Source of the DNA: Aureococcus anophagefferens
Taxonomy: Eukaryota > Sar > Pelagophyceae > Pelagomonadales > Pelagomonadaceae
DNA: 64,000 nucleotides
Assembly (NCBI RefSeq): GCF_000186865.1
Contig: NW_008705561.1
Span: forward strand, 1,133,559-1,197,558
Direction of reading: 5' to 3'
Shown: piece by piece, positions 1-64,000 of the stretch
How positions within the stretch are numbered: the first letter of the stretch is position 1
Layout of the letters: every line of letters begins with the position of its first letter
Made by a program: the position numbers and the translations under genes
The notes under the pieces: generated by a model
What the model saw: only the letters and a program-made list of their open reading frames with translations
Databases searched by the model: none
Told to the model about the DNA's origin: nothing

Positions 1-1
1 G

Positions 2-3000
2 GACTGCGACAGCGGCTACTGCGATTCCGGTTTATGCGCGTACCCGCCGCTGACCTGCGCGTCGAACTGCACGGGCCAGGGCTTCTGCGTCTTCGTCGAC
101 AAGACCGCGGCCTACGCGGAGCTGCCCGAGGGCCTGGCGTGCACCGTGGCCGACGCGAGCTGGTGCCAGACGAAGTGCGTCTGCGACGCGGGGTGGTACG
201 GCGACGCGTGCGAGTACGACGAGGCCGAGTACGACGAGCGCCTGTCGCTGACGACGACGCTGCTCTCGGGCCTCGCCGGCGGCATGACGGGCCAGGACAG
301 CGACGCCGTCGCCGCGAACCAGGCGAGCTCGAGCCTGGGGCTGCTGACGTCGCGGCCGTGCGAGATGGCCGAGAGCGGCTCCGTAGGCGACGCGCAGTCG
401 GCGACGCTCACGCTCGCGTCCGACGCGACGACGGAGGGCCTGGTGGACGGCACGGCGGACGCGCTCGTCGCGTCGCTGTCGTCCTACGTCGACGCGGACG
501 CGTGCCCCGAGACGCCGCTCCGGCGGCGGCGGCTGACGGCCGTGCGCCACCTGCGGAGCGGCCGCCGGCTGACGACGTCGTCCGGCGGCGACGCGACGAC
601 GGGCACGGTCATGGCGAGCGCGACGGACGACGTCACCGAGGCCATGCTCCTCTCCGCGGTCCCGGGCGAGTCGCCGGTCACGGCGGTGTCCGAGAACCTG
701 AAGCTCGGCGGCCGGCGCCTCGACGCCGACGCGCCCGAGGGCGAGGCCCTCGCCGCGCCGCTCACGGCCGCGGAGATGGCCGCGGGCGTCCAGGCCGCGC
801 AGATGGCGCTGCCCCAGACGTCCGCGGAGGAGACGGCGAACGCGACGGCCGTGGACATGCAGCTCGCCCAGTACGGCGCCAACGTCGTCGGCTCCTCCGG
901 CGCGAACGCGACGTCCCTCAACTTCACGACGACGCCCATCCGCACGGCCGTCTTCGCCACCGTCGGCGGCCGGCGGCGCCGGTTGAGCCGCGCGGGCGCG
1001 TTCGGCGACGCGCGGCGGCGCCTCGCCAAGTCCAAGGGCTCGTCGGCCGGCGTCGGCGGCGGCAATTCGGGCCAGTCGGCGAGCGCCGCGGGGAACCTGA
1101 ATTCCCTGAACCTCGACATGGACGGGTCCTACGTCTTCGTCCTCCGCCGCGACAAGGCGCTCGATTCGTGGCGGGGCACGAACGAGAGCTACTTCCTCCA
1201 GTGCGCGGAGGGCGACCTGGACCAGCGCTGGGGCGTCGACAAGTGGACGGGCCGGGAGAACGCGACGTGCAGCGGCGCCGCGGAGCCCATCAGCCTCGTG
1301 TGCGCGGGCACCTACGACGAGCTCACGGTGAACTGCACCGTCAACACCGTGGACCAGTGCCTCACGTACGACGAGTCGCTCGACTACTGGGACGCGGACC
1401 TCTGCGCCGCGGACATCGACCGGTCCAACGACGTCAACATCACCTGCGTCTGCCCCTACATCCCGCCGTCGACGTCCTTCGACATGTCCGCGAGCACCGA
1501 GGCCGTCGCGGGCTACTACGCGTCGATGATGGCCGACGGCCTGTCCCCGGAAGTCTTCACGAAGAACCTGTTGCTGGTCTACACCTACGCCGTCATCTTC
1601 GGCCTCACCGCCGTTTTCCTGGCCTACGCGGTCTGGGCGGACAGGAAGGACGCCGCCGCGAACGCCGCCGAGGTCGCGCCGGCGGCGGACGAGGCGCCGC
1701 TGCGGCTCGGCGACCAGCACGACTTCGTCGAGGAGTCCATGGAGGAGGTCGTCGTCGAGAACTGGGGCTACAAGTGGTACCTCGCGATCCTCGACAACCA
1801 CCTCCACCTCGCGTGGCTCTGGTTCGACGAGGCCGAGCCGCGGTGGCTCCGCGTCTTGCTGCTGCCCCTGGACTGGGTCACGGTCATGTTCGCCGAGGCC
1901 GTGGGGGGCTCCTACGCCTACCCGACGGGCCTCTGCGACCAGGACAAGTTCCACAAGGACCCCGACGCCTGCGAGGGCATCCGCCACCCGTACACGAAGG
2001 ACGAGCAGGTCTGCCGCTTCAACCTGCTCACGGAGCAGTGCACCTACGTGCCGCCGGACACGGGGGGCGCCTGGCTCGACGGGTCCATGATCCAGGTCGT
2101 CATCCTCACGACGTTCATCATCGTGCCGACGGTCAAGTTCTTCGAGTGGTGCTTCAACAACTACCTCCTCGCGCCCACGCGGCAGCCCGGCGCCGCCGTC
2201 GCGCCGAGCGACGCATCCCCGGAGAAGAAGCAGGCGCCGAAGCTCCGCGCGTCGGGCAGGAAGCTCCTCGTGGAAGCTCCCGCCAAGGACGCCGAGGCGC
2301 CGAGCCGCGCGTCGGCCGCGGCCGCGACCGGCGCGGCGAGCATCCGCGAGTCCAAGGTCGCGCTCGAGGCCGCGAAGCAGGCCGACTTCGACGCGCTGGC
2401 GGCGTCCATGGGCCGGCACCTCGATGCCGTGGAGCTCGCGTTGGCCAAGCGGGCGCGGCGGCCCCTCGCGCCCGGGAGCGTGAAGCGAGCGGCGAACATG
2501 GACGAGGACTGGTTCGACGCGGCGCGCGCCGCGTGCGTGCCCTTCGTGCTCGCCGTGCTCGCGCGCTTCCAGGAGCTCGACGACGCCATCGACGACGCGG
2601 CCCGGGACGCGAGCGACGCCAAGCAGTCGCAGAAGCTCGCGCGGCAGCTCAAACGCGTGCGGAGGAAGCTGGCCTCGGACTACCCGGGCCGCGATAAGGT
2701 CGGCGACGGCGTCTTCGTCAAGGCCTGCTACCGCGCGTGCCTGCGGCTCCACGCCCAGGCCTGCGAGTGGGAGCCCATCTTGCTGAACTGCGCAACCACT
2801 AAAGACTGCGAGAAGCAGATGCTCGTCTTCACGCGGCTCGAGGTCCTGGACCCGGTGCAGGACGCGCTCTACCGCCAGCTCTACGAGGTCGACTTCTCCG
2901 CCGAGGAGGAGGCCGAGCCCGTGGAGCGCTGGCAGAAGGCCGCCTGCGCCATCGCCCTCTTCTTCCTGGCCATCTACCTCATGTGGTGGACGCTCGCGTA

Positions 3001-4042
3001 CACGCTGAGCGTGCGGAACACGCCCGGCGCGGGCGCGTCGGCCGTGCGGCTCTGGTGGCGCATGACCATGTTCGCCCAGATCATCACCATCGTCGTCTTC
3101 GAGCCCCTGGAGATTTTGGTGCTCAACGTCTTCCTGCCCGGCGCGCTGAGCCCCGTCATGAAGCACAAGGGCGATCCCGCGGCGACGGTCGACTTCCCCT
3201 ACCGGACGCCGCTCGCGGACCGGGCCTCGGCGTTGTTGCTGCGCCGCCACCCGGCCAAGGCGCCGGCCATGGCGAGCCGCATCGACTACCGCGACGCGTC
3301 GTCGGCGCTCCGGGACCGGCGGACGACCGTGCGGAACCGCGCGCGCCGCGAGGCCGTGCTCTCCAACACGGCGACGGGCACGCGGCTCGCGCTCGAGAGC
3401 TTCGCCGCCGACGGCCGCCACAAGGAGGAGAACCGGCAATTCCGCGCGCGCTGCGCGCGCTGGGATCCCGCGGAGATCGAGAGCATCTCGAACCGGACGC
3501 TCTTCTGGCGCCAGCCCCTCTACGCGGCCGTCTTCGCCGTGGCCGCGGGCGTCCTCATCATCCTCCAGGAGGACGTCCAGGGGGCGGTCATCGACGAGAT
3601 GCTCGTCTGCGTCGTGGGCGTCTTCTTCCTCATCCCGGACATCACGCTCCCGAAGACGTTCTGGGGCACGCTGGGCCTGCACGCGGGCTTCATGATGTTC
3701 CTGTTCGTGGCGCTGCTGAACCCGATCCGCTGCCTCTGCCGCAAGAAGAAGAAGAAGGAGACCGGCCGCAAGCGCCGCGCGAGCGACGCGAAGAACTCGC
3801 CGCGGACGGAGGCCGTGCTCAGGGCGGCGGGCGTGGACGTCGGCGCGGGCGACCTGGGGGTCTCGCGCGAGTTCGTCGACTGGGCCGCCGCGCGCAAGAT
3901 CACGCCCCTGCAGCGCCGCGTCCGCGACATCAAGGCGAAGCGGGCCAACGCCGTGACGCCGAAGACGCGGCCGTCGGCGCGGCCCGAGGAGGCCAAGGAC
4001 CCCGTGGAGCCCATGCCCGAGGTACCCGAGGCGCAGGAGTAG
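2..4042 (+). CDS. EGF-like multi-pass membrane protein, 5' partial
   Basis: The frame is open from the first bases of the window, so the N-terminus lies outside it; the first in-frame ATG is at 146. The first ~75 residues are Cys-rich and EGF-like, with closely spaced Cys pairs ending in a C-x-C-x(3)-W-Y-G-x(2)-C pattern. A long Ser/Thr/Ala-rich ectodomain with several N-x-S/T sites follows, then a second Cys cluster (about 1250-1460). About seven hydrophobic segments come next, starting near 1567, 1850, 2090, 2940, 3060, 3520 and 3590. Charged loops separate them, and the Lys/Arg-rich tail suggests a cytoplasmic C-terminus. No intron is needed. I do not recognise the family. The ectodomain-plus-membrane layout recalls large algal adhesion or receptor-like proteins, but no diagnostic motif was found. 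Confidence 0.8.
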   Translation, partial: DCDSGYCDSGLCAYPPLTCASNCTGQGFCVFVDKTAAYAELPEGLACTVADASWCQTKCVCDAGWYGDACEYDEAEYDERLSLTTTLLSGLAGGMTGQDSDAVAANQASSSLGLLTSRPCEMAESGSVGDAQSATLTLASDATTEGLVDGTADALVASLSSYVDADACPETPLRRRRLTAVRHLRSGRRLTTSSGGDATTGTVMASATDDVTEAMLLSAVPGESPVTAVSENLKLGGRRLDADAPEGEALAAPLTAAEMAAGVQAAQMALPQTSAEETANATAVDMQLAQYGANVVGSSGANATSLNFTTTPIRTAVFATVGGRRRRLSRAGAFGDARRRLAKSKGSSAGVGGGNSGQSASAAGNLNSLNLDMDGSYVFVLRRDKALDSWRGTNESYFLQCAEGDLDQRWGVDKWTGRENATCSGAAEPISLVCAGTYDELTVNCTVNTVDQCLTYDESLDYWDADLCAADIDRSNDVNITCVCPYIPPSTSFDMSASTEAVAGYYASMMADGLSPEVFTKNLLLVYTYAVIFGLTAVFLAYAVWADRKDAAANAAEVAPAADEAPLRLGDQHDFVEESMEEVVVENWGYKWYLAILDNHLHLAWLWFDEAEPRWLRVLLLPLDWVTVMFAEAVGGSYAYPTGLCDQDKFHKDPDACEGIRHPYTKDEQVCRFNLLTEQCTYVPPDTGGAWLDGSMIQVVILTTFIIVPTVKFFEWCFNNYLLAPTRQPGAAVAPSDASPEKKQAPKLRASGRKLLVEAPAKDAEAPSRASAAAATGAASIRESKVALEAAKQADFDALAASMGRHLDAVELALAKRARRPLAPGSVKRAANMDEDWFDAARAACVPFVLAVLARFQELDDAIDDAARDASDAKQSQKLARQLKRVRRKLASDYPGRDKVGDGVFVKACYRACLRLHAQACEWEPILLNCATTKDCEKQMLVFTRLEVLDPVQDALYRQLYEVDFSAEEEAEPVERWQKAACAIALFFLAIYLMWWTLAYTLSVRNTPGAGASAVRLWWRMTMFAQIITIVVFEPLEILVLNVFLPGALSPVMKHKGDPAATVDFPYRTPLADRASALLLRRHPAKAPAMASRIDYRDASSALRDRRTTVRNRARREAVLSNTATGTRLALESFAADGRHKEENRQFRARCARWDPAEIESISNRTLFWRQPLYAAVFAVAAGVLIILQEDVQGAVIDEMLVCVVGVFFLIPDITLPKTFWGTLGLHAGFMMFLFVALLNPIRCLCRKKKKKETGRKRRASDAKNSPRTEAVLRAAGVDVGAGDLGVSREFVDWAAARKITPLQRRVRDIKAKRANAVTPKTRPSARPEEAKDPVEPMPEVPEAQE

Positions 4043-4056
4043 CCCCCATTGCAACA

Positions 4057-4881
4057 CTAAGATGACTCCCGAACGACCGTGACGAAGCGGAACGCGTGGA
4101 CCTCGCGCGGCGCGTCGTCCGCCGCGACGCGGAGCTCGAGGACCTCCTCCGAGACGCCCAGGCCCCGGCTCCGGAGCAGCGCGGCGGCCGCCGCGAGCGG
4201 CCGGCGCAGCGCGGCGGAGCAGAGCACCGCGCGGCCGCCCGGTGTGAGCCGCCGCGGGAGCTCGTCCGCGAGCGCGGCCGCGTCCTCGGCCCGGTACGCG
4301 ATCTCCGCGCCGAGCACGAGGTCCGCGGGCGCCGGCGGCGCGTAGGCCGCGCCCGCGACGCTGTCGAAGCCGCCGGCGCCGGACCCGTAGGCGTGGCCGG
4401 CGACGGTCGCCGCGGCGCCGCAGCGCGCGGCGGCCGCGCGGATCGCCGGCAGCAGCTCCGCGGCGCCGTCCGTGAGGGTGACGCGCGCGCTGGGCAGCGC
4501 GCGCGCGGCGTAGCAGCCGGGGAGGGCCGTCCCTCCGCAGCCGAGCTCGACGACGGACGCCGCGCCGGCGAGGCCGCCGCCGTGGAGCCGCAGCGAGAGC
4601 GCGATCGCTCCGGGCCAGAGCGCGTGGCCCGTGCCGGAGCCGCGCGCCGTCGGCCGCAGCTCCTGGACGTCGAGGCTCGGGCCGCCGGCGTAGGCGAGCC
4701 TCTTCGCGACGATGTCGCCCGAGGCATGGAGCACGTCGCAGCGACACGAGGCGATCTCCGCGCCGTCGGCGCCGACGAGCGCGTAGGTCGCGGACCGCCA
4801 GGCGTAGATGCCGCTCGGGCCGTGCGACGGCGCGGCGTTCGTGTACGTCTCGCTCATGGGAAGCGCGAGCAGGCTGCTCAT
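4057..4881 (-). CDS. METTL21-like (Methyltransf_16) protein methyltransferase
   Basis: Predicted SAM-dependent methyltransferase of about 274 residues. Motif I is readable as VVELGCGGTALPG, followed by an acidic post-I position (VTLTDGA). A later hydrophobic strand with DLVLGAEIAYR occupies the motif IV position, which in lysine methyltransferases of this family carries D/E-x-x-Y/F. These features fit the Methyltransf_16 group that methylates lysines in chaperones and translation factors; the substrate here is unknown. Other possible starts are an in-frame ATG at 4962 (301 aa) and one at 4857. I chose 4881 because the protein becomes family-like soon after it. The gene converges on the membrane protein with 14 bp between the stop codons. 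No intron is needed. Confidence 0.75.
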   Translation of the reverse strand: MSSLLALPMSETYTNAAPSHGPSGIYAWRSATYALVGADGAEIASCRCDVLHASGDIVAKRLAYAGGPSLDVQELRPTARGSGTGHALWPGAIALSLRLHGGGLAGAASVVELGCGGTALPGCYAARALPSARVTLTDGAAELLPAIRAAAARCGAAATVAGHAYGSGAGGFDSVAGAAYAPPAPADLVLGAEIAYRAEDAAALADELPRRLTPGGRAVLCSAALRRPLAAAAALLRSRGLGVSEEVLELRVAADDAPREVHAFRFVTVVRESS

Positions 4882-5038
4882 GGTCTTTGCGGGCAGCCCC
4901 AAATCACAGAAGCATCGATTCGATCGGGAGCCAGGCAACGATGCCTTTGACATTGACGACACTTTAGACCTGGGTATGATGTGCTAGCGCTGCCATCGTC
5001 TCGGAGAGCTGCCCCGCGCTCCCGGCGGCGCCCACGTT

Positions 5039-5602
5039 ATGGCCGCGGACCAGTCCGCGAGGCAGCCCCTGCCGGCGGCGACGCTGCTCTTCGACCCCGA
5101 GCTCCATGCGGCGCCCGCCGTGCGCATCCGGCGGACGCGCGGGCCCTACATGGACAAGATCACGACCATGACGCACCTGCCGCACCCCGACACGGCCGTC
5201 TGGCGGCGTCTGAAGAACGTGCCGCGCGTCATCCCGGACCTGAGCCACACGGGCCTCATGAGCGAGATGTCGGCGCCGACGCCCGCCTTCATGCGGCCCG
5301 ACGGCCGCATGACGTCGGACCTGCGGAACACGATCAAGGAGCGCGTCCGCGCGCTGCCGGACATCAAGCCCAACCGCGACATGGCGGCGCGGGACAAGAA
5401 GCGCATCCAGCAGGCGTCCCTGGGCCAGCTCTACAGCGAGGAGAACTACACCAACTACACGCACAGGGCCGACGACGACGACGACGAGCAGACGCTCGAG
5501 GAGTCGGTCTTCGAGCCGTCCGTCGAGCCGGGCAAGCGCACGAAGAAGCCCTACTCGACGGCCTCCCTCGCGACGCTCATGCTCGAGGCCGAATACGGGT
5601 GA
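5039..5602 (+). CDS. Conserved-looking protein of unknown function
   Basis: A 187-residue protein beginning at an ATG. It is basic and Pro/Met-rich in the first half (MDKITTMTHLPHPDTAVWRR region), has an acidic run of six Asp near residue 143, and ends in LATLMLEAEYG. No signal peptide, membrane segment or catalytic motif is visible, and I do not recognise the family. It lies divergently from the methyltransferase gene, about 160 bp from that gene's start, and converges on the acid phosphatase gene with 71 bp between stops. Its non-repetitive composition, unlike the Arg/Ala-rich shadow frames around it, is the main reason to call it real. Confidence 0.6.
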   Translation: MAADQSARQPLPAATLLFDPELHAAPAVRIRRTRGPYMDKITTMTHLPHPDTAVWRRLKNVPRVIPDLSHTGLMSEMSAPTPAFMRPDGRMTSDLRNTIKERVRALPDIKPNRDMAARDKKRIQQASLGQLYSEENYTNYTHRADDDDDEQTLEESVFEPSVEPGKRTKKPYSTASLATLMLEAEYG

Positions 5603-5673
5603 GAGGCGAGGTGCGCCTCGCTCATCGTAACGTGTCCCGCCGCGCGCGCCGCGGCCGCGCGCCCGGACGCCGG

Positions 5674-7196
5674 CTAGCGGACGAGGACGAAGGCGTCGAT
5701 GACGGTCGAGTTCGTGTTGAGGCGCTGCTTCAGGGAGAAGTGGGTCCTGTTGACGACGATGTCGGAGTAGGACCACTCCGAGGACCGCGCCGCGTCCCAG
5801 GGCGCCTCGGGGCCGAAGGGGTCCTTCGAGTAGGCGCCGCCCGCGCCCGTGAGCACGTGCACGGGCTTGCCCGGCCTGTCGTAGGACGTCGTCCAGGACC
5901 CGTTGAGCATGGGGTAGAGCCGCTCGTAGTTGTGCTCGTGGCCCGTCAGGTAGACCTGGATCTCGTACTTGTCCATGAGGGGCTCGAGCGCGTAGAGCCG
6001 CGACCCGTCGGCCGTCGACCGGACGCCGTTCCGCATCGAGTCCGCGCAGCCGCAGGGGAAGGCCTCGCCGACGGGCCCGCGCCAGGGCGGCGGCTCGACG
6101 CCCGCCGCGCGGAAGCCGGCGCCGTAGCCCGGCGGCTCCGGCGCGTCCGCGGGCGCGTCGTCGGGCATCTTGGGCCAGCCGAGCCGCGCCGACGTCTGCG
6201 CGGACGCCGCGGAGCAGTACATGGGCCGGTGGCCGTACAAGATCGTCCAGGGCGTCGCGCTCTTGTCCACGGCTTCGAGGTCCGCGACGAGCCAGTCGTA
6301 CTGCGGCTTGAGCAGCGGCGCGACCTCGTCGAAGCCGTACGCGTCCGTGTCGAGCGCGACGAAGTGGACCGGGCCCAGGTCGAAGGAGTAGTACCGCGAC
6401 GCGTTCGAGTTGACGCGCGCGCGCGTCAGGTTCTGCGCCGCGAAGCGGCCGTTGTAGTTCTGGTAGGTGTAGTTGCAATCGGATTCGTGGTTGCCCGGCG
6501 CCATCATCCAGGGGACGCCCTCCATCTTCGCGATACCTGCGCGGTGCGAACGACGGCGGGGATCGGGGCGCGTAGCGCTTAATGGACGCCGAAGAAGGTA
6601 CCGTCGAGGTAGTTGTCTCCGATGGGCGGGATGTCCAAGTTGTAGGAAATGTCGCCGACGTGGACGCCGAGCGCGATGTCGTCGTGCGCCGCGCAGAGCT
6701 TCTCCATCTCCGGAAACGACGTATAGGATTTGGTTATGGGATCGCCGACGTCGCCCATCGCGAGGAAGTGGAGCGTCGCGTCGGCGCTGGGTGCCTTCGC
6801 CGTTTTGAAGTGGCGCACGGACGACGTCGCGCACGTCGCGGCGCATTCCTCGACGGCGAAGTAGACGTCGGAGTCCTCGGGCAGCCCCGCGAGGTGGACC
6901 ATGTTGAGGCGATGCGTCTCCTCGCCGCCGCAGTAGTCGTAGCGGCTCAGGTCCTCCGTGCGCGAATGCATGAGCGTCGCGTTGGAGGTCGCCTCGTTGG
7001 ACAGCGCGGCCTTCGACAGCCCCCAGCGCACGCGGGAAATCGCCGGCGGGGCATCGACCCAGGCAGAAGAATTTAACAATCGACCCCAGGAGATAACCAT
7101 CTCATTCGGGCTGCCCGTCAGAGTCAGGCGCGGCGAGAAGTCCGCGGCTGCAACCGTGGCCGCGACCGCGACTGCCAATCCATGGATCGCTGCCAT
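5674..7196 (-). CDS. Purple acid phosphatase (secreted metallophosphatase)
   Basis: Two exons, 7196-6602 and 6536-5674, give about 485 residues. The intron (6537-6601, 65 nt) is GT-AG and splits a Gly codon. Motifs appear in the purple acid phosphatase order: GDVGD, GDISYN, GNHES, an ILYGHRP segment in the VxxH position, and GHEHNYER. Together these bind the Fe(III)-metal(II) pair that hydrolyses phosphomonoesters. An N-terminal Fn3-like half precedes the catalytic half, as in plant-type enzymes. The start at 7196 opens directly into a hydrophobic signal peptide (MAAIHGLAVAVAATVAAA), so secretion or lysosome/vacuole targeting is likely. N-x-S/T sites are frequent. Acid phosphatases of algae are often induced by phosphate shortage, but no regulatory site is visible here. 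Confidence 0.92.
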
Positions 7197-7333
7197 GCTC
7201 TCTCTCGCAGACCTCGCGCTCAAATTCCAAGCCAGAATTTGAAGCTCAACAACGACTAATTAGATACTAATTGAGTCATCACGGTTTGCTCCTGCCCAGG
7301 ACTCCAGGGGCTGCCTCACGCGCTGCCCACGAG

Positions 7334-9240
7334 ATGGCTGCGATGGCCGATGTCGAACGCCTTCGGCGAGCTATGGGAGATCTAGCGACTCGGCCGGCCT
7401 TCATGAACGCGCACAAGCAGGACTTCGCCATTCGTCCAGATGAGATCGAAAACATGGTCGCGACGCTCGACGATGAGTTCGCGCAGAAGCAATTCTGCAT
7501 GTCGCTTATGATGCCGACCGGCACGAATCACCCCGTCGGATGCATCGTGTGCGGCAGACGAGCCCTGGCGTCCGCGTCCTACGGCGGGTGCTCCCGGTGT
7601 CGCGGGCGCATGTATTGCAGCGACGTCTGCCAGGACGTCGACTGGACGCTGCACCGCCAGGACTGCGACGAGCGGATGTGCCACCTGAACACGATGCAGG
7701 GCGCGACGGTCAAGTCGATGACGACGGGCGAGCGACGCACGGACGTCGCGCGCGCCATGTGCGAGGACGCGGAGGCGGACCTCGACGAGGGCCGGCGCGC
7801 GCTGGACCGCGGGCGCCTCCAGGACGCGCTCGATACCGTCGAATTCTCCCTGCGCGCGGGCTGGGCCGCGCTGCAACGCGCGCGGCTCGACGAGCTCCGA
7901 GACGTGGACCTCGTCGCGCGCTGCGCGCGCGTGGCGGCCGCGGGGGCGATGGCCATGTCCCGCGTCTTCCTGGAGGTCGCGGAGCTCGAGCTCTACGAGC
8001 GCGGCGCGCGGGGCGCGCCCGACGCGCGGCCCCCGGTGACGCAGAAGCTGCTCAGCCACGGACGCAACCCGTCGCAGCAGTCGCTCATGGGCGCCCTCTA
8101 CTACGCGCGCGAGGTCCGCGTCATCGACCCGACGGCGGCCGTCGACGCGCTCGACCTCGAGGCGCGCGTGCTCGAGCGCCTCGCGGCCACGGGCTGCGAC
8201 GAGACGCCCTACGACGCCGCCCTCCTCCGCGAGCAACGGGCGGCGGTCGTCGAGCTCGTCGCCGAGATCAGGCGCCAGCTGGCGACGTTCGGCCCGTCGA
8301 GCCTCGGCGTCGCGCTCCTCTCCCTCGACGTCGCGGACGACTACACGTGCCTCCGCCTCGAGCAGAAGCGGTTCCACGACGAGCTCCGACCGGCGTCCTG
8401 CATCCGTGACGATCTTTCGAGAGATTTTGACCGGGAAAACGATGAACACGCGTGACCGACGCGCGCGGTAGGCTCCGACGGCGCGACGACTCGCCGTTCC
8501 GCCTCGACGCGCCCGTGCCGCGGAAGAAGGGCCCCGACGCCGGCATCCCGACGACCGAGGACGACTACTGGGGCACGGCGGGCGTGCGAGCGTCGCTCGT
8601 GCCGCTCCTCCGCGGAGGGCAGTGGCTGAGCCTGTCCCTCTTCCGCGGAGACTACCAGCTCTCGAGCCTCTGGCTGCGCCTCGCGGACCTCGACGGCGAC
8701 GTGGACGCGATCAACGTGGGGGCGAACCCGCGGCGCGCCGCGCGGGGCGGCTCCGCCGCCGCGCTCGCAATGAGCGCCAATCTCATCGCGCTGTTCACCT
8801 TCGAGGTGGACCAGAAGGGCATCAAGCTCTCGACCATCGTCTTTGGCGCCGGCCTGCGCGGCCTCCACCCCGACGAAACGACGGAGGAGCCCTTCTACCC
8901 GCGGTCGTGCGAGGCCTCCTACGCGCGCCCGGAGTGGGCCCCCGGCGGCAGGCCCGCCGCGTCCGGGGCGTCGGTCTTCTGGATTGGCGACGCGTGCGCG
9001 CCTTCGAAGCCCGAGCCCGCCAGCGCGCCTTCGAAGCCCGAGCCCGCCAGCGCGCCTTCGAAGCCCGAGCCCGCCAGCGCGCCTTCGGAGCCGGAGCCCG
9101 CCAGCGCGCCTTCGGAGCCCGAGCCCGCCAGCGCGCCTTCGGAGCCGGAGCCCGCAAAGGCGAAGAAGAAGAAGAAGCCTTTCCGTCGGAAGGCGAAGAA
9201 GGCCGCGCCCGCGCCGCCCGCGAGCCCGAGATGGAAGTGA
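7334..9240 (+). CDS. MYND zinc-finger protein with C-terminal Pro-rich repeats
   Basis: Two exons, 7334-8382 and 8472-9240, give 605 residues. The intron between them is an introner (8383-8471). A MYND finger lies near residues 71-112: C-x2-C, C-x2-C, YCSDVCQ, then H-x(3)-C. MYND fingers mediate protein-protein contacts. The middle is helical with no recognised domain. The C-terminus has six copies of a 9-residue Pro/Ala/Ser/Glu repeat followed by a Lys-rich tail. I chose the first true ATG of the frame. The splice is supported because both sides resume one reading frame and the duplicated 8-mer is removed once. It lies head to head with the acid phosphatase gene (137 bp between starts). The first part of the gene is less GC-rich than its neighbours. 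Confidence 0.82.
8383..8471 (+). mobile_element. Introner, family A (89-nt intron, GC-AG)
   Basis: The intron of the MYND gene. The 8-mer GCTCCGAC occurs at 8383-8390 and again at 8472-8479, directly after the TAG acceptor. The first copy supplies the GC donor, and splicing restores one copy and the frame. The interior shares GCGTCCTGC, GTGACGAT, CGAGAGATTTTGACCGGG and a GGTAG end with the other family A copies. Confidence 0.92.
8998..9159 (+). repeat. 27-nt coding minisatellite, six copies
   Basis: Six tandem 27-nt units encode APSKPEPAS-type nonapeptides. The first three have Lys at position 4 and the last three Glu (AAG versus GAG). Units are nearly identical, so the array is young and probably length-polymorphic. 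Confidence 0.9.
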
Positions 9241-9336
9241 CGGGGATCGCGGGAGCCGCTGTGGCGCGAGCCCACTGCCCGAGAGCACCATATGGAGTAG
9301 CCAGACACAGCGGCCTTTAGAGACATCACCACACAC

Positions 9337-11277
9337 CTAGCGCGACGCCTGCTTCGTCTTCGACGGCGCGCGGCTCGACGTGACGCCCGGGACGGCCGTC
9401 TTGGTCGCCGTGCCCGAGATCTGCGTGTAGGGCCCCCAGGAGGAGAAGACGCTGGGCCCGTCGTCGCCGCCGAGCTTGTCCGCGAAGAGGTCGCCCGCGA
9501 GCCGCGCGGCCGCCTCGACGCGGCGCTTCTCCTTCATGCGGACGATCTTGTTGCGGACGATCTTGCGCCAGTAGGAGCCGTCCTCGTTGGGCTGGACCAC
9601 GGTGATGGCCCCCGACTCGTCGTCGATGAGGAGCACGGCCTGCTCGCCGCCCTCCTCGTCCGCGCCGCAATCCGCGGCCTCGCGGCCGCCGTCCGTCGTG
9701 ATCTCCGGGCCGTCGATGATCTTGCACGCCTCCTCGCCCGACGGCACGACGACGACGCGCCGGCCCGCGAGCTCGTCGAAGCCGACGACGAGGCCCAACG
9801 GCGCGAGCGTCGACGGGTCGTACTCGAGCAGCCGGCCGTCGTAGATGCCCAGCACCCGGCCGCAGTTGAGCTTCCACCACGCGACCGTCTCGCCGTCGAC
9901 CTCGCAGCCGGCCGTCGAGTCGACGACGCCCGTGTCCTCGTCGTAGGTCACGAAGCACTCGTCGCCCTCCTCGGGCTTGTAGACCTTCATGAAGGTCTCG
10001 CCCATCTCCTCGACGTCGTCGTGGCTGTGCGCGTAGACGCCGACCTCGTGGTTCTCGTCCGTGTAGGAGATCGTCGCGTCGAGGCGCACGGCGCCGCCGC
10101 GCGCGTGGTCGATGGTGCAGACCTCGAAGCCGTCGGCGTCGCCGCGGATCAAACGGCTCTGCTGGCGGCCGTCGCGCGACGCGCCGCCGCGCATCACGGA
10201 CGTCTGGACGAAGACGCAGGAGCCCCGGTTCGGGTAGGCCCCCTCGGACGGGTCGATCGTCGGGAACGTGATGCTGTCCTCGTAGTCCTGGCCCAGGTGG
10301 AAGTGGCCGGAGAACCAGGCCTTGACGCAGCGGTGCTTCCGGACGAGCTCGATGAACTTGCGCGTCGTCGCGCCGCCGCTGTGGTTGAGCCAGCAGCAGC
10401 CGTTGACGACGTGGTTCGCCTGGAGCACGCGGAGCCCCGAGCCGATGGGCGGCGCGTGCGTGAAGACGAAGATCTTCCAGCCCTCCGACGACGGGTGCGC
10501 CTCGAGCGTCTGCTCGAACCACGCGATCTGCGCGTCGTCGACCGTGACCTCGTGGGACGTGTAGCGCGCCTCGCGGAAGACCGTCGACCCCATGCCGACG
10601 AGCAGCGTCTTCTCCGCGATCTGGCGGCTGAACTGCGGCGTCGGCTTGCCGTGCAGGTCCATGAAGACCCGGAGGTTCTCCTCGTCCGTCGCGAACTCGT
10701 CGATGCCCTCGAGGTCGTGGTTCCCGCCGATGACCTCGTAGTCCGTGCCGAAGGACCCTAAAAAGTCCGCCGCGAGCTCGTGGCAGGCCGTCGTGCCGGC
10801 GAAGAGCTCGGCCGTCTCCTCGGGCCTGACGCTCTTGCTCTCGCCGAGGTCGCCGAGGCTCACGAGCGCCGTCTGCACGCCCCGGTCGCTGGCGTCCTCG
10901 AGGATCGGCACGACGTGCGACCGGCCCGTCGCGTAGTCCTCCATCTTCCGCGGGTCCTGCGACGGGGGCGCTCGGTTCTCGTCGCGCGCGCGGACGGGAC
11001 GGTCGGGCGGGGCGGGGTAGCGGAGGGGACGCCTCACCATGTGGAGGTCGCCGAGCACGGCGACGCAGAACTGGTCGCTGTCGGCGAGCTGGCACTCCTC
11101 CTCCTCCGCGCAAAGCTCGTCGGCGTAGTAGGTCTTGGACTGGAGGATCTCGTCGTCCTTTTCGTCGACCTGCTCCCAGGACCACGAGGCTCGTTCCCGG
11201 AGCGGCGCGGCGGCCGTGCGGGCGCGGGGCGCGTAGAAGGCGCGCGCCGGCGCGGCGAGGGCCAGGGCCACGAGCAT
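9337..11277 (-). CDS. Plastid-type calcineurin-like metallophosphoesterase
   Basis: Exons 11277-11038 and 10956-9337 encode about 619 residues; starting at the upstream ATG (11322) would give 634. The 81-nt intron (10957-11037) starts GTGAGG and ends GCAG. Removing it joins DLHM to DPRKMEDY, but it is stop-free and in frame, so retention would add 27 residues. Metallophosphoesterase motifs appear in order: GDLH, SLGDLGE, GGNHD, FTHAPP and SGHFH. The start at 11277 begins a signal peptide ending in ARA before FYAPRA, which resembles the heterokont A-x-A-F plastid signal. A long Asp/Glu-rich C-terminal region (about 270 residues) has no recognised domain. The substrate is unknown. It is divergent from the sulfotransferase-like gene. 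Confidence 0.85.
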   Translation of the reverse strand: MLVALALAAPARAFYAPRARTAAAPLRERASWSWEQVDEKDDEILQSKTYYADELCAEEEECQLADSDQFCVAVLGDLHMVRRPLRYPAPPDRPVRARDENRAPPSQDPRKMEDYATGRSHVVPILEDASDRGVQTALVSLGDLGESKSVRPEETAELFAGTTACHELAADFLGSFGTDYEVIGGNHDLEGIDEFATDEENLRVFMDLHGKPTPQFSRQIAEKTLLVGMGSTVFREARYTSHEVTVDDAQIAWFEQTLEAHPSSEGWKIFVFTHAPPIGSGLRVLQANHVVNGCCWLNHSGGATTRKFIELVRKHRCVKAWFSGHFHLGQDYEDSITFPTIDPSEGAYPNRGSCVFVQTSVMRGGASRDGRQQSRLIRGDADGFEVCTIDHARGGAVRLDATISYTDENHEVGVYAHSHDDVEEMGETFMKVYKPEEGDECFVTYDEDTGVVDSTAGCEVDGETVAWWKLNCGRVLGIYDGRLLEYDPSTLAPLGLVVGFDELAGRRVVVVPSGEEACKIIDGPEITTDGGREAADCGADEEGGEQAVLLIDDESGAITVVQPNEDGSYWRKIVRNKIVRMKEKRRVEAAARLAGDLFADKLGGDDGPSVFSSWGPYTQISGTATKTAVPGVTSSRAPSKTKQASR

Positions 11278-11382
11278 CTTGCCGGGGGTCCGAATCTGTA
11301 CGGCTCCAATCTTCACGGCCATGTCGATCGACGTCGATTAGATACGTCGATTGGCTCCGACTTGCACCTTCACTACTGGCAG

Positions 11383-11485
11383 TGGGCCGTGGTCGCCGCA
11401 TGCCAGCCCTTCCCGCGTATAATGCGATGTGCGCTTTCGGGTTGCTCGCATGGGCCGTGGTCGCCGCATGCCAGCCCTTCCCGCG
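11383..11485. repeat. 35-bp direct repeat pair, period 68
   Basis: Positions 11383-11417 and 11451-11485 are identical over 35 bases. The second copy is coding (WAVVAACQPFP) and the first lies just upstream of the start codon at 11427. This is a recent short duplication across the 5' end of the sulfotransferase-like gene. Confidence 0.9.
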
Positions 11486-12584
11486 ACCCGACCCGTCGAT
11501 CAAGTTCGGATTCTACCGGCAGCAGCGCCTGCACCGCGACTGGTCGAACCTGAGCGACGGCGGCCTCGGCGCCATCGTCGACCGGCTCGCGCGGCCGCGC
11601 TGCGGCGGCCGCTGCAGCGGCGCGCTGAGCGGCCCGCGGACGCCGACGACGCGCGCGAAGTTCCTCGTGCTCATGGAGCACGGCCGCGTCGGCAGCACGT
11701 GGCTCGAGATGCTCCTCGGGAACCACAGCGACGCGACGGTGATCGGGGAGGACCTCGCGGGCATGTGCTGCTGGTCCGTCGCCGAGGGCGCGGACCGCTT
11801 CCGCCGCTTCTACGAGCGCGAGGACGCGTCCGTCGCGCCGATCAAGCTCGCGCAGCGCCGCGAGTCCGTCGCGGGCGCGAGAGCGTTCGGCGCGATGCAG
11901 AAGTGGCAGCGGTTCCTCGACGTCGACGCGTTCGCGCGGCGCAACGCGACCTACGCGAGCCTCGCGGCGACCCTCGACGGCCTCCGCTTGATCTGCCTCG
12001 CGCGGCCGAACCCGGCGGCGGCGCTGATCGCCAACGTCGTCGGCGACGCGCACCAGGCGGCGTGCGGCACGCACGTCGTCCTCGAGAACGGGTCCGCGGC
12101 GCCCTGCGCCTTCGAGGCGCCGCGGGTCGACCCGTCGGACCCCCTCGTCGCCGGCCGCCTCGCGGGCCACCTGCGCCTCACGGAGGCCTTCCGGGAGACG
12201 TGCGCGGCGCGCGCGGCGATCCAGCCCGTCTTCTGGCTCCAGTACGACGACCTCCGGTGCCGCGAGGCTGCGACGACGCGGGCGCTCCTGGCCTTCCTGG
12301 GCCTGCCCCCGGCGACGCTCCACGCGGAGAAGATGCTCAAGCTCACGACGAACCGCTCCGAGCCGCCCGCGTCCGGCGTCGTCGCGGACCTCGCCCGGAG
12401 GCGCCACCCGCTCGGCGCGCTCCTCCTCGGCGCCATCGACCAGGCGGAGACGTGCGCCCCGGACTGCGCCGGCGGCCCGGGCTTCTGCGCCGTCGCGCAG
12501 CGGAGGGCGCCGTCCTCCGCCGCGGCGCGGCGGGCCCCTTTCGGGGTCGTCGCGCTCGCGTGCCTCGCCTGGGTATTACGCTAG
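11427..12584 (+). CDS. Sulfotransferase-like type II membrane protein
   Basis: A 385-residue protein from the ATG at 11427, opening with a hydrophobic anchor (MCAFGLLAWAVVAACQPFP). The segment FLVLMEHGRVGSTWLEMLL matches the 5'-phosphosulfate-binding loop of P-loop sulfotransferases (R-x-G-S-T/S). A basic LICLARPN region follows where the 3'-phosphate loop is expected, but that match is weak. N-linked sites and Cys pairs fit a Golgi-lumen enzyme. The predicted reaction moves sulfate from PAPS to a carbohydrate or protein; the acceptor is unknown. The C-terminus has another hydrophobic stretch (FGVVALACLAWVL). The stop codon overlaps the stop of the opposite-strand gene inside a shared CTAG. 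Confidence 0.65.
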   Translation: MCAFGLLAWAVVAACQPFPRPDPSIKFGFYRQQRLHRDWSNLSDGGLGAIVDRLARPRCGGRCSGALSGPRTPTTRAKFLVLMEHGRVGSTWLEMLLGNHSDATVIGEDLAGMCCWSVAEGADRFRRFYEREDASVAPIKLAQRRESVAGARAFGAMQKWQRFLDVDAFARRNATYASLAATLDGLRLICLARPNPAAALIANVVGDAHQAACGTHVVLENGSAAPCAFEAPRVDPSDPLVAGRLAGHLRLTEAFRETCAARAAIQPVFWLQYDDLRCREAATTRALLAFLGLPPATLHAEKMLKLTTNRSEPPASGVVADLARRRHPLGALLLGAIDQAETCAPDCAGGPGFCAVAQRRAPSSAAARRAPFGVVALACLAWVLR

Positions 12585-13034
12585 CGCGCCAGCTGGAGGC
12601 TCGTCATGAGACCCGCGACCGTGAGCTCGAGCTGGAAGACGTCCGTCTCGTTGTTGTACGTCATGCCGAAGACGCTCGCGTCCTGTGTCTCGAGCTCGTC
12701 GTGGACGCAGTCGCCTGCGCGCGGGCGTCGCGATAATAAAAAGAGGCGGGGACGCCGCCGCCGCGCCCTCCTTCTGGATGTTCGGGAGCGTGAGTTTGCC
12801 GCTGTCGTCGAGCGCGTAGGCCTCGCCCTTGCCCGTCGGGCTCTGGGAGCACTCGACGCTCAGGGCGCCGCGGAAAGAGACGTCGAAGGTCGTTCCGTCC
12901 ATGTTCGCGTACCAGGCCGTCTCGAAGGATTTGGAGCCGGCCGTAGCATTTCCGCTGTAGCTGCCCGAGGGCGTCTTCTTGGCTGCCGCGACGGCAGCCA
13001 GCAGGAGCACCGTGATCTTCTGGATGGGCAGCAT
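12581..13034 (-). CDS. Small secreted protein, unknown function
   Basis: Exons 13034-12767 and 12714-12581 encode 133 residues. The 52-nt intron (12715-12766) has a GCGCGG donor and a GCAG acceptor. The unspliced frame turns Arg-rich at once, whereas splicing gives a Cys-containing, evenly composed C-terminus (DCVHDELETQDASVFGMTY onward). The N-terminus is a clear signal peptide (MLPIQKITVLLLAAVAAA). Two Cys (CSQ, DCV) could pair. No family is recognised; a small beta-sandwich or lipocalin-like fold is possible but not shown. It is convergent with the sulfotransferase-like gene, with 4-bp overlapping stop codons. Confidence 0.7.
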
Positions 13035-13136
13035 CGTCTAGACGGCAAAGTGAGTTAACGTTGCCGAAGGCAACACCTCGTCAACGAAAGAGCTCGACGC
13101 CGCCATCCTCGTCGCGCGCGCGCCGCAAGAACCGCA

Positions 13137-13973
13137 ATGGCCGACGTCGCGTCCGTGCTCGCGACCCTCGAGCAGGAGCGCGAGGCGCACCGGCAGACGA
13201 AGCGCGCGGCGAAGCTCGCGGCGGACCAGGCGAGCGGCCTCAAGCGGGCCCTCGACGACGAGGCGAAGCTGCGCGAAGCCGCCGAGGCGCGCGCGTCGGC
13301 CTTCGAGGTGGCCCTCTTCGAGGAGCGGTCGCGGTCGACGCAGGCGCTGCGGCGCCTGCGCGAGGAGTGCGTCGCCGACGCCGCGGACGTCGCCGTGGCG
13401 CTCGTGCGCGACGCCCGGGCCGCCGGCGGCGCCGGCGGCCCTCGCGCGGCCGCGGCGTCCGCCGCCGGCTCCGCGGGCGCCGCGTCGTCCGCGGCGACGA
13501 CGTCGGACCCCGTCGCGGCGACGGCGGCCATGGCCGCGGGCCGCGCGTCGCTCGGCGAGGCGTTCGAACGCGCGCAGTCCGTCGGCGTCGGCGTGCTCTT
13601 CAAGGCGCGGCAGCTCCGGAGCCACCACGGCGGCGCGCTCCAGGCCGACGGGTCGCTGCTCAAGGAGACGGTGCTCGCCGTCGCCCACGGCTACGGCACC
13701 GCGCCGCCGCTGTCGCCCGCGGAGGCGTTGCCCGCGGCGCTCGCGTGCGTCGACTTCGCCGTCGTCGCCCTGCCGGCGCTGCTGGACAAGGCGGCGCCGA
13801 AGGACGGCGAGGCGCCGTCGGGCCTGCGGTCCATCGGCGCCGCGGGCATGTCCCTCCTCAAGGAGGTCGTCTTCGCGGCGGACGACGACGGCCGCGACGA
13901 CGACAAGCCCCAGCCGAGCCTGCAGCTGGCGGTCTCCGGCGTCGTCGAGGAGGACGACGGGACGTCCGTGTAA
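13137..13973 (+). CDS. Coiled-coil protein of unknown function
   Basis: A 278-residue protein with no intron. Residues 1-80 form a heptad-rich charged helix (LEQEREAHRQTKRAAKLAADQ, then RLREEC). An Ala/Gly/Ser linker follows, then a more ordered C-terminal half (LGEAFERAQSVGVGVLFKARQL to the end) finishing in an acidic tail. No enzyme motif or membrane segment is visible. It is divergent from the small secreted protein gene (about 100 bp between starts) and convergent with the mitoferrin-like gene (36 bp between ends). Confidence 0.6.
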   Translation: MADVASVLATLEQEREAHRQTKRAAKLAADQASGLKRALDDEAKLREAAEARASAFEVALFEERSRSTQALRRLREECVADAADVAVALVRDARAAGGAGGPRAAAASAAGSAGAASSAATTSDPVAATAAMAAGRASLGEAFERAQSVGVGVLFKARQLRSHHGGALQADGSLLKETVLAVAHGYGTAPPLSPAEALPAALACVDFAVVALPALLDKAAPKDGEAPSGLRSIGAAGMSLLKEVVFAADDDGRDDDKPQPSLQLAVSGVVEEDDGTSV

Positions 13974-14009
13974 CATTGTTTTTGTAGAGAAGCTTGGTTA
14001 AAATCGCCG

Positions 14010-15053
14010 CTAGGGCGCCGGCGGCGCGAGGGAGCGGATGAGGAGCTCGTAGGTGGTCCAGACGATGGCCACGGACGGCGCCTGGGCGAGGGCGCGCATG
14101 GTCGCGCCGCGGAAGAAGCCGCGGTAGCCGTCGGCCGTGTAGATGGCGCGCGCCGCGTCCGCGAAGCCGTTGTAGACCGTCGCGGCGCCGGTCGCCTCGG
14201 CCGCGTAGAGGCTCCCCGGCGCGCCCGCGGCGAAGGACGCGAGGCCCCGGCGGCCCGGCGCGCCGCCGGCCGGCGGGCAGGGCGCCGCGCGCCGCAGGTT
14301 CTGCGTCTGGAGCCGCGTCTTCACTACGTCCAACGGCGTCGTGAGCAGCGACGCGACCGCGCCCGCGGCGCCGCCGCAGGCCAGGAGCGGCGCGACGCCG
14401 AGGGGCCGGCCCTCGCGCCGCCGCTTGAGCGAGCTCTTGAGGTGCTCGTTGAGCGCGACGGACGCGCAGCCGTAGGGCACGTTCATCGCGAGCGTCGTCG
14501 GCAAGGACCGGTAGAGGCTCGCGAGCCCGCCGGAGCGCGTCGTCTCGCGGAAGCAGTCCACGAGGCCGCCGTAGTGGCCGAGCTGGAGGCGCTGCTTGAC
14601 GACGTCCGCGGGCGTCATGATCGCGTCGTGGCCGACGGCCGCGACGGCGCCCGCGACGGCGTTGACGACGACGGACGGCTCGGGCCGCCCCGCGTCGAAT
14701 GACCGCACGGCCTCGAAGGACCCGAAGTACACGGCGTGGGCCGGCACGCAGGCGATGGTCACGGCGCCGACGCCCCGCCAGAGCCGCAGCGCGCCCGCGC
14801 CGCTGCTGTAGCCGTCCTTGAGGAGCTCCTTCGCCGCGCGCACGCAGACGACGTCCGGCGCCTGGGTCCGCCCGCACTGCCCGACGCACTGCGCGTTCGT
14901 CTTGATCGTGTCCAGCGGGAAGACGAGGCAGTGCTCCGCCAGGCCCGCGCCCGACCCCGCGAGCAGGTGCGTTTGAAACGGGATGCCGCGCGACGCGTCG
15001 AACTCCTCGAGGTACTCGAGATCCGCGTCCCCGGCGTCGTCCGGGTGGTCCAT
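14010..15053 (-). CDS. Mitochondrial carrier, mitoferrin-like
   Basis: A 347-residue SLC25 carrier with three tandem repeats, each with the P-x-D-x-x-K-x-R/x-x-Q signature: PLDTIKTNAQ, PADVVKQRLQ and PLDVVKTRLQ. The first repeat reads AGSGAGLAEHCLVFPLDTIK and the second contains LAMNVPYG. Both are characteristic of mitoferrins (MRS3/4, SLC25A28/37), which carry Fe(II) across the inner mitochondrial membrane for haem and Fe-S synthesis. An acidic 30-residue N-terminus precedes the first helix. No intron is needed. A related SLC25 member with another substrate cannot be excluded, but the EH and MNVP positions favour iron. Confidence 0.85.
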   Translation of the reverse strand: MDHPDDAGDADLEYLEEFDASRGIPFQTHLLAGSGAGLAEHCLVFPLDTIKTNAQCVGQCGRTQAPDVVCVRAAKELLKDGYSSGAGALRLWRGVGAVTIACVPAHAVYFGSFEAVRSFDAGRPEPSVVVNAVAGAVAAVGHDAIMTPADVVKQRLQLGHYGGLVDCFRETTRSGGLASLYRSLPTTLAMNVPYGCASVALNEHLKSSLKRRREGRPLGVAPLLACGGAAGAVASLLTTPLDVVKTRLQTQNLRRAAPCPPAGGAPGRRGLASFAAGAPGSLYAAEATGAATVYNGFADAARAIYTADGYRGFFRGATMRALAQAPSVAIVWTTYELLIRSLAPPAP

Positions 15054-15867
15054 GGCGCGGCGTCGAAGGCGTCGGGCGGCGCGGGGGCGGCGCAGAACGA
15101 AGCCAAAGAGCGCGCGCAGATGGAAACCGGGCAGGCGGCGCCGTCGCCCGCGGAGGGCAGCGCGGGAGCGCCGCAGGCCTTTGTGGCCAGGGCAAAAAGC
15201 GAAGGTCGACCCGCGCGTGCCGCGACGCCTAGGGCACCAAGAACTCCGCCCTTACGCGCCGTGCAGGGAGACACCGCGGCCAGGGAGCGCCCGGCGGCCG
15301 TCGGAGTCCTGCCATCGGCCTGGGACGTCGTCGCGGCCTGCCAGTGGTGGCGTGCGCGCCGCGGCCACGTGTTCGTGAGGCTCATTCCGCCGGCGATCGC
15401 GGATAAGAAGGGTAACACGTCGCTGGATTCAAGTTTAGCTCGGCGTCGACCTTGGGCATGACGCGTCGCGACGGCGCCGCCGCCCTACGGCGACGGCAAG
15501 CGCCGAAGCGGGAAAAATTAAAGAAACACCGCTGAATTACCCCTCCCGAATCGCTGTCTTATCGCTCGGGGGTAGGCTTGGCGCGGCGACCACGAGAGCA
15601 TCGGCGCTCAGCTCTCGGCCCATCTTGTGCTATACGCCTATTTATCTCGCATTCCGAGCGCCCCCCGCCTCCTCAACTCCAGAAATCGCCCCTGACAAAT
15701 AGCCATGGCGACATCTGTGTTGACGCGCGCCGCGGCGTCCGCTTCCGGGGGCTCGCACCGCTCCCCGCAGCCAGCTGGCAGCCGGAGGCCCCATCGACAC
15801 GTGGAGCCGAAATTCCCGATTCCCGCGCAGGATCAACCCCTCGACGAGCCTGGAGGAGGACAACCAC
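15054..15867. other. Divergent intergenic region (about 0.8 kb)
   Basis: Lies between the mitoferrin-like and Cys-rich protein starts. No convincing coding exon is seen. The reading frame upstream of 15868 stays open back to a CAG before GATCAACCCC (near 15829), so a short upstream coding exon for the + strand gene is possible. A locally AT-richer stretch (about 15505-15560) is the best candidate for promoter elements. No RNA gene is recognised. Confidence 0.4.
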
Positions 15868-17579
15868 ATGGCGGACTTTGAGAGCGCCTCGTGGAACCGG
15901 GACAACGCGCGCGGCCGCGTCCGGCGACCCGGTTCACCGGCGGAAGCGTATCGTCGCTTCGCGCGCGCCCTGCTCGACCCGCGCGCGTCGCAGGCGCAGG
16001 CGCACTCGGGCGCCGTGGAGGCGAAGCACACGCCGCCGGCGGCGACGCCCTCGAGCTACGGCAACTTCATGCGCGCGCGCGGCGTCCGGTTCCGTCGGTT
16101 ACGGGAGAGGCAACCGACGCTTTTCGGACAAAAAAAACCACCGCCCCCCGCAGGCCGAAGCGCGTGCGCGCGGGCTCGTTCACGCGGCAGCGCACGGACA
16201 GCGGCGACGGGTCCCTGAGCGGGCGGCTGCGGTCCGCGAGCGACCTCGAGCGCGCGGGCCTCGTGACGGCGGCGCAAAAGGGCGCGCTCAAGGACATGAT
16301 CATCTACGGCGACGAGGCCCTGCGCGCGGCGCTGGACAAGTACCAGCTGGGCGACAGCGGCGAGCTCGAGAGGCTCATGCACGCGGGCCACCTCGACAAG
16401 CAGCTCGGCGCGTCGACGACGTCGTCGCCCGCGCGGAAATCGCGCGCGGGGTCCATCGACCTGCTCGCCGAGCTCGACCTCGAGGGCGCGCTGAGCGACC
16501 TCGCGGCGCCCGGCGGGCCGCGGAAGCCGCCGCCGAGCGCCGAGGTCCTCGGGCTGCCGCACGACGACCAGCTCATGGGCTTCGACATGGAGATGCCGTT
16601 CCTGTCCAACTTCTTCGAGGGCCAGCCGGGCCTCGCGCCGCCCGACGAGGCCTCGGGCCTCGCGCCGCCCCGGGGTGGCCGGAACCGGCGCTGCGGCTCC
16701 GTCGGGTCCTTCGGGAGCGCGTGCTCCGAGGACGGCCGCTTCGACTCGGGGCGCCACGACGTGCCGCGCCTCGGCTTCCGGGGGCGCTCCGACTCCCAGG
16801 GCTCCTACTGCTCCGTCGAGGGCTCGGACATCTCCGCGTCGTCGGCGCACCGCGGCGGCGGCGGCGGCGCGTGGGCGGGCAAGGGCCGGCGCGACGCCTT
16901 CGAGGACGACGCGCCCGCGGCGCCCGTGGGCCGGGGCCGCCGCGGCGCGGCGGCGGCCCGCGGCGGCGGCCGCCGCGGCGACGGCGCGGCGAAGCGCCGG
17001 GGCCGCCGCGGCGGCGACGACGACGCGCCGCGCAAGGCGGAGAAGAAGCCCGACGCGCACCCCGGCCCGGACCAGCCCATCGTCGCGTACCGCGGCAAGA
17101 TCTCGTCGACGGTCCAGGACGACCCGGACCCCGCGACGCTCAACGGCGGGCCCGCGCCGCCCTACGAGATGCTCATCAACTTCCCCCGGGCCAAGTCGCG
17201 CGCGGCGATCCACTGCGTCATGTGCGGCCGCCGGCCCCGCGAGCCCGGCGCGGAGTCGCCGCCGGCCAAGCCCGAGCCCGTCAAGCCCGAGGACGTCGAC
17301 CTCTGCAACCCCGTCGGCGACGTCGTCATCCCCCGCCAGAACAAGGACGTCTGCCGCGAGTGCGACAAGGCGCTGTGGCGCCACATGGCCAGCGACACGC
17401 ACTTCAAGTGGTGCAAGGGCTGCAAGCGCTTCCGCAACCTCACGGCCTTCGCCGAGAAGCTCGCGGCCTCCAAGTGCGACCGCTGCCGCGAGCGCGGCCG
17501 CCAGGGCTACATGCGCCGCAAGGGCGGCGGCAGCCCGCCGGGCACGCCGCGCCACGAGGACGACGACTGCGAGGGCTAG
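15868..17579 (+). CDS. Low-complexity protein with C-terminal Cys-rich zinc-binding region
   Basis: Exons 15868-16097 and 16154-17579 encode 551 residues. The 56-nt GT-AG intron (16098-16153) joins RARGVRFR to RPKRVRAGSF in frame. The body is basic and Ser/Gly/Arg-rich. The last ~130 residues hold four C-x2-C pairs (CVMCG, CREC, CKGC, CDRC) with His between them (HMASDTHFKWCKGCKRF), which suggests a structural zinc module, perhaps nucleic-acid binding. I do not know the family. The true start could be further 5' if an upstream exon exists. The 3' flank is C- and A-rich. Confidence 0.7.
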
Positions 17580-18117
17580 GCGCGGGGGCCGTGCCGAGCG
17601 CCGCGCGGCGTCGTGCCCCACGACGCCGCGCCGGAGCGCCCCCCCCCCGCGACGCCACTCGCCCCCCGCGACGCCTCACCTCCGGAGCTCCGCGCCGCCG
17701 CCGCGCGAGCCCGCCCGCCGCCATGCCGCCCGCCGCGCCCCTCTCGCGAGAGGGGCGGCGCGCGCGGCACCCCTCGCTACCACGACCACCACAAACAACG
17801 ACAAAAACACACAAAAACACACAAAAAAAAAAACGGCCGCACGCCGCGCGGCCACCGCTAACCGACACTGTTCTGTGAAACCACCACCCTGTTGTTTTCC
17901 GGGTCGGGCGCGCCTGGGTTCGCGTTGTCGCGGAGTGAGGGGCTAGATCCGGCGGGGGTCGCGTCGGCGGCCACTCGCGGTCGAGAATGGGCGGCGCTCC
18001 AGAATTTCGGGTGATTGCCGTGTTCTGAATCTTCTTTCGTAAATCCACCGGCTTCAGTGAGGTCGGAGAGGCTGCCCGCGCTTCAAAAAGAGGGTGAGCT
18101 GCCCGCGGGAGACGCAT
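17580..18117. other. Downstream flank with C-rich and A/CA-rich simple sequence
   Basis: Probable 3' UTR and spacer. It contains a C run near 17641, a CAAA/ACACAAAA-rich stretch (about 17790-17835) ending in a run of about a dozen A, and AT-richer sequence (18000-18090) before the small membrane protein. No coding exon or structured RNA is recognised. Confidence 0.5.
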
Positions 18118-18303
18118 ATGGATAACTCGCAGGGGACGAAGCAGGCCGAGTTCAAGCTCCGCGACACCTGCAACCACATCGAGGGCGGCGAGAAGGCGGC
18201 CCTCATCGTCTTCTCCGTCATTTGTTTGCTGGCATGGTCGCTCATGATCTGGTGGTACGTCGACGGCGTCGACTCGCGCGAGCGCATCCAAAAGCAGCAA
18301 TGA
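18118..18303 (+). CDS. Small single-pass membrane protein
   Basis: A 61-residue protein from the only ATG in frame. A polar N-terminus with two Cys/His (RDTCNHIEGG) is followed by one strong membrane span (AALIVFSVICLLAWSLMIWW) and a short charged tail (DSRERIQKQQ). The size and single helix resemble small respiratory or photosynthetic complex subunits, but no family is recognised. The flanking sequence is non-coding on both sides, and the composition is far more protein-like than neighbouring frames. Confidence 0.55.
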   Translation: MDNSQGTKQAEFKLRDTCNHIEGGEKAALIVFSVICLLAWSLMIWWYVDGVDSRERIQKQQ

Positions 18304-18654
18304 GGCCGCGCGGCGCCCCGCCCCCCGCGGCGGCCGATCGGGCAGCGCGGCGCGCCCGGCCCGAGGACGCGGCGACGACGCGGACGCGGACGCGGTCGCC
18401 GGCCGCCGCGCCGCGCGAGCCCCGCGGCGGCGCCCTCCCCCGCTGCGGCGCGCGCGCGGCACCACAGCGCCCGCGGCCCGACCGGGCTCGCCGCCGCCGG
18501 CGGCGACGACGGAGGACCTCGGGCGCCGCTCTCTTGGGCCCCGTTTCCCGCGAGCGCGAGGGAGCGAGCAACGTCGCGCGAGCGACGTCGCACCCTTAAA
18601 GTCGCGCCCCTAAGTATGTCACGTCCGTTAGGCGCGCCGCGCCCGGCGCCGGGC
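18304..18654. other. Intergenic, no feature seen
   Basis: About 350 bp of very GC-rich sequence between the small membrane protein and the LeuRS stop. Only Arg/Pro/Ala-rich shadow frames are present; I see no gene, RNA or repeat. Confidence 0.5.
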
Positions 18655-21600
18655 CTAGGCGTAGAGGTGCATGGTGACCTTGCCCGGGCTCGCGTTGGCG
18701 TACTTCTTCTCCGGGCCCGGCGGGCTCGGCGTGTTCTCGAGGTCGACGATCTCGATGGGGAGGAGCTGGCCGGACATGATGCACTTGGAGAGGTAGTCCT
18801 GGGACTCCTTGAGCACGGCGACCTGGTCGAAGGGCAGCGTGTCGTCGAAGGCGTCGAGGCCGACCTCCGCGGCGTAGTCGTGCATGAAACTCCCGAACTG
18901 CATCGCGAACTTGGCCTGCTTCTCCAAGGCGCCGCCCTTGGCGAAGGGCGACCCCGCGCCCTTGAGCGCCCCGAGGAGCGCCTTCTTCTCGATGAGCGCG
19001 CCGCCGGCGGCCGCGCACGCGTCGCGCGCGAGCTTGAGCACCGCCTTGCGCCACTCGGGGTAGACGGAAGCGACGTAGACGTAGCCCCCCGCGGGCGGCT
19101 TGCCCTTGAGCGCCTTGAGCTCCTTGGCCGCGTCGAGGCGCAGGGACCGCGCCGTGCCCTTGAGGAAGCCGTAGGACCGGTTCAGCGCCTTGTCGACGGG
19201 CGCCGCGGCGGGCCACGTCAAAGGCTCCCGTTTCTCGAGCACGTCGAACCAGACGTGGTGCGCGAAGTGGGGGCAGACCGGCGCGATGAGCGCGCACTCC
19301 AGCGCCACGTAGTCCGCCAGCAGCCCCGCGTGCATGGGCACGGACGACCGCACGCACCAGTCGCGGTACGCGTCGCGCGCGAGCTGGAGCCCGAACGCGC
19401 CCGCCTGGATGCCGTCGCGCCAGCGCATGGCCGTGTAGCAGGCCAGCGTCTCCGCGGCCAGCGACGCCATCTCGTTGGCGAAGGCCGTGTCGATCATGTA
19501 CGCGTCGCGCGGCGCGTCGGCGGGCCGGAGCTCGAGGGGGTCCGCGTGGCGGCCCGTCGCCTTGCGCGCGAACTCCTCCTCGACGTAGAGCATGTTGATG
19601 GCGCCGTCGGCGCGCTTCCGCTCGAAGTTGGCGTCCTCGAGGGAGTCGCCCGCGTCCGCGAGCGCGAAGCGCACCGCGTCGGCGGAGTAGAGCGCGCAGG
19701 CCTCGTCGAGCATGAGGAAGTTGCCCGTCGATTTCGACATCTTCTCGCCGTCGAGGAGCACGAAGCCGTTCGTGTACATGGACCGGGGCCAGCGCGTGGC
19801 CGCCTCGTCGGGCCAGATGGCCGCGTGGTTGTAGAGGCACATCGTCAGGTGGTTGCCGATGAGGTCCTTGCCCGAGACCCGCAGGTCCATGGGGTACCAG
19901 TACTGGAACTCGGCCCGCATTTTTGCGAGTAGGTCGTCGGGGACGGCGCAGGACCCGTCGACGGCCGCCGGGTGGGGCGCGCCCGTCACGTAGACGTAGT
20001 CCCAGACCGCGGCCGTCATCATCTCGGGCGCGACCGCGCCCTGCTCGGCGCCGTCGAGGTTCGTCGCGCCAAAGCCCTGGAGCACGTGGCAGACCGTGTA
20101 GTAGGCCATGTAGATCGTCGAGTCGGAGAGCGACTCGATGAGCCACGCGTCGTCCCAGGGGATGCGCGTGCCGAGGCCGAAGAGCCGCGAGCAGGCCCAC
20201 TCCTTCATCCAGCCGAGCGTGTACTTGAAGCGCGCGAGGCACTCCGGGTTGTAGGCCTCGAAGACGCCGTCGACGTGCGCGACGACCTTGTCGCGCCACT
20301 CCTGCTCGCCGTACTTGAGGTACCACTGCTCCGTGTGCGCGACGATGCAGTCCTCGCCCGACCGCGACACGATGGGCGACTCGGGCTCGAAGTAGAGCAG
20401 CGCGTCGCCGGACGCGACGAGCTCCGCCTTGACGAGCGGCTTGGCCGCCTCGACGCGCTCGCCCTTGTGGCCGCCGACGAGCATGACGCCGTAGTTGAAG
20501 CCGTTCAAATACGTCTCGCCCTTGGCGAGCTTGAGCTTCGCCTGGTCCTTCTGCGACGTGATCTCGAGCTTCTCGCACCAGTACTCGGCCGACTTGTCCG
20601 AGCTCCAGGACTCCTTCTTGCCGTCCTCGGAGCCCGCGACGGTGATGTTGATGATGGGCACGACGTCGAAGGGCGCGACCCACTCCTCCTTGACGCCGAA
20701 CTTGGCGCGGAGCTTCTCGTCGTGCTTCAGCTCGTGGAGCGCGATCCAGTCGTCGGGCGCGTCCGAGGGCACGGACGTGACGACGCCCGTGCCCTTGGTC
20801 ATCGAGATCGTCGTCAGCGGGAGCACGTAGACGACGGGGAACGTGGCCAACGGCGCCTTCAGCGGGCACCCGATCAGGTCCTGGCCCTTGAAGTCGGCGC
20901 CGACCTGGTCGACGGCGCCCCAGGTCCGCGCGTAGCCGGAGAAGACGTCCGGCCCGTTGTCGTTCTTCGCGAAGGAGCCCTGGTGGGCCAGCCCGACGGC
21001 GGACCGCTTCGACATGACGAAGACGTCGCCCGACGCCTGGCGGTAGCAGCCGTAGGCGCCCTCGGGCAGCACGTAGCAGTTCGTCTGGCCGTACATCGTC
21101 TCCGGGCGCAGCGTCGCGGGCACGAGGTAGACCTTGGCGCCGCCGCAGGCCGCGAGGCACGCGGGCTTGGGCTCGGCGACCTCGAGCTTGATCAGCGTGT
21201 ACTCCTGGGGGCCGACGCCCTCGCCGGACGCGCGGTCGTGGTCCGCGCAGCACTGCGCGTCCTTGACCGCGTAGACGTTCGCGCGCTTGCCGTAGGCCAT
21301 CTTGCCCGCGGCTTTCAACTTCTCGAACTGCCAGCGCACGAAGGAGTCGTAGTAGGGGTTCTTGTTCGTCGTGATGAAGGACCGGCGCCAGTCGATGGAC
21401 GTGCCGAACAATTTCAGGTCCGCGACGCCGTAGGGCGGGAAGTAGTCCAACCACTTGAACGGCTCCGCGAACGCGCCGATCTCCGACGGCTCGATGCCCA
21501 TCTTCTCCAACGCCTGCCACTGGTAGGACGTGCCCGCGGCCTTGGACTGGACCTTGGCTTTTTTGGCCTTGCCCTTCTTGCCGAGCGCGGCCATCTCCTT

Positions 21601-22292
21601 CTCCAGGTCGTCGACCTTCGCCGACTGCTTCGCCTCGGCCGCCGCGGCGGCCTCGGCGGCGCCGGGGAAGACGGGCGGGTTCCCGTAGGCCTCGACCTCG
21701 CCCTTGAGCTTGTTCGCCGCCGCCTGGATGGGCATGCCCGTGCAGTGGAACCCGAAGGGGAAGAGCACGTTGTAGCCCTGGAGCCGCTTGAACGACGCCG
21801 CGAACTCGGCCTTGGTCAGGGAGAAGGCGTGGCCCAGGTGCAGGCGCCCGTTCATGTAGGGGTACCTAGAGGAGCGGCGCGTCGGGTCGGCCGCCGCGCG
21901 CGCGTCGTCGCGCTCTCGTCCTTTGCGTTCGGGGCGCGTCAGACGGCGGTCGGGGACCGCGGGAGGCAGGCAGCGCGGCCGCATGCTCCCGGGAAGGTTC
22001 ATCCGGACGAGGCCGGGTCCCGGGACAAATGCGGCGCTGGTCTCCAAGTTCCCGTGCTGCATCACTCGCGGCGAAGTGCGGTTCGGGCGTCGCGGACGCG
22101 GGCGCCGCGCGGGAAGGTCACGAAGAACTTGGGCCGGCCGTCCTCGACGGCGTCGGCGGAGAACGTCGCCTCGCGCTCCCACTGCGCCTGCACAGATTGC
22201 TCCATGGCGATGAGCGCGTCGCGCCGCTTCGACGGCTGCGCGCCCGTCGCCGCCGCCGCGCCCTTCGGGGGCGGAGGCGGTTTGTCGGCCAT
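18655..22292 (-). CDS. LARS1: Cytosolic leucyl-tRNA synthetase
   Basis: Exons 22292-22111 and 21865-18655 encode 1130 residues, the usual size for the archaeal/eukaryotic cytosolic enzyme. It charges tRNA-Leu. Splicing out 21866-22110 (245 nt, GCGCGG donor, CTAG acceptor) rebuilds FVTFPYPYMNGRLHLGH, which contains the class I HIGH motif (HLGH). KMSKS is intact (GEKMSKSTGNF). The CP1 editing domain lies between, with a family-typical TLRPETMYGQTN segment, and the C-terminus has the eukaryote-type extension ending VTMHLYA. I chose the start at MADKPPPPPKG because the sequence beyond it is not conserved-looking. There is no targeting peptide, so it is the cytosolic form. It lies head to head with the STK36-like kinase, about 1 kb apart. 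Confidence 0.95.
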
Positions 22293-23346
22293 GGTCTTGC
22301 GCTTCCGCGTGTGCTGCGTCCCCGCGGTCGACGACGAGAGCCGCGTCGCGGAGTCGGGCAGTGCGGCTCGGCGAGCAAAGGCAAGCAAGCTCGATTGCGC
22401 TTCGACGCTTCTCCGGTGAGGGCGGGGGTCCGAGTACGTCGGGCCTCATTCGCGGCCGTGCTCGAGCAGCTCTACGACCAGACCACCGACATCGTCAACA
22501 ACGCAAGCACCGTGCATGATGCTGAAGCCAGGATCGAAGCGGATGCGACAAGACCAGCACTCATTGCGGTCGTCGACAAGGTTATGTGGCTGCGCGTAGC
22601 AAGTGTGTCGTACCATAGCCTCTTACGCGCGCCAGCGCTAGCGTAATGCCGTTTAAGCCATGATTTTACTATGAGCGGACCACACGTCGTAAAACTATGC
22701 ACGTCCAAGCTTGCACGGATCAATCCGCAGAGACCCGCTCGACCAAGCACGCACTGCGCAGACGCCAAGGCGGCGCGATCGACTCGGAGCCTAACTCGGA
22801 GCGCAGAGCGAGGTCCGAGAAACCGTTGGACCCCCCTTCACAAGGAGTTCATGGGCAGCAACTACGACCTCAACGTCATGATCGCGAAACTGACGACGAC
22901 GGCACGCAACTTCGTCGAAAACGGGTGCGACCCGTTCCGCGAACGCGCCGAGGTGCCGCCCGGCCTCCATGACGCACCTGTCCTTTAGCGCGTGATAGGG
23001 GCGTCTCATAATCTCCAAAGCAGCCTCGCAGCCTTCCCGGGCAACGCGCGCGCGTCCCGACGCAGGCTGCGGACTTCTGGCGCGCGTCCCGACCTAGGCT
23101 GAGGTCTTCAGCCTAAAGCCCCGCGCGGCCGCCCCACGAAAAAAAAACTTCAATGCCGACCTTGATTTCAATTTTGAGAGAGGACGACTGCCGGGAGGTG
23201 GGCAGCACTGTTCCCCGCAGCGCGGCGGCGGTCGTCCGCGGTCGCGGCGGTGGCGTGAGCGTTACGCGGCCGGCGCAGCGCTGCCGCGGACGCCTCGCGC
23301 CTCGGCCATGGTGCGGCCCCGCGCCCAGCCGCCGCCGCAGCCGGCG
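22293..23346. other. Divergent intergenic region, AT-richer, with weak coding fragments
   Basis: About 1 kb between LeuRS and the kinase, clearly less GC-rich than its surroundings (22450-23000). Two + strand stretches read like protein but lack a good start: one around 22455-22640 (contains LEQLYDQTTDIVNNAST) and one around 22848-22985 (contains NYDLNVMIAKLTTTARNF). They could be exons of a small gene or remnants of a mobile element. A 32-bp tandem duplication sits at 23049-23112. No RNA gene is recognised. Confidence 0.4.
23049..23112. repeat. 32-bp tandem duplication
   Basis: Two head-to-tail copies (23049-23080 and 23081-23112) start CGCGCGTCCCGAC and differ at a few positions. They lie 235 bp upstream of the kinase start. 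Confidence 0.75.
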
Positions 23347-26300
23347 ATGAAGCAGGGCAACCACGAGAACTACATCGTCCTCGAGCGCGTCGGCGAGGGC
23401 TCCTTCGGCGCGCGCGCCGCGTCCCCGCGCCGAAAAACCGCGCCGCACCGCTCCGTCCGCAGGCAAGGTCTACAAGGGCCGGCGCAAGTTCACCGGGCAG
23501 ACCGTCGCGCTCAAGTTCATCAGCAAGCACGGCAAGTCGGAGCGCGACATGCGCAATTTACGCCAGGAGATCGCGATCCTGTCGGCGCTGGACCACGAGA
23601 ACGTCGTGAAGATGTTCGACTACTTCGAGACGGAGCGCGAGTTCTGCGTCGTCACGGAGTTCGCGCAGGGCGAGCTCTTCGAGATTTTAGAGGAGGACGG
23701 CACGCTGCCCGAGGACACGGTGCGCGACATCGCCCGCCAGCTCGTCAAGGCCCTGCACTACCTCCACTCGCAGCGCATCATCCACCGGGATTTGAAGCCC
23801 CAGAACGTGCTCCTGGGCGCGAACGGCCGCGTGAAGCTCTGCGACTTTGGGTTCGCGAGAGCGATGTCCATGGACACGATCGTGCTCACGTCCATCAAGG
23901 GCACGCCGCTCTACATGGCGCCGGAGCTCGTCAAGGAGCAGCCCTACGACCACACGGTGGACCTCTGGAGCCTGGGGGTGATCCTCTTCGAGCTGCTCGT
24001 GGGGCAGCCGCCGTTCTACACGAACTCGATCTACTCGCTCATCAACCACATCGTCAAGGACCCCGTGGTCTTCCCGTCCCACGTCTCGGAGCAGTTCGAG
24101 TCCTTCCTGAGCGGCCTCCTCCAGAAGGACCCGCGGAAGCGGCTCGCGTGGCCCCAGCTCCTCGAGCACCCGCTCGTGCAGGACACGGCCGAGGACGAGG
24201 CGCGCGCGGCGCGGGACCTGGCCTTCTACGGCGACTGCGGCGGCGCGGGCCCGCCGCGGGGGCGGCTCGAGCGCTTCCTCGAGTACCTCGGCGGCGGCAC
24301 GATGACGGACCGCGGCCTCGACATCGTCGAGGAGGAGGAGCCGTCGCCGACGTCGAGCCACAAGGGCGGCCGGTCCGGCGACCTGAGCCCCATGGAGGAG
24401 ACGCTCCGCGAGGCCATGCCGCCGCCGCCGCCGCGGGAGCGCAAGCCCGCGACGCCCGCGACGCCGGCCCGGGGCGACGCCGGCGGCGAGGGCTCGCCGC
24501 CGCTCGCGCGCGTCCGCGCGTGGCTCGACGGCCCGGACTCCGCGGCGTCGAGCCGCGGCGCGGCCTACGCGCCGCAGCTCCGCGACGCGCTGAGCGCCGT
24601 CGCCGAGGCGCGCGGCGGCGCGGGCTGGGCCGCCGCCGTCGTCGACTGCTGCGACCGCGGCGTCGCGGCCGCGCGGGAAAAAGGTGGGACGCCGGAGGAC
24701 CGCGACGCCATGGGCCTCGCGCTGCCGCCCTGCGTCGCCGTGCTCGACGCCTGCCTCGGCGCCGACGACGGCGACGACGGCGCCGTCGCCGCCTTCGCGC
24801 TGGCCGCCAAGCTCGTGGGGTCGCCGCCGTGGCTCCGCGACCGCAGCGACGACGAGGGCCGGCCCTTCGTGCCCACGTCCGCGCGCTGGGCCCTGGCGGC
24901 GGCGCTGCGCAAGGCGCTCGCGGCGGAGCGGCCCACGGGCGCGGCGGCGGCGGCGGCCGTGGCCTGCGCGACGGCGTGCCTGCGGCGCGCGACGCCCGCG
25001 ACGCTCGACGTGCTCCTCGCGCACCAGCTCCCCAAAGCGCTCGCGGCGCGGCTGGGCCTCGGCGGCGCCGACGCGCTCCCGGCGGCGCGGGCGCTGAGCC
25101 TGTTCCTCGAGCCGCCGCGGGCGTTGGCCATCTCCGCGCCGCCGACGCCGTTCCCGCTCTTCGCGGCGCGGCGCGACGACGGAAACGACGTCGCGGCCAC
25201 CGCGCGCGACGCCGAGGAGTCGGCGGCGCTGCTGCGGGAGCGCTTCGCCCTGCGCCGCCGCGTCGAGAAGGCCGTCTCGGAGGCCCTGGGGCCCGCGACG
25301 GCGCCGCCGGCGCTCGCGCTCTGCGACCTGCTCGACGCGGCGCGCCGCTGGCCGCCCGCGAAATTGGCCAAGGTGCTCCGCGTCGCGAGCCGCTGCTGCG
25401 GCGCGTCGTCGTCGGCGGCGCGGGCGCTGGGCCGCGCGCGGGACGATTTCTTGGTCGCGTTCCTCCTGGAGCGGCTCCGCGAGGCGCCGGGGGGCTACGT
25501 GGCGGGCGTGTGCCTCGCGGCGCTCGGCGCCTTGGCGCGCGCGGACGCGCTCGACGACGCGCGGACGCTCGAGGCCGTCGAGGCCGCGCGCGTCGCGCTC
25601 CACGGCGCCCAGGCCGAGGGCGACGTGCGCGTGCTCGGCGCGGCCGCGGGGCTGCTCGACGGCGCGCTCCAGGCCGCGCGCGCGCGCGCGGACGCCGCGA
25701 GCCGCCCGGGCTCCGCGGCGACGGCGGGGAGCGCCGGCGGCGACCCGCTCCGGGGGCCCAACGCCGTGGCGACGGCCGTGCTCAAGGCCGCGGCGGCGCC
25801 CAAGGCGCTCGGCGCCGTGTGGCGCGTGCTCACGTACGACGCGGCGAAGGCGCGCGTCGCCGACGCGTCGACGGAGAGCGACGACGCGTCCCTCGGCGCC
25901 GTCGACGAGGCGCCGGCGGACGCGTCGGGCCCCTTCCTGCCGCTGCTCGAGGGGAACCGGCTGGGCGCGCGGACGCGGGGCCTGCTCGACGCGCCGCTGC
26001 GGCTGCTGGCGCACGCGGCGACGCTCGTGCCCCTCATCGGCGCGCGGCTCCTCGCCGCCAAGCTCTGGGTGCCCCTGCTGGACCAGCTCGGCGACAAGCG
26101 GGGCGCCAACGAGCTGTCGCCCGCGGGCGCGGTCGCGGCGCTCGGCTGCCTGAAGGCGATGCTCGACGCGGCGCCGCCGGACGACCGGGCGCTGCTGCTG
26201 CTGCCGGAGGACGGCAGCGCGGGCGTCGCCGAGGCCTGCGCGGCGATCCTGGCGCCGCCCCACGCCGCGCGCGTCGCCGCGTGGCCCGACGGCGCCGACG

Positions 26301-27515
26301 GCGGCGCGGCGGGCGTCGGCGCGACGCTCGCGGCCGTCGCGCAGCTGCTGCGGGCGTCGCTCGCCGCCGAGGGCGGCGCGTCGACGCCCGGCGCCGCCGC
26401 GCCGGGCTCCGACGCGACGCGCGACGGCCGCCGCGGCGCACCGACGCCGCTCGCGCGCGCGCTCGCGCGCGCGGGCCTGGCGACGGCGCTCGCGCGGACC
26501 GTGGGCCGCACGGGCGCCTGCGACGAGCCCAAGCTCGCGAAGCGGCTGGACGACCACGCCCTATCGAGCGCCGCGGAGCTCCTGAGCCGCATCGCGCTCG
26601 TCGGGTCGCCGCTCGCGGGCGAGTGCGCGCGCGGCGACGCCGTCGCGGCGCTCGCGCGCGCGGGCGCCTTCGCCCCCGGCGCGCCGCCGCGCGCCGTCGT
26701 CAACGCGCTCTTGGTCGCGTCCCAGCTCGCGCGGTCCGCGGCCTGCGGCGACGGCCGCGACGGCGCCGCGGACGCCGAGGGCAGCGCGTGCGCCGCGGCG
26801 CTCGCGCGCGCGAAGCTCGAGCGGTTTCTCCCGAAGCTCCTGGACCACGCCGACGCCGCCGTGCGCTCCAAGGCCTGCAACCTCGTCGGCAACCTCTGCC
26901 GCCACAGCGCGAGCTTCTACGGCGCGCTCGCCGTCGGGTCGCCGGGGCAGTCGTCGCTCGCGGCCGTCGTCCGCGCGGCGTCCGACGGCGACGCGGCGAC
27001 GCGCAAGTTCGCCTGCTTCGCCCTGGGCAACGCCGCCTTCCACAGCGCCGCGCTCTACGCCGACCTCGCGCCCGCCGTCGCGCCGCTCGTCGCGGCGCTC
27101 CGCGGCGACGACGACGAGAAGACGCGCGCGAACGCCGCGGGCGCGCTGGGCAACCTCGCGCGCAACGGCGGGCAGCTCGCGAGGCACCTCGTGGACCACG
27201 GCGCGCCCAACGCCCTGCTCAAGGCCGCGCGCGCGGACCCGGCCGCGGCGCCGCGCCGCATCGCGCTCTTCTCGCTCGGCGCGTCCGCCCGCGTCCCTTC
27301 CGCGGAAACCTCGCTCGACCGTCGCGTCGCGCGCAGGCACGCTCGCCGCGTGGACGGCCGTCCGGTCGACGCTCACGGCCCAGCCCCTGCGGAGCTACCT
27401 CGACGAGGCGCTCCAGGACGGCGCGGCCGCAAAGGACCCGACGCAGCGCAAGTACGCCTCGCGGCTCAAGGCGAAGTTGCAGGCGCCGGCCTCCGACGCG
27501 AGCAGGCGTCGCTGA
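23347..27515 (+). CDS. STK36: Fused/STK36-like serine/threonine kinase with ARM repeats
   Basis: Exons 23347-23407, 23463-27278 and 27337-27515 encode 1351 residues, close to the usual length of Fused kinases. Both introns (55 and 58 nt) have GCGCG donors, and splicing yields [17 protein letters not shown] and LFSLGTLAAW. The N-terminal kinase is complete: G-loop, VALKF Lys, [15 protein letters not shown] and a YMAPELV activation segment. It most resembles the ULK/Fused group. The Ala-rich middle leads into armadillo-type repeats near the C-terminus ([15 protein letters not shown] and [12 protein letters not shown]). In flagellates Fused homologues act in cilium central-pair assembly; in plants (TIO) they act in cytokinesis. 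Which applies here is not shown by the sequence. Confidence 0.92.
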
Positions 27516-27569
27516 GAGCACCCCACCCCGCGCTTCGATCGTTCCCGCGTTACTCCGCTTGTGTTGAAG

Positions 27570-27914
27570 TTAGGTTAAGGGACGGTCGCGCCCTACTGCG
27601 GGCCCCGGCTCGTGGACCGCTTCTTGATGACTCCGTGCAAGCTCCGGCGCGGCGGCGACGGGCGCCTCGGCCACCTCCTCGGGCACGGCCTCGGTCTCCG
27701 CGAAGGACTCGTTCGGCGACCCCGGCGCCTCCTCGGGCTCGGGCCGTGCCTCGGGCGCCTCCTTCGTCTCCTCGACGCTCTTCGTGGGCTCCGGGATGAG
27801 CTTCGCCGCGGGCTCGGGCTGGCCCTCTTTCTCCGGCACGAGCGTCGCGTGGACCGGCTCCGGGAGCTCTCGGCTCCCGAGCGCGCAGAGGATGCGGTCG
27901 AGCAATGCGGCCAT
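27570..27914 (-). CDS. Small acidic Pro/Glu-rich protein
   Basis: From the ATG at 27914 the frame gives 114 residues. The first part is [20 protein letters not shown], a short amphipathic helix. The rest is a Pro/Glu/Ala-rich disordered tail ([18 protein letters not shown] and similar), ending about 50 bp from the kinase stop. The unusual acidic composition is not what a shadow frame usually gives here. It is divergent from the MYND gene at 28043 (128 bp between starts). Function unknown. Confidence 0.45.
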
Positions 27915-28042
27915 GTTCGGGCAGCGAGCAATAGTGTAATCTCGCCGGGCTGCGCTGGCGCTGGTTGCAGTCATCTTGCATACCATGTTGCCTTTGGGGC
28001 AGCCATAGTGGCGACGCTCTGTCCGGCGTGCGGGAGGTCGCG

Positions 28043-28936
28043 ATGATCCGCACGTTCGACGAGAATGGCATGACATCGAGGGTGGTGCCTCTGATGAAAG
28101 ACCGCGGTCATTGGGAGACTCAACGGGAAACACTGGCTCGAGGGAAGAAACTGAATGCGTGCACGAACTGCCGTGTTGTCAGTGCGGACAAATGCAAGCG
28201 GTGCGCGCGGTGCACAAGCGCCTGGGCGCGGTACTGCGGACGTGAGTGCCAGCGGGCGCATTGGTCGAAACACAAAAAGGTGTGCGGGACGAAACACCCG
28301 TGTCCGCTCTGCATGGAGCGCGCGGACACCGATGGAAACCACGTGATGTGCTTCGAGTGTGGATTCTTTGCCTGCGAGACGTGTCAGTTTCCCGGGTACT
28401 GCCCGGGGTGCGGATCTGAAGACGGCGCCGAAGCAGGGCGCAAGGCCCTGGTGCTGCGCAACCTGCTCGCCGCGAAGCCGACGGGCCGACACGTGAGCGA
28501 AGCTCTCTATTGGCTTGGCAAATATTTCCTCAAGGGCGAGGAAGGCGTCCCGATGGTGCCCGATCTCGCGATGGGATTTTTCGAGCTTTCGCTATACGAA
28601 GGCTGCGCCACCGCCGGAGTGGAGTTCTTCAATGTATGTAGTGCCATCGGCCAGGTCGACAGCGGTCTCCCGTTCCTCGCGCGCGCCCTCTCGATGCCTG
28701 GAAACGATTTGAATGCAAGGTCCCGCCAGAGCTGCGAGGACTGCGCCCGAACGCACATGGTGGCAGCGGAGTTCCGGGGCACGCTTGACGAGTTCCTGGC
28801 GGCGAAGGACACCCTCCCGGCACAGAGCATCATGGCCCACTCGAGCGTTCTTGAGCGGCTCCTGGCTGCCTGGGATGAAAGATGTCCAGCCGCTGCCACG
28901 GCCTCGGCGGCCCCGACGCCCGCCACGGAAACGTAG
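28043..28936 (+). CDS. MYND zinc-finger protein with second Cys-rich module
   Basis: A 297-residue protein with no intron. A MYND finger lies at about residues 40-80 (CTNCR, CKRCARC, YCGRECQ, HWSKHKKVC). A second Cys-rich, RING-like cluster follows (CPLCMERAD, CFECGFFACETC, CPGCG). The C-terminal half has helical repeats of SEL1 flavour (ALYWLGKYFLKGEEG, MGFFELSLYEGCATAG). Such proteins are usually scaffolds or ubiquitin-pathway adaptors; the partner is unknown. The gene is visibly less GC-rich than those on either side. Its layout resembles the MYND/SEL1 gene at 40484-41542, so the two may be paralogues. Confidence 0.8.
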   Translation: MIRTFDENGMTSRVVPLMKDRGHWETQRETLARGKKLNACTNCRVVSADKCKRCARCTSAWARYCGRECQRAHWSKHKKVCGTKHPCPLCMERADTDGNHVMCFECGFFACETCQFPGYCPGCGSEDGAEAGRKALVLRNLLAAKPTGRHVSEALYWLGKYFLKGEEGVPMVPDLAMGFFELSLYEGCATAGVEFFNVCSAIGQVDSGLPFLARALSMPGNDLNARSRQSCEDCARTHMVAAEFRGTLDEFLAAKDTLPAQSIMAHSSVLERLLAAWDERCPAAATASAAPTPATET

Positions 28937-28966
28937 CTGCGAGTAAGACGACCATAACAACCTTAC

Positions 28967-31900
28967 TCAGGACGCCATGATGAGCGGCCTCCGCTTCGGC
29001 GCGCCGTCGTCGTCGCCCTGCTCCGCGTCGGTGTCGCGGAGGAGCTTGAAGGAGCCGCAGCCCAGCGGGATGGGGATGCCCATGATGATGCACTCGGACA
29101 CGCCGACGATGTTGTCGCGGCGGCCGTGGGCCGCGGCGTCGAAGAGGTGGTCCGTCGTCCGCTCGAAGGACGCCAGCATGAGCACGCTCTCGCGCATCTT
29201 CGACACGCCGAAGCGCGTGATGCCGAGGACGACGCCCTTGAAGGTCATGACGTCGCTGAGGAGCATGAGGTGGCGCGCGTCGATGCCGATGCCGTAGGCC
29301 GACATGATGTAGGTGATCTCGTTGGCGATCGTCGACCGCGCAGCCTCGATGCCCAAAACCGCCTCGATCTCCGCGACGTGGTTCGTCGTCGTCCGCCGGC
29401 CGTCGACGCCCGGCGTGCCCATGACGTCCGCCAGCCCGTAGCCCTCCACGAGCAGGTGGTAGGTCGCCGGCGACGACCCCTCGTCCTCGTTGACGACCGC
29501 GCGGTTGATCGACGACACGCCGCCGACGACGATCGACGGCAGCGCCGATTTCAGCGCCTGCATGGCGAAGTAGGTGCGGTCGTCGCTGAGCATGTCGCGC
29601 TGGTCCACGGGGTCGACGTCCTCGTCGGAGTCGTCGCGGGGCTTGGCCTTCTTGGCCTTCTTGCCGCGCGCGCCGCGCGCGGGCGGGCCCGGCGGCTTCT
29701 TCGCGCCCCGGAGCGCGCCGCCGCCGCCCGCGAAGGACCGCGTCGCGTCGTCGTCGGGCAGCTCCACCCGGAAGACGTTGCGGTGGTTCGGGTTCAAAAG
29801 CACGTGCTCGTTCTTGAGCGCGCGGATCACCGGCGGCGCGCGGCCCGACGCCATGACCGCCTGCAGCACGCGCTTCCGCGCGGCCGCGGCGTCCACGTCC
29901 AGGTGCAGGTCGGCGATGAGCGTCGCGTCGAGCTCGACGGACACGTAGCAGGACCGGGGCCCGTAGACCTCCTTCATGGACTTGCAGATCTCGCCGAGCG
30001 TCGTCTTCTCCAGACGCGCCTTCACGACGCGCGCGGCCGTCGTGGAGGAAGGATTGTCGAGGTGCGCCGTGATGATGGGCGTCGAGATGTTCTTGGAGGC
30101 ATTAATAATCTCCGTGAGCCGCGGCACGCCCAGGGTGACGTTCATGGACGCGACGCCCGCGAAGTGGAACGTCTTGAGCGTCATCTGCGTGCCCGGCTCC
30201 GAGATGCACTGCGCGCCGATCGCGCCGACGGCCTCGCCCGGCTCGACGACGCCGCGCGTGTACTTGTCGAGGGCGCCGGCCTGGAAGCGGTCGAGGTCGC
30301 CCTGGGACAGGGCGACGTCGTCGAAGAGCCGCGCGAGCGCCGCGTCGCCGCAGTGGTCCTTCATCTGGAGCTCGCGGTCGGCCATGCGCTCGCTCAGGTC
30401 CCGCAGGAAGCCCGCCGCGTCGCCGCGGAACTTGGCGGCGAGGGGCCCCAGCCGCCCGAAGGGCCCGGCGTCGCCGGCGCCGCAGGCCTCGGCGACGGCC
30501 GCGACGGCCGCGGCGTCGAGGTCGCGCGGCGCCCGCGACGAGAGCGCGGCGTCGTCGTGGCGCACGCGGTGCAGCAGCCGGCCGAAGTCCACGGGCATGG
30601 AGTCGCCCGTCTCCATCTTCACGGGGTCCAGGCCGTCGTCGCCGTAGGTGAACTGGACGATGTTCTTCTCCGAGTTCCGCACCGTGCCGTCGTAGCCCAC
30701 GGACAGGTCCTCGAGCGCCTTCATGAGCCGCCGCGCCATGTAGCCCGTCTGCGCCGTCTTCACGGCCGTGTCCACCAGACCCTCGCGGCCGCCCATGGTG
30801 TGGAAGAAGAACTCCGTCGCCGTCAGCCCGCTGTAGAAGGAGTTGGCGACGAAGCCGCGCGCGCCGGGGCTCAGCTCGCCGACCTCGAAGTGCGGCAGCG
30901 TCCGCTGCACGAAGCCGTTCTGGATGCGCTTGCCGTCGACGGCCTGCTGGCCGAGGCAGGCGATCATCTGGGACACGTTGATCGCCGACCCCTTGGAGCC
31001 GCACTCGGCCATGATCCGGGGCGAGTTCGACCGCGGGAGGTCGCGCGTCATGAGGTTCTTGCCCGCCTGCTCCCGGACCTTGCCCAGGAGGCCCGTGAGC
31101 TCCGCCTCGAGGGACTGGAGCGCGTCGCAGCCCGGCTGGAGCGCGAGGGACCCGGACTCGTAGGCCTCGATCTTGCGCCGCGCCTCCGCGTGGCCCTCCT
31201 CGAGGAGCTGCGCCTTGAGCGCGAGGACGGCGTCGGACGGCGTCACGTCGTCGATGCCGATGGAGAAGCCCTTGTGGTAGCCGAGGTAGCGCGCCGACAG
31301 CTTCGCGAGGCGGTTCATGAACGTCGCCGCCGCCGCGGGGCCGTGCTCGCGGTACAGCTCGTAGACGAGGCCCTTCTTCGAGCCGTCGCCGACGGTCTTC
31401 TTCGCGATGTTGCCGCAGAGCAGCGACGACCGCCGGAAGAGCACGTAGCCGTCCATGGGGCACATGGTCTCGATGCCCGAGCCCGTGTAGTTGCGCTCGG
31501 CGCACTCGAAGGACACGCAGGGCCACGCGCCGCCGTTTTCGGGCTTCGCCGCGACCGTCGGCCGCACGATCAACGAGAAGAGCTGCTTGCCCGTCCAGAG
31601 CCGCACGGGCTTGAGGATCGCCGGCGGCGGCACGTCGACGCGCTCTAAAGCGTCGCCCACGTAGGCCGCCAGAGCGCAGAAGGCGTCGCGGTCGAAGAAG
31701 ACGTCGCGCTGCGTCACGAGGAACGACGCGGTCACGAAGTCCTGCGTCGCGGCCACCAACGGCTCGCCGTTGCGCGGCGTGCAGATGTTCGTCGCCACGT
31801 TCATGAGCGCCGACGCCTCGGCGCGCGCCTCCTCGGTCTGCGGCAGGTGCATGTTCATCTCGTCGCCGTCGAAGTCGGCGTTGTACGGCGCGCAGACGCA

Positions 31901-34128
31901 CCTGTGTGGAATTCAAATCTTCAACCCGACTTCAATGTGCGCATATGCGACAGTTTCGACGCAAGCTCTTCGGCTGTGCTTCGAGAACTCGACGAGAGCG
32001 ATCGATCCGTCCAAAAATCAGCCGAATCGACTTCGATTTGACCGAGCTAGAGAATTCTCAAGTTTGGTCAGGACCACCCAAACCAGTGGTTGGTTTCCAC
32101 ACAGAGACGCACTCGTTGAAGCGGAACGTGCGCCAGGGCATGACCTTGACCTCGTGGGACATGATGGAGAGCTTGTGGAGCGAGGGCTGGCGGTTGAAGA
32201 GGACGACGTCGCCGTCCTGCATGTGGCGCTCGACGACGTCGCCGACGCGGAGCTCCTTGGCGATGCGCGCGCGGTCGCCGTAGAGCAGGCTCTTCTTGAA
32301 GGGCGGCCGGTCGCCGGCGCCCGGGTCGTCGTGGTTCGCGATCTCGACGTAGTTGGCGCCGGGCCACTGCTTCTGGCCGGCGACGACGAGCTTCTGGAGC
32401 TTCTCCAGGTTCAGCGCGTTCACCTTCTCCGGGTACGTCATGATCTTCGCGACCTCCTGCGGCACGCCGACCTGGTCCACGCGCAAGTTCGGGTCCGGCG
32501 AGATGACCGTGCGCGCGGAGAAGTCGACGCGCTTGCCGCTCAGGTTGCCCCGGAAGCGGCCGCTCTTGCCCTTGAGGCGCTGGCAGAGGCCGCGGATCGG
32601 CTTCGCCGCGGGCGCGTTCCGCGGCTGGAGGCCCGGCACCTCGCCGTTGAGGTAGAGCGCGACCTGGACCTGGAGGAAGTTCCAGCCCTCGACGATCATC
32701 TTCATGGACCCGCCCTTGCGGATGGCCTGGCGCAGCGCGCTGTTGACGTCGATGATCTCCTGGAGCTTGATCGTGAGGTCGTCCTCGTTGCTGCCGCCGC
32801 CGCCGGGCGAGTCGACGGCGACGCTCGGCCGGATGGGCGTCGGCGGGACGAGGAGCGTCTTGAGGACCAAATTCTCCGGCCGGCCCACGCGCGGGTCGAT
32901 CCAGAGCAGGTCGCAGTCGTCGTCGCTGATCTTCTCGAGGATCGCGCGGACGTCCACCGGCGACAGCACCGTCGGCGGCGCCTTCGTCGCCGTCGCCGAC
33001 GTCGGCACGCTCTTCTCCTCGGCCTCGAGGCGCCGCTTCTTCTCCGTGTCGCCGCCGCAGCCCAGGGCGTTGCGCAGGTCCGCGGACGCGCCGAGCGCCG
33101 ACTCCAACGACTCCGCGTACGCCGAGAACTCGTCGTCGTCGAGCAGGTCCTCGCGCTTCACGCCGCGCCACTTCTCGTGGGACAGCTTCAGGGCCCCGGC
33201 CCCGGCGACCTTGCGCACGGGGCCGTTGCGCGCGCCGCAGTAGGGGCACTTGGACGCGGCCTTGCAGCGGTCGACCTGCGCGGGACGAGCGCGCGAACTC
33301 CCAAAGGCGCCGCGCTCGGCCGTTTTCAACTCGTTTCGGCCCATGCGTGGACGGGCGATCGTCGCTCGGAGCGCGCTCGACGCCGTTTCCCGGAACGCGC
33401 GCGCGCGCCACGCTCGCGTCGAAGCGACGTCGCACGCGGCGCCGCGGCCGACGACGCGCTTGTAGAGCGCCTGTTTTCGGAGCGCGTCCGCGCGCGGGTC
33501 CCGCATGCGCCGCAGGAGCGTCGTCCGCTCCTGGGGGTGCACGAGGGCCCGCGAGCACTCCTTGCAGACGCACTGCAGGATCGTGAGCACGTGCTTGAAG
33601 TAGCCGACGTGGAACACGGGCAGCTCGAGGCGGACGACGCCGAAGTGGCCCGCGCACCTATGGGATGGAAAGAAAGGAGTCGCGACAAAAAGCGTCGTCG
33701 GTCTCAGAGAGGACGCCGGCGCCGCGCTGGTCGACCCGCTTGTGGCACGTCGCGCACGCGGTCTGCTTGTTCGCCGCTCCGAGCCGGAGGTCGAGGCAGC
33801 CGTTCGGCGCGGGCTTGCGGCTCGGCAGCGTGTAGAGCTCGCGGTTGTTGCACTCGAACTCCGCGAGGCTCTCCATCTCCTCCGGCGACAGCAGGCCGAA
33901 GACGACCTCCTTGATGCGCTTCCCGCCCGCGGCGCTCGACGTCTCGACGAGCTGGCAGGTGCGCTTCGACATGGCGCCGCCGTCCGCGTCGTCGCCGTCG
34001 CCGCTGGGCGCGGGCGCCGCCTCCTTGTCGCGCGTCGCTTTCGGGCACGCCCGCGGCGCGCCGCTTCGGGACTGAACCTGCGCGGCGGCACCACCAGAGC
34101 CTCTCGAGGCTGCCTCGCCCGCGTCCAT
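28967..34128 (-). CDS. POLR3A: DNA-directed RNA polymerase III largest subunit (RPC1)
   Basis: Exons 34128-33728, 33657-33453, 33275-32113 and 31901-28967 encode 1567 residues (1515 from the ATG at 33972, where family similarity starts). Splicing restores the N-terminal zinc site (CATCHKRVDQCAGHFG), a second zinc site (CPYCGARNG), and FNECVCAPYNADFDGDEMN with the three catalytic Asp that hold the active-site Mg. The PQTEEARAEA segment after it and the bridge-helix/trigger-loop regions (PGEAVGAIGAQCISEPGTQMTL) match the Pol III rather than the Pol II subunit, and there is no heptad CTD. It transcribes tRNA and 5S rRNA. Two introns are introners (31902-32112 and 33276-33452); the third (33658-33727, 70 nt) has a GCGCGG donor. 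It is head to head with UBE2K, about 180 bp apart. A Gly/Lys-rich insert lies near 29600-29750. Confidence 0.95.
31902..32112 (-). mobile_element. Introner, family B (211-nt intron in POLR3A, GT-AG)
   Basis: In sense orientation the 8-mer GTGCGTCT precedes the element and recurs right after the CAG acceptor (plus-strand copies 32105-32112 and 31894-31901). Both ends carry the inverted repeat CTGTGTGGAA. The interior shares the TCGGCTGATTTTTGGACG core with families B and C. Inserted in the codons just before the catalytic NADFDGD motif. Confidence 0.93.
33276..33452 (-). mobile_element. Introner, family C, inverted and GC-worn (177-nt intron in POLR3A)
   Basis: Target repeats GTCGGCCG and GTCGACCG agree at 7 of 8 positions. 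Read on the + strand, the interior aligns with the introner at 50973 (CGGCCGTTT-CAACTCGTTTCGG, GGACGGGCGATCGTC, TTTCCCGGAACGCGCGCGCG). Relative to the gene it is therefore inverted, and the revcomp of its left end supplies GCGCAG. AT positions have shifted towards GC. Confidence 0.85.
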
Positions 34129-34308
34129 TGCTTGAGGTTTGCGCCGTCTTTGCCACAAGCAAGGCGCTTTTGTGGCAGCAGCAGCCTAGTGTGCCCCTCG
34201 TCGTCTCGGAGCGCGCCGCCGAGGTGACCCCACGCACCCCTCGTCGTCTCGGAGCGCGCCGCCGGGCGACCCCACGCCGCGGGGAGCCCGCGAGCCCGGT
34301 GCGCAGCC

Positions 34309-35036
34309 ATGGCCTTCGACCGAGGGCGGCTCAAGAAGGAGCTGACCGAGCTCACGCGCGATACGAAGTCGGGCGTCACGGTGGAGGTGAAGTCGTCGGA
34401 CATGATGGAGCTCGAGGGCGTCATCACGGGGCCCGAGGGCACGCCCTACGAGGGCGGCGCGCGGCCGCGCCGAAACCGCCGCCGCGGCCGATGCGCCGTT
34501 GACCCCGTTCTCCCTAGGCACGTACCAGATCGGCATCACGATCCCGTCGGGCTACCCCTTCGAGCCGCCGAAGATGAAGCGCGTCCGCCGGCGCCCCCCC
34601 TGGCTTCCGCGCGCGCGCGCGGCCGTCGGCTCCGTCGACGCGCTCTTTCTCTAGGTTCCTCACGAAAATCTGGCACCCGAACATCTCGTCGCAGACGGGC
34701 GCTATCTGCCTCGACATCCTCAAGGACCAGTGGTCGCCGGCGCTGACGATCAAGACGGCGCTCCTGAGCCTCCAGGCGCTGCTGTGCTCGCCCGAGCCGG
34801 ACGACCCGCAGGACGCGCAGGTCGCGCAGATGTACCTCAACGAGCCCGACACCTTTAAACAGACGGCCAAGTTCTGGACCGAGACCTACGCGCGCCCAAA
34901 GGAGGCCGGCGCCGAGGACGCGGCCGTCGCGCGCCTCGTCGAGATGGGGTTCTCGCGCGAGCAGGTCGTCAAGGCCCTCGCGGACGCCAAGGGCGACGAG
35001 AACGAGGCCGTCACCGCACTCCTCTCGGGCGCCTAG
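34309..35036 (+). CDS. UBE2K: Ubiquitin-conjugating enzyme E2, UBE2K/Ubc1 type with UBA domain
   Basis: Exons 34309-34456, 34518-34578 and 34655-35036 encode 196 residues, matching the ~200-residue E2-25K family. Both introns (61 and 76 nt) have GCGCG donors, and no phase-compatible GT donor exists. Splicing gives [19 protein letters not shown] and [16 protein letters not shown] without gaps. The UBC fold contains the HPN motif and the active Cys in [21 protein letters not shown]-terminal UBA domain ([19 protein letters not shown]) is the hallmark of UBE2K/Ubc1, which builds Lys48 chains. Head to head with POLR3A; the shared upstream region is short (about 180 bp). Confidence 0.94.
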
Positions 35037-35239
35037 GCGCCGCGGTGGCGGCCCACCGGCGCGCGCGGCGGCCCCGCGGTCGTCCCGCGCGTTCGTCCCC
35101 CGCGGGGAGGCGCCGCGCGCGCTCGTTACTCTCCAGTCTCTGTATCGGGTTTGTCATATGCCCGCACCAGGCTGGCGCACGAAGTTCCGCCATTCTCTCG
35201 AGCAGGTTCTCCGCACGGGTCCGATCGGGGAAGTTACCA

Positions 35240-35578
35240 CTACAAGCCAAAGGGCCGCGCGCCGCCGGCGAGCCCCGCGATCATGATCGCGATGGGGAAC
35301 GCGCCGAGGAGCGCGAAGAAGACGGCGACGCTGTCCTTCTCGAGGGCGTCCCCCGGCGGCGCGACGGACTGCTTGGCCTCGGCGCGCGCCGCGAGGTCCG
35401 CGTCGCCGTCTTTGAGGTCGGCCTCGGACAGCGGCGACACGCCGACCATCGTGTCGAGCGCGTCGAGGATCTCGTCAAAGGGGTTCTTGTAGACGCGCAG
35501 GGAGGCGCGTTGTCGGTAGGGCGGCGGCGCGAAGGCGAGCGCGGACGTAGCGACCAGGAGCAGCAGGAAGCGCCGCAT
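35240..35578 (-). CDS. Small plastid-type membrane protein
   Basis: A 112-residue protein. The N-terminus is a signal peptide ending ALAFAPPPYRQ, a good match to the heterokont plastid motif (A-x-A-F-A-P) that routes proteins through the ER to the plastid. The middle is acidic (DEILDALDTMVGVSPLSEADL), and a single C-terminal hydrophobic helix (VAVFFALLGAFPIAIMIAGLA) suggests a thylakoid or envelope protein. I do not recognise the family. It is convergent with UBE2K and divergent from the EF-hand protein gene. Confidence 0.7.
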   Translation of the reverse strand: MRRFLLLLVATSALAFAPPPYRQRASLRVYKNPFDEILDALDTMVGVSPLSEADLKDGDADLAARAEAKQSVAPPGDALEKDSVAVFFALLGAFPIAIMIAGLAGGARPFGL

Positions 35579-35676
35579 GATAGCGATGCTCGAAGATGCG
35601 AGAGCTGCAGCGGCGGGCTCGTTGATAGCGATGCTCGAGGGTGTCCCAGCGATGCGAGAGCTGCAGCGGCGGGCTC
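35577..35676. repeat. Imperfect direct duplication between divergent plastid-type genes
   Basis: ATGATAGCGATGCTCGA (35577-) recurs as TTGATAGCGATGCTCGA (35622-), and GATGCGAGAGCTGCAGCGGC followed by GGGCTC occurs twice (from about 35595 and 35651). The copies differ by a short insertion, so this is a diverged tandem duplication in the shared 5' region. Confidence 0.7.
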
Positions 35677-35758
35677 TAGTGGCGTCCGCACGGCGCCAGC
35701 GGCGGCGTCGAGGCCGGCGTCGGGCTCTCGTTGATGTCGCATTGCAGTTTTCGAGAGC

Positions 35759-36595
35759 ATGGGCTTGCTTTTACCGCAGATCGCGGTGCTTTGTGCAAGC
35801 GCTACCGCGCTGCAGGTGATGCAAATCGCAGCGCTCGGCGCCGGCGCGACCGCGCTGCAACTGCCGCGCCGCAATTTCCTCGGCGCCACCGCCGCCACGG
35901 TTGCGGCGCCGCGCATCGCAGCGGCCGCGGAGCTCGAGATTCCGAGCGCCGTCGCGCCGAGCTGGACCTTGCTCATACCCATCGTCGAGCTCGATGCGGC
36001 CGTGGCGCGCTGGACCGTCGACGTCGGCGCGAAATCGACGTCGTCCGTCGCGTCGGCCCTCGAGCTGCTCAACAAGGGCGGCATATTGAGCAGCAAGAAC
36101 TTCTACCTTGGCGTCGGCACGAAGTACGCCACATCGTTAGTCTACGACGACTTCGACAAGAAGCTCGTCGAGCAGGACAAGAACGCGCGCGTGAGCGACA
36201 TGGTCCTCGCCGCGCGCGCGCTCGACGCGGCGAGGAAGACGTTGGCGTCCGAGTTCCCGTCGTCGGCGGCCAAGGACCTCCGCGCCGCGTCGGACCAGCT
36301 CGGCGACTTCCTCGCGCGCGCGCCGCGCAAGGATGTGGAGAAAGCGCGCAACGCGCTTGCGAGCCTCGTGGCCGCGGACGCGAACGGCGACGGCCAGGTC
36401 GACGACGCCGAGTTCTACAAGGCCGGCGCGCTGTCGACCGAGGAGCAGCTCGCCGCGACGTGGGGGGTCTGGGGCACGACCCTCTTCTCCAAGGACCTCC
36501 GACCGGCGTCGCCGGACACGGTCCTCCTCACCATCAAGACGCCGCCGCCGGTGCCCGACTACCTCAAGCGCGCCATCGCGCGGTCCGAGTACTAA
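35759..36595 (+). CDS. Plastid/thylakoid-lumen-type protein with EF-hand
   Basis: A 278-residue protein with no intron. The N-terminus has a hydrophobic signal (MGLLLPQIAVLCASATALQ) followed by a twin-arginine-like signal (PRRNFLGATAATVAAPRIAAAA). This layout routes proteins across the plastid membranes and then by Tat into the thylakoid lumen. The mature part is helical (KNARVSDMVLAARALDAARK, KARNALASLVAAD) with one canonical EF-hand loop, DANGDGQVDDAEF, so it probably binds Ca. The helical lumenal part loosely recalls PsbQ-like proteins, but this is not established. It ends about 240 bp before the helicase. Confidence 0.7.
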   Translation: MGLLLPQIAVLCASATALQVMQIAALGAGATALQLPRRNFLGATAATVAAPRIAAAAELEIPSAVAPSWTLLIPIVELDAAVARWTVDVGAKSTSSVASALELLNKGGILSSKNFYLGVGTKYATSLVYDDFDKKLVEQDKNARVSDMVLAARALDAARKTLASEFPSSAAKDLRAASDQLGDFLARAPRKDVEKARNALASLVAADANGDGQVDDAEFYKAGALSTEEQLAATWGVWGTTLFSKDLRPASPDTVLLTIKTPPPVPDYLKRAIARSEY

Positions 36596-36831
36596 AAGTG
36601 GGGCGCAGCTTCCTTGACGCCGGGCGCATCTATCGCTGCTCCGAAACTGCGCCCACCTCCGCTTAGGCGCTGGGAAAGGAACACTGCCTAAGACCGCCGG
36701 CCAGGCCCCTCTCAAACAGGAATTGAAACTGCAACAGCGCGGTTGAGACGACGATGCTGTCAACATTGCCCAACCTCAGGCTGTGAGGCCGCAATGGACC
36801 TGACGCGGCAGCTCTGCAGCCACCACAAACG

Positions 36832-39184
36832 ATGAGGCTCGCAATCCTGCTCAGCGCGCTCCTGCAGCAATCGCAGCCATTGCAAACGCGGCCGTCGCTG
36901 CGCCGCGCCACGCGCTTGCACGCGCGCGAGGACGCCTACGCGAGCTACTGGGACGAGCTGCTGCTGAAGGAGTACCGCGAGGCCGCCGCGGAGCTGCGGT
37001 CGCGGCGCCAGACGTGGTCGCGGAAGCGGCTCGAGGACAGCGGCGACTCGGTCTTCGGCGCGGCGACGCCGGAGACGGAGCTCTTCGGCGACAAGATCGT
37101 GCGCGTGACGCGGCGGAGCGGCCGCGACGGCCGGCTGCGCGACCGGTTCCGCCGCGGCGACGTGCTGCTGCTGAGCCCCGAGGACCGCGCGCCGCGCGAC
37201 CGCCAGTTCCTCCCGCGCGACGTCGTCGTCGTCGACGCGGGCGCCGACTGGCTCGCCGTCGGCGCCGGCGCGCGGTGGCCGAAAGGCGTCTGGGAGTCGC
37301 GGCGGCGGCCGGGGTCCTGCGCCGTGCGCCTCGACCGCGCCGCGCCGCGCGCGCCCCTCGAGGCGCAGCGCGACGCCCTCGCGCGCGTCGCCGCGGGCGC
37401 GGCGGGCGAGGCCGCCGCGCTCCTCGCGCGGACGTTCGGCGGGTCCGCGGAGGCGCTCGACGCGCCGCCGGCCCGCTTCCGCGACGGCGCGCGGCTCGAG
37501 TTCGCCGGCGTCCCCGGCGGCGTGACCGCGCCGTCGCTCGAGATCGCCGCGCTGAACGCGATCGGCGGCGCCAAGGACGACGCGGGCGGCTTCGAGCCGA
37601 ACGCGTCCCAGGAGGACGCGATCGCCTGGGCGCTCGCGCGCAGCGTGTCGCTGATCCGCGGGCCGCCGGGCACGGGCAAGACGCGCTGCGCGAGCCTCCT
37701 CGTCTCCTCGGCGCTGCGCCTCGGCGACGGCGGCGCGGCGCCGCGCGTCCTGGCGGTGTGCCACTCGAACGGCGCCGCGGACGTTTTGCTCGCGGCGCTC
37801 GTCGCCGTGGGCGTCCCCGCGATCCGCGCGGGCCGGCCGGCGTCCGTCGCGCCGGAGGCGCGGCGCCACACGGTCGTGGCCCTCGCCGAGCGGCACCCCG
37901 AGGTGTCCGCGCTCCGGGAACGCGCGCGGAACGCGACGCTCAAGCCGCACGTGCGCTCCGCGGCCGCCGCGGACGCGCGAAAGGTCGTCGACGAGGTCCG
38001 CGAGGCGCTCTCGCGCAACGCGCCGGTGGTCGTCGCGTCCTGCGTCGGCCGGCGTCCTGCAACCGTGACGATTTTCGAGAGATTTGGACCGCAGGAACGA
38101 TGCAAAATCGTCACGGTAGCACTTCGTAGGCGTCGGCGCGCACCAGCTCATCGAGGCGTCGTCGGGCGAGTTCTCTTTGGTCGTCGTCGACGAGGCCGCG
38201 CAGACGACGGAGCCCGCGGTCCTCTGCGCTTTGGCCGCGGCCAAGGCGGACCAGATCGTCTTCGTCGGCGACACGAAGCAGCTGCCGCCGACGGTCGTCT
38301 CCGAGGACGCGGCGCTCCGGCGGGCGCTCGCGACGTCGCCCATGTCCGCGGCCAGCGTCCTGTGGCCGTGACGATTTTCGAGAGATTTGGAGTGGGAAAA
38401 CAATGAGAAATCGTCACCGTCATGCTTGGTAGGCAGCGGCTCGAGGCCGCGGGGCTGCCGCTGAAGACGCTCCGGGTCCAGTATACGGCGTCGAGCGACA
38501 GGAGTGCTTTTTCTCGTGAATTTCGCCTGAAGATGTGAAGAAATCCGACCCCGTCGCACTTGGTAGGTCCAGTACCGCATGCCGCCGGCGCTCGTCGAGC
38601 ACCCGTCGAACTACTTCTACGAGGGCCTCGTCGCCTGCGCCGACGACCGCCGCGAGGGCGAGGCGCCGCCCGCGGGCTTCCCCTGGCCGGGCGGCCTGCC
38701 GCTCGCCTTCGTCGACGTGAGGGCGGAGGAGACGAAGCGCGCGTCCGGCGGCGTGACGAACGCGCGCGAGGCCGAGCTCGTCGCGGCGGTCGTCGCGGGC
38801 GTCCTCGAGGCGGGCGAGCTCGGGCCCCGCGATCTGGTCGTGATCTCGCCCTACAACCGCCAGTGCGACGCCGTGCGCGGCGCGCTCGCGCGGCGCGGCG
38901 TCTACGACGTCCGCGTCGGCACGGTCGACGCCTTCCAGGGGCAGGAGACGCAGCTCGTGGTTTTTACGGCGACGCGGTCGAACCCGCGCGGGGACCTCGG
39001 CTTTCTGCGCGATCCGCGGCGCCTGAACGTGGCCATCACGCGCGCGAAGCGCGGCCTCGTCCTCGTCGGCGACGCGGCGACGCTGTCGAACTCCCGGCAC
39101 TGGCGCGCGCTCGTGGACTCGTGCCGCGACCGCGGCGCGTGGGTCGACGGAGATGCGGCGTTCCCCGAGCTGGAGTTATGCTAG
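36832..39184 (+). CDS. SF1 DNA/RNA helicase, IGHMBP2/UPF1-like
   Basis: Exons 36832-38041, 38130-38343, 38433-38475 and 38567-39184 encode 694 residues. All three introns are introners, clustered in 525 bp. Helicase motifs in order: Q-like NASQEDAI, Walker A GPPGTGKT, motif Ia CHSNGAADVL, motif II VDEAAQ (DEAA), motif III GDTKQLPP, VQYRMPP, motif V TVDAFQGQET and motif VI NVAITRAKR. This is the UPF1-like SF1B group, which moves 5' to 3' on DNA or RNA. Removing the introns rebuilds ASCVGAHQL, SPMQRLEAAG and LRVQYRM. The N-terminus (MRLAILLSALLQQSQPLQTR) may be an organelle signal; no R3H or zinc finger is present. Its stop overlaps the APS kinase stop inside one CTAG. Confidence 0.92.
38042..38129 (+). 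mobile_element. Introner, family A (88-nt intron in helicase, GC-AG)
   Basis: Target repeat GCGTCGGC at 38042-38049 and 38130-38137. Contains a perfect 11-bp inverted repeat, GTGACGATTTT (38065-38075) and AAAATCGTCAC (38104-38114), which can fold the intron into a hairpin. Acceptor CTTCGTAG. It joins ASC to VGAHQL in frame. Confidence 0.94.
38344..38432 (+). mobile_element. Introner, family A (89-nt intron in helicase, GT-AG)
   Basis: The interior matches family A (GTGACGATTTTCGAGAG and AAATCGTCACCGT, ending GCTTGGTAG). The expected duplication has decayed: TCCGCGGC upstream against GCAGCGGC downstream. The donor at 38344 gives SPMQRL and the usual 89-nt length. The alternative donor at 38362 would give SAASVLQRL. 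Confidence 0.8.
38476..38566 (+). mobile_element. Introner-like insertion with different interior (91-nt intron in helicase)
   Basis: Perfect 8-bp target repeat GTCCAGTA at 38476-38483 and 38567-38574, and the end CGCACTTGGTAG resembles family A. The middle (GAGTGCTTTTTCTCGTG, GAAGATGTGAAGAAATCC) matches none of the other copies. It restores LRVQYRM. Confidence 0.88.
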
Positions 39185-40011
39185 TTCCCGACGAGGACGC
39201 CCTCGTCGATGAGGATACCCATGAGCATGTCGACGGACTCGTCGATGGTCATCTCGTTGTTCGGGAGGTCGACGTCCGGGTGCAGGGGCTTCTCGTAGGG
39301 CGCGTCGTCGGACATGCCCGTGAAGGACGTGATCTCGCCGGCCTTGACCTTGGCGTAGAGGCCCTTGGGGTCGCGCGCCTGGACGACGTCGATGTTGACG
39401 TTCATGTAGACCTCGAGGAACTTGAGGCCCATGTCGCCGTGGCGCGCCTTGGCCGCGTCGCGGTCCGCGCGGTAGGGCGACACGAGCGTCACGAGCGTGA
39501 TGACGCCGCCGGCGTTGAAGAGGCACGCGAGCTCGCCGACGCGGCGGACGCTCTCCGCGCGGTCCGCGGGCGAGAAGCCGAGGTCGCGGTTGAGGCCCGT
39601 GCGCACGTTGTCCCCGTCGAGCATCTGGACGACCTTGCCGTGCTCGAGGACGAGCCGCGCCTCGAGCGCGCCCGCGATCGTCGACTTGCCCGACCCGCTG
39701 AGGCCCGTCATCCAGAGCGTGATGCCCTTTTGCCCGATGGCGCCGTAGCGTTTCTTCCGCGGGAGGTGGCAGAGCTCCTGGGACCCGCCGGCCTCGGCGC
39801 CCGCGCACTCGATGATGTTCGGCGGCGTGTTCGCGAGGGCCGCTTCCCGGTAGGCGCCGATGTCGAAGTCGAGCGGGTTCTTGCAGGCCAGATCGCCGTT
39901 CGAGAATCCCAAAACGAATACGGAGCTGAGCACGATCGCGATGCCGCCGATATAGAGTTGCTTCTTCGTGAACGTATAGGCGCCGTCATGGCTTTCGTCG
40001 TAGGCGCCCAT
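39181..40011 (-). CDS. Adenylyl-sulfate (APS) kinase with N-terminal membrane anchor
   Basis: A 276-residue enzyme making PAPS from APS and ATP. The P-loop is GLSGSGKST. Family motifs follow: DGDNVRTGLNRDLGFS, then VSPYRADRDAAK (the usual SPYR), a pYxN-type VYMNVNIDVVQARDPKGLYAK and FTGMSDDAPYE. A single strong membrane span sits near residues 19-41 (LYIGGIAIVLSSVFVLGFS) with about 45 residues before the catalytic domain. It is therefore a membrane-anchored form rather than the soluble or sulfurylase-fused form. No intron is needed. PAPS would feed sulfotransferases such as the two in this window, but they are not adjacent. Stop codon shared with the helicase in CTAG. Confidence 0.93.
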   Translation of the reverse strand: MGAYDESHDGAYTFTKKQLYIGGIAIVLSSVFVLGFSNGDLACKNPLDFDIGAYREAALANTPPNIIECAGAEAGGSQELCHLPRKKRYGAIGQKGITLWMTGLSGSGKSTIAGALEARLVLEHGKVVQMLDGDNVRTGLNRDLGFSPADRAESVRRVGELACLFNAGGVITLVTLVSPYRADRDAAKARHGDMGLKFLEVYMNVNIDVVQARDPKGLYAKVKAGEITSFTGMSDDAPYEKPLHPDVDLPNNEMTIDESVDMLMGILIDEGVLVGN

Positions 40012-40160
40012 GTTCCGGGTCGGCGTCGACTTCTTGAAATGCGCCTCGTGGCCGAGGGGCTCCTACCTCGCGGCCTGGAGCACAACTCGAGGCGAGGAGA
40101 GCTCGTGCGTCGACTCGGGCTCGATCGGCAATATCGGCAATGGCAAATTCGCTGTTCTCT

Positions 40161-40246
40161 CCCCCTTCGGTCCTTCCCTGCGCCGCGGCTAAGCAAAATC
40201 GCTCCCCCTTCGGTTCTTCCCTGCGCCGCGGCTAAGCAAAATCGCT
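40161..40246. repeat. 43-bp tandem duplication
   Basis: Two head-to-tail copies (40161-40203 and 40204-40246) beginning CCCCCTTCGG differ at a single base (TCC/TTC). They lie upstream of the APS kinase start. Confidence 0.92.
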
Positions 40247-40263
40247 CAAAACTTTGCCCAGGG

Positions 40264-40509
40264 CTAAGCCCACCCCGAGAGCATCGCGTTCATGTCGTTC
40301 TCCATGCCCCCCTCGGCGGCGTCGTCGTCCTTGCGCTCGGCGGGCTTGGCGTTCAGGAACGCCAGGCACGCGAAGGTCGACGCGGAGAGGAACGCGGCGG
40401 CGACGCCAACGCCAAGCACGACTCGCCCGCGCGCAAGCGCAGCATCTCGGGCTCGGGGCGACGACGCGGCGAAAAAACTTAGGCTATGCTCGCGCGTCGA
40501 GGCCCGCAA
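40264..40509 (-). CDS. Possible small membrane protein
   Basis: An 81-residue frame with a membrane span (VVLGVGVAAAFLSASTFACLAF) and a charged tail (KPAERKDDDAAEGGMENDMN). The start lies 26 bp inside the 3' end of the MYND/SEL1 gene on the same strand, which is odd for separate transcripts. The true 5' end may therefore be elsewhere. The protein-like tail is the reason to keep it. Confidence 0.35.
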   Translation of the reverse strand: MRASTREHSLSFFAASSPRARDAALARGRVVLGVGVAAAFLSASTFACLAFLNAKPAERKDDDAAEGGMENDMNAMLSGWA

Positions 40510-41542
40510 GGGCCTCTATAGCATCCTCGAAGCCCTTGGCAGCGGCGCGCTCGAACCAGTATCTGGCTTTGTCGAGGTCGACAGTTATTTCCGTGCCTCT
40601 TCCGTGCCTGTACCAGTTGCCAAGGTTATGCTCTGCAATGGTAAAGCCCTGATCCGCCGCGAGCGCATAGTAGCGGAATGCTTCTTCAAATCTCTGCTCA
40701 GAATTGAGTAAAAACCCTAAACTGGCTTGCGCGGACGCGTCGCCCCGATCTGCGGCGTCGCGAATCAGCCGCTCCGCCTTCTTCTTGTCCAGCTTGACGC
40801 CCAACCCCTTCTCGTACATTTTCCCAAGAAGTGTCATCGCGCCCACGTCCCCGAGCTCCACAGCGCGCCGGTAAATCTTCGCGGCTTTCTTATCGGATTT
40901 CACGATGCCCATCCAACTGCGGCGGTACGCAAGTCCCAAAAACCTAATCGCTTCCGGCACTTCGTTCTCCACGTGGCGGCGCAGACACGCGAGCTGCTCC
41001 GCATCGGTTTCTGGGTGCGGTACAGGACAGAGGGGACACGCGCCGAAGCCGATCTTGTCACTGCACGACCTGCAGACCATCCGGCAGCAACAGACGCGAA
41101 ACACGCCCGCAATATTCACGTCCCACTCCTCGAGACAGATCGGGCACCGCGACCCGAGCCGTGCCGACGTCGGCTCCCGCTCTGGGTTCTCCTCGCGCCG
41201 CGCACGGGCCGCCTCGTGTTCCGCCGCGATGCGCGCGCGGACCTCGTCGGCGTGCGACCGAGGCGCGGGGCCGTAGAACACCGGCGGCGACGGCGCGCGC
41301 GTCGGCGCTTCCGCCCGCGCCGCCTCCGCGGCCTGGATCTTCTTGCAGACCTTCCGGTGGCCCCGGTCGCGCCAGTCGATGCGTTGGCAGTCCGTCGAAC
41401 AGTAGGCCGTCGTGCCGCACCCTTGGCAGGCCTTGGCCTTGTCGGCGCCGCAGATCGTGCAGGTCTTGAGAGTGTCGAGTTTTTTGCCCTTCGCTCGGGC
41501 CATGCGAGTCTCATACTCCAACTTCTTCTCCCGCCACGACAT
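40484..41542 (-). CDS. MYND finger, RING-like and SEL1-repeat protein
   Basis: A 352-residue protein. The MYND finger is at residues 25-65 (CTICGADKAKACQGC, YCSTDCQ, HRKVC). A RING-like Cys cluster follows (CPICLEEWDVN, CCCRMVCRSC, CPLC). Then SEL1 repeats fill the C-terminus (A-x2-LG-x2-Y-x(2-4)-G type: AMTLLGKMYEKGLGV, AQASLGFLLNSEQ, AEHNLGNWYRHGRG). RING plus SEL1 suggests an E3-ligase-like adaptor, but the activity is unproven. I chose the start just before the finger; the frame stays open upstream with Ala-rich, unlikely sequence. GC is lower than that of its neighbours. Confidence 0.85.
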   Translation of the reverse strand: MSWREKKLEYETRMARAKGKKLDTLKTCTICGADKAKACQGCGTTAYCSTDCQRIDWRDRGHRKVCKKIQAAEAARAEAPTRAPSPPVFYGPAPRSHADEVRARIAAEHEAARARREENPEREPTSARLGSRCPICLEEWDVNIAGVFRVCCCRMVCRSCSDKIGFGACPLCPVPHPETDAEQLACLRRHVENEVPEAIRFLGLAYRRSWMGIVKSDKKAAKIYRRAVELGDVGAMTLLGKMYEKGLGVKLDKKKAERLIRDAADRGDASAQASLGFLLNSEQRFEEAFRYYALAADQGFTIAEHNLGNWYRHGRGTEITVDLDKARYWFERAAAKGFEDAIEALAGLDARA

Positions 41543-41705
41543 GACTCTGAGCGCTTCCTTGCGACAGGGGGGGGCAGAGGCACTCGAGGGAGCACCGCGC
41601 GCTAGAGCCGCGCTCGCCAAAGACGTCCACAGGACTCGATTGCACCAGGTCCTCCTCCTTGCAGCCGCACCTCTCGCACCCCGTAGGCTATACGACGGCA
41701 CCACC

Positions 41706-43054
41706 ATGCGCGCCCGCGCCTTGTTCGTCGCCACGCTAAGTTTCTGCGCTTCAGCGGAAACAAGAGTCTCCACCTTCGCCGAGCTCGAGGCGGCGATCGG
41801 CGACGGCGCCCATATCAAAATCGACGCGGGTATCACCTTCCAACGCACGCTCGTGATTCCCGGCGGCGCCGCCGTCACGATCGAATCGCCCTACCCCCAT
41901 CGGCGCTCGCTCGACGCGGCCAACGCGATCCAGCACTTCCACGTCGACGGCGCGCTCACGCTCCACGGCGTCACGCTCACGAACGGTTTCGCGGACGCGG
42001 ATTCCTGCGGCCACTCCCACCAGCACGGCCTCAACCACGAGTGCCGGGGCGGTTCGATCTACGCGGGCCTGGGCGCATCGCTCTCCCTCGTCGACGTGGA
42101 GATCTTCCGGTCGAGGGCGCGGCACGGCGGCGCCGTCTACGCGGCGCACGCGACGGTCGACGTCGTCCACTCCGTCTTCGAGGAGAATCGCGCGTCGGAG
42201 GAGGGAGGCGCGTTCTACGTCCTCGACGCCGTATCGGGCGACGACGACGGCGCGGCCGCCGCGACGACGTTCGCGGCGACGGAGTCGACGTTCCTCTACA
42301 ACGTCGCGGCGGAATCCGGCGCGGTCTTCGTCGCCGGCACCGCGACGCTCACCGACGTCGTCTTCCGCGACAACGAGGCCACGGAGGGCCGCGGCGGCGC
42401 GCTGCGGGTCGACGACGGCTTCGCGTCGCTCCTGCGCTGCGACTTCCGCGCGAACGGCGCGTTGACCGAAGGCGGCGGCATCTGGGTGGAGGACAAGGCA
42501 TCTATCTACGTGAGCTCGACGACGTTCGCTTCGAACTCGCCCGACGACGTCACGCGGACCGCAGCGGCGCCAACGAGGGCGACGTCGAGTGCCTCGCGGC
42601 GTGCCCGTCGCCGAGCCACGGGACCTGCGCGGCCGCGGGCATCTGCTTCTCCTGCGCCTGCGCCGCTCCCCACGTCGTCGACGAGTCCGCTTCGTCCTCG
42701 AAGAAGTCGTCGAAGCTTCCGGTCGGCGAGGCCGTCGCGAAGGTGGAGGTTCTCATCATCATCCACGTGCTCGCGGTGGTGCTCGTCGCCGCCGCCGTGG
42801 CCTGCTACCGCCGTCGCCGCGCGAAGGACCACGACGCGCGCGGGGACGTCGAGCTCGAGGGCATCGCGCCCCGGCGCGCGGAGCCGGCGCCGCGCCCGCC
42901 GCGCGACGACGCCGAGGCCCCGCCGGACGCGGCGACGCCGCTCCAGGACGCCGCCGGGGTCCAGGGCGCGGTCTCGCCGCTCCACGCGGAGGCCGCCGAG
43001 CCCAAGGCGGACACGCCCGGCCTCCGAGCCGTCGCGCACACGCGCGCCGCCTAA
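41706..43054 (+). CDS. Parallel beta-helix cell-surface protein, one break unresolved
   Basis: Signal peptide (MRARALFVATLSFCASAET), then repeated rungs typical of pectate-lyase-like or Pmp beta-helices (GGAVYAAHATVDVVHSVFEEN, GGAFYVLDA, GGALRVDDG, GGGIWVEDKASI). After about 42550 the reading frame changes: the first frame becomes Arg-rich and the + frame two bases on carries GANEGDVECLAACPSPSHGT. That frame continues with further Cys, one membrane span (VEVLIIIHVLAVVLVAAAVACY) and a Pro/Ala/Glu-rich tail. The switch is either a short intron, with GT donors at 42510, 42524 or 42549 and AG acceptors at 42564, 42577 or 42589, or a one-base error. The likely product is a type I membrane adhesin-like protein; function unknown. 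Confidence 0.7.
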
Positions 43055-43191
43055 GTTCGCACCGCCCGGGGACCTCTCTCTCTCGCACACCACGCCTACG
43101 CGCCTACCTTGATCGGGCGCGGGCACTGGGGCGCCGGAAGCCTCACATGTTGAACGTCGCTTGCCCCTCGTTGACGTTGAGGGGTGAGGCG

Positions 43192-44010
43192 ATGGCGTCG
43201 TCATCTCGACCGCTCCTGAGGCTGAGCGGCCTGCTCGCCCTCTGCGCGCAGGGCCTCGTCGTCCGGCGGCCGCCACGACTCGCGCGGCGCCACGCCCGGC
43301 CGGCGTGCGCGATGCGCCTCAATCCGGAAAAGTTCGACGGCTCGGACCTGACCATCACGGAGTACCCCATGCCGGTGCTGCGCGGGCCCTGCGCGGACAT
43401 CGTCGACTTCGACGACGACTTCAAGCAGACGTGCAAGGAGATGATGTCCATCATGTACCAGGCCGACGGCGTCGGCCTCGCGGCGACGCAGGTCGGCCTC
43501 TGGAAGCGGTTCTTCGTCTACAACCCGACCGGCGACAGGCTCATGAAGCCCTACGAGCGCATCGTCGTGAACCCGCGCATCACCAAGTATGGCGAGGCGA
43601 CGGCCGACGAGGAGGAGGGCTGCCTCTCGAGCCGGAGCGAGAACTGCGCGGGCGTCATCCGCCGGTCGCTGGACATCTGGGTCGAGTACGTCGACGAGCG
43701 CAACAAAAAGCGGACGAAGAAGCTCAGCGGCTTCGAGGCCCGCGTCTTCCAGCACGAGTACGACCACATCGAGGGCGTGCTCCACATCGACCGCCTGTCG
43801 CCCGAGGACCGCGCCAAGGTCGAGCCGGAGCTCGAGAGGATGGTCGCCGAGTACGGCCCCGGCGGCGCGCTGACCCTGACGCCGGAGATCCTCGCGGCGT
43901 TGCGGCCCGAGGTCCGCTCGGGCCGCATGCCGCCCATGGAGCCGCCGGCCGCGCCCGCGAAGAAGGCGAAGAAGAAGAAGAAGAAGCCCGCGAAGACGGG
44001 CTTCGGCTAA
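43192..44010 (+). CDS. Organellar peptide deformylase
   Basis: A 272-residue enzyme that removes the formyl group from the initiator Met of organelle-made proteins. The three signature motifs are present: GVGLAATQVG (GxGLAAxQ), EEGCLS (EGCLS, metal-binding Cys) and QHEYDHIEGVL (HExxH, two metal His plus the catalytic Glu). The N-terminal 40 residues (MASSSRPLLRLSGLLALCAQ, then Arg-rich) look like a hydrophobic signal plus basic transit region, so plastid or mitochondrial targeting is expected. The C-terminus has a long Lys-rich tail (KKAKKKKKKPAK) beyond the usual end. An upstream in-frame ATG at 43147 is less likely. It converges on the next gene with 9 bp between them. Confidence 0.94.
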   Translation: MASSSRPLLRLSGLLALCAQGLVVRRPPRLARRHARPACAMRLNPEKFDGSDLTITEYPMPVLRGPCADIVDFDDDFKQTCKEMMSIMYQADGVGLAATQVGLWKRFFVYNPTGDRLMKPYERIVVNPRITKYGEATADEEEGCLSSRSENCAGVIRRSLDIWVEYVDERNKKRTKKLSGFEARVFQHEYDHIEGVLHIDRLSPEDRAKVEPELERMVAEYGPGGALTLTPEILAALRPEVRSGRMPPMEPPAAPAKKAKKKKKKPAKTGFG

Positions 44011-44019
44011 TACGAGTTT

Positions 44020-44966
44020 TTAGAGCCAGGGCGACGGGAGCTCCGCCTGCGGCGGGCAGCCGCCCTGGTCCTCGGGCAGGAACGGCTTCTCCCAGGCCGC
44101 GACGAGGTCGTCCATCGCCATGCCCGCGACGGCGCCGCCGTACCTGCCGCTGTCCGGTCCCAGCGCGGCTTTGTAGAAGCAGTCGACCCAGCACGGCGAC
44201 GACGTGTTGCGCGCCTGGTCGCCGCAGGCGTCGAAGCAGCCCGGCGCCGACGCCTGGACGATGTCGCCGAACACGCGCACGTGACACTCCCGCGTGACGA
44301 TCTTCTCGACGCTCGCGACGCGCCAGTGCTTCCCGTATTGCTCCTTGAGCGTCGAGTACCAGTAGCCGGGCTTTTCCGGCGACAGCTTCTTCAAGACGTG
44401 CGCGTCGTAGCACTCCGACGGCTTGCTCCCGACGTGGCAGAAGTCGCGGCGGCGGCCGCTCGTGTTATTGGACGCGTAGTGGTCGTAGAGGTTCTGGCGC
44501 CCGACGGTATCGTCGCACGGGAAGACGCGGTCCCACTCGTCCATGCAGTAGCAACAATACGTCCCGTCCTCGCACGCGTTGCCGTGGCCGTCGGTGCCGT
44601 TGACGCCGATGTTGCACTTCGCGTAGGCGTCGGAGAAGCCGCCGTCGATTTCGAGGGTCAGCTTGTTGACGACGAGGTTCGGCGCGACGGCCTCCTGGTT
44701 CGCGCAGCCGTGGGCTTCGTGGGCCGGGTCCGCGCAGGCGAGCGGTGCGATGAGCACCTCCTCGAGGTCGAAAAAGAGATCCCCGACGGCGTCGCCTACC
44801 AAGCAGGACGGTGACGATTTCTCGTTGTGTGAGGACGCTGGGCGTCGCCCGTGTCCATGTTCACCGGTATGGCGCCGAACTCGTGCGGGTTCACATGATA
44901 GACGGTGATGATTTTTTTGATGGCCTGCACCGCCGTCGCGAGCAGGAGTCCGCTCGAGAGCTTCAT
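44020..44966 (-). CDS. Secreted Cys-rich protein, unknown family
   Basis: Exons 44966-44849 and 44795-44020 encode 297 residues; the intron is a shortened introner (44796-44848). Signal peptide MKLSSGLLLATAVQA is followed by a beta-rich start (IITVYHVNPHEFGAIPVNMDTGDAVGDLFFD). The body is rich in Cys, often paired (CEDGTYCCYC, CFDACGD, CWVDCFY), with glycosylation sites NGT, NNTS and NTS. I do not recognise the family. Disulfide-stabilised secreted or vacuolar function is the safest reading. The start is just downstream of an A-rich stretch (44982-44991 on the + strand), and the gene is divergent from the methyltransferase. Confidence 0.75.
44796..44848 (-). mobile_element. Introner, family A, internally deleted (53-nt intron, GC-AG)
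   Basis: In the sense direction it keeps the perfect target repeat GCGACGCC, the left CAGCGTCCT and the right GAGAAATCGTCACCGTCC and GCTTGGTAG. It lacks the left inverted-repeat arm and middle (about 35 nt). It still splices in frame (DTG/DAVGD), so the left arm is not needed for splicing. Confidence 0.9.
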
Positions 44967-45073
44967 TGCGAAGGGCAGCCAAAAAAAACTCCCTACCTTG
45001 AACTGAAACATCCCCCCGAAACTCGACAATCGTTCTTCCGCCAGCGTATGGGGCTGCCCTGAGCTGGTCAACG

Positions 45074-46068
45074 ATGGGACGCCTCAGCATGTCGTCGCTC
45101 GCCACCACGCTCCCCGAGCTCAAGGAGGCGCGCGTGACGACGAAGCACGCCTTCACGGGACGGATGTGCGCGGCGTCGCGCGACGTCGAGACCAAGCGCC
45201 CGGACTCGCTCTTCGTGGATCCGCTGGCGCACAAGCTCGCCGGCACCGAGGGCCGCGGCGCGCCCATGGGCTCCTGGATCCTCGTGCCGCGGACGCGGCG
45301 CGGCGACGACTGCCTCGTGGAGCACTACGGCAGGGGCTGCCGCCAGCTCGTGCTCCTGGGCGCGGGCATGGACGCGCGCGCGTACCGCGCCTTCGCTCCG
45401 GGGGCCGACGCGCCGCCGGACGCGCGCTCCGTGACCCTCGACGGGCTCGCGGTCTTCGAGGTGGACCAGCAGACGACCTTCGACGTCAAGGAGCCGTTAG
45501 TCGCCAGAGCGCCGCTCGCCGTCGAGTCGCGGCGCGTCGTCGGGACGGACTTCGCGAAGGGACCGACGGCCTGGAGCGACCAGCTGCTGCACTGCGGCTT
45601 CGACGCGTCCGTGCCGACGGTCTGGCTCAGCGTCCTGCGGCCGCGACGATTTTCGAGAGATTTTGACCGGGGGAACAAACAAAGAATCGTCACCGACGTG
45701 CTTGGTAGGTCTGGCTCCTCGAGGGGCTGCTGTATTACTTACGAGAGGGCGACGTCGCCGCGCTCCTGCGCGCCGTCGGGAAGCTCTCCGCCGTCGGCTC
45801 GGCCGTCTTCCACGACTCCATCACGCGCTCGTTCGTCGACGTCGGCGTCGCGCCGGGAGGTGCACCTTTCCTGAGCGGCAGCGACGACTACGCGGGCCTC
45901 TGGCGCCGCGCGGGCTTCCAGCAGACGCAGGTGAGGGACCTGTCGTCGATCACCGTCGACCGCGGGTCGCGCTGCCTCACGCACGAAGACCCAGCATTCG
46001 AGCTCACGCCGGCGCGGTGCCGCGGCCAGAGGCTCGTGCTGTTCGTCGAGGCCGTCAAGACGAGTTAG
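45074..46068 (+). CDS. SAM-dependent methyltransferase, LCMT/PPM1-like
   Basis: Exons 45074-45619 and 45709-46068 encode 301 residues; the intron is an introner. The hallmark LVLLGAGMDARAYR matches the SAM-binding G-x-G-x-D-x-R-x-x-R motif of the leucine-carboxyl-methyltransferase superfamily (PF04072), in particular the bacterial-style TIGR00027 branch. Splicing restores PTVWLLEGLLYYL, another conserved block of this family (W-x-x-E-G-x-x-x-Y). The C-terminus (RLVLFVEAVKTS) is complete. The substrate is unknown; many members act on small molecules or polyketide-type products rather than PP2A. The bacterial flavour could reflect old transfer, but codon use matches the host. Confidence 0.88.
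45620..45708 (+). mobile_element. Introner, family A (89-nt intron, GT-AG)
   Basis: Target repeat GTCTGGCTC (9 bases identical) at 45620-45628 and 45709-45717. The interior carries CAGCGTCCTGCGGCC, GACGATTTTCGAGAG and AATCGTCACCGACGTGC, ending TTGGTAG. The GT donor lies in the target repeat. Confidence 0.94.
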
Positions 46069-46258
46069 GGGGCGAGTAAGTACACGAGGGATTCCCGCCT
46101 AGGGACGGGGCTCCGACGGAGAGGACGAAACGACCGGGCGGCGCGGCGGTTCGTCGAGGACGAGTGGGCGCGCGCGCGCGGGCTTGAAGTATATCCACTT
46201 CCAGAGAACACCCGCGGGCGACGCCGGCGTATCCATCTGTTTCTACCACATTGCAACC

Positions 46259-47743
46259 ATGGCCCTGAAGCTGATCCTCTTCGCCGCCCTCGCGGTCGCT
46301 TCGGACGCGTCTTCCATCCTGCGTGAGGCGAAGGACAACGTCAAGAAGCAGATGACGGACCAGAACGCTCGTCGCACCCAGGTGATCGATCCCCCCCCCC
46401 CTCGATCGCCTGGGCCCCCTCATTCCCCGCGACGCCTTCGGGGGCGCCCTCGGAAGCCCGTACCGCCCTGAGGCCCCGAAGCCGTCGACCGAGCCCGCCG
46501 CCGCCGCGCCTGACGCGTCCGACGACCGCCGCGACCCGTCGTTTTTTTCTCGACGCGACGGACGCGCAGCCGCTCGCTCGGGGGGGGCGCCCGACCTTCC
46601 GGGAAAGCCGCTCCTACTCGGAGTCCTACTGCGCGACCGCACTCGGGACCTCCAAACCGCTCCGTAGGATGTTGACGCGTGCGGGTGCACGTTCCCGTTC
46701 AAGACCGAGACCACGGCCGACGACGGCTCGATCACACCATTCCGCTACTACGGGTGCATGGTCACGGACACGGCCGACTACGGGTGGACCGTAGACACGG
46801 AGCCGTGGTGCGAGTACCACTACGACACGGACGCCGACGGCGCGAACGACGTCAACGGCTGGGGCTACTGCGGCGCCAAGGGCGCCCTGGAGCCGGAGGG
46901 CGACCTGGACTGCGTCGAGGGCCTGGACCCCGACGCGAAGACGTCGAGCGAGGCCTGCTTCGGCTGCGCGGAGCTCGCGGCGCTCGTCGGCGGCGAATTC
47001 ACCGGCGCGTGCATCGACAACTACGGCGACGGCTTCTACTGCGACACGTACTGGACCCTCAAGGACCGCCTCGACCGCGACATCGACGCGGAGCCCTACT
47101 ACTGGATGTACTGCGACGCACCCACGGACGAGGCGCCCCGCGCGTTCACCGACGACGACATGGTCGCGGGCTACGGCTGCTCCGTGGACGGCGAGCCCGA
47201 GTTCGGCCCCCTGCCGCCGGCGGACGAAGAAGATCACCACGACGACCACGACGGCCACGACCACGACCACGACGCCCATACGTGCTACTCGGCGCCGGGC
47301 GAGGTCATCCACGAGGACTGCGCCTGCGACGCGACCTGCGCGACCTGCGGCTACAACGCCGCGCCGACGGACTACCGCGACTGCATCGCGTGCGCGGAGG
47401 GCCTCTGCCTGCGCGCGCGGACGGCGCCCCGGAGCCGGGATGGGACCGGTCCCTGGACCCGCGCCAGGTCGCGCGGGTCCACACGCGGCGCCGCGACTTC
47501 GACGTCCTGCGCTCCGTCGGCCCTCTCCCCGCGTGGCTCGACCCGCGCGACGGCCGCCGCCGCGTCGCGAAGCCCAATGCCGAGAGCCGCCAGACGCACG
47601 CGAGCTCGCGATTTTGGAAGAAGGGCGCCTTCATGACCCAGGCGCAGCTCGACGCCGAGGGCTACGCCCGGGACCACGCCACGGGCCTTGGCCCAAGCGC
47701 GGCCCGCCGCGCGCGTCGATGCGACCACCCGCCCCTCAGTTAG
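46259..47743 (+). CDS. Secreted Cys/Asp-rich protein with His-rich run
   Basis: Exons 46259-46381, 46668-47414 and 47468-47743 encode 381 residues. Signal peptide MALKLILFAALAVASDASS. Intron 1 (286 nt) is GT-AG with a long C run; intron 2 (53 nt) has a GCGCGG donor and a CCAG acceptor and corrects an apparent frame change. The mature protein is rich in Cys, Asp and Tyr (CGCTFPFK, CEYHYDTDADG, CFGCAEL, CDTYWTL, CACDATCATCGY) and has a HHDDHDGHDHDHDAH run likely to bind metal. The C-terminus is basic (VHTRRRDFDVLR to the end). The Cys pattern has an EGF/fibronectin-II flavour, but no firm family is assigned. Confidence 0.68.
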
Positions 47744-47862
47744 CCGGTGTTTTATTGTACCCAACGCGACGGAGGTGTTCGGAGTCGACGTGAACCGCCC
47801 CGGAGCGTCCGTGCGCCACTGGCAACGCACGATGCCGACGGCCGCGTGCGTTAGGGCGCGAG

Positions 47863-49608
47863 CTAGTCGTCTTCCGACGCGGCGAGGATGCCCTGGATGT
47901 CGTAGAGCCAGGAGTCGTCGCGCTCGTTGGCGTAGACGGCGTTGCAGAGGTCGTCGAGCGGGTCGCAGGGCCCGCCGTCGGCGTCGGGCAGCGCGGCCTC
48001 CGCGGCCGTCGCCGCGAGCGCGGCCCGGGCCTCGGCCTCGGCCGCGGCCGCCGCGGCCCGGCGGCGGTCCTCGTCCCGCTGCTCGCGCTCGGCGCGCGCG
48101 GCCGCCTCGTCGCGAACCCGCTGCTTGTGCGCGGCCTCCTTCGCCGAGGGCACCATGCGCTCGACCTTGCGCGCGTTCTCGGCCTCGCGCGCGAGCCGCA
48201 GCGCCTCGCGCTCGAGCTTGAGGCGCGCGGCCTCGGCGCGGCGCTGGTCCTGGAGCGCCGCGGCGGCCGCGGCGCGCTCCGCCTCGAGCTCCGCGGCCGC
48301 GGCGGCCCGCGCCGCGGCCTCGCGCGCGGCCGCGGCGCGGTCCTCGGCCTCGACGGCCGCGAGGCGCGCGGCGCGCGCCTCGGCGGCGCGGCGCCGCGCC
48401 TCGAGCTCCTCCGGCGACGCGGGCTCCCCCAGGGACTGGAGCCCCAGGCCCGCGGCGACGACGCCGCCGAGCGCGTAGAGGCCCTCCTCCTCGAGGAACG
48501 CGAGGCCCTCGCCCTCCTTGGACAGCGCCTGGCGCTCGCGCTGCTCCCGCTGGCGCGCGGCGTAGACCGCGCGCTGCGCGGCCTTCTTCTCGTCGTCGGC
48601 CTTCTGCTTCGCGGCGTAGAGGACGCGCTGCCGCTCCCGCTTCTCCCGGTCCGCGGCGTCGCGCGCCGCGCGCTCCTCGGAGCGCCGCGCGACGAGCGCC
48701 TCCTCCTTGGCCGCCGCGAGGACCCGCGCGTCTTCCGCGCGCCGCTCCCGCGCGGCGCGCTCGGCCTCCTTCAGCGCCTCCTCCTGCGCCGACGCGAGGA
48801 CGCGCGCGTCCGCGGCCTCGCGCCGCTCCGCGGCGTCCGCGGCCTTCTGGCGCGCGGTCGCCGCGCGGCCCTTGGCGCCGCGGACCGCGTGGTCGACGTC
48901 GTCGGCCGCGAGCCGGAGGTCCCGCGCGGCCTTCTTGCGGTCCTCGCGCGCGACCGTGAGGGCCTTGCGCTCCCGGTCCGCCCAGGCGAGGCCCGGGTCC
49001 GTCGACGCGCGCGTCGTCGCCCAGGGCTTGGCCGTCGCCGCCATGTCCCCGAAGTGGACGACGGCGCCGGGGGAGACGGGCGGCCCGCGGAAGTGGTCCC
49101 GCAGGTCCGTGCCGTAGAGCATGGCCTTGGCGATCGTCGCCATGTCCGCGCCCGGCGCGACGACGACGACGTCCTCGCCGCAGCGGCTCGTCTCGACGTT
49201 GCTCAGCACGCTCCGGATGCGCGCGTAGACGCACTCGACGCTCTCGGCGTAGGACCCGTCCTCGCCCTCGACGGGCTTGAGGTAGCGCGACCGCCCGTCG
49301 TAGAGCTCGTGGAGCGCGGCGATCGACGCCGTCNNNNNNNNNNNNNNNNNNNNNNNNNNNNNNNNNNNNNNNNNNNNNNNNNNNNNNNNNNNNNNCGGCG
49401 CCACGGGCGGCAGCAGCAGGAGCCCCGTGAGCCCCGTGCTCGGCGCCGCCTCGGCCTCGGCGGGGACGAGCGCCGCCGCGTCCGTCTTGGCGGCCGCGGG
49501 GCCGGCGACGGCCGACGCGCCGCCGCCGACGAGAAAGTGGCGCCGCGAGGGGAGGGAGAGGGCCGCGGTGCCGTGGATGCACGCGCAGGCCACCAGGAGG
49601 CCCCGCAT
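47863..49608 (-). CDS. Plastid-type histidine-phosphatase-like protein with long coiled coil; contains assembly gap
   Basis: About 580 residues, with 62 undetermined bases (49334-49395) near the N-terminus. The start MRGLLVACACIHGTAALSLP is a signal, followed by a twin-arginine-like stretch (SRRHFLVGGGASAVAGPAAA), which suggests plastid then thylakoid targeting. After the gap, residues through VVVVAPGADMATIAKAMLYG and FRGPPVSPGAVVHFG look like the second half of a histidine-phosphatase (phosphoglycerate-mutase-like) fold. The expected second catalytic His (usually THG) reads APG, so activity is doubtful; the first His would fall in or near the gap. A 300-residue Ala/Arg/Glu-rich coiled coil interrupted by one hydrophobic segment (LYALGGVVAAGLGLQSLG) follows. 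Function unknown. Confidence 0.65.
   Translation of the reverse strand: MRGLLVACACIHGTAALSLPSRRHFLVGGGASAVAGPAAAKTDAAALVPAEAEAAPSTGLTGLLLLPPVAPXXXXXXXXXXXXXXXXXXXXXTASIAALHELYDGRSRYLKPVEGEDGSYAESVECVYARIRSVLSNVETSRCGEDVVVVAPGADMATIAKAMLYGTDLRDHFRGPPVSPGAVVHFGDMAATAKPWATTRASTDPGLAWADRERKALTVAREDRKKAARDLRLAADDVDHAVRGAKGRAATARQKAADAAERREAADARVLASAQEEALKEAERAARERRAEDARVLAAAKEEALVARRSEERAARDAADREKRERQRVLYAAKQKADDEKKAAQRAVYAARQREQRERQALSKEGEGLAFLEEEGLYALGGVVAAGLGLQSLGEPASPEELEARRRAAEARAARLAAVEAEDRAAAAREAAARAAAAAELEAERAAAAAALQDQRRAEAARLKLEREALRLAREAENARKVERMVPSAKEAAHKQRVRDEAAARAEREQRDEDRRRAAAAAAEAEARAALAATAAEAALPDADGGPCDPLDDLCNAVYANERDDSWLYDIQGILAASEDD
49334..49395. other. Assembly gap (62 N)
   Basis: A run of 62 undetermined bases inside the N-terminal coding part of the histidine-phosphatase-like gene. 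The true length is not known, so the reading frame across it is assumed. Confidence 0.99.
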
Positions 49609-49872
49609 CGTAATTTTCGGGGGCGGGGTGCAAGTGTATGATATTGTGCTTCGGAGACGGGCGGGGGCGCCGCGGGGTGCTGCTGTGGGCACGCCGACGA
49701 CGGGGTGCGACGGAAGGACGGCTCGGTTCTCGAGCGCTCGTCAAACTCAAGGCAACGTCTACCTCAACCGGCTAGCCGAGCTCGTGTCCGTGAGGGCTGC
49801 CCGATCACAGTTTGCGCCGTCAAATGGCCATATCTGCGGTATTCATTTAGGTCCGAGGGCTGCCCTTTCGCG

Positions 49873-52332
49873 ATGACCACCGAAGACGATCCCAAATGGC
49901 GCATCTTCTGCGTGGCCCGCATCAAGCCCGTCGGCGAGGGCGAGGCCGCCGCCGTGGTCCAGGAGAGCGCCACGCAGCTCAGCGTGCCGCACCCCGACGA
50001 CGACGACGAGGAGCCGACGGAGGGGCGCCTCACCTTCACCATGGACGCCATCTGCGGCCCCGAGGCGACGCAGCAGGACGTCTACGCGCTCTTCAAGCCC
50101 ATCGTCGCGTCGACGTGCAAGGGCCGCAACGGCTGCGTCTTCGCCTACGGGCAGACGGGCAGCGGCAAGACGCACACGGTCGTCGGCGGCGACGACTTCC
50201 GGAGCCGGGGCCTCGTGCCGCGGGCCATCGGCCAGGTCTTCCGCGAGGCGGCGAAGCGGCGGAGGAAGGGCGGCGACGTGGCCGTGTCCTGCACCTTCGC
50301 GCAGGTCTACGACGACGCGCTCTACGACCTCCTCGACGAGGGCAACGAGTCCGACGACGTCGGCGAGTGGACGAAGGCGTCGGTCCTCGAGGGCGACGAC
50401 GGGTCCCTGACCTTCGAGGGGCTCGCGGAGTACGGCGCGGACGAGGAGGAGGACGCGCTCCGGCTGCTCTGGGTCGGCACCGCGCGGCGCGTCCTCGGGC
50501 AGACCAAGGCCAACGACGCGAGCTCGCGGTCCCACGCCGTCTTCACCATCTACGTCGTCGACGCGCAGCGCAAGACGCGCGCGAAGCTCCACCTCGTCGA
50601 CCTCGCGGGCTCCGAGCGCTTCGGCGCGTGGAGCGACGGCCGGCGCGGGACGCGGGCGCGAACTTCCCGACTTCACAGGCGCCGATCTCGGGCCGCGTTC
50701 CGGCCCCGATGTTTGGACGAGCGCTCCTCCCTCGGAGCGCTCTCGGATGCTCGTTCCGGAACGCGCGCGCGCGGCGCGCCCGCGCCGAGGCGACGTCGAC
50801 GCGCGCCGGTCCCGCGCAGGCGACGGCGGCGCGTCCGCGGAGTCGCGGAACATCAACCTGAGCCTCCACTACCTCGAGCAGGTCGTCCGGGCGCTGCGGG
50901 ACGGCGCCGACGAGCCGCGCCACGTGCCCTACCGCAACTGCGTGCTCACGTCCATGCTCCGCGACTCGCTCGGCGGCAACCAGGGCAGGAAAAGAGAGCG
51001 AAATTCCCAACTTCAAAGGCTCCGATCTCGGCCGTTTCCCACTCGTTTCGGCTGATTTTTGGACGAGCGATCATCTCTCGGAACGGTCTCGAAGCATGGA
51101 TGCTTTTTCCGGAACGCGCGCGCGCGGAACACTCACGTTGAAGCGACGTTGAATCACCCTTTTCCTGCCCAGGCGGCAACTGCCGGACCGCGCTCGTCGC
51201 GTGCGCGTCCGCGGCGCGCGACCACGCGGCGGAGTCGACGGCGACGTGCCGCTTCGCGCTGCGCTGCGGCGACGTGCGCGCCGTCGACGTCGTCGCCAAC
51301 GTCGACGTGGACCCGCGCGACGCCGCGCTCGCGAGCTACCGCGCCGAGGCCGAGAGGCTCCGGGCCGACGCGCGCGCGCGGGACGCGGACCTCGCGGAGG
51401 CGTCGGCCCAGGCGGCCATCGCCATGCGCCTCGCGTCGTCCTTCGAGGCCAAGGCGTCGGGCCTCCAGCGGCGCCTCGACGAGGCGACGGCGCGGCTCGA
51501 GGCCGTGCCCGCGCGGCGAGACAGCCGCCGCGACCGGTCCTACAGCGAAGATAGTGAGGGCCGGGGGCCGCCCGCGGCGCCGCTGGCGCCCACGGGCGCC
51601 GCCGCCGCCGAGGAGCCGGCGAAGGAGAACCTCGCGCCGCCGCCGCGCCGCGAGGCGGGCCCGGCGAAGCGGCGCGCGTCCGCGGGGCCGCCCGCGCCGC
51701 CGCCGGAGCGGCTCCGCGCGGAGATGCTCCAGCGCGGCCGGGCGCTCCTCAAGCACGGCCGGCGGGGCGGCGTCTACGTGCGCTTCGTCTGGGTGAGCCC
51801 CGAGGACGCGCGGCTCTGCTGGCGCAAGTTCGGCGGCGGCGGCGACCACGCGGCGGAGGACGACGCGGACCCGACGAGCGACGCGGCGTCGGGCTTCGTG
51901 TCCCTGCGCGACTACGCCCACGTCCAACCCGCGGCCGGCGGGCGCAAGCGCGACGACCTCGCGACCTGCGCGCTCACGCTGCACGCGGCCGCGGGCGCGA
52001 AGCTGTGTGGAAATCAACCAGCGGAATGGACGCGTCCAGCAAAACTTCAAACCTCTCTATCTCGGTCAAATCGAAGTCGATTCGGCTGATTTTTGGACGA
52101 ATCGATTGCTCTCGTCGAGTTCTCGAAGCACAGCCGAAGAGCTTGCATCTAAACTGTCGCATACGCGCACATTGAAGTCGGGTTGAAACTTGATTTCCAC
52201 ACAGGCGCGAAGCAGCGCGCGCTCACGCTCCAGTTCGACGCGGGCGCCGCGGCGGCGTCGGCCAAGGTCCGCGACGACTGGCTCACGGCCCTGCGCGAGG
52301 CCATCGACGCCGCGCGGGACCTGGTCCTGTGA
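49873..52332 (+). CDS. Kinesin motor protein with C-terminal PH-like domain
   Basis: Exons 49873-50632, 50820-50972, 51173-51994 and 52205-52332 encode 620 residues. All three introns are introners. The N-terminal motor domain has P-loop [10 protein letters not shown], switch [10 protein letters not shown], switch II DLAGSER, and after splicing [18 protein letters not shown] and [13 protein letters not shown]. The motor therefore moves on microtubules using ATP. A short coiled coil follows ([20 protein letters not shown]), then a Pro/Ala linker and a C-terminal module ([20 protein letters not shown] to the end) resembling a PH domain, as in kinesin-3 cargo carriers. The motor is N-terminal, so plus-end motion is expected. 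Subfamily assignment needs a tree. It is divergent from the plastid-type gene at 49608. Confidence 0.92.
50633..50819 (+). mobile_element. Introner, family C, GC-worn (187-nt intron in kinesin, GC-AG)
   Basis: Perfect target repeat GCGACGGC at 50633-50640 and 50820-50827. The interior is alignable with the copy 150 bp downstream (GCGAACTTCCCGACTTCA, TTTGGACGAGCG, TTCCGGAACGCGCGCGCG), but many A/T positions have become G/C. This looks like an older copy. Confidence 0.92.
50973..51172 (+). mobile_element. Introner, family C (200-nt intron in kinesin, GC-AG)
   Basis: Perfect target repeat GCGGCAAC at 50973-50980 and 51173-51180. Terminal inverted repeats CAGGGCAGGAAAAG and CTTTTCCTGCCCAG agree at 13 of 14 positions. 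The shared core CGGCTGATTTTTGGACGA is at 51049-51066. It joins DSLG to GNCRT. Confidence 0.95.
51995..52204 (+). mobile_element. Introner, family B (210-nt intron in kinesin, GC-AG)
   Basis: Perfect target repeat GCGCGAAG at 51995-52002 and 52205-52212. Perfect 15-bp terminal inverted repeats CTGTGTGGAAATCAA (52003-52017) and its reverse complement (52190-52204). Core CGGCTGATTTTTGGACGA at 52083-52100. The best-preserved family B copy in the window. Confidence 0.96.
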
Positions 52333-52462
52333 TATGTGGCGACGCCGGCGCCGCTCTAAAAGTGGGTGAAGCACTAGTTAACGTTGACGGCACGAATGCG
52401 CGGACGAGTGGGCAGCGTCTCATCTCAGCGTCTCCGCGGTCTGTTGCGCGAGGATCTCGGCA

Positions 52463-53014
52463 ATGACGGAGACGCGGAAGCGGTCCATGGACTCGAGCTC
52501 CGGGTCGCGGACGCGCGCGAAGACGGCGCAGGACGCGCCGAACCTGAGCGGGACGTGGAAGCTCGACAAGGCGCGGTCCGAGGCCATCGACCCCTACCTC
52601 AAGGCCATGGGCCTCTGCCAGATCGCCATCGACGGCCACCACCAGAAGGAGGCGACGACGGACACGTTCTACACGCTGGACCAGAGCGCGACGTCCTTCA
52701 AGCAGCGGAAGGAGTCCTGGTCCGGGTCGAGCAGCCGCGACCTGGAATTCGACAAGCCGAGCCACGAGGGCGGCTGCCAGATCCCCAAGGTCATCACCGC
52801 GGCCGTCGTCGACAGCGCCGTCGTCATCACGACGGACATGGGCGCGGGCCGCACGCTCACGGACACGCGCTCCCTCGACGAGGACGGGGCCGCCATCAAG
52901 ATGGAGCTGGAGTTGACGACGCCGGACGCGACGATCGCGCTGACGCGGTGGCTCGTCAAGTCGGAGCCGCCGAAGGCGCCCGCGGCGAAGGAGGACGAGG
53001 AGGAGGAGGAGTAA
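52463..53014 (+). CDS. Lipocalin/fatty-acid-binding-like small protein
   Basis: A 183-residue protein with no intron and no signal peptide. After a basic start it reads NLSGTWKLDKARSEAIDPYL followed by KAMGL. The GTWKL opening and Y-L-K-A-M-G continuation resemble the N-terminal strand and helix of fatty-acid-binding or lipocalin-like beta barrels. Alternating strands follow (KVITAAVVDSAVVITTDM, RTLTDTRSL, IKMELELTTPDATIALTRWL). The tail is acidic (six final Glu). A small cytosolic hydrophobic-ligand carrier is a reasonable guess, but the match is by pattern only. It converges on the sulfotransferase gene with 9 bp between stops. Confidence 0.65.
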   Translation: MTETRKRSMDSSSGSRTRAKTAQDAPNLSGTWKLDKARSEAIDPYLKAMGLCQIAIDGHHQKEATTDTFYTLDQSATSFKQRKESWSGSSSRDLEFDKPSHEGGCQIPKVITAAVVDSAVVITTDMGAGRTLTDTRSLDEDGAAIKMELELTTPDATIALTRWLVKSEPPKAPAAKEDEEEEE

Positions 53015-53023
53015 GGTGGTGTT

Positions 53024-54031
53024 TTACTGGACCCAGGCGCGCCGCGGGCCGCAGACGTCCTTGGGCGCGGACGACGGCGGCGCGGGCGCGCAGCCCGCGC
53101 ACGTGCCCGCGCGCGCGACGCGGCGCCGCACCTCGGCGACGAGGGCGGCGTCGAGGCAGTTCTCCCGCGCGAAGGTCGCGTTGTAGTGGGCGACGTCCGG
53201 CGGCGCCGGCACGCGCTTGTTGCGCTTCGCGCCGCTGTAGGGGTTGTTCGACTGCGGCTTCCGGATGTGGACGTCGTCGCGGCCCGTGAGGTTGTGCTGG
53301 ACCTCGTGCTGGATGTCGCCGTCGAGGAGGAAGACGTGGGTGAAGTAGGCGAGCGTCGCCAGCGCGGCCTTGAGGTCGCGCTTCGTCATGACGACGTCGC
53401 CGTCGTCGACGCCGACGAGGTGGCGCACGTAGAAGTTGGGCCGGTTGATGGACCCCCAGACGCGCGCGTGGTGGCCCATGGGCGTCGCGTTGAAAGTCGG
53501 CGACGCGAAGTCCTCGATGGTCGCGGTCCGCTTCTGCGCGGCGACGTCGGCCGCGCCGTAGCCGTTGTTCCGGAACTCCTTCTCGCTAAACGCGTGCAAA
53601 AAGAGCTCGCCGTAGTCCCGCAGGAACGTCGACGTGAAGCGCTGCCAGGGGTCGCGGAACACGGCCACGAGCGCGCCGCCGAGGCCCCGCCAGTCCGCGG
53701 AGAAGCCCCGGAGCTCGTCGGCCGTCGGGAACTCGGACCCGCGCTCGACCATGCAGACGTCCGCGCCCCGTCTGGCCATGTCCTCGGCGATGGCGAAGGC
53801 GCTGCGCTTGGCGCCGATGCGGAGCGGGTTCTCCGACACGCCGCGCCGGCCCTCGACGGTCCGCCGGAAGTTGCAGCCGCAGTTGTAGCCGCCCTCCCGG
53901 AGCTTCGCCTCCTTGAGCATGCGGCAAAACGACGTGCCGCCGGCCTTGTGGAAGTGCCAGAAGAGCACGAGCTTGCTCGTCTTGTTGTGGCGGGCCGTCG
54001 CCGTCGCGAGGAGGACGAGGAGGCAGCGCAT
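53024..54031 (-). CDS. Sulfotransferase (Sulfotransfer_2-like), secretory
   Basis: A 335-residue protein with no intron. The N-terminal MRCLLVLLATATA looks like a signal or anchor. KLVLFWHFHKAGGTSFCRML matches the H-x-x-K-x-G-G-T-S 5'-phosphosulfate loop of carbohydrate (heparan/dermatan-type) sulfotransferases. VFRDPWQRFTSTFLRDY fits the 3'-phosphate-binding R-D-P-x-x-R-F-x-S-x-Y motif. Both PAPS-binding elements are thus present, in order, at plausible spacing. Cys pairs near the end (GTCAGCAP) and N-glycosylation sites suit a Golgi-lumen enzyme that sulfates polysaccharides. It uses PAPS, the product of an APS kinase such as the one at 39181-40011. Confidence 0.88.
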   Translation of the reverse strand: MRCLLVLLATATARHNKTSKLVLFWHFHKAGGTSFCRMLKEAKLREGGYNCGCNFRRTVEGRRGVSENPLRIGAKRSAFAIAEDMARRGADVCMVERGSEFPTADELRGFSADWRGLGGALVAVFRDPWQRFTSTFLRDYGELFLHAFSEKEFRNNGYGAADVAAQKRTATIEDFASPTFNATPMGHHARVWGSINRPNFYVRHLVGVDDGDVVMTKRDLKAALATLAYFTHVFLLDGDIQHEVQHNLTGRDDVHIRKPQSNNPYSGAKRNKRVPAPPDVAHYNATFARENCLDAALVAEVRRRVARAGTCAGCAPAPPSSAPKDVCGPRRAWVQ

Positions 54032-54175
54032 GGTCGCATCACTAATCCATCATCATCTCTTAAGCTTCAATGTAGCCTCTGATATTCAAGGTGCCGTCCT
54101 CGCGGCTCAATCGAGTTTTGGCTCTCCCGATATTCAAAACGCTAGGGCCACTGCGGGCCTGACCGCGACGGCACC

Positions 54176-55325
54176 ATGCTCTGGGTGGACAAGCACCGCC
54201 CCCTGGAGCTCGGGAAGATGAGCTACCACGGCGAGCTGAGCGAGCGGCTCGCGACGCTCGCCGCGGACGGCGACATCCCCCACCTGCTCTTCTACGGCCC
54301 GTCCGGCGCGGGCAAGAAGACGCGCATCATGGCGCTGCTGCGCGCGCTCTACGGCGCCGGCGCCGAGAAGCAGCGCCTCGAGCACCGCGACTTCAAGACG
54401 CCGACGAACAAGGCCATCGAGGTGACGACCGTCGCGTCGAACTACCACATCGAGATCAACCCGTCGGACGCGGGCAACAACGACCGCTACGTCGTCCAGG
54501 AGGTCATCAAGGAGATCGCCCAGTCCGGGTCGCTCCACAAGGGCGACAAGGGCCGCGTCGGCTACAAGGTCGTGCTCCTCGTCGAGGTCGACCGTTTGAC
54601 GCGGCAGGCGCAGGCGGGCCTCCGGCGGACGATGGAGAAGTGCACGAGCAGCTGCCGCCTCATCCTCTGCTGCAACAACCCGTCCAAGGTCATCGACCCC
54701 CTGCGGTCGCGCTGCCTCGGCATCCGCGTCGCCGCGCCGACGGAGGCGGAGATCGTCGCCGCGCGCGACGGCGTCCCGCGGCCGCGACGATGTTCGAGAG
54801 ATGTCGGCCGGGAACACGATGAACCATCGTGACCGTCGTGCTTCGTAGGTGCTGGACGACGTCGCGGCGCGCGAGCGCCTCGACCTGCCGCCCGCGCTCG
54901 CCGCGCGCATCGCCAAGGCGTCGAAGCGGAACCTGCGCCGGGCCATCCTGAGCCTCGAGGAGTGCAAGGTCCAGCAGTACCCCTTCGACGCGGCGCAGGC
55001 CGTGCCGCTGCCCGACTGGGAGCAGTACGTCGTCGCCATCGCGTCGGACATCGCGCGCGAGCAGTCGCCCCAGCGGCTGCTCGCGACGCGCGACAAGCTC
55101 TACGAGCTCTTGTCCAAGTGCATCCCCGCGGACGTCATCCTCAAGACCCTCGCGCGGGAGCTCCTCAAGAACCTCGACGACGAGATGAAGGCCGAGGTCC
55201 TCAAGTGGGCCGCGTTCTACGAGCACCGCATCACCCAGGGCAACAAGGAGATCTTCCACCTCGAGGCCTTCGTCGCCAAGTTCATGTGCCTCTACAAGAA
55301 GTTCATGATGGAGATGTTCGCCTAG
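54176..55325 (+). CDS. RFC3: Replication factor C subunit 3 (RFC38/Rfc5 type)
   Basis: Exons 54176-54760 and 54849-55325 encode 353 residues, the normal length. It is one of the small subunits of the clamp loader that opens PCNA on DNA. It begins MLWVDKHRPL, with Walker A GPSGAGKKTR, a Walker B region VVLLVEVDRLTRQAQ and the SRC-like PLRSRCLGI. KNLRRAIL- and VQQYPF-type blocks (KRNLRRAIL, KVQQYPF) are typical of this subunit. The intron is a family A introner; placing its donor at 54761 gives APTEAEIVAVLDDVAARERL, whereas any later donor leaves extra residues. The first ATG is used. Confidence 0.95.
54761..54848 (+). mobile_element. Introner, family A, worn (88-nt intron in RFC3, GC-AG)
   Basis: The family A interior (GGCGTCCC, GACGATGTTCGAGAGATG, CATCGTGACCGTCGTGC, TTCGTAG) is recognisable. 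The target repeat has decayed to GCGCGCGA against GTGCTGGA (5 of 8). Placement is supported by the 88-nt length and by gap-free continuity of the RFC3 protein. Confidence 0.85.
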
Positions 55326-55347
55326 GGCCCGACCTAAAGAGGCGCGC

Positions 55348-58300
55348 TTACGACTTCCGCTCGTCGCCGTCGCCGTCCGCGGCCTTGAGGCTCCGCTCCG
55401 AGAGCATCGACAGGCGGCGGCTCTTGGGCGCGACGGGCGCGAGGACCTTGGACGACGCCTGCCGCGCGGGCGCGGGCGCGGCGGCGGGCCGCCGCGCCGC
55501 GGGCTCGGGCTCCGGCGCGCCGAAGAGCCGCGCGGCCGCGGGCCCCGGCGGCGCGGCCTTGCGCGTCGCCGTCGCGCGCTCGAGCTCCTGGCGCCGGAGC
55601 GCGGCCTCCTCGGCGTCGCTGAGCTTCTTGGCGACGGGCGCCTTGTCCGCGCGCTTCAGCGCCGGCCAGGGGTCGAAGGGCCCGCGGACGAGGCGGCCGC
55701 GCGGCGGGTCGGCGAACGCGGCCGCCGGCCGCGGCGCGGCGTCGTCGGCGACGCCCGCGCGGTCCAGCGCGCGCTTCCGCAGGGCCGCGAGGTCGCGGTC
55801 GTCGGCCGCGCCGTCGCCGACGTGGAGGCTGTGCTTCTCGAGGAGCTTCCGCAGCGCGCGCGTCTCGTCCTCGGACGGCGACGCGGCCTCGACGGCGCGG
55901 ACGGCGCGCGCGTAGTCCGCGCGCGCGCCCGACGGCGCCCCCTCGGCCCCGAGGGCCTTGGCCGTCTTCTTGAAGGCCTCGTCGGCCTCGCGCGACAGCT
56001 CCCGGAGGAGCTGGCGGCCGTACTGCTGCTGGAGGTACTCGGACCGCGCGTCCGCGAACGCGGCGTCGCGCTCCGCCCGCAGCTCCTCGAGCTTGGCCTC
56101 GAGGTCCGCGACGAGCTGGCGCCGGTCGTCGCGGCGCCGCTTCGCCGCCGCGTGGCGCGCCGCCGCCGCGTCGAGGTCCGCGGCCGACGGGTAGTGGTAC
56201 GCCGGGTGGCGCCTGAGCTTGTCCGGCAGCGGCGGCAGCCGCTGGCGCCGCCGCTCGCCCTTGAGGCCGTCCCAGCCCGCGGGCACGGCGTCGCCGCGGT
56301 CGCGCGCGACGAGGAGCTGGAGCCGCTCGACGAGGCCCCGGCGCCACGCGGCCTTGGCGCCCGACGCGTCCAACCCGAACTTCGGCGGCAGAGACGCGTA
56401 GATGGCCCGGAGCTCGACGACGTCGTAGTCGCCGAGATTCTTGAAGGCCTCGGCGCCCGCGCCGTTGAGGAAGTTCGCGTTCTCGAGGTCGTCCGGGTGC
56501 GCCTGGACCCAGTGGAGCGGCCGCCGGGCCTTGAGCCGGTCCGCGAGGTCGTACGTGTAGTAGCCGCCCCAGGCCGCGGCCACGGCGTAGGCCTTCCGGT
56601 CGCTCTGCCGCTCGGGCTTGGCCTCGGCACCGCCGTCGGCACCGGCCCGCTTCTTCTTCGCGTTCGCCGCGGCCGTCGCGACGACGCGCGCCGCGCGCGA
56701 CCGGAGCGACTCGCCCGTCTCCGCCGCGACGCCGGGGGGCACGAGGGTCCGCATGAGCGCCAGCGCGAACGTGTTCTCCGCGCGCTCGCGCGCCGCCCAG
56801 GCGCGCTCCTCGGCCGCGAGCGCGGCGCCGCGGTTCGGCGCGTCCGCCTCGCGCGTCCGCCACCGGTCGAGCGCCTCCTCGACGTCCCGGAGCTCGCCCT
56901 TGAGCGCGCCGAGCGCCGCCCGGGCGCCCGCGCAGTACGCGGCGAGGTGCTCGAGCGCGGCGACGCAGGCCGCGGCGACGCGCGCGTCGCGCGCGGCCTC
57001 GGCGGCGTCCGCGCGCTCCGCGCGCGCGAACGCCGCGGCCGCGTCGCGCGCCTCGTCGTCCCAGCGGTCCCACCACCAGCCCCGCGCCGGCGCCTCCTCC
57101 GCCTCGCCGTCCGACGCCTCGACGTCCGCCTCGGCGACGGCGACGACGCCCGCGAGCGCGTCGCCGGGCGCCGCGAACTCGGGCAGCGCGACGGGCAGCT
57201 TCGCCGCGTCGTCGCGGCCCCGGCCCAGCGCCTTCCTCAGCGCCGCGAGCGCCGACGCGACGCTCTTCTTCGGCCGACCGCCGCCGCCGCGGCCGCCGGC
57301 CAGCGCGGCCATGAGCGGGTTGCCGCCGCCGCCGCGGCCCGCCGCGGCCTTGGACAGCGCGCCCGCGAGGTCGAGCCGCTTCGCCGGCGGCGACGCGAGC
57401 TCCGCCATCCGCGGCGCCTCCGGCGCCGCCGCCTCCTCCGGCGCCTCCGCGGCGGGGAACAGCGCCGCGGCCGCCGTCGCGGGCACGGAGTCGAGGTCGA
57501 CCGCGGCGGTGAGCGCCGTCGCGGTCGCGTCGCCGCCGAAGGGCAGGCGGCCGCGCTCGTCGAAGGTCGCCGCGCCGTCGGCGGCGTCGGAGTCGATGCT
57601 GTCGCGGTCGTCCTCGCGCGCCATGCTGTCGCGCTCCATGCCCGCGGCCATCGCCGCGACCTCGGCCTCCATCGTCGCCCGCGCGGCCTCGGCCTCCGCG
57701 GCGGCCGCGGCCGCGGCCGCGGCGCGCGCGCCGTCGGCGGCGACGACGCGGTCGGCCTCGGCCCGGGCGCGCTCGTCCCGCCGCGCCCGCCGCGCCTCCA
57801 GCGACCGGTTCGCGGCGTCGCGGAGGTCGCCGAGCGCGCGCTCCGCGGCGGGGTCCGACCCGAGGCGCGCCATGGCCTCGAGCTTGGACTGCTCCCACAT
57901 GAGGCGGTCGTAGTCGCCCTCGGCGCGCTCGCGCTCGCGCTTCGCGAGGCCGTAGGGGTCGCTCGCGTCGCTCGACGCGAGCTTCCACTCGAGCTCGTCG
58001 TCGTTGAGGCCCGCGTGCGCCTGCGCGGAAATCGACCGGTGAGCCGGGACGTCGGGGCCGAACTTCAGAAATCTCGAGCTCGGTCACATCGACGTCGATT
58101 CGGCTGATTTTTGGACGAATCGATCGCTCTCGTCGAGTCCTCTACGGAGATCAGAACACGTCGCGTCGAAACTTTCAAATACGCTCACATTGAAGTCGGA
58201 TTTGAGATTTCGGCCCGGGCGCGCGCCTGCAGGAGCGCGAGCTTCCGCTCGAGCTCCGCGGCGTACTCGCTCACGTCCTCGCGCTTCTCGCCGCTCCGCT

Positions 58301-58354
58301 TCGTCTGGAGGGACCGGAGCAGCTCGTCGTCGGCCGCGTCCTGCTCGGGCGTCC

Positions 58355-58388
<34 letters not shown>

Positions 58389-59696
58389 CGCGGGCGTCGC
58401 GGCCGCGGGCGCCTCGGCCTTCCGGGGCTTCCGCGCGGCGACGCGCTTCGCGATCTGGGCGCCGCCGCTGAGCATCTTCTTGAGCGTCGACTTCTTCTTC
58501 TTCTTCCGCTCGGCCGCGGGCGCCGCGCCGCCGGCGCCGTCGCCGTCGTCGTCGTCGACCCACGACCCGGCCGAGTCGCTCGTCGGCGTCCGCGCGCACC
58601 GCGGGGGCGCGAGCTCGTCGCTCGGCGACGGCGACGGCGACGCCAGCGCCGACTCGAGCGCGGCGAGCGGCGGCAGGGGCGCGGACGCGTCGGCGGCCGC
58701 CGCCGCCGCGGCGCCGCCGGCCTCCGGCGGCGCCTCGAACCGCGTCGCCCGGGCCGGCACCTCGTCGCCGTCGGAGGGCGCGCCGTCGCCGTCGGAGGGC
58801 GCGCCGTCGCCGCCGGAGGGCGCGCCGTCGCCGTCGTCGCCGTCGAGGTCGCGGCCGTCGTCGGGCACGGGGTTCGGCGCGGCGCCGGCGGCGGCGGCCG
58901 CCGCGGCGCCGTCGTCGTCGCCGAGCTCCTCGAAGTTGACGCCCGCGAAGGTCTCCGGGCCCGGCTGCGGCGACGGCGACTTGCCCCCCGCGAGGCGGAT
59001 GCTCCCGAAGCGCTTCGCCAGGCTCTCGGAGCTCCGCGCGAAGCCCGCGGCGAGCTTGGCGGCCGCGGCGGACGCGTCCTTGGCCGCCGCCGCCGCGCGG
59101 TCCGCCGCGGACGGGCCCCGGGGCCGCGGCCGCGGCTCGGCCTCGTCGTCGGGCCGGCCGATGATGTCCTCGATGGAGCGCACGAGCGAGTCCTCCGACG
59201 CCGCGGAGTGCCGCGAGTCCACCGACGACCGCGCGCGCGACCGCTGGCCGGGAGGCGTCGCCGGCGCGGCGTCGTCGTCGCCGTCCGAGTCCTCGAGCAG
59301 CTCCTCGAGGCGCCTCCGCGCCACGGACGGGCTCACGGGCGCCTCGGCGGCGGCCGCCGCGGGGGCGGCGGCCGCCGGCGCCGCCGCGCCGCCGCCCGCC
59401 GCGGGCGGCTTCGGCGGCGCGCGCGCCGGAACCGCGGGCCGCGGCGGCGGCGGCGGCGCGGCCGCCGCCGGGTCGGACGGCGGGTCGTCGTCCAACAAGT
59501 CCAGGAGCTTCGCCCGCGGCGCCGACACGAACACGCCGACCTGGGCGCGCTCCGTGACGCTGTCGTCCCGCGCCGCGACGTCGTCGTCCTCGGCCAAAAT
59601 CTCGGCGATGGAGCTGCTCAAGCCCAGCTCCTTCTGCGACTCGTCGTCCGACGAGTCCACGAGCAAGTCGGCGAGCGACGACGACGTCGTCGCCAT
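55348..59696 (-). CDS. Large coiled-coil protein of unknown function
   Basis: Exons 59696-58227 and 58020-55348 encode 1380 residues. The intron (58021-58226) is an inverted introner; splicing gives KLALLQAHAGLNDDELEWKL. The N-terminal third is Ser/Asp/Pro-rich and acidic (starts MATTSSSLADLLVDSSDDES) with a Lys-rich patch (ERKKKKKSTLKKM). The rest alternates coiled coil (REEAD/KLEELRAERDAAF-type runs) with a more globular block around AVAAAWGGYYTYDLADRLKA and NLGDYDVVELRAIYASLPPK. A C-terminal Arg/Ala-rich region ends LSERSLKAADGDGDERKS. No catalytic motif is seen. Cytoskeletal or scaffold roles are plausible only by composition. It is convergent with RFC3 and divergent from RBM25. Confidence 0.78.
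58021..58226 (-). mobile_element. Introner, family B, inverted and GC-worn (206-nt intron, GC-AG)
   Basis: Target repeats in gene sense are GCGCGCGC and GCGCACGC (7 of 8). On the + strand the interior aligns with the kinesin family B copy (GCGGAAATCGACC, core CGGCTGATTTTTGGACGA at 58101-58118, CACATTGAAGTCGG). Relative to the gene it is therefore reversed, and the CGCAG acceptor comes from what is the left end elsewhere. Confidence 0.9.
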
Positions 59697-59952
59697 CGTC
59701 TAGAGCTTTTCGAAGTCAATTTGGACGCCCATCGTGCCACTGGCGGCCTCGGACAAAAGACGCGCGCTTTGGAGGTCGACGCCGACGCTCATCTGGTGCG
59801 CCCGCTCTCCCCTCCCGCGCCGAACGCCCCCGCCGCCCCGCGGGAATCGCCGGGCGAGGTTCTCTACGCCGCCCCAGAGCCCCCGGCCGGCGACCCGCGG
59901 TCGCCGGGGCGGATTTTTAGCGGTCGCCGGGGCGGATTTTTACGGGCGAAGC

Positions 59953-62274
59953 ATGAACCCCTACCAGCAGCAACAGGGCGCGTATAACCCCATGGCGGCG
60001 TACTACGCCCAGCAACAACAACAGCAGCAGGCCTACGCCTACCAGCAGCAGATGGCCCAGCCCTACCAGCAGCAGCCCCAGTACGGCGCGCCGCCGCGTC
60101 CCCCCCCCCGCGCGCCGCGCGCGTCCGCCGACCCCCCGCCTTCCGCAGGCTACCAGCAGCAGCCGCAGATGTACCAGCAGCCGCCGCCGCAGCAGATGTA
60201 CCAGCAGCCCATGTACCAGCAGCAGCCGCAGATGTACCAGCAGCCCGCGCCGCCGCCGCCGCCCGCGCCCGCGGCGCCGCCGCCGCCGCCGCCCGCGGCG
60301 TACGCGCCGCCGCCCGCGCCCGTCGCGGCCGCGGCGCCCGCGGCGGGCGGCGGCGAGCTGCCGACGATGGCCCTCGTGCCCATGAACGTCTTCGTGGGCA
60401 AGCTGCCCCTCGCGGTCCACGACAGCTTCGTCGAGGCGATGCTCAAACAGTGCGGCGGCGTGCTCAAGTGGAAGCGGACGATGGACAGCGAGACCGACCG
60501 GCCCAAGGCCTTCGGGTTCTGCACCTTCGGCAACGCCGAGGGCGCCATGCAGGCCGTCAAGCTCCTCAACGACTTCCCCCTCGAGGGCCAGAAGATCCTC
60601 GTCAAGGTCGGCCGCAAGGAGCAGGTCATCATCGACGAGATGGTCGCGCGGCGGAACCGCAGCGCCGCGCCCGGCGGCGCCGTGCTCAGCGCGGCGCCGT
60701 CGGCGGGCGCGGGCACGGCGCGGACGCCCGCCGACGAGGCCCAGCTCGGGCGCATCCGCGCGTTCGTCGCGTCCGTCGACTCGCGCGCGCCAGTGTCCGC
60801 GGACGCCGCCGCGCGGATCCTCGGCGCGCCGGCGGCGGACAGCACGCTCGCCACGGCGGCGGCGGCGGCGGCGGGCGCCCCCGTGGCGCCGCCGGTCCTC
60901 GCGGCCATCGCCGCGGCGCCCGCGGCGCCGGGGTCGGCGCACGAGCGCATGATCCGGGGCAGGAAAAGAGTGCGAAATTCCCAACTTCAAAGGCTCCTCT
61001 CTCGGCCGTTTCCCACTCGTTTTGGCTGATTTTTGGACGAGCGATCATCTCTCGGAACGGTCTCGAAGCGTGGATGCGTTTTCCGGAACGCGCGCGCGCG
61101 GAACGCTCACGTTGAAGCGAACTTGAATCACTCTGTTCCCGCCCAGGCATGATCGCCGAAGAGATGGAGAAGTTCCGCGCCAAGCAGGCCCAGCGCGACC
61201 GCGAGCTCGAGGACGAGCGCCGCCGCAAGCTCCAGGCCAAGATCCAGGAGACCATGAACCTCGAGAAGGGCATCAAGGAGGGCCTCGAGAAGGCCGCGGA
61301 CGCGAAGCGGCAGCCCGACAGGTCCGCGCCCCCCCCGACATCCCCCGCGCGCGCGCCGCGCCGACGCCCGCCCGCCCGCAGGCCCAAGCAGCCCGAGCCC
61401 TACACCTACGACGGCGAGTCGGCGGCGAAGCGCGCGCGCCTCGACGACGCCGCGGCGCGGGACCGCGCGGACGCGCCCGTGGCCCCGCCGCGCCCGAGCT
61501 CGCGGCCCGCGCGCGCCGCCGACGCGCGCCGCCCCCGCGCAGAGCGAACTCAAGCCGACGGGGTCCAAGCTCGGCTTCGGCCTCAGCGCCAAGGGCACGC
61601 GCGCGGGAGCGCGCCGCGTCGAAGCGCGGCGCCGGCGCCCCCGGGACGCGGTCCCCCCGCGCGCGCGCCGAGCCGCGCGCGCGCGCAGGTGTCGGCGTTC
61701 AAAACCGAGGCGGCGGACAAGCCGCGGCCCCTCCAGCCCCTGGATTACAGCGAGGAGGAGGCGTCCGTCGCGGCGGACGCGCGAGCGATCACGTCTTCAT
61801 TGCAATCCGAGTCCGGTGATTCCGATAACCCTCCGCCCGCGCCCGCGAGCGACGCCCCTCCTCCAGCGACGCTGGGTGCGGACGAGAAGAAGCGGGACCG
61901 GGCCATCGCCGAGCGCATTCCCACGGAGAAAGCCGCCCTCTTCGCGAGCCACGTCGACTGGGCCGCCGCGCGTACCGCCGCGTCCTGTTTCGCCGGCGCC
62001 GCCGTTCGCGACGCGCCCCCCCCCCCGCCAGGTCGAGCGCCACGCCATCGTGCGATCGAAACTGCGGCCGTGGGTCGCGAAAAAGATTGCAGAGTACCTC
62101 GGAGAAGAAGAACCCACCCTCATAGATTTCGTGCTCTCGTGCCTCGACCGCCGCGCTCGACCCGAGGAGATCCTCGACGAGCTCGCGCTCGTGCTCGAGG
62201 AGGACGCGCAGGTCCTCGTGGTCAAGCTGTGGCGCGTGCTCCTCTTCCACGCCGCCAAGGCCGCGACGGCGTGA
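59953..62274 (+). CDS. RBM25: RBM25-like splicing factor (RRM plus PWI)
   Basis: Placed exons: 59953-60085, 60149-60946, 61147-61321, 61382-about 61508, 61543-about 61608, 61689-61967 and 62032-62274. The Gln/Tyr/Pro-rich N-terminus (QQQ and PQMYQQP repeats) leads to one RRM ([20 protein letters not shown] with RNP1-like AFGFCTFG). A charged RE/ER-type helix follows ([20 protein letters not shown]). A C-terminal PWI domain ([20 protein letters not shown]) ends in VKLWRVLLF. This order is that of RBM25/Snu71, a U1-snRNP-associated factor acting in 5' splice-site choice. Introns: 60086-60148 (GCGCGC donor), 60947-61146 (introner), 61322-61381 (GT), 61968-62031 (GCGCGT). Two more donors, near 61479-61509 and 61600-61625, are ambiguous. 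Some introns are stop-free, so retention isoforms are possible. Confidence 0.88.
60947..61146 (+). mobile_element. Introner, family C (200-nt intron in RBM25, GC-AG)
   Basis: Perfect target repeat GCATGATC at 60947-60954 and 61147-61154. The interior is close to identical to the kinesin copy at 50973 (AATTCCCAACTTCAAAGGCT, TTTTTGGACGAGCGATCATC, GGAACGCGCGCGCGCGGAAC), so both look young. It joins AHER to MIAEEMEKF. Confidence 0.95.
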
Positions 62275-62720
62275 GACGGGTCGCAGAGTCAGCGGACGAT
62301 CCCAGGCGTTTTCTTGTTCATCGCCTCGCGCCTTGGACAACCCGATTTGGAAACCAGGTTCTTTGCCGCGCCGACGCCGCGGGCGGCCAAGGGGCGGGAC
62401 GGCGGCGACGACGCGCGGACGCGGGGGCAGGACGGACGGATAAATGTGCTCACAGGTGGCTCTAGAGTCGTGCGGGGGCTGGGGCTTTTGGCACGGCCAG
62501 CCGTGAGGCGTGCTCGAGAAGTCAGCCTCCGAGTCTCTCACTTAGTCTCTCGTGCTGGAGCTGTGAGACCAACGGCTAGTGTTTCCTTCACTTGAAGTCA
62601 AGCATGTCAAGCTCACGCTTCTTCCGTGGCTGATTTCCGCGCATTCCCGATGGCTCGTGGATGGGCAGCCCCAGAAACCAAACACAAGCAAGCATGCAAT
62701 CACGCCAGAGCCACGGCAAG
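62275..62720. other. Intergenic, no feature seen
   Basis: About 450 bp between the RBM25 stop and the zinc-finger gene, of mixed composition. It contains no clear exon, repeat or RNA gene. In-frame ATG codons for the next gene occur at 62661 and 62694 as well as 62721. Confidence 0.5.
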
Positions 62721-64000
62721 ATGTCGCGGAACGCGTCGCCCCGCGACGTCTTCGCGGACCTCCACGACGGCGACCTCGCGGTGGGTGGCATCGACGAGAC
62801 GACGCACCGCATCGACCGCCGCGCGCGCCTCGGCGGCATGGAGCACGTCAAAGGGGCCCCGAAACAGCTCATCTGCTACGTCTGCGGCAACGACTTTGGC
62901 ACGGCGTCCCTCAAGATCCACGAGAAGAGCTGCCGCAAGAAGCGCACCACGGACCAGGCGCTCCTCCCGCGCGGCTGGCGGAGGCCCGAGCCCGCGGGCC
63001 CGGCGCTCCCCGCACCGCGGTCCAAGAAGGACGGCGGCTTCGACGCCTACAACGCCGAGGCCTGGCGCATCTACTGCTCCGGCGTCGGCCGCTGCTGCGG
63101 CGCCTGCGGCGAGCCCTTTTCGTCGCCGGAGCGCGAGGCCGCGCACGTCTGCGACGTCGCCGGCGGCCGCCCGTCGTACCTGCCGCGCTGCGTGCCGACG
63201 CCGGCGCCGCGGCCCGAGCCCAGGGCGGTGTCGAAGCTCCACGAGGCCGTCGAGGCGGCGGCGGCCGAGGACCCCTGGGCGTCGGCCGCCTGGGAGACGT
63301 ACGACGAGGTGCGCGGCCGCGCGACGGACGACATCCTCGCGGCGCTCCACGTCGCGGCCACGCCGGAGAACGTCGCGGGCCTCGAGCGCGTCGTCCGCGG
63401 CGGCGCGACGCTCTCGAGCCTCGCCCACTTCTGGCGGGCCGCGCGCGCGGCGCCGGCCGCGGCCGCGACCGTGACCGTCGACAGCCACGACGACAGCCAC
63501 GACACGGTCGTCAACAACTTCGCGGGCGCCGCCGCGGGCGTCCCCGCCGCGGCCGCGGCGGCGACGCCGTGGACGTCCCTGGGCTTCCCCGCCATCGCGC
63601 CGGCCCAGGGCCGCGTGAGCAGGTGGAAGAAGGCGGGCCTCGGCGTCGTCGCGGCGCTTCGGTTCCGCTCGGCCGCGCGGGCGCGGGCGCCCGAGGCCGC
63701 GGCGGCCTCCGACGCGGCGACGATGACGGACGCCGACGACGCGCTCGCCGCCTGCCGGGAGTCGCTCGCGGCCGCGCGCGCGGCGCTCGCGGCGGCCGCC
63801 GCGGAGCGCGACGCCGCGCTCGAGCGCGTCGCGTCGGGCGCGGGCGAGCGCGCGCGGCGCGAGGCGGACATCGCGGCGCTCGAAGCGGAGCGGGCGGCGC
63901 GCGCCGACGCCGTGCGGCGCCGCGAGCTCGAGGCCGACGCGTTCAAGAAGGCCGCGGAGGCCGAGATCGCCGCGTTCCGCGAGCGCGGGTCCTCTAGAGC
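62721..64000 (+). CDS. C2HC zinc-finger protein, 3' partial
   Basis: The frame starts at MSRNASPRDVFADLHDG and is open to the window end, so the C-terminus is missing. Residues about 53-72 form a C2HC finger (ICYVCGNDFGTASLKIHEKSC, C-x2-C-x(12)-H-x(4)-C), the type found in ZNF474/ZC2HC1-like proteins. A second, looser Cys/His cluster follows (CCGACGEPFSSPEREAAHVC, C-x2-C-x(12)-H-x2-C). Later parts are Ala-rich, with HDDSHDTVVNNF in the middle and a long coiled coil (ACRESLAAARAALAAAAAER onward). ZC2HC1-type proteins are common in ciliated organisms; function here is unknown. Upstream in-frame ATGs at 62694 and 62661 are possible. Confidence 0.75.
   Translation, partial: MSRNASPRDVFADLHDGDLAVGGIDETTHRIDRRARLGGMEHVKGAPKQLICYVCGNDFGTASLKIHEKSCRKKRTTDQALLPRGWRRPEPAGPALPAPRSKKDGGFDAYNAEAWRIYCSGVGRCCGACGEPFSSPEREAAHVCDVAGGRPSYLPRCVPTPAPRPEPRAVSKLHEAVEAAAAEDPWASAAWETYDEVRGRATDDILAALHVAATPENVAGLERVVRGGATLSSLAHFWRAARAAPAAAATVTVDSHDDSHDTVVNNFAGAAAGVPAAAAAATPWTSLGFPAIAPAQGRVSRWKKAGLGVVAALRFRSAARARAPEAAAASDAATMTDADDALAACRESLAAARAALAAAAAERDAALERVASGAGERARREADIAALEAERAARADAVRRRELEADAFKKAAEAEIAAFRERGSSR

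Follow-up and report, generated by a model that had tools for sequence, protein, structure and literature searches.

The window analysed here is a stretch of 64,000 nucleotides of Aureococcus anophagefferens DNA. It carries genes for LeuRS, a protein kinase, RPC1, an E2, a helicase, an LCM-type methyltransferase, kinesin, RFC3 and an RRM protein, with introns that include copies of introner families A to D. The introns are listed by position, strand and donor-acceptor pair.

8383..8471, plus strand: introner of family A, GC-AG, target duplication GCTCCGAC (8 of 8)
21866..22110, minus strand: LeuRS intron, GC-AG (TF/PYPYMNG), best placement among 1777
23408..23462, plus strand: protein-kinase intron, GC-AG (GEGSFGKVYKG), protein fit to one reference sequence
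31902..32112, minus strand: introner of family C in the RNA polymerase III largest subunit, GT-AG, target duplication GTGCGTCT, protein fit (FNEC/VCAPYN)
33276..33452, minus strand: RPC1 intron, GT-AG, protein fit; duplication-like repeat 7 of 8, weak similarity to family B; the HMM call for this intron is 33276-33428
33658..33727, minus strand: RPC1 intron, GC-AG (CHKRVDQ/CAGHFG), protein fit
34457..34517, plus strand: E2 (UBE2K-like) intron a, GC-AG, protein fit
34579..34654, plus strand: E2 intron b, GC-AG (PPKMK/FLTKIW), protein fit
38042..38129, plus strand: introner of family A in the helicase gene, GC-AG, target duplication GCGTCGGC (8 of 8)
38362..38432, plus strand: helicase intron overlapping a decayed family A copy, duplication 6 of 8; uncounted
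38476..38566, plus strand: introner of family D in the helicase gene, GT-AG, target duplication GTCCAGTA (LRVQYRM)
45620..45708, plus strand: introner of family A in the LCM-type methyltransferase gene, GT-AG, target duplication GTCTGGCT
50645..50819, plus strand: older kinesin intron, boundary undecided; uncounted
50973..51172, plus strand: introner of family B in the kinesin gene, GC-AG, target duplication GCGGCAAC, protein fit (DSLGGNCRT)
51995..52204, plus strand: introner of family C in the kinesin gene, GC-AG, target duplication GCGCGAAG
54761..54848, plus strand: decayed introner of family A in the RFC3 gene, GC-AG, duplication 5 of 8, one reference sequence
60947..61146, plus strand: introner of family B in the RRM-protein gene (presumably RBM25-like), GC-AG, target duplication GCATGATC

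The independently supported set comprises 15 of these introns, 11 with a GC donor and 4 with a GT donor. Fourteen were placed by a donor-agnostic protein fit or by an exact 8-bp target duplication, and the fifteenth, the helicase intron at 38042..38129, by an exact duplication alone. The older kinesin intron was left out because no placement was clearly ahead. On reading, the frame of the helicase intron at 38362..38432 suits a GT within the element.

For ten junctions in conserved proteins, placements were scored against reference proteins with neither a donor nor an acceptor rule imposed. Two gene models of A. anophagefferens, P0123 and P0243, which served in another comparison, were excluded as references here because they are seemingly misjoined. 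A best AG-ending placement was decided at nine of the ten junctions, with GC at seven and GT at two; the remaining 14 dinucleotides were best at none of the nine. For the genes that an earlier, sequence-only reading had named (LeuRS, the kinase, the E2 with its two introns, kinesin and RFC3), GC donors were each recovered as the best among AG-ending placements. Across the LeuRS junction, sequences from relatives' transcript collections (P0002 and P0004) have TFPYPYMNG. Placements without AG are slightly ahead for E2 intron b (246.5 vs 244.0) and RFC3 (218.0 vs 216.0), and for E2 intron a the GC-AG placement is tied with a peptide that lacks any AG-ending placement. The further claim, that no phase-compatible GT donor lies nearby, is true within 36 nt of E2 intron b only. 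At the six other GC junctions frame-compatible GT-AG placements are available, all of them poorer fits than GC-AG (240.8 vs 283.5 for LeuRS, 55 vs 90 for the kinase and 207 vs 216 for RFC3).

At the GC junction of RPC1, ten residues that are kept by the three relatives shown are missing from the annotated A. anophagefferens protein (P0123); use of a GT 30 nt further upstream in the window DNA would yield exactly this model. The missing stretch includes cysteines that we take to be zinc ligands. Gene models biased toward GT in such algae can err. In the metagenomic relatives P0241 and P0242 the kinesin is uninterrupted at the site of the introner at 50973..51172, yet the older intron 1 is read through; P0241 is also uninterrupted at the site of the introner at 51995..52204, where it reads AAAGAKHRALTLQF.

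Four introner families were found across the window and the fetched loci, with loci L002, L003, L009, L010 and L013-L017, which are AT-rich or overlapping, excluded from the copy searches. For family B, all 40 scored matches out of 2044 first-look candidates have 96-100% identity. By eye, families B and C appear to have terminal inverted repeats, with none evident in A and D. The count covers 46 full-length copies from the window and fetched loci; partial copies are excluded, and the helicase introner at 38042..38129 lies outside the 46. An 8-bp target duplication is preserved at 7 or more of its 8 positions in 42 of the 46 copies and is exact in 40. A blind scan for 8-mer direct repeats before AG did not rise above background and was abandoned.

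Read in gene sense, the duplication begins with GC (25 copies) or GT (17 copies) and the element ends with AG in all 42 copies, against a share of G-pyrimidine (GY) in coding sequence of 0.198. A strict coding filter was passed by 25 sense and 4 antisense copies, and all of these start with GY (16 GC, 13 GT); the other 13 of the 42 failed the filter and were oriented from the higher codon score alone. The rule tracks the sense of the gene and not the orientation of the element: family C copies start with GY in 6 of 10 cases in element orientation and in 10 of 10 in gene orientation, and family B copies in 25 of 27 and 27 of 27, respectively. The opposite end of the duplication carries the mirror dinucleotide in only 17 of the 42 copies. 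Excision from the first base of the upstream duplication to the AG of the element restores the gene exactly. Among the four copies dropped for a decayed duplication, the upstream copy is not GY in two (TA at L044 and TC at window position 38353).

The predicted GC donors are thereby confirmed as real, and as roughly equal to GT donors in number or more common among the well-placed introns of this GC-rich genome. The pooled set of protein junctions and introners has GC at 32 of 50 donors (64%, Wilson CI 0.50-0.76), which excludes a share near one percent for these 50. The earlier reading had placed GC ahead of GT by 19 to 10 in 29 introns that it did not list; the presence of GC donors stands, and their majority is likely but not firm, given that 32 of 50 does not differ significantly from one half (two-sided p = 0.065). 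Introner copies picked by similarity (n = 20) are evenly divided, 10 GC and 10 GT, and a mixture of this kind is also seen in the small number of older introns, not derived from introners, for which a placement was possible.

A mechanism for this mixture can be proposed. Introners, as non-autonomous mobile DNA elements, would insert in genes with duplication of an 8-bp target site. The acceptor would come from the element, with its 3' terminus in gene sense being CAG or TAG, and the donor would be the dinucleotide with which the upstream copy of the duplicated gene DNA begins, such that splicing would take out one copy of the duplication together with the element and leave the coding sequence unchanged. 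An insertion in a coding exon would then survive only if this dinucleotide is GC or GT. In coding sequence GC outnumbers GT 3.7 to 1, and a GC site appears to be retained with about 0.39 times the ease of a GT site (CI 0.22-0.72), which would put the preference of the spliceosome for T over C at +2 at only some 2.5-fold. No G-purine donor occurs among 42 introners, with about 35 expected if these were accepted like GY. GC donors would equal or exceed GT donors because a 3.7:1 supply meets only this modest discrimination. The duplications, the boundaries, the gene-sense rule, the supply ratio, the restored proteins and the uninterrupted relatives can be read from the sequences themselves; splicing in vivo at these boundaries, and selection through splicing as the source of the GY rule, would presumably follow. 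Introner insertion with such a supply of donors is given a probability of about 0.86 as the explanation of the GC donors. The relaxed position +2 proposed earlier is supported in a narrower form, with a pyrimidine at 42 of 42 introner donors, but a GC majority would need neither a GC-preferring nor an equally accepting spliceosome, because new introns draw their donors from duplicated coding DNA.

Were the transposase to prefer targets that start with GY, the rule of 42 in 42 would reflect insertion chemistry and be uninformative on donors. The 17 of 42 copies with the mirror dinucleotide at the opposite end are themselves a slight symmetric enrichment (p = 0.007), and part of the GY rule may therefore be target preference; among the copies examined none was identified as clearly intergenic, hence there is no neutral sample. 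The GY start, however, stays with the gene strand although copies of families B and C occur in both orientations, and independent evidence comes from the nine protein junctions, which are GC or GT even though several belong to no introner family. Insertion chemistry is thus an unlikely source of the whole rule.

Both splice sites could instead lie in the introner, with a donor four bases inside the element that adds 12 nt to the mRNA (8 of duplication and 4 of element), a gain that the available text of Gozashti et al. (PMC9860276) describes for one Aureococcus family. G-pyrimidine at intron positions 13-14 in 42 of 42 copies provides an alternative in-frame donor, which the HMM picked at seven window introners. 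Such a donor does not require a duplication that starts with GY, yet all 42 do in gene sense, and it adds four residues to kinesin DSLGGNCRT, RPC1 FNECVCAPYN and RFC3 that the examined relatives do not have, making this arrangement improbable.

An altered U1 5' end (position 7) that leads the spliceosome to prefer GC is very improbable. The snRNA change suggested in the sequence-only reading finds no support in U6, which has a canonical ACAGAGA region. One U6 match and three U2 matches were found in the assembly, and genes for U1-70K and LUC7 are present in the genome, whereas an Rfam search and six patterns found no U1 RNA in the assembly, including none with the canonical ATACTTACC. The U1 pattern matches that were scanned were the 11 loci of one search plus L002 and L003, with ten further matches judged by eye only; the last pattern had seven matches, of which one (L068) was scanned and rejected, as on reading it resembles coding sequence. 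U1 may be hidden, because 19.4 kb of a 200-kb genome sample, about a tenth, consists of N. Relative to supply, GT seems preferred about 2.5-fold, the opposite of what a U1 altered to pair with C at +2 should produce, and for A. anophagefferens the 5' end of U1 has been reported as canonical (PMC3033335).

Coding statistics were also considered as donor evidence and rejected. With all 15 GT+XY pairs fitted, the HMM log-likelihood for GT+GC (-285427) is nearly matched by that for GT+CG (-285434), and training with a free donor did not converge on GY but drifted out of register. Because of this rejection, a GY-only fit (GC at 66.6% of about 178) was not counted. That the GC donors are placement artefacts of a GC-rich genome, with true GT donors elsewhere, is scarcely credible: coding statistics alone do not separate GC from CG and frame-compatible GT-AG placements lie near six of seven GC junctions, but the GT placements are poorer in all six, and exact duplications fix boundaries independently of splice rules.

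Mammalian GC-AG introns have a stronger match elsewhere to the consensus that pairs with U1. Here, GC donors match 2.40 of 7 U1-consensus positions, against 2.07 in the coding background (z = 1.45, n = 25), and beyond G-pyrimidine no significant enrichment of the U1 consensus was found at the donors. The 5' splice site of these introners might be set by G-pyrimidine alone, with recognition based on the element (its acceptor, branch region or terminal-repeat stem) and U1 pairing largely dispensable, although this is doubtful. Folding was compared with shuffles for 17 of the 42 introners and 8 old introns. End pairing is above that of shuffles in 6 of 6 copies of family B, 5 of 6 of C, 1 of 2 of A and 3 of 3 of D, and in several old introns; fold energy z is below -2 in 3 of 6, 5 of 6, 0 of 2 and 0 of 3 copies, respectively, and in 1 of 8 old introns. 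RNA folding was rejected as a general recognition mechanism, given that low fold energy is limited to some B and C copies and one old intron.

Insertion scars of this kind offer a way to gauge splice-site tolerance without RNA. Short DNA elements that carry one splice site, borrow the second from the duplicated gene DNA and are excised perfectly were reportedly described by Huff, Zilberman and Roy in 2016. Set beside those introners, the gene-sense GY rule and the putative GC/GT acceptance ratio are measured here. EST alignments gave GC-AG shares of 39.6% in A. anophagefferens and 22.2% in Micromonas pusilla (Iwata and Gotoh 2011, PMC3033335), an excess that was not explained by U1 sequence and was called an enigma. 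The present introns are like those GC-AG introns in their high-GC genome and come from the same genus or a near relative; unlike that set, they form a small curated one, with about 60-64% GC, that is tied to introner insertion and donor supply. For this lineage the enigma would be explained by donors that derive from GC-rich coding DNA and a spliceosome that hardly distinguishes C from T at +2.

Introners of A. anophagefferens and M. pusilla are described as co-opting splice sites and inserting in both orientations (PMC10228655), with a characteristic length of about 210 bp (PMC9481584). The Micromonas introners D-IE1 and IE-A1 have been linked to GC donors (46% and 53%; van Baren 2016, PMC4815162; PMC3879977); their donors have a conserved proximal motif, AG/GYGCGT, whereas the donors here have no significant motif. 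In the haptophyte Emiliania huxleyi GC exceeds GT, at 56% of 241 manually mapped junctions, and 13 junctions, 9 of them GC, were verified by RT-PCR (PMC4028052). The genome of E. huxleyi is likewise GC-rich and its GT-biased gene models likewise err but, in the text available, its GC donors are not tied to introners (PMC4028052). Introner family 4 of Aureococcus sp., in the same genus, has an 8-bp duplication as here, and a gain of 12 bp is reported for it, whereas exact excision is better supported here (Gozashti 2022, PMC9860276). The phenomenon is real, and it belongs to a kind previously known from such algae.

Introners, the mobile DNA elements that make introns and duplicate 8 bp of their target, were collected with five element queries from the window and most of the other fetched loci of the genome assembly (49,050,692 bases in 86 contigs). 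This gave 46 full-length copies, 20 via a similarity search with one element and 26 from the window and from loci fetched for other reasons. The duplication matches at 7 or more of its 8 bases in 42 copies, exactly in 40 of these. When gene strand was assigned by codon usage alone (in the 150 nt flanking either end, scored against the codon table of a hidden Markov gene model), the duplication starts in gene sense with GC in 25 and GT in 17, thus with GY in 42 of 42, and all 42 introners end in CAG (37) or TAG (5). Under a strict coding filter, GY starts are found in 25/25 sense, 4/4 antisense and 13/13 unclassed copies (GC in 13, 3 and 9, respectively); when a coding score ≥25 and a strand margin ≥30 are required, they are found in 33/33 (22 GC, 11 GT). 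The four copies dropped for a poor duplication, all of family A, have upstream copies starting with GC, TA, TC and GC; those with TA and TC break the GY rule, and by our reading of the sequence the TC copy would have its donor inside the element.

With respect to the gene, 3 of 27 family B and 5 of 10 family C copies lie opposite to the query. Read in element orientation, the start is GY in 25/27 and 6/10 of these families, and in gene orientation in 27/27 and 10/10. GY therefore tracks the gene strand rather than the element, which points to splicing. The mirror dinucleotide occurs at the opposite end of the duplication in 17 of 42 copies, versus all 42 at the donor end, in a sample of genic or unclassed copies that holds no clearly non-genic copy as a neutral control. 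Since this far-end count itself exceeds expectation (p 0.007), a weak symmetric target preference may act on top of selection. The 5' end of family B in gene sense is CAGG in 24 of 27 copies, CGGG in two and CCGG in one (including copies at L049, L036 and window 60955); CTGG, expected from a perfect inverted repeat of the CCAG end, is seen in 0 of 27, whichever the orientation of the body. Two decayed family A copies (window 54761-54848 and position 9898 of locus L019) have GC in the intronic and GT in the exonic copy of the duplication, as if +2 had mutated from T to C after insertion.

The window features that bear on splicing are as follows.
31902 and 33276, junctions in RPC1, the largest subunit of RNA polymerase III
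33658-33727, GC-AG intron in RPC1
34457-34517, intron a of a UBE2K-like E2 gene
34579-34654, intron b of the E2 gene
50645-50819, older kinesin intron (intron 1)
50973-51172, first kinesin introner
51995-52204, second kinesin introner

The window has a GC content of about 71%. Its RPC1 exon shares 93% identity with protein P0122 of A. anophagefferens over 92% of the query, its kinesin is 88% identical to A. anophagefferens P0243 across 58%, and its LeuRS is 76-77% identical to the transcript-derived P0002 and P0004, the latter from an unclassified pelagophyte (taxid 114041). These identities place the genome in Aureococcus or near it, though not firmly in A. anophagefferens. Metagenome proteins P0001, P0121 and P0241 are 98-99% identical to window genes and probably stem from the window's own population or one very close to it. 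Loci L014-L017 (contigs C22, C24, C37 and C41) have 48-58% GC, far below the window; either the contigs are foreign or these are chromosome regions of low GC.

Removal of an intron that begins at the first base of the upstream copy and ends with the element's AG would restore the gene sequence. Joined in this way, kinesin regains DSLGGNCRT and RPC1 regains FNECVCAPYN; by our reading, helicase LRVQYRM and methyltransferase VPTVWLLEG would be restored as well. In P0241 and P0242, both metagenomic relatives, DSLGGNCRT is unbroken, yet kinesin intron 1 is read through, and the second introner is likewise missing from P0241. Most simply, these would be uninserted alleles; partly spliced cDNA is possible. 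In two other relatives, P0244 and P0245, the sequence runs into an element of this family close to the site, at a point that seems, on inspection, to be shifted by a few bases in the same gene, and this suggests insertions independent of that in the window. A less likely alternative, published in PMC9860276 (excerpt), is that the donor lies four bases inside the element, so that insertion adds 12 nt; this is an in-frame possibility in 42 of 42 copies, but leaves the GY start of 42 of 42 duplications unexplained.

The donor question was left undecided by coding statistics, for which a two-strand gene model was trained without homology. Training drifted with donor and acceptor both free; with the AG acceptor fixed, the donor had G at its second position, out of register, in more than half of cases. 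Models with GT plus one other dinucleotide were best for GT+GC (log-likelihood -285427), with GT+CG at -285434 and GT only at -285646. With GT+CG so close to GT+GC, this fit was discarded as evidence for GC donors, and the models were kept solely as a starting point. An array of 27-bp tandem repeats lies within a predicted coding region at 8991-9179; the gene model called part of the array an intron, probably wrongly.

Ten junctions in conserved genes were instead placed with no donor or acceptor rule, by scoring against relatives the peptide joined by every frame-compatible, stop-free placement up to 36 nt to either side (945 to 1777 per junction; an earlier run used 30 nt and eight junctions). 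The reference proteins numbered 12 for LeuRS, 16-17 for RPC1, 14 for kinesin, two for E2 and one each for RFC3 and the kinase, so the predicted junctions of E2, RFC3 and the kinase have few relatives behind them. The best AG-ending placement starts with GC for LeuRS, the kinase, RPC1 33658, E2 a, E2 b, kinesin 50973 and RFC3, and with GT for RPC1 31902 and 33276; it falls within the overall top-scoring peptide at 7 of these 9 junctions (one tie, E2 a). Kinesin 50645 has no clear winner, its best AG-ending placement being AC, then GC. The E2 and RFC3 proteins so joined align to the solved relatives examined without gaps at the junctions, as does the kinase. The sequence-only reading had named kinesin, E2, the kinase, LeuRS and RFC3 as requiring GC; GC is indeed best among AG-ending placements, although for E2 b and RFC3 a non-AG placement scores slightly higher. 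The annotated A. anophagefferens RPC1 (P0123) lacks ten residues exactly at the intron 33658-33727, and that model would result from use of a GT donor lying 30 nt upstream of the GC donor in the window DNA.

Among dinucleotides of the 173,621 bases predicted as coding in the sample, GC has a frequency of 0.1561 and GT of 0.0419. Equal acceptance of C and T at +2 would give 78.8% GC introner donors, and 59.5% is observed (p 0.004), a relative GC:GT acceptance of 0.39 (0.22-0.72) for 42 introners against coding supply. G-purine donors number 0 of 42, with about 35 expected if accepted equally. GC makes up 25 of 42 introner donors (15/22 not picked by similarity, 10/20 picked by similarity) and 11 of 15 supported window introns. 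The earlier claim that GC donors outnumber GT donors is thus probably right: in the union of supported introns GC is common (32 of 50), while its majority is not firm (CI 0.50-0.76). The canonical U1-pairing consensus serves as the yardstick for donor context. Across the seven positions other than +1 and +2, GC donors score 2.40 matches and GT donors 1.88, compared with 2.07 and 1.65 for the same dinucleotides in predicted coding sequence (z 1.45 and 0.89); in this small sample of 42, 25 of them GC, the surroundings of GC donors are not significantly stronger so as to compensate.

Searches for the splicing machinery gave three matches to U2 and one each to U6, U1-70K and LUC7, that to LUC7 (G000:C9:1115865-1116620) being the only one in the whole genome. 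In other organisms, LUC7 subfamilies affect which 5' splice sites are chosen. Of the U6 and U1 changes that the sequence-only reading suggested looking for, none is seen in the ACAGAGA region of U6, which is canonical; neither Rfam nor sequence patterns retrieved a U1 RNA. Exact matches to ATACTTACCTG number two, in less GC-rich stretches, both without a U1 match at E 1. Because 19.4 kb of a 200-kb sample reads N, U1 may be hidden in such stretches. The 5' end of A. anophagefferens U1 is reported as canonical in an excerpt of PMC3033335, and, according to an excerpt of PMC7789003, U1 likewise escaped detection in the genomes of two Amoebophrya that carry intronic elements.

No GC/GT acceptance ratio was met in the literature excerpts, which came from searches on other aspects of GC-AG introns and introners. 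Huff et al. (2016) reportedly described co-option of one splice site from duplicated gene sequence in A. anophagefferens and M. pusilla. An excerpt of PMC10228655 likewise credits these introners with splice-site co-option and insertion in both orientations. In the excerpts at hand, GC-AG introns make up 39.6% in A. anophagefferens, 22.2% in M. pusilla and 1.3% overall (PMC3033335) and 56% in E. huxleyi (PMC4028052), and GC donors make up 46% and 53% in M. pusilla introners (PMC4815162 and PMC3879977). Given these published shares and the co-option of splice sites, the GC-AG introner system belongs to an already known kind.
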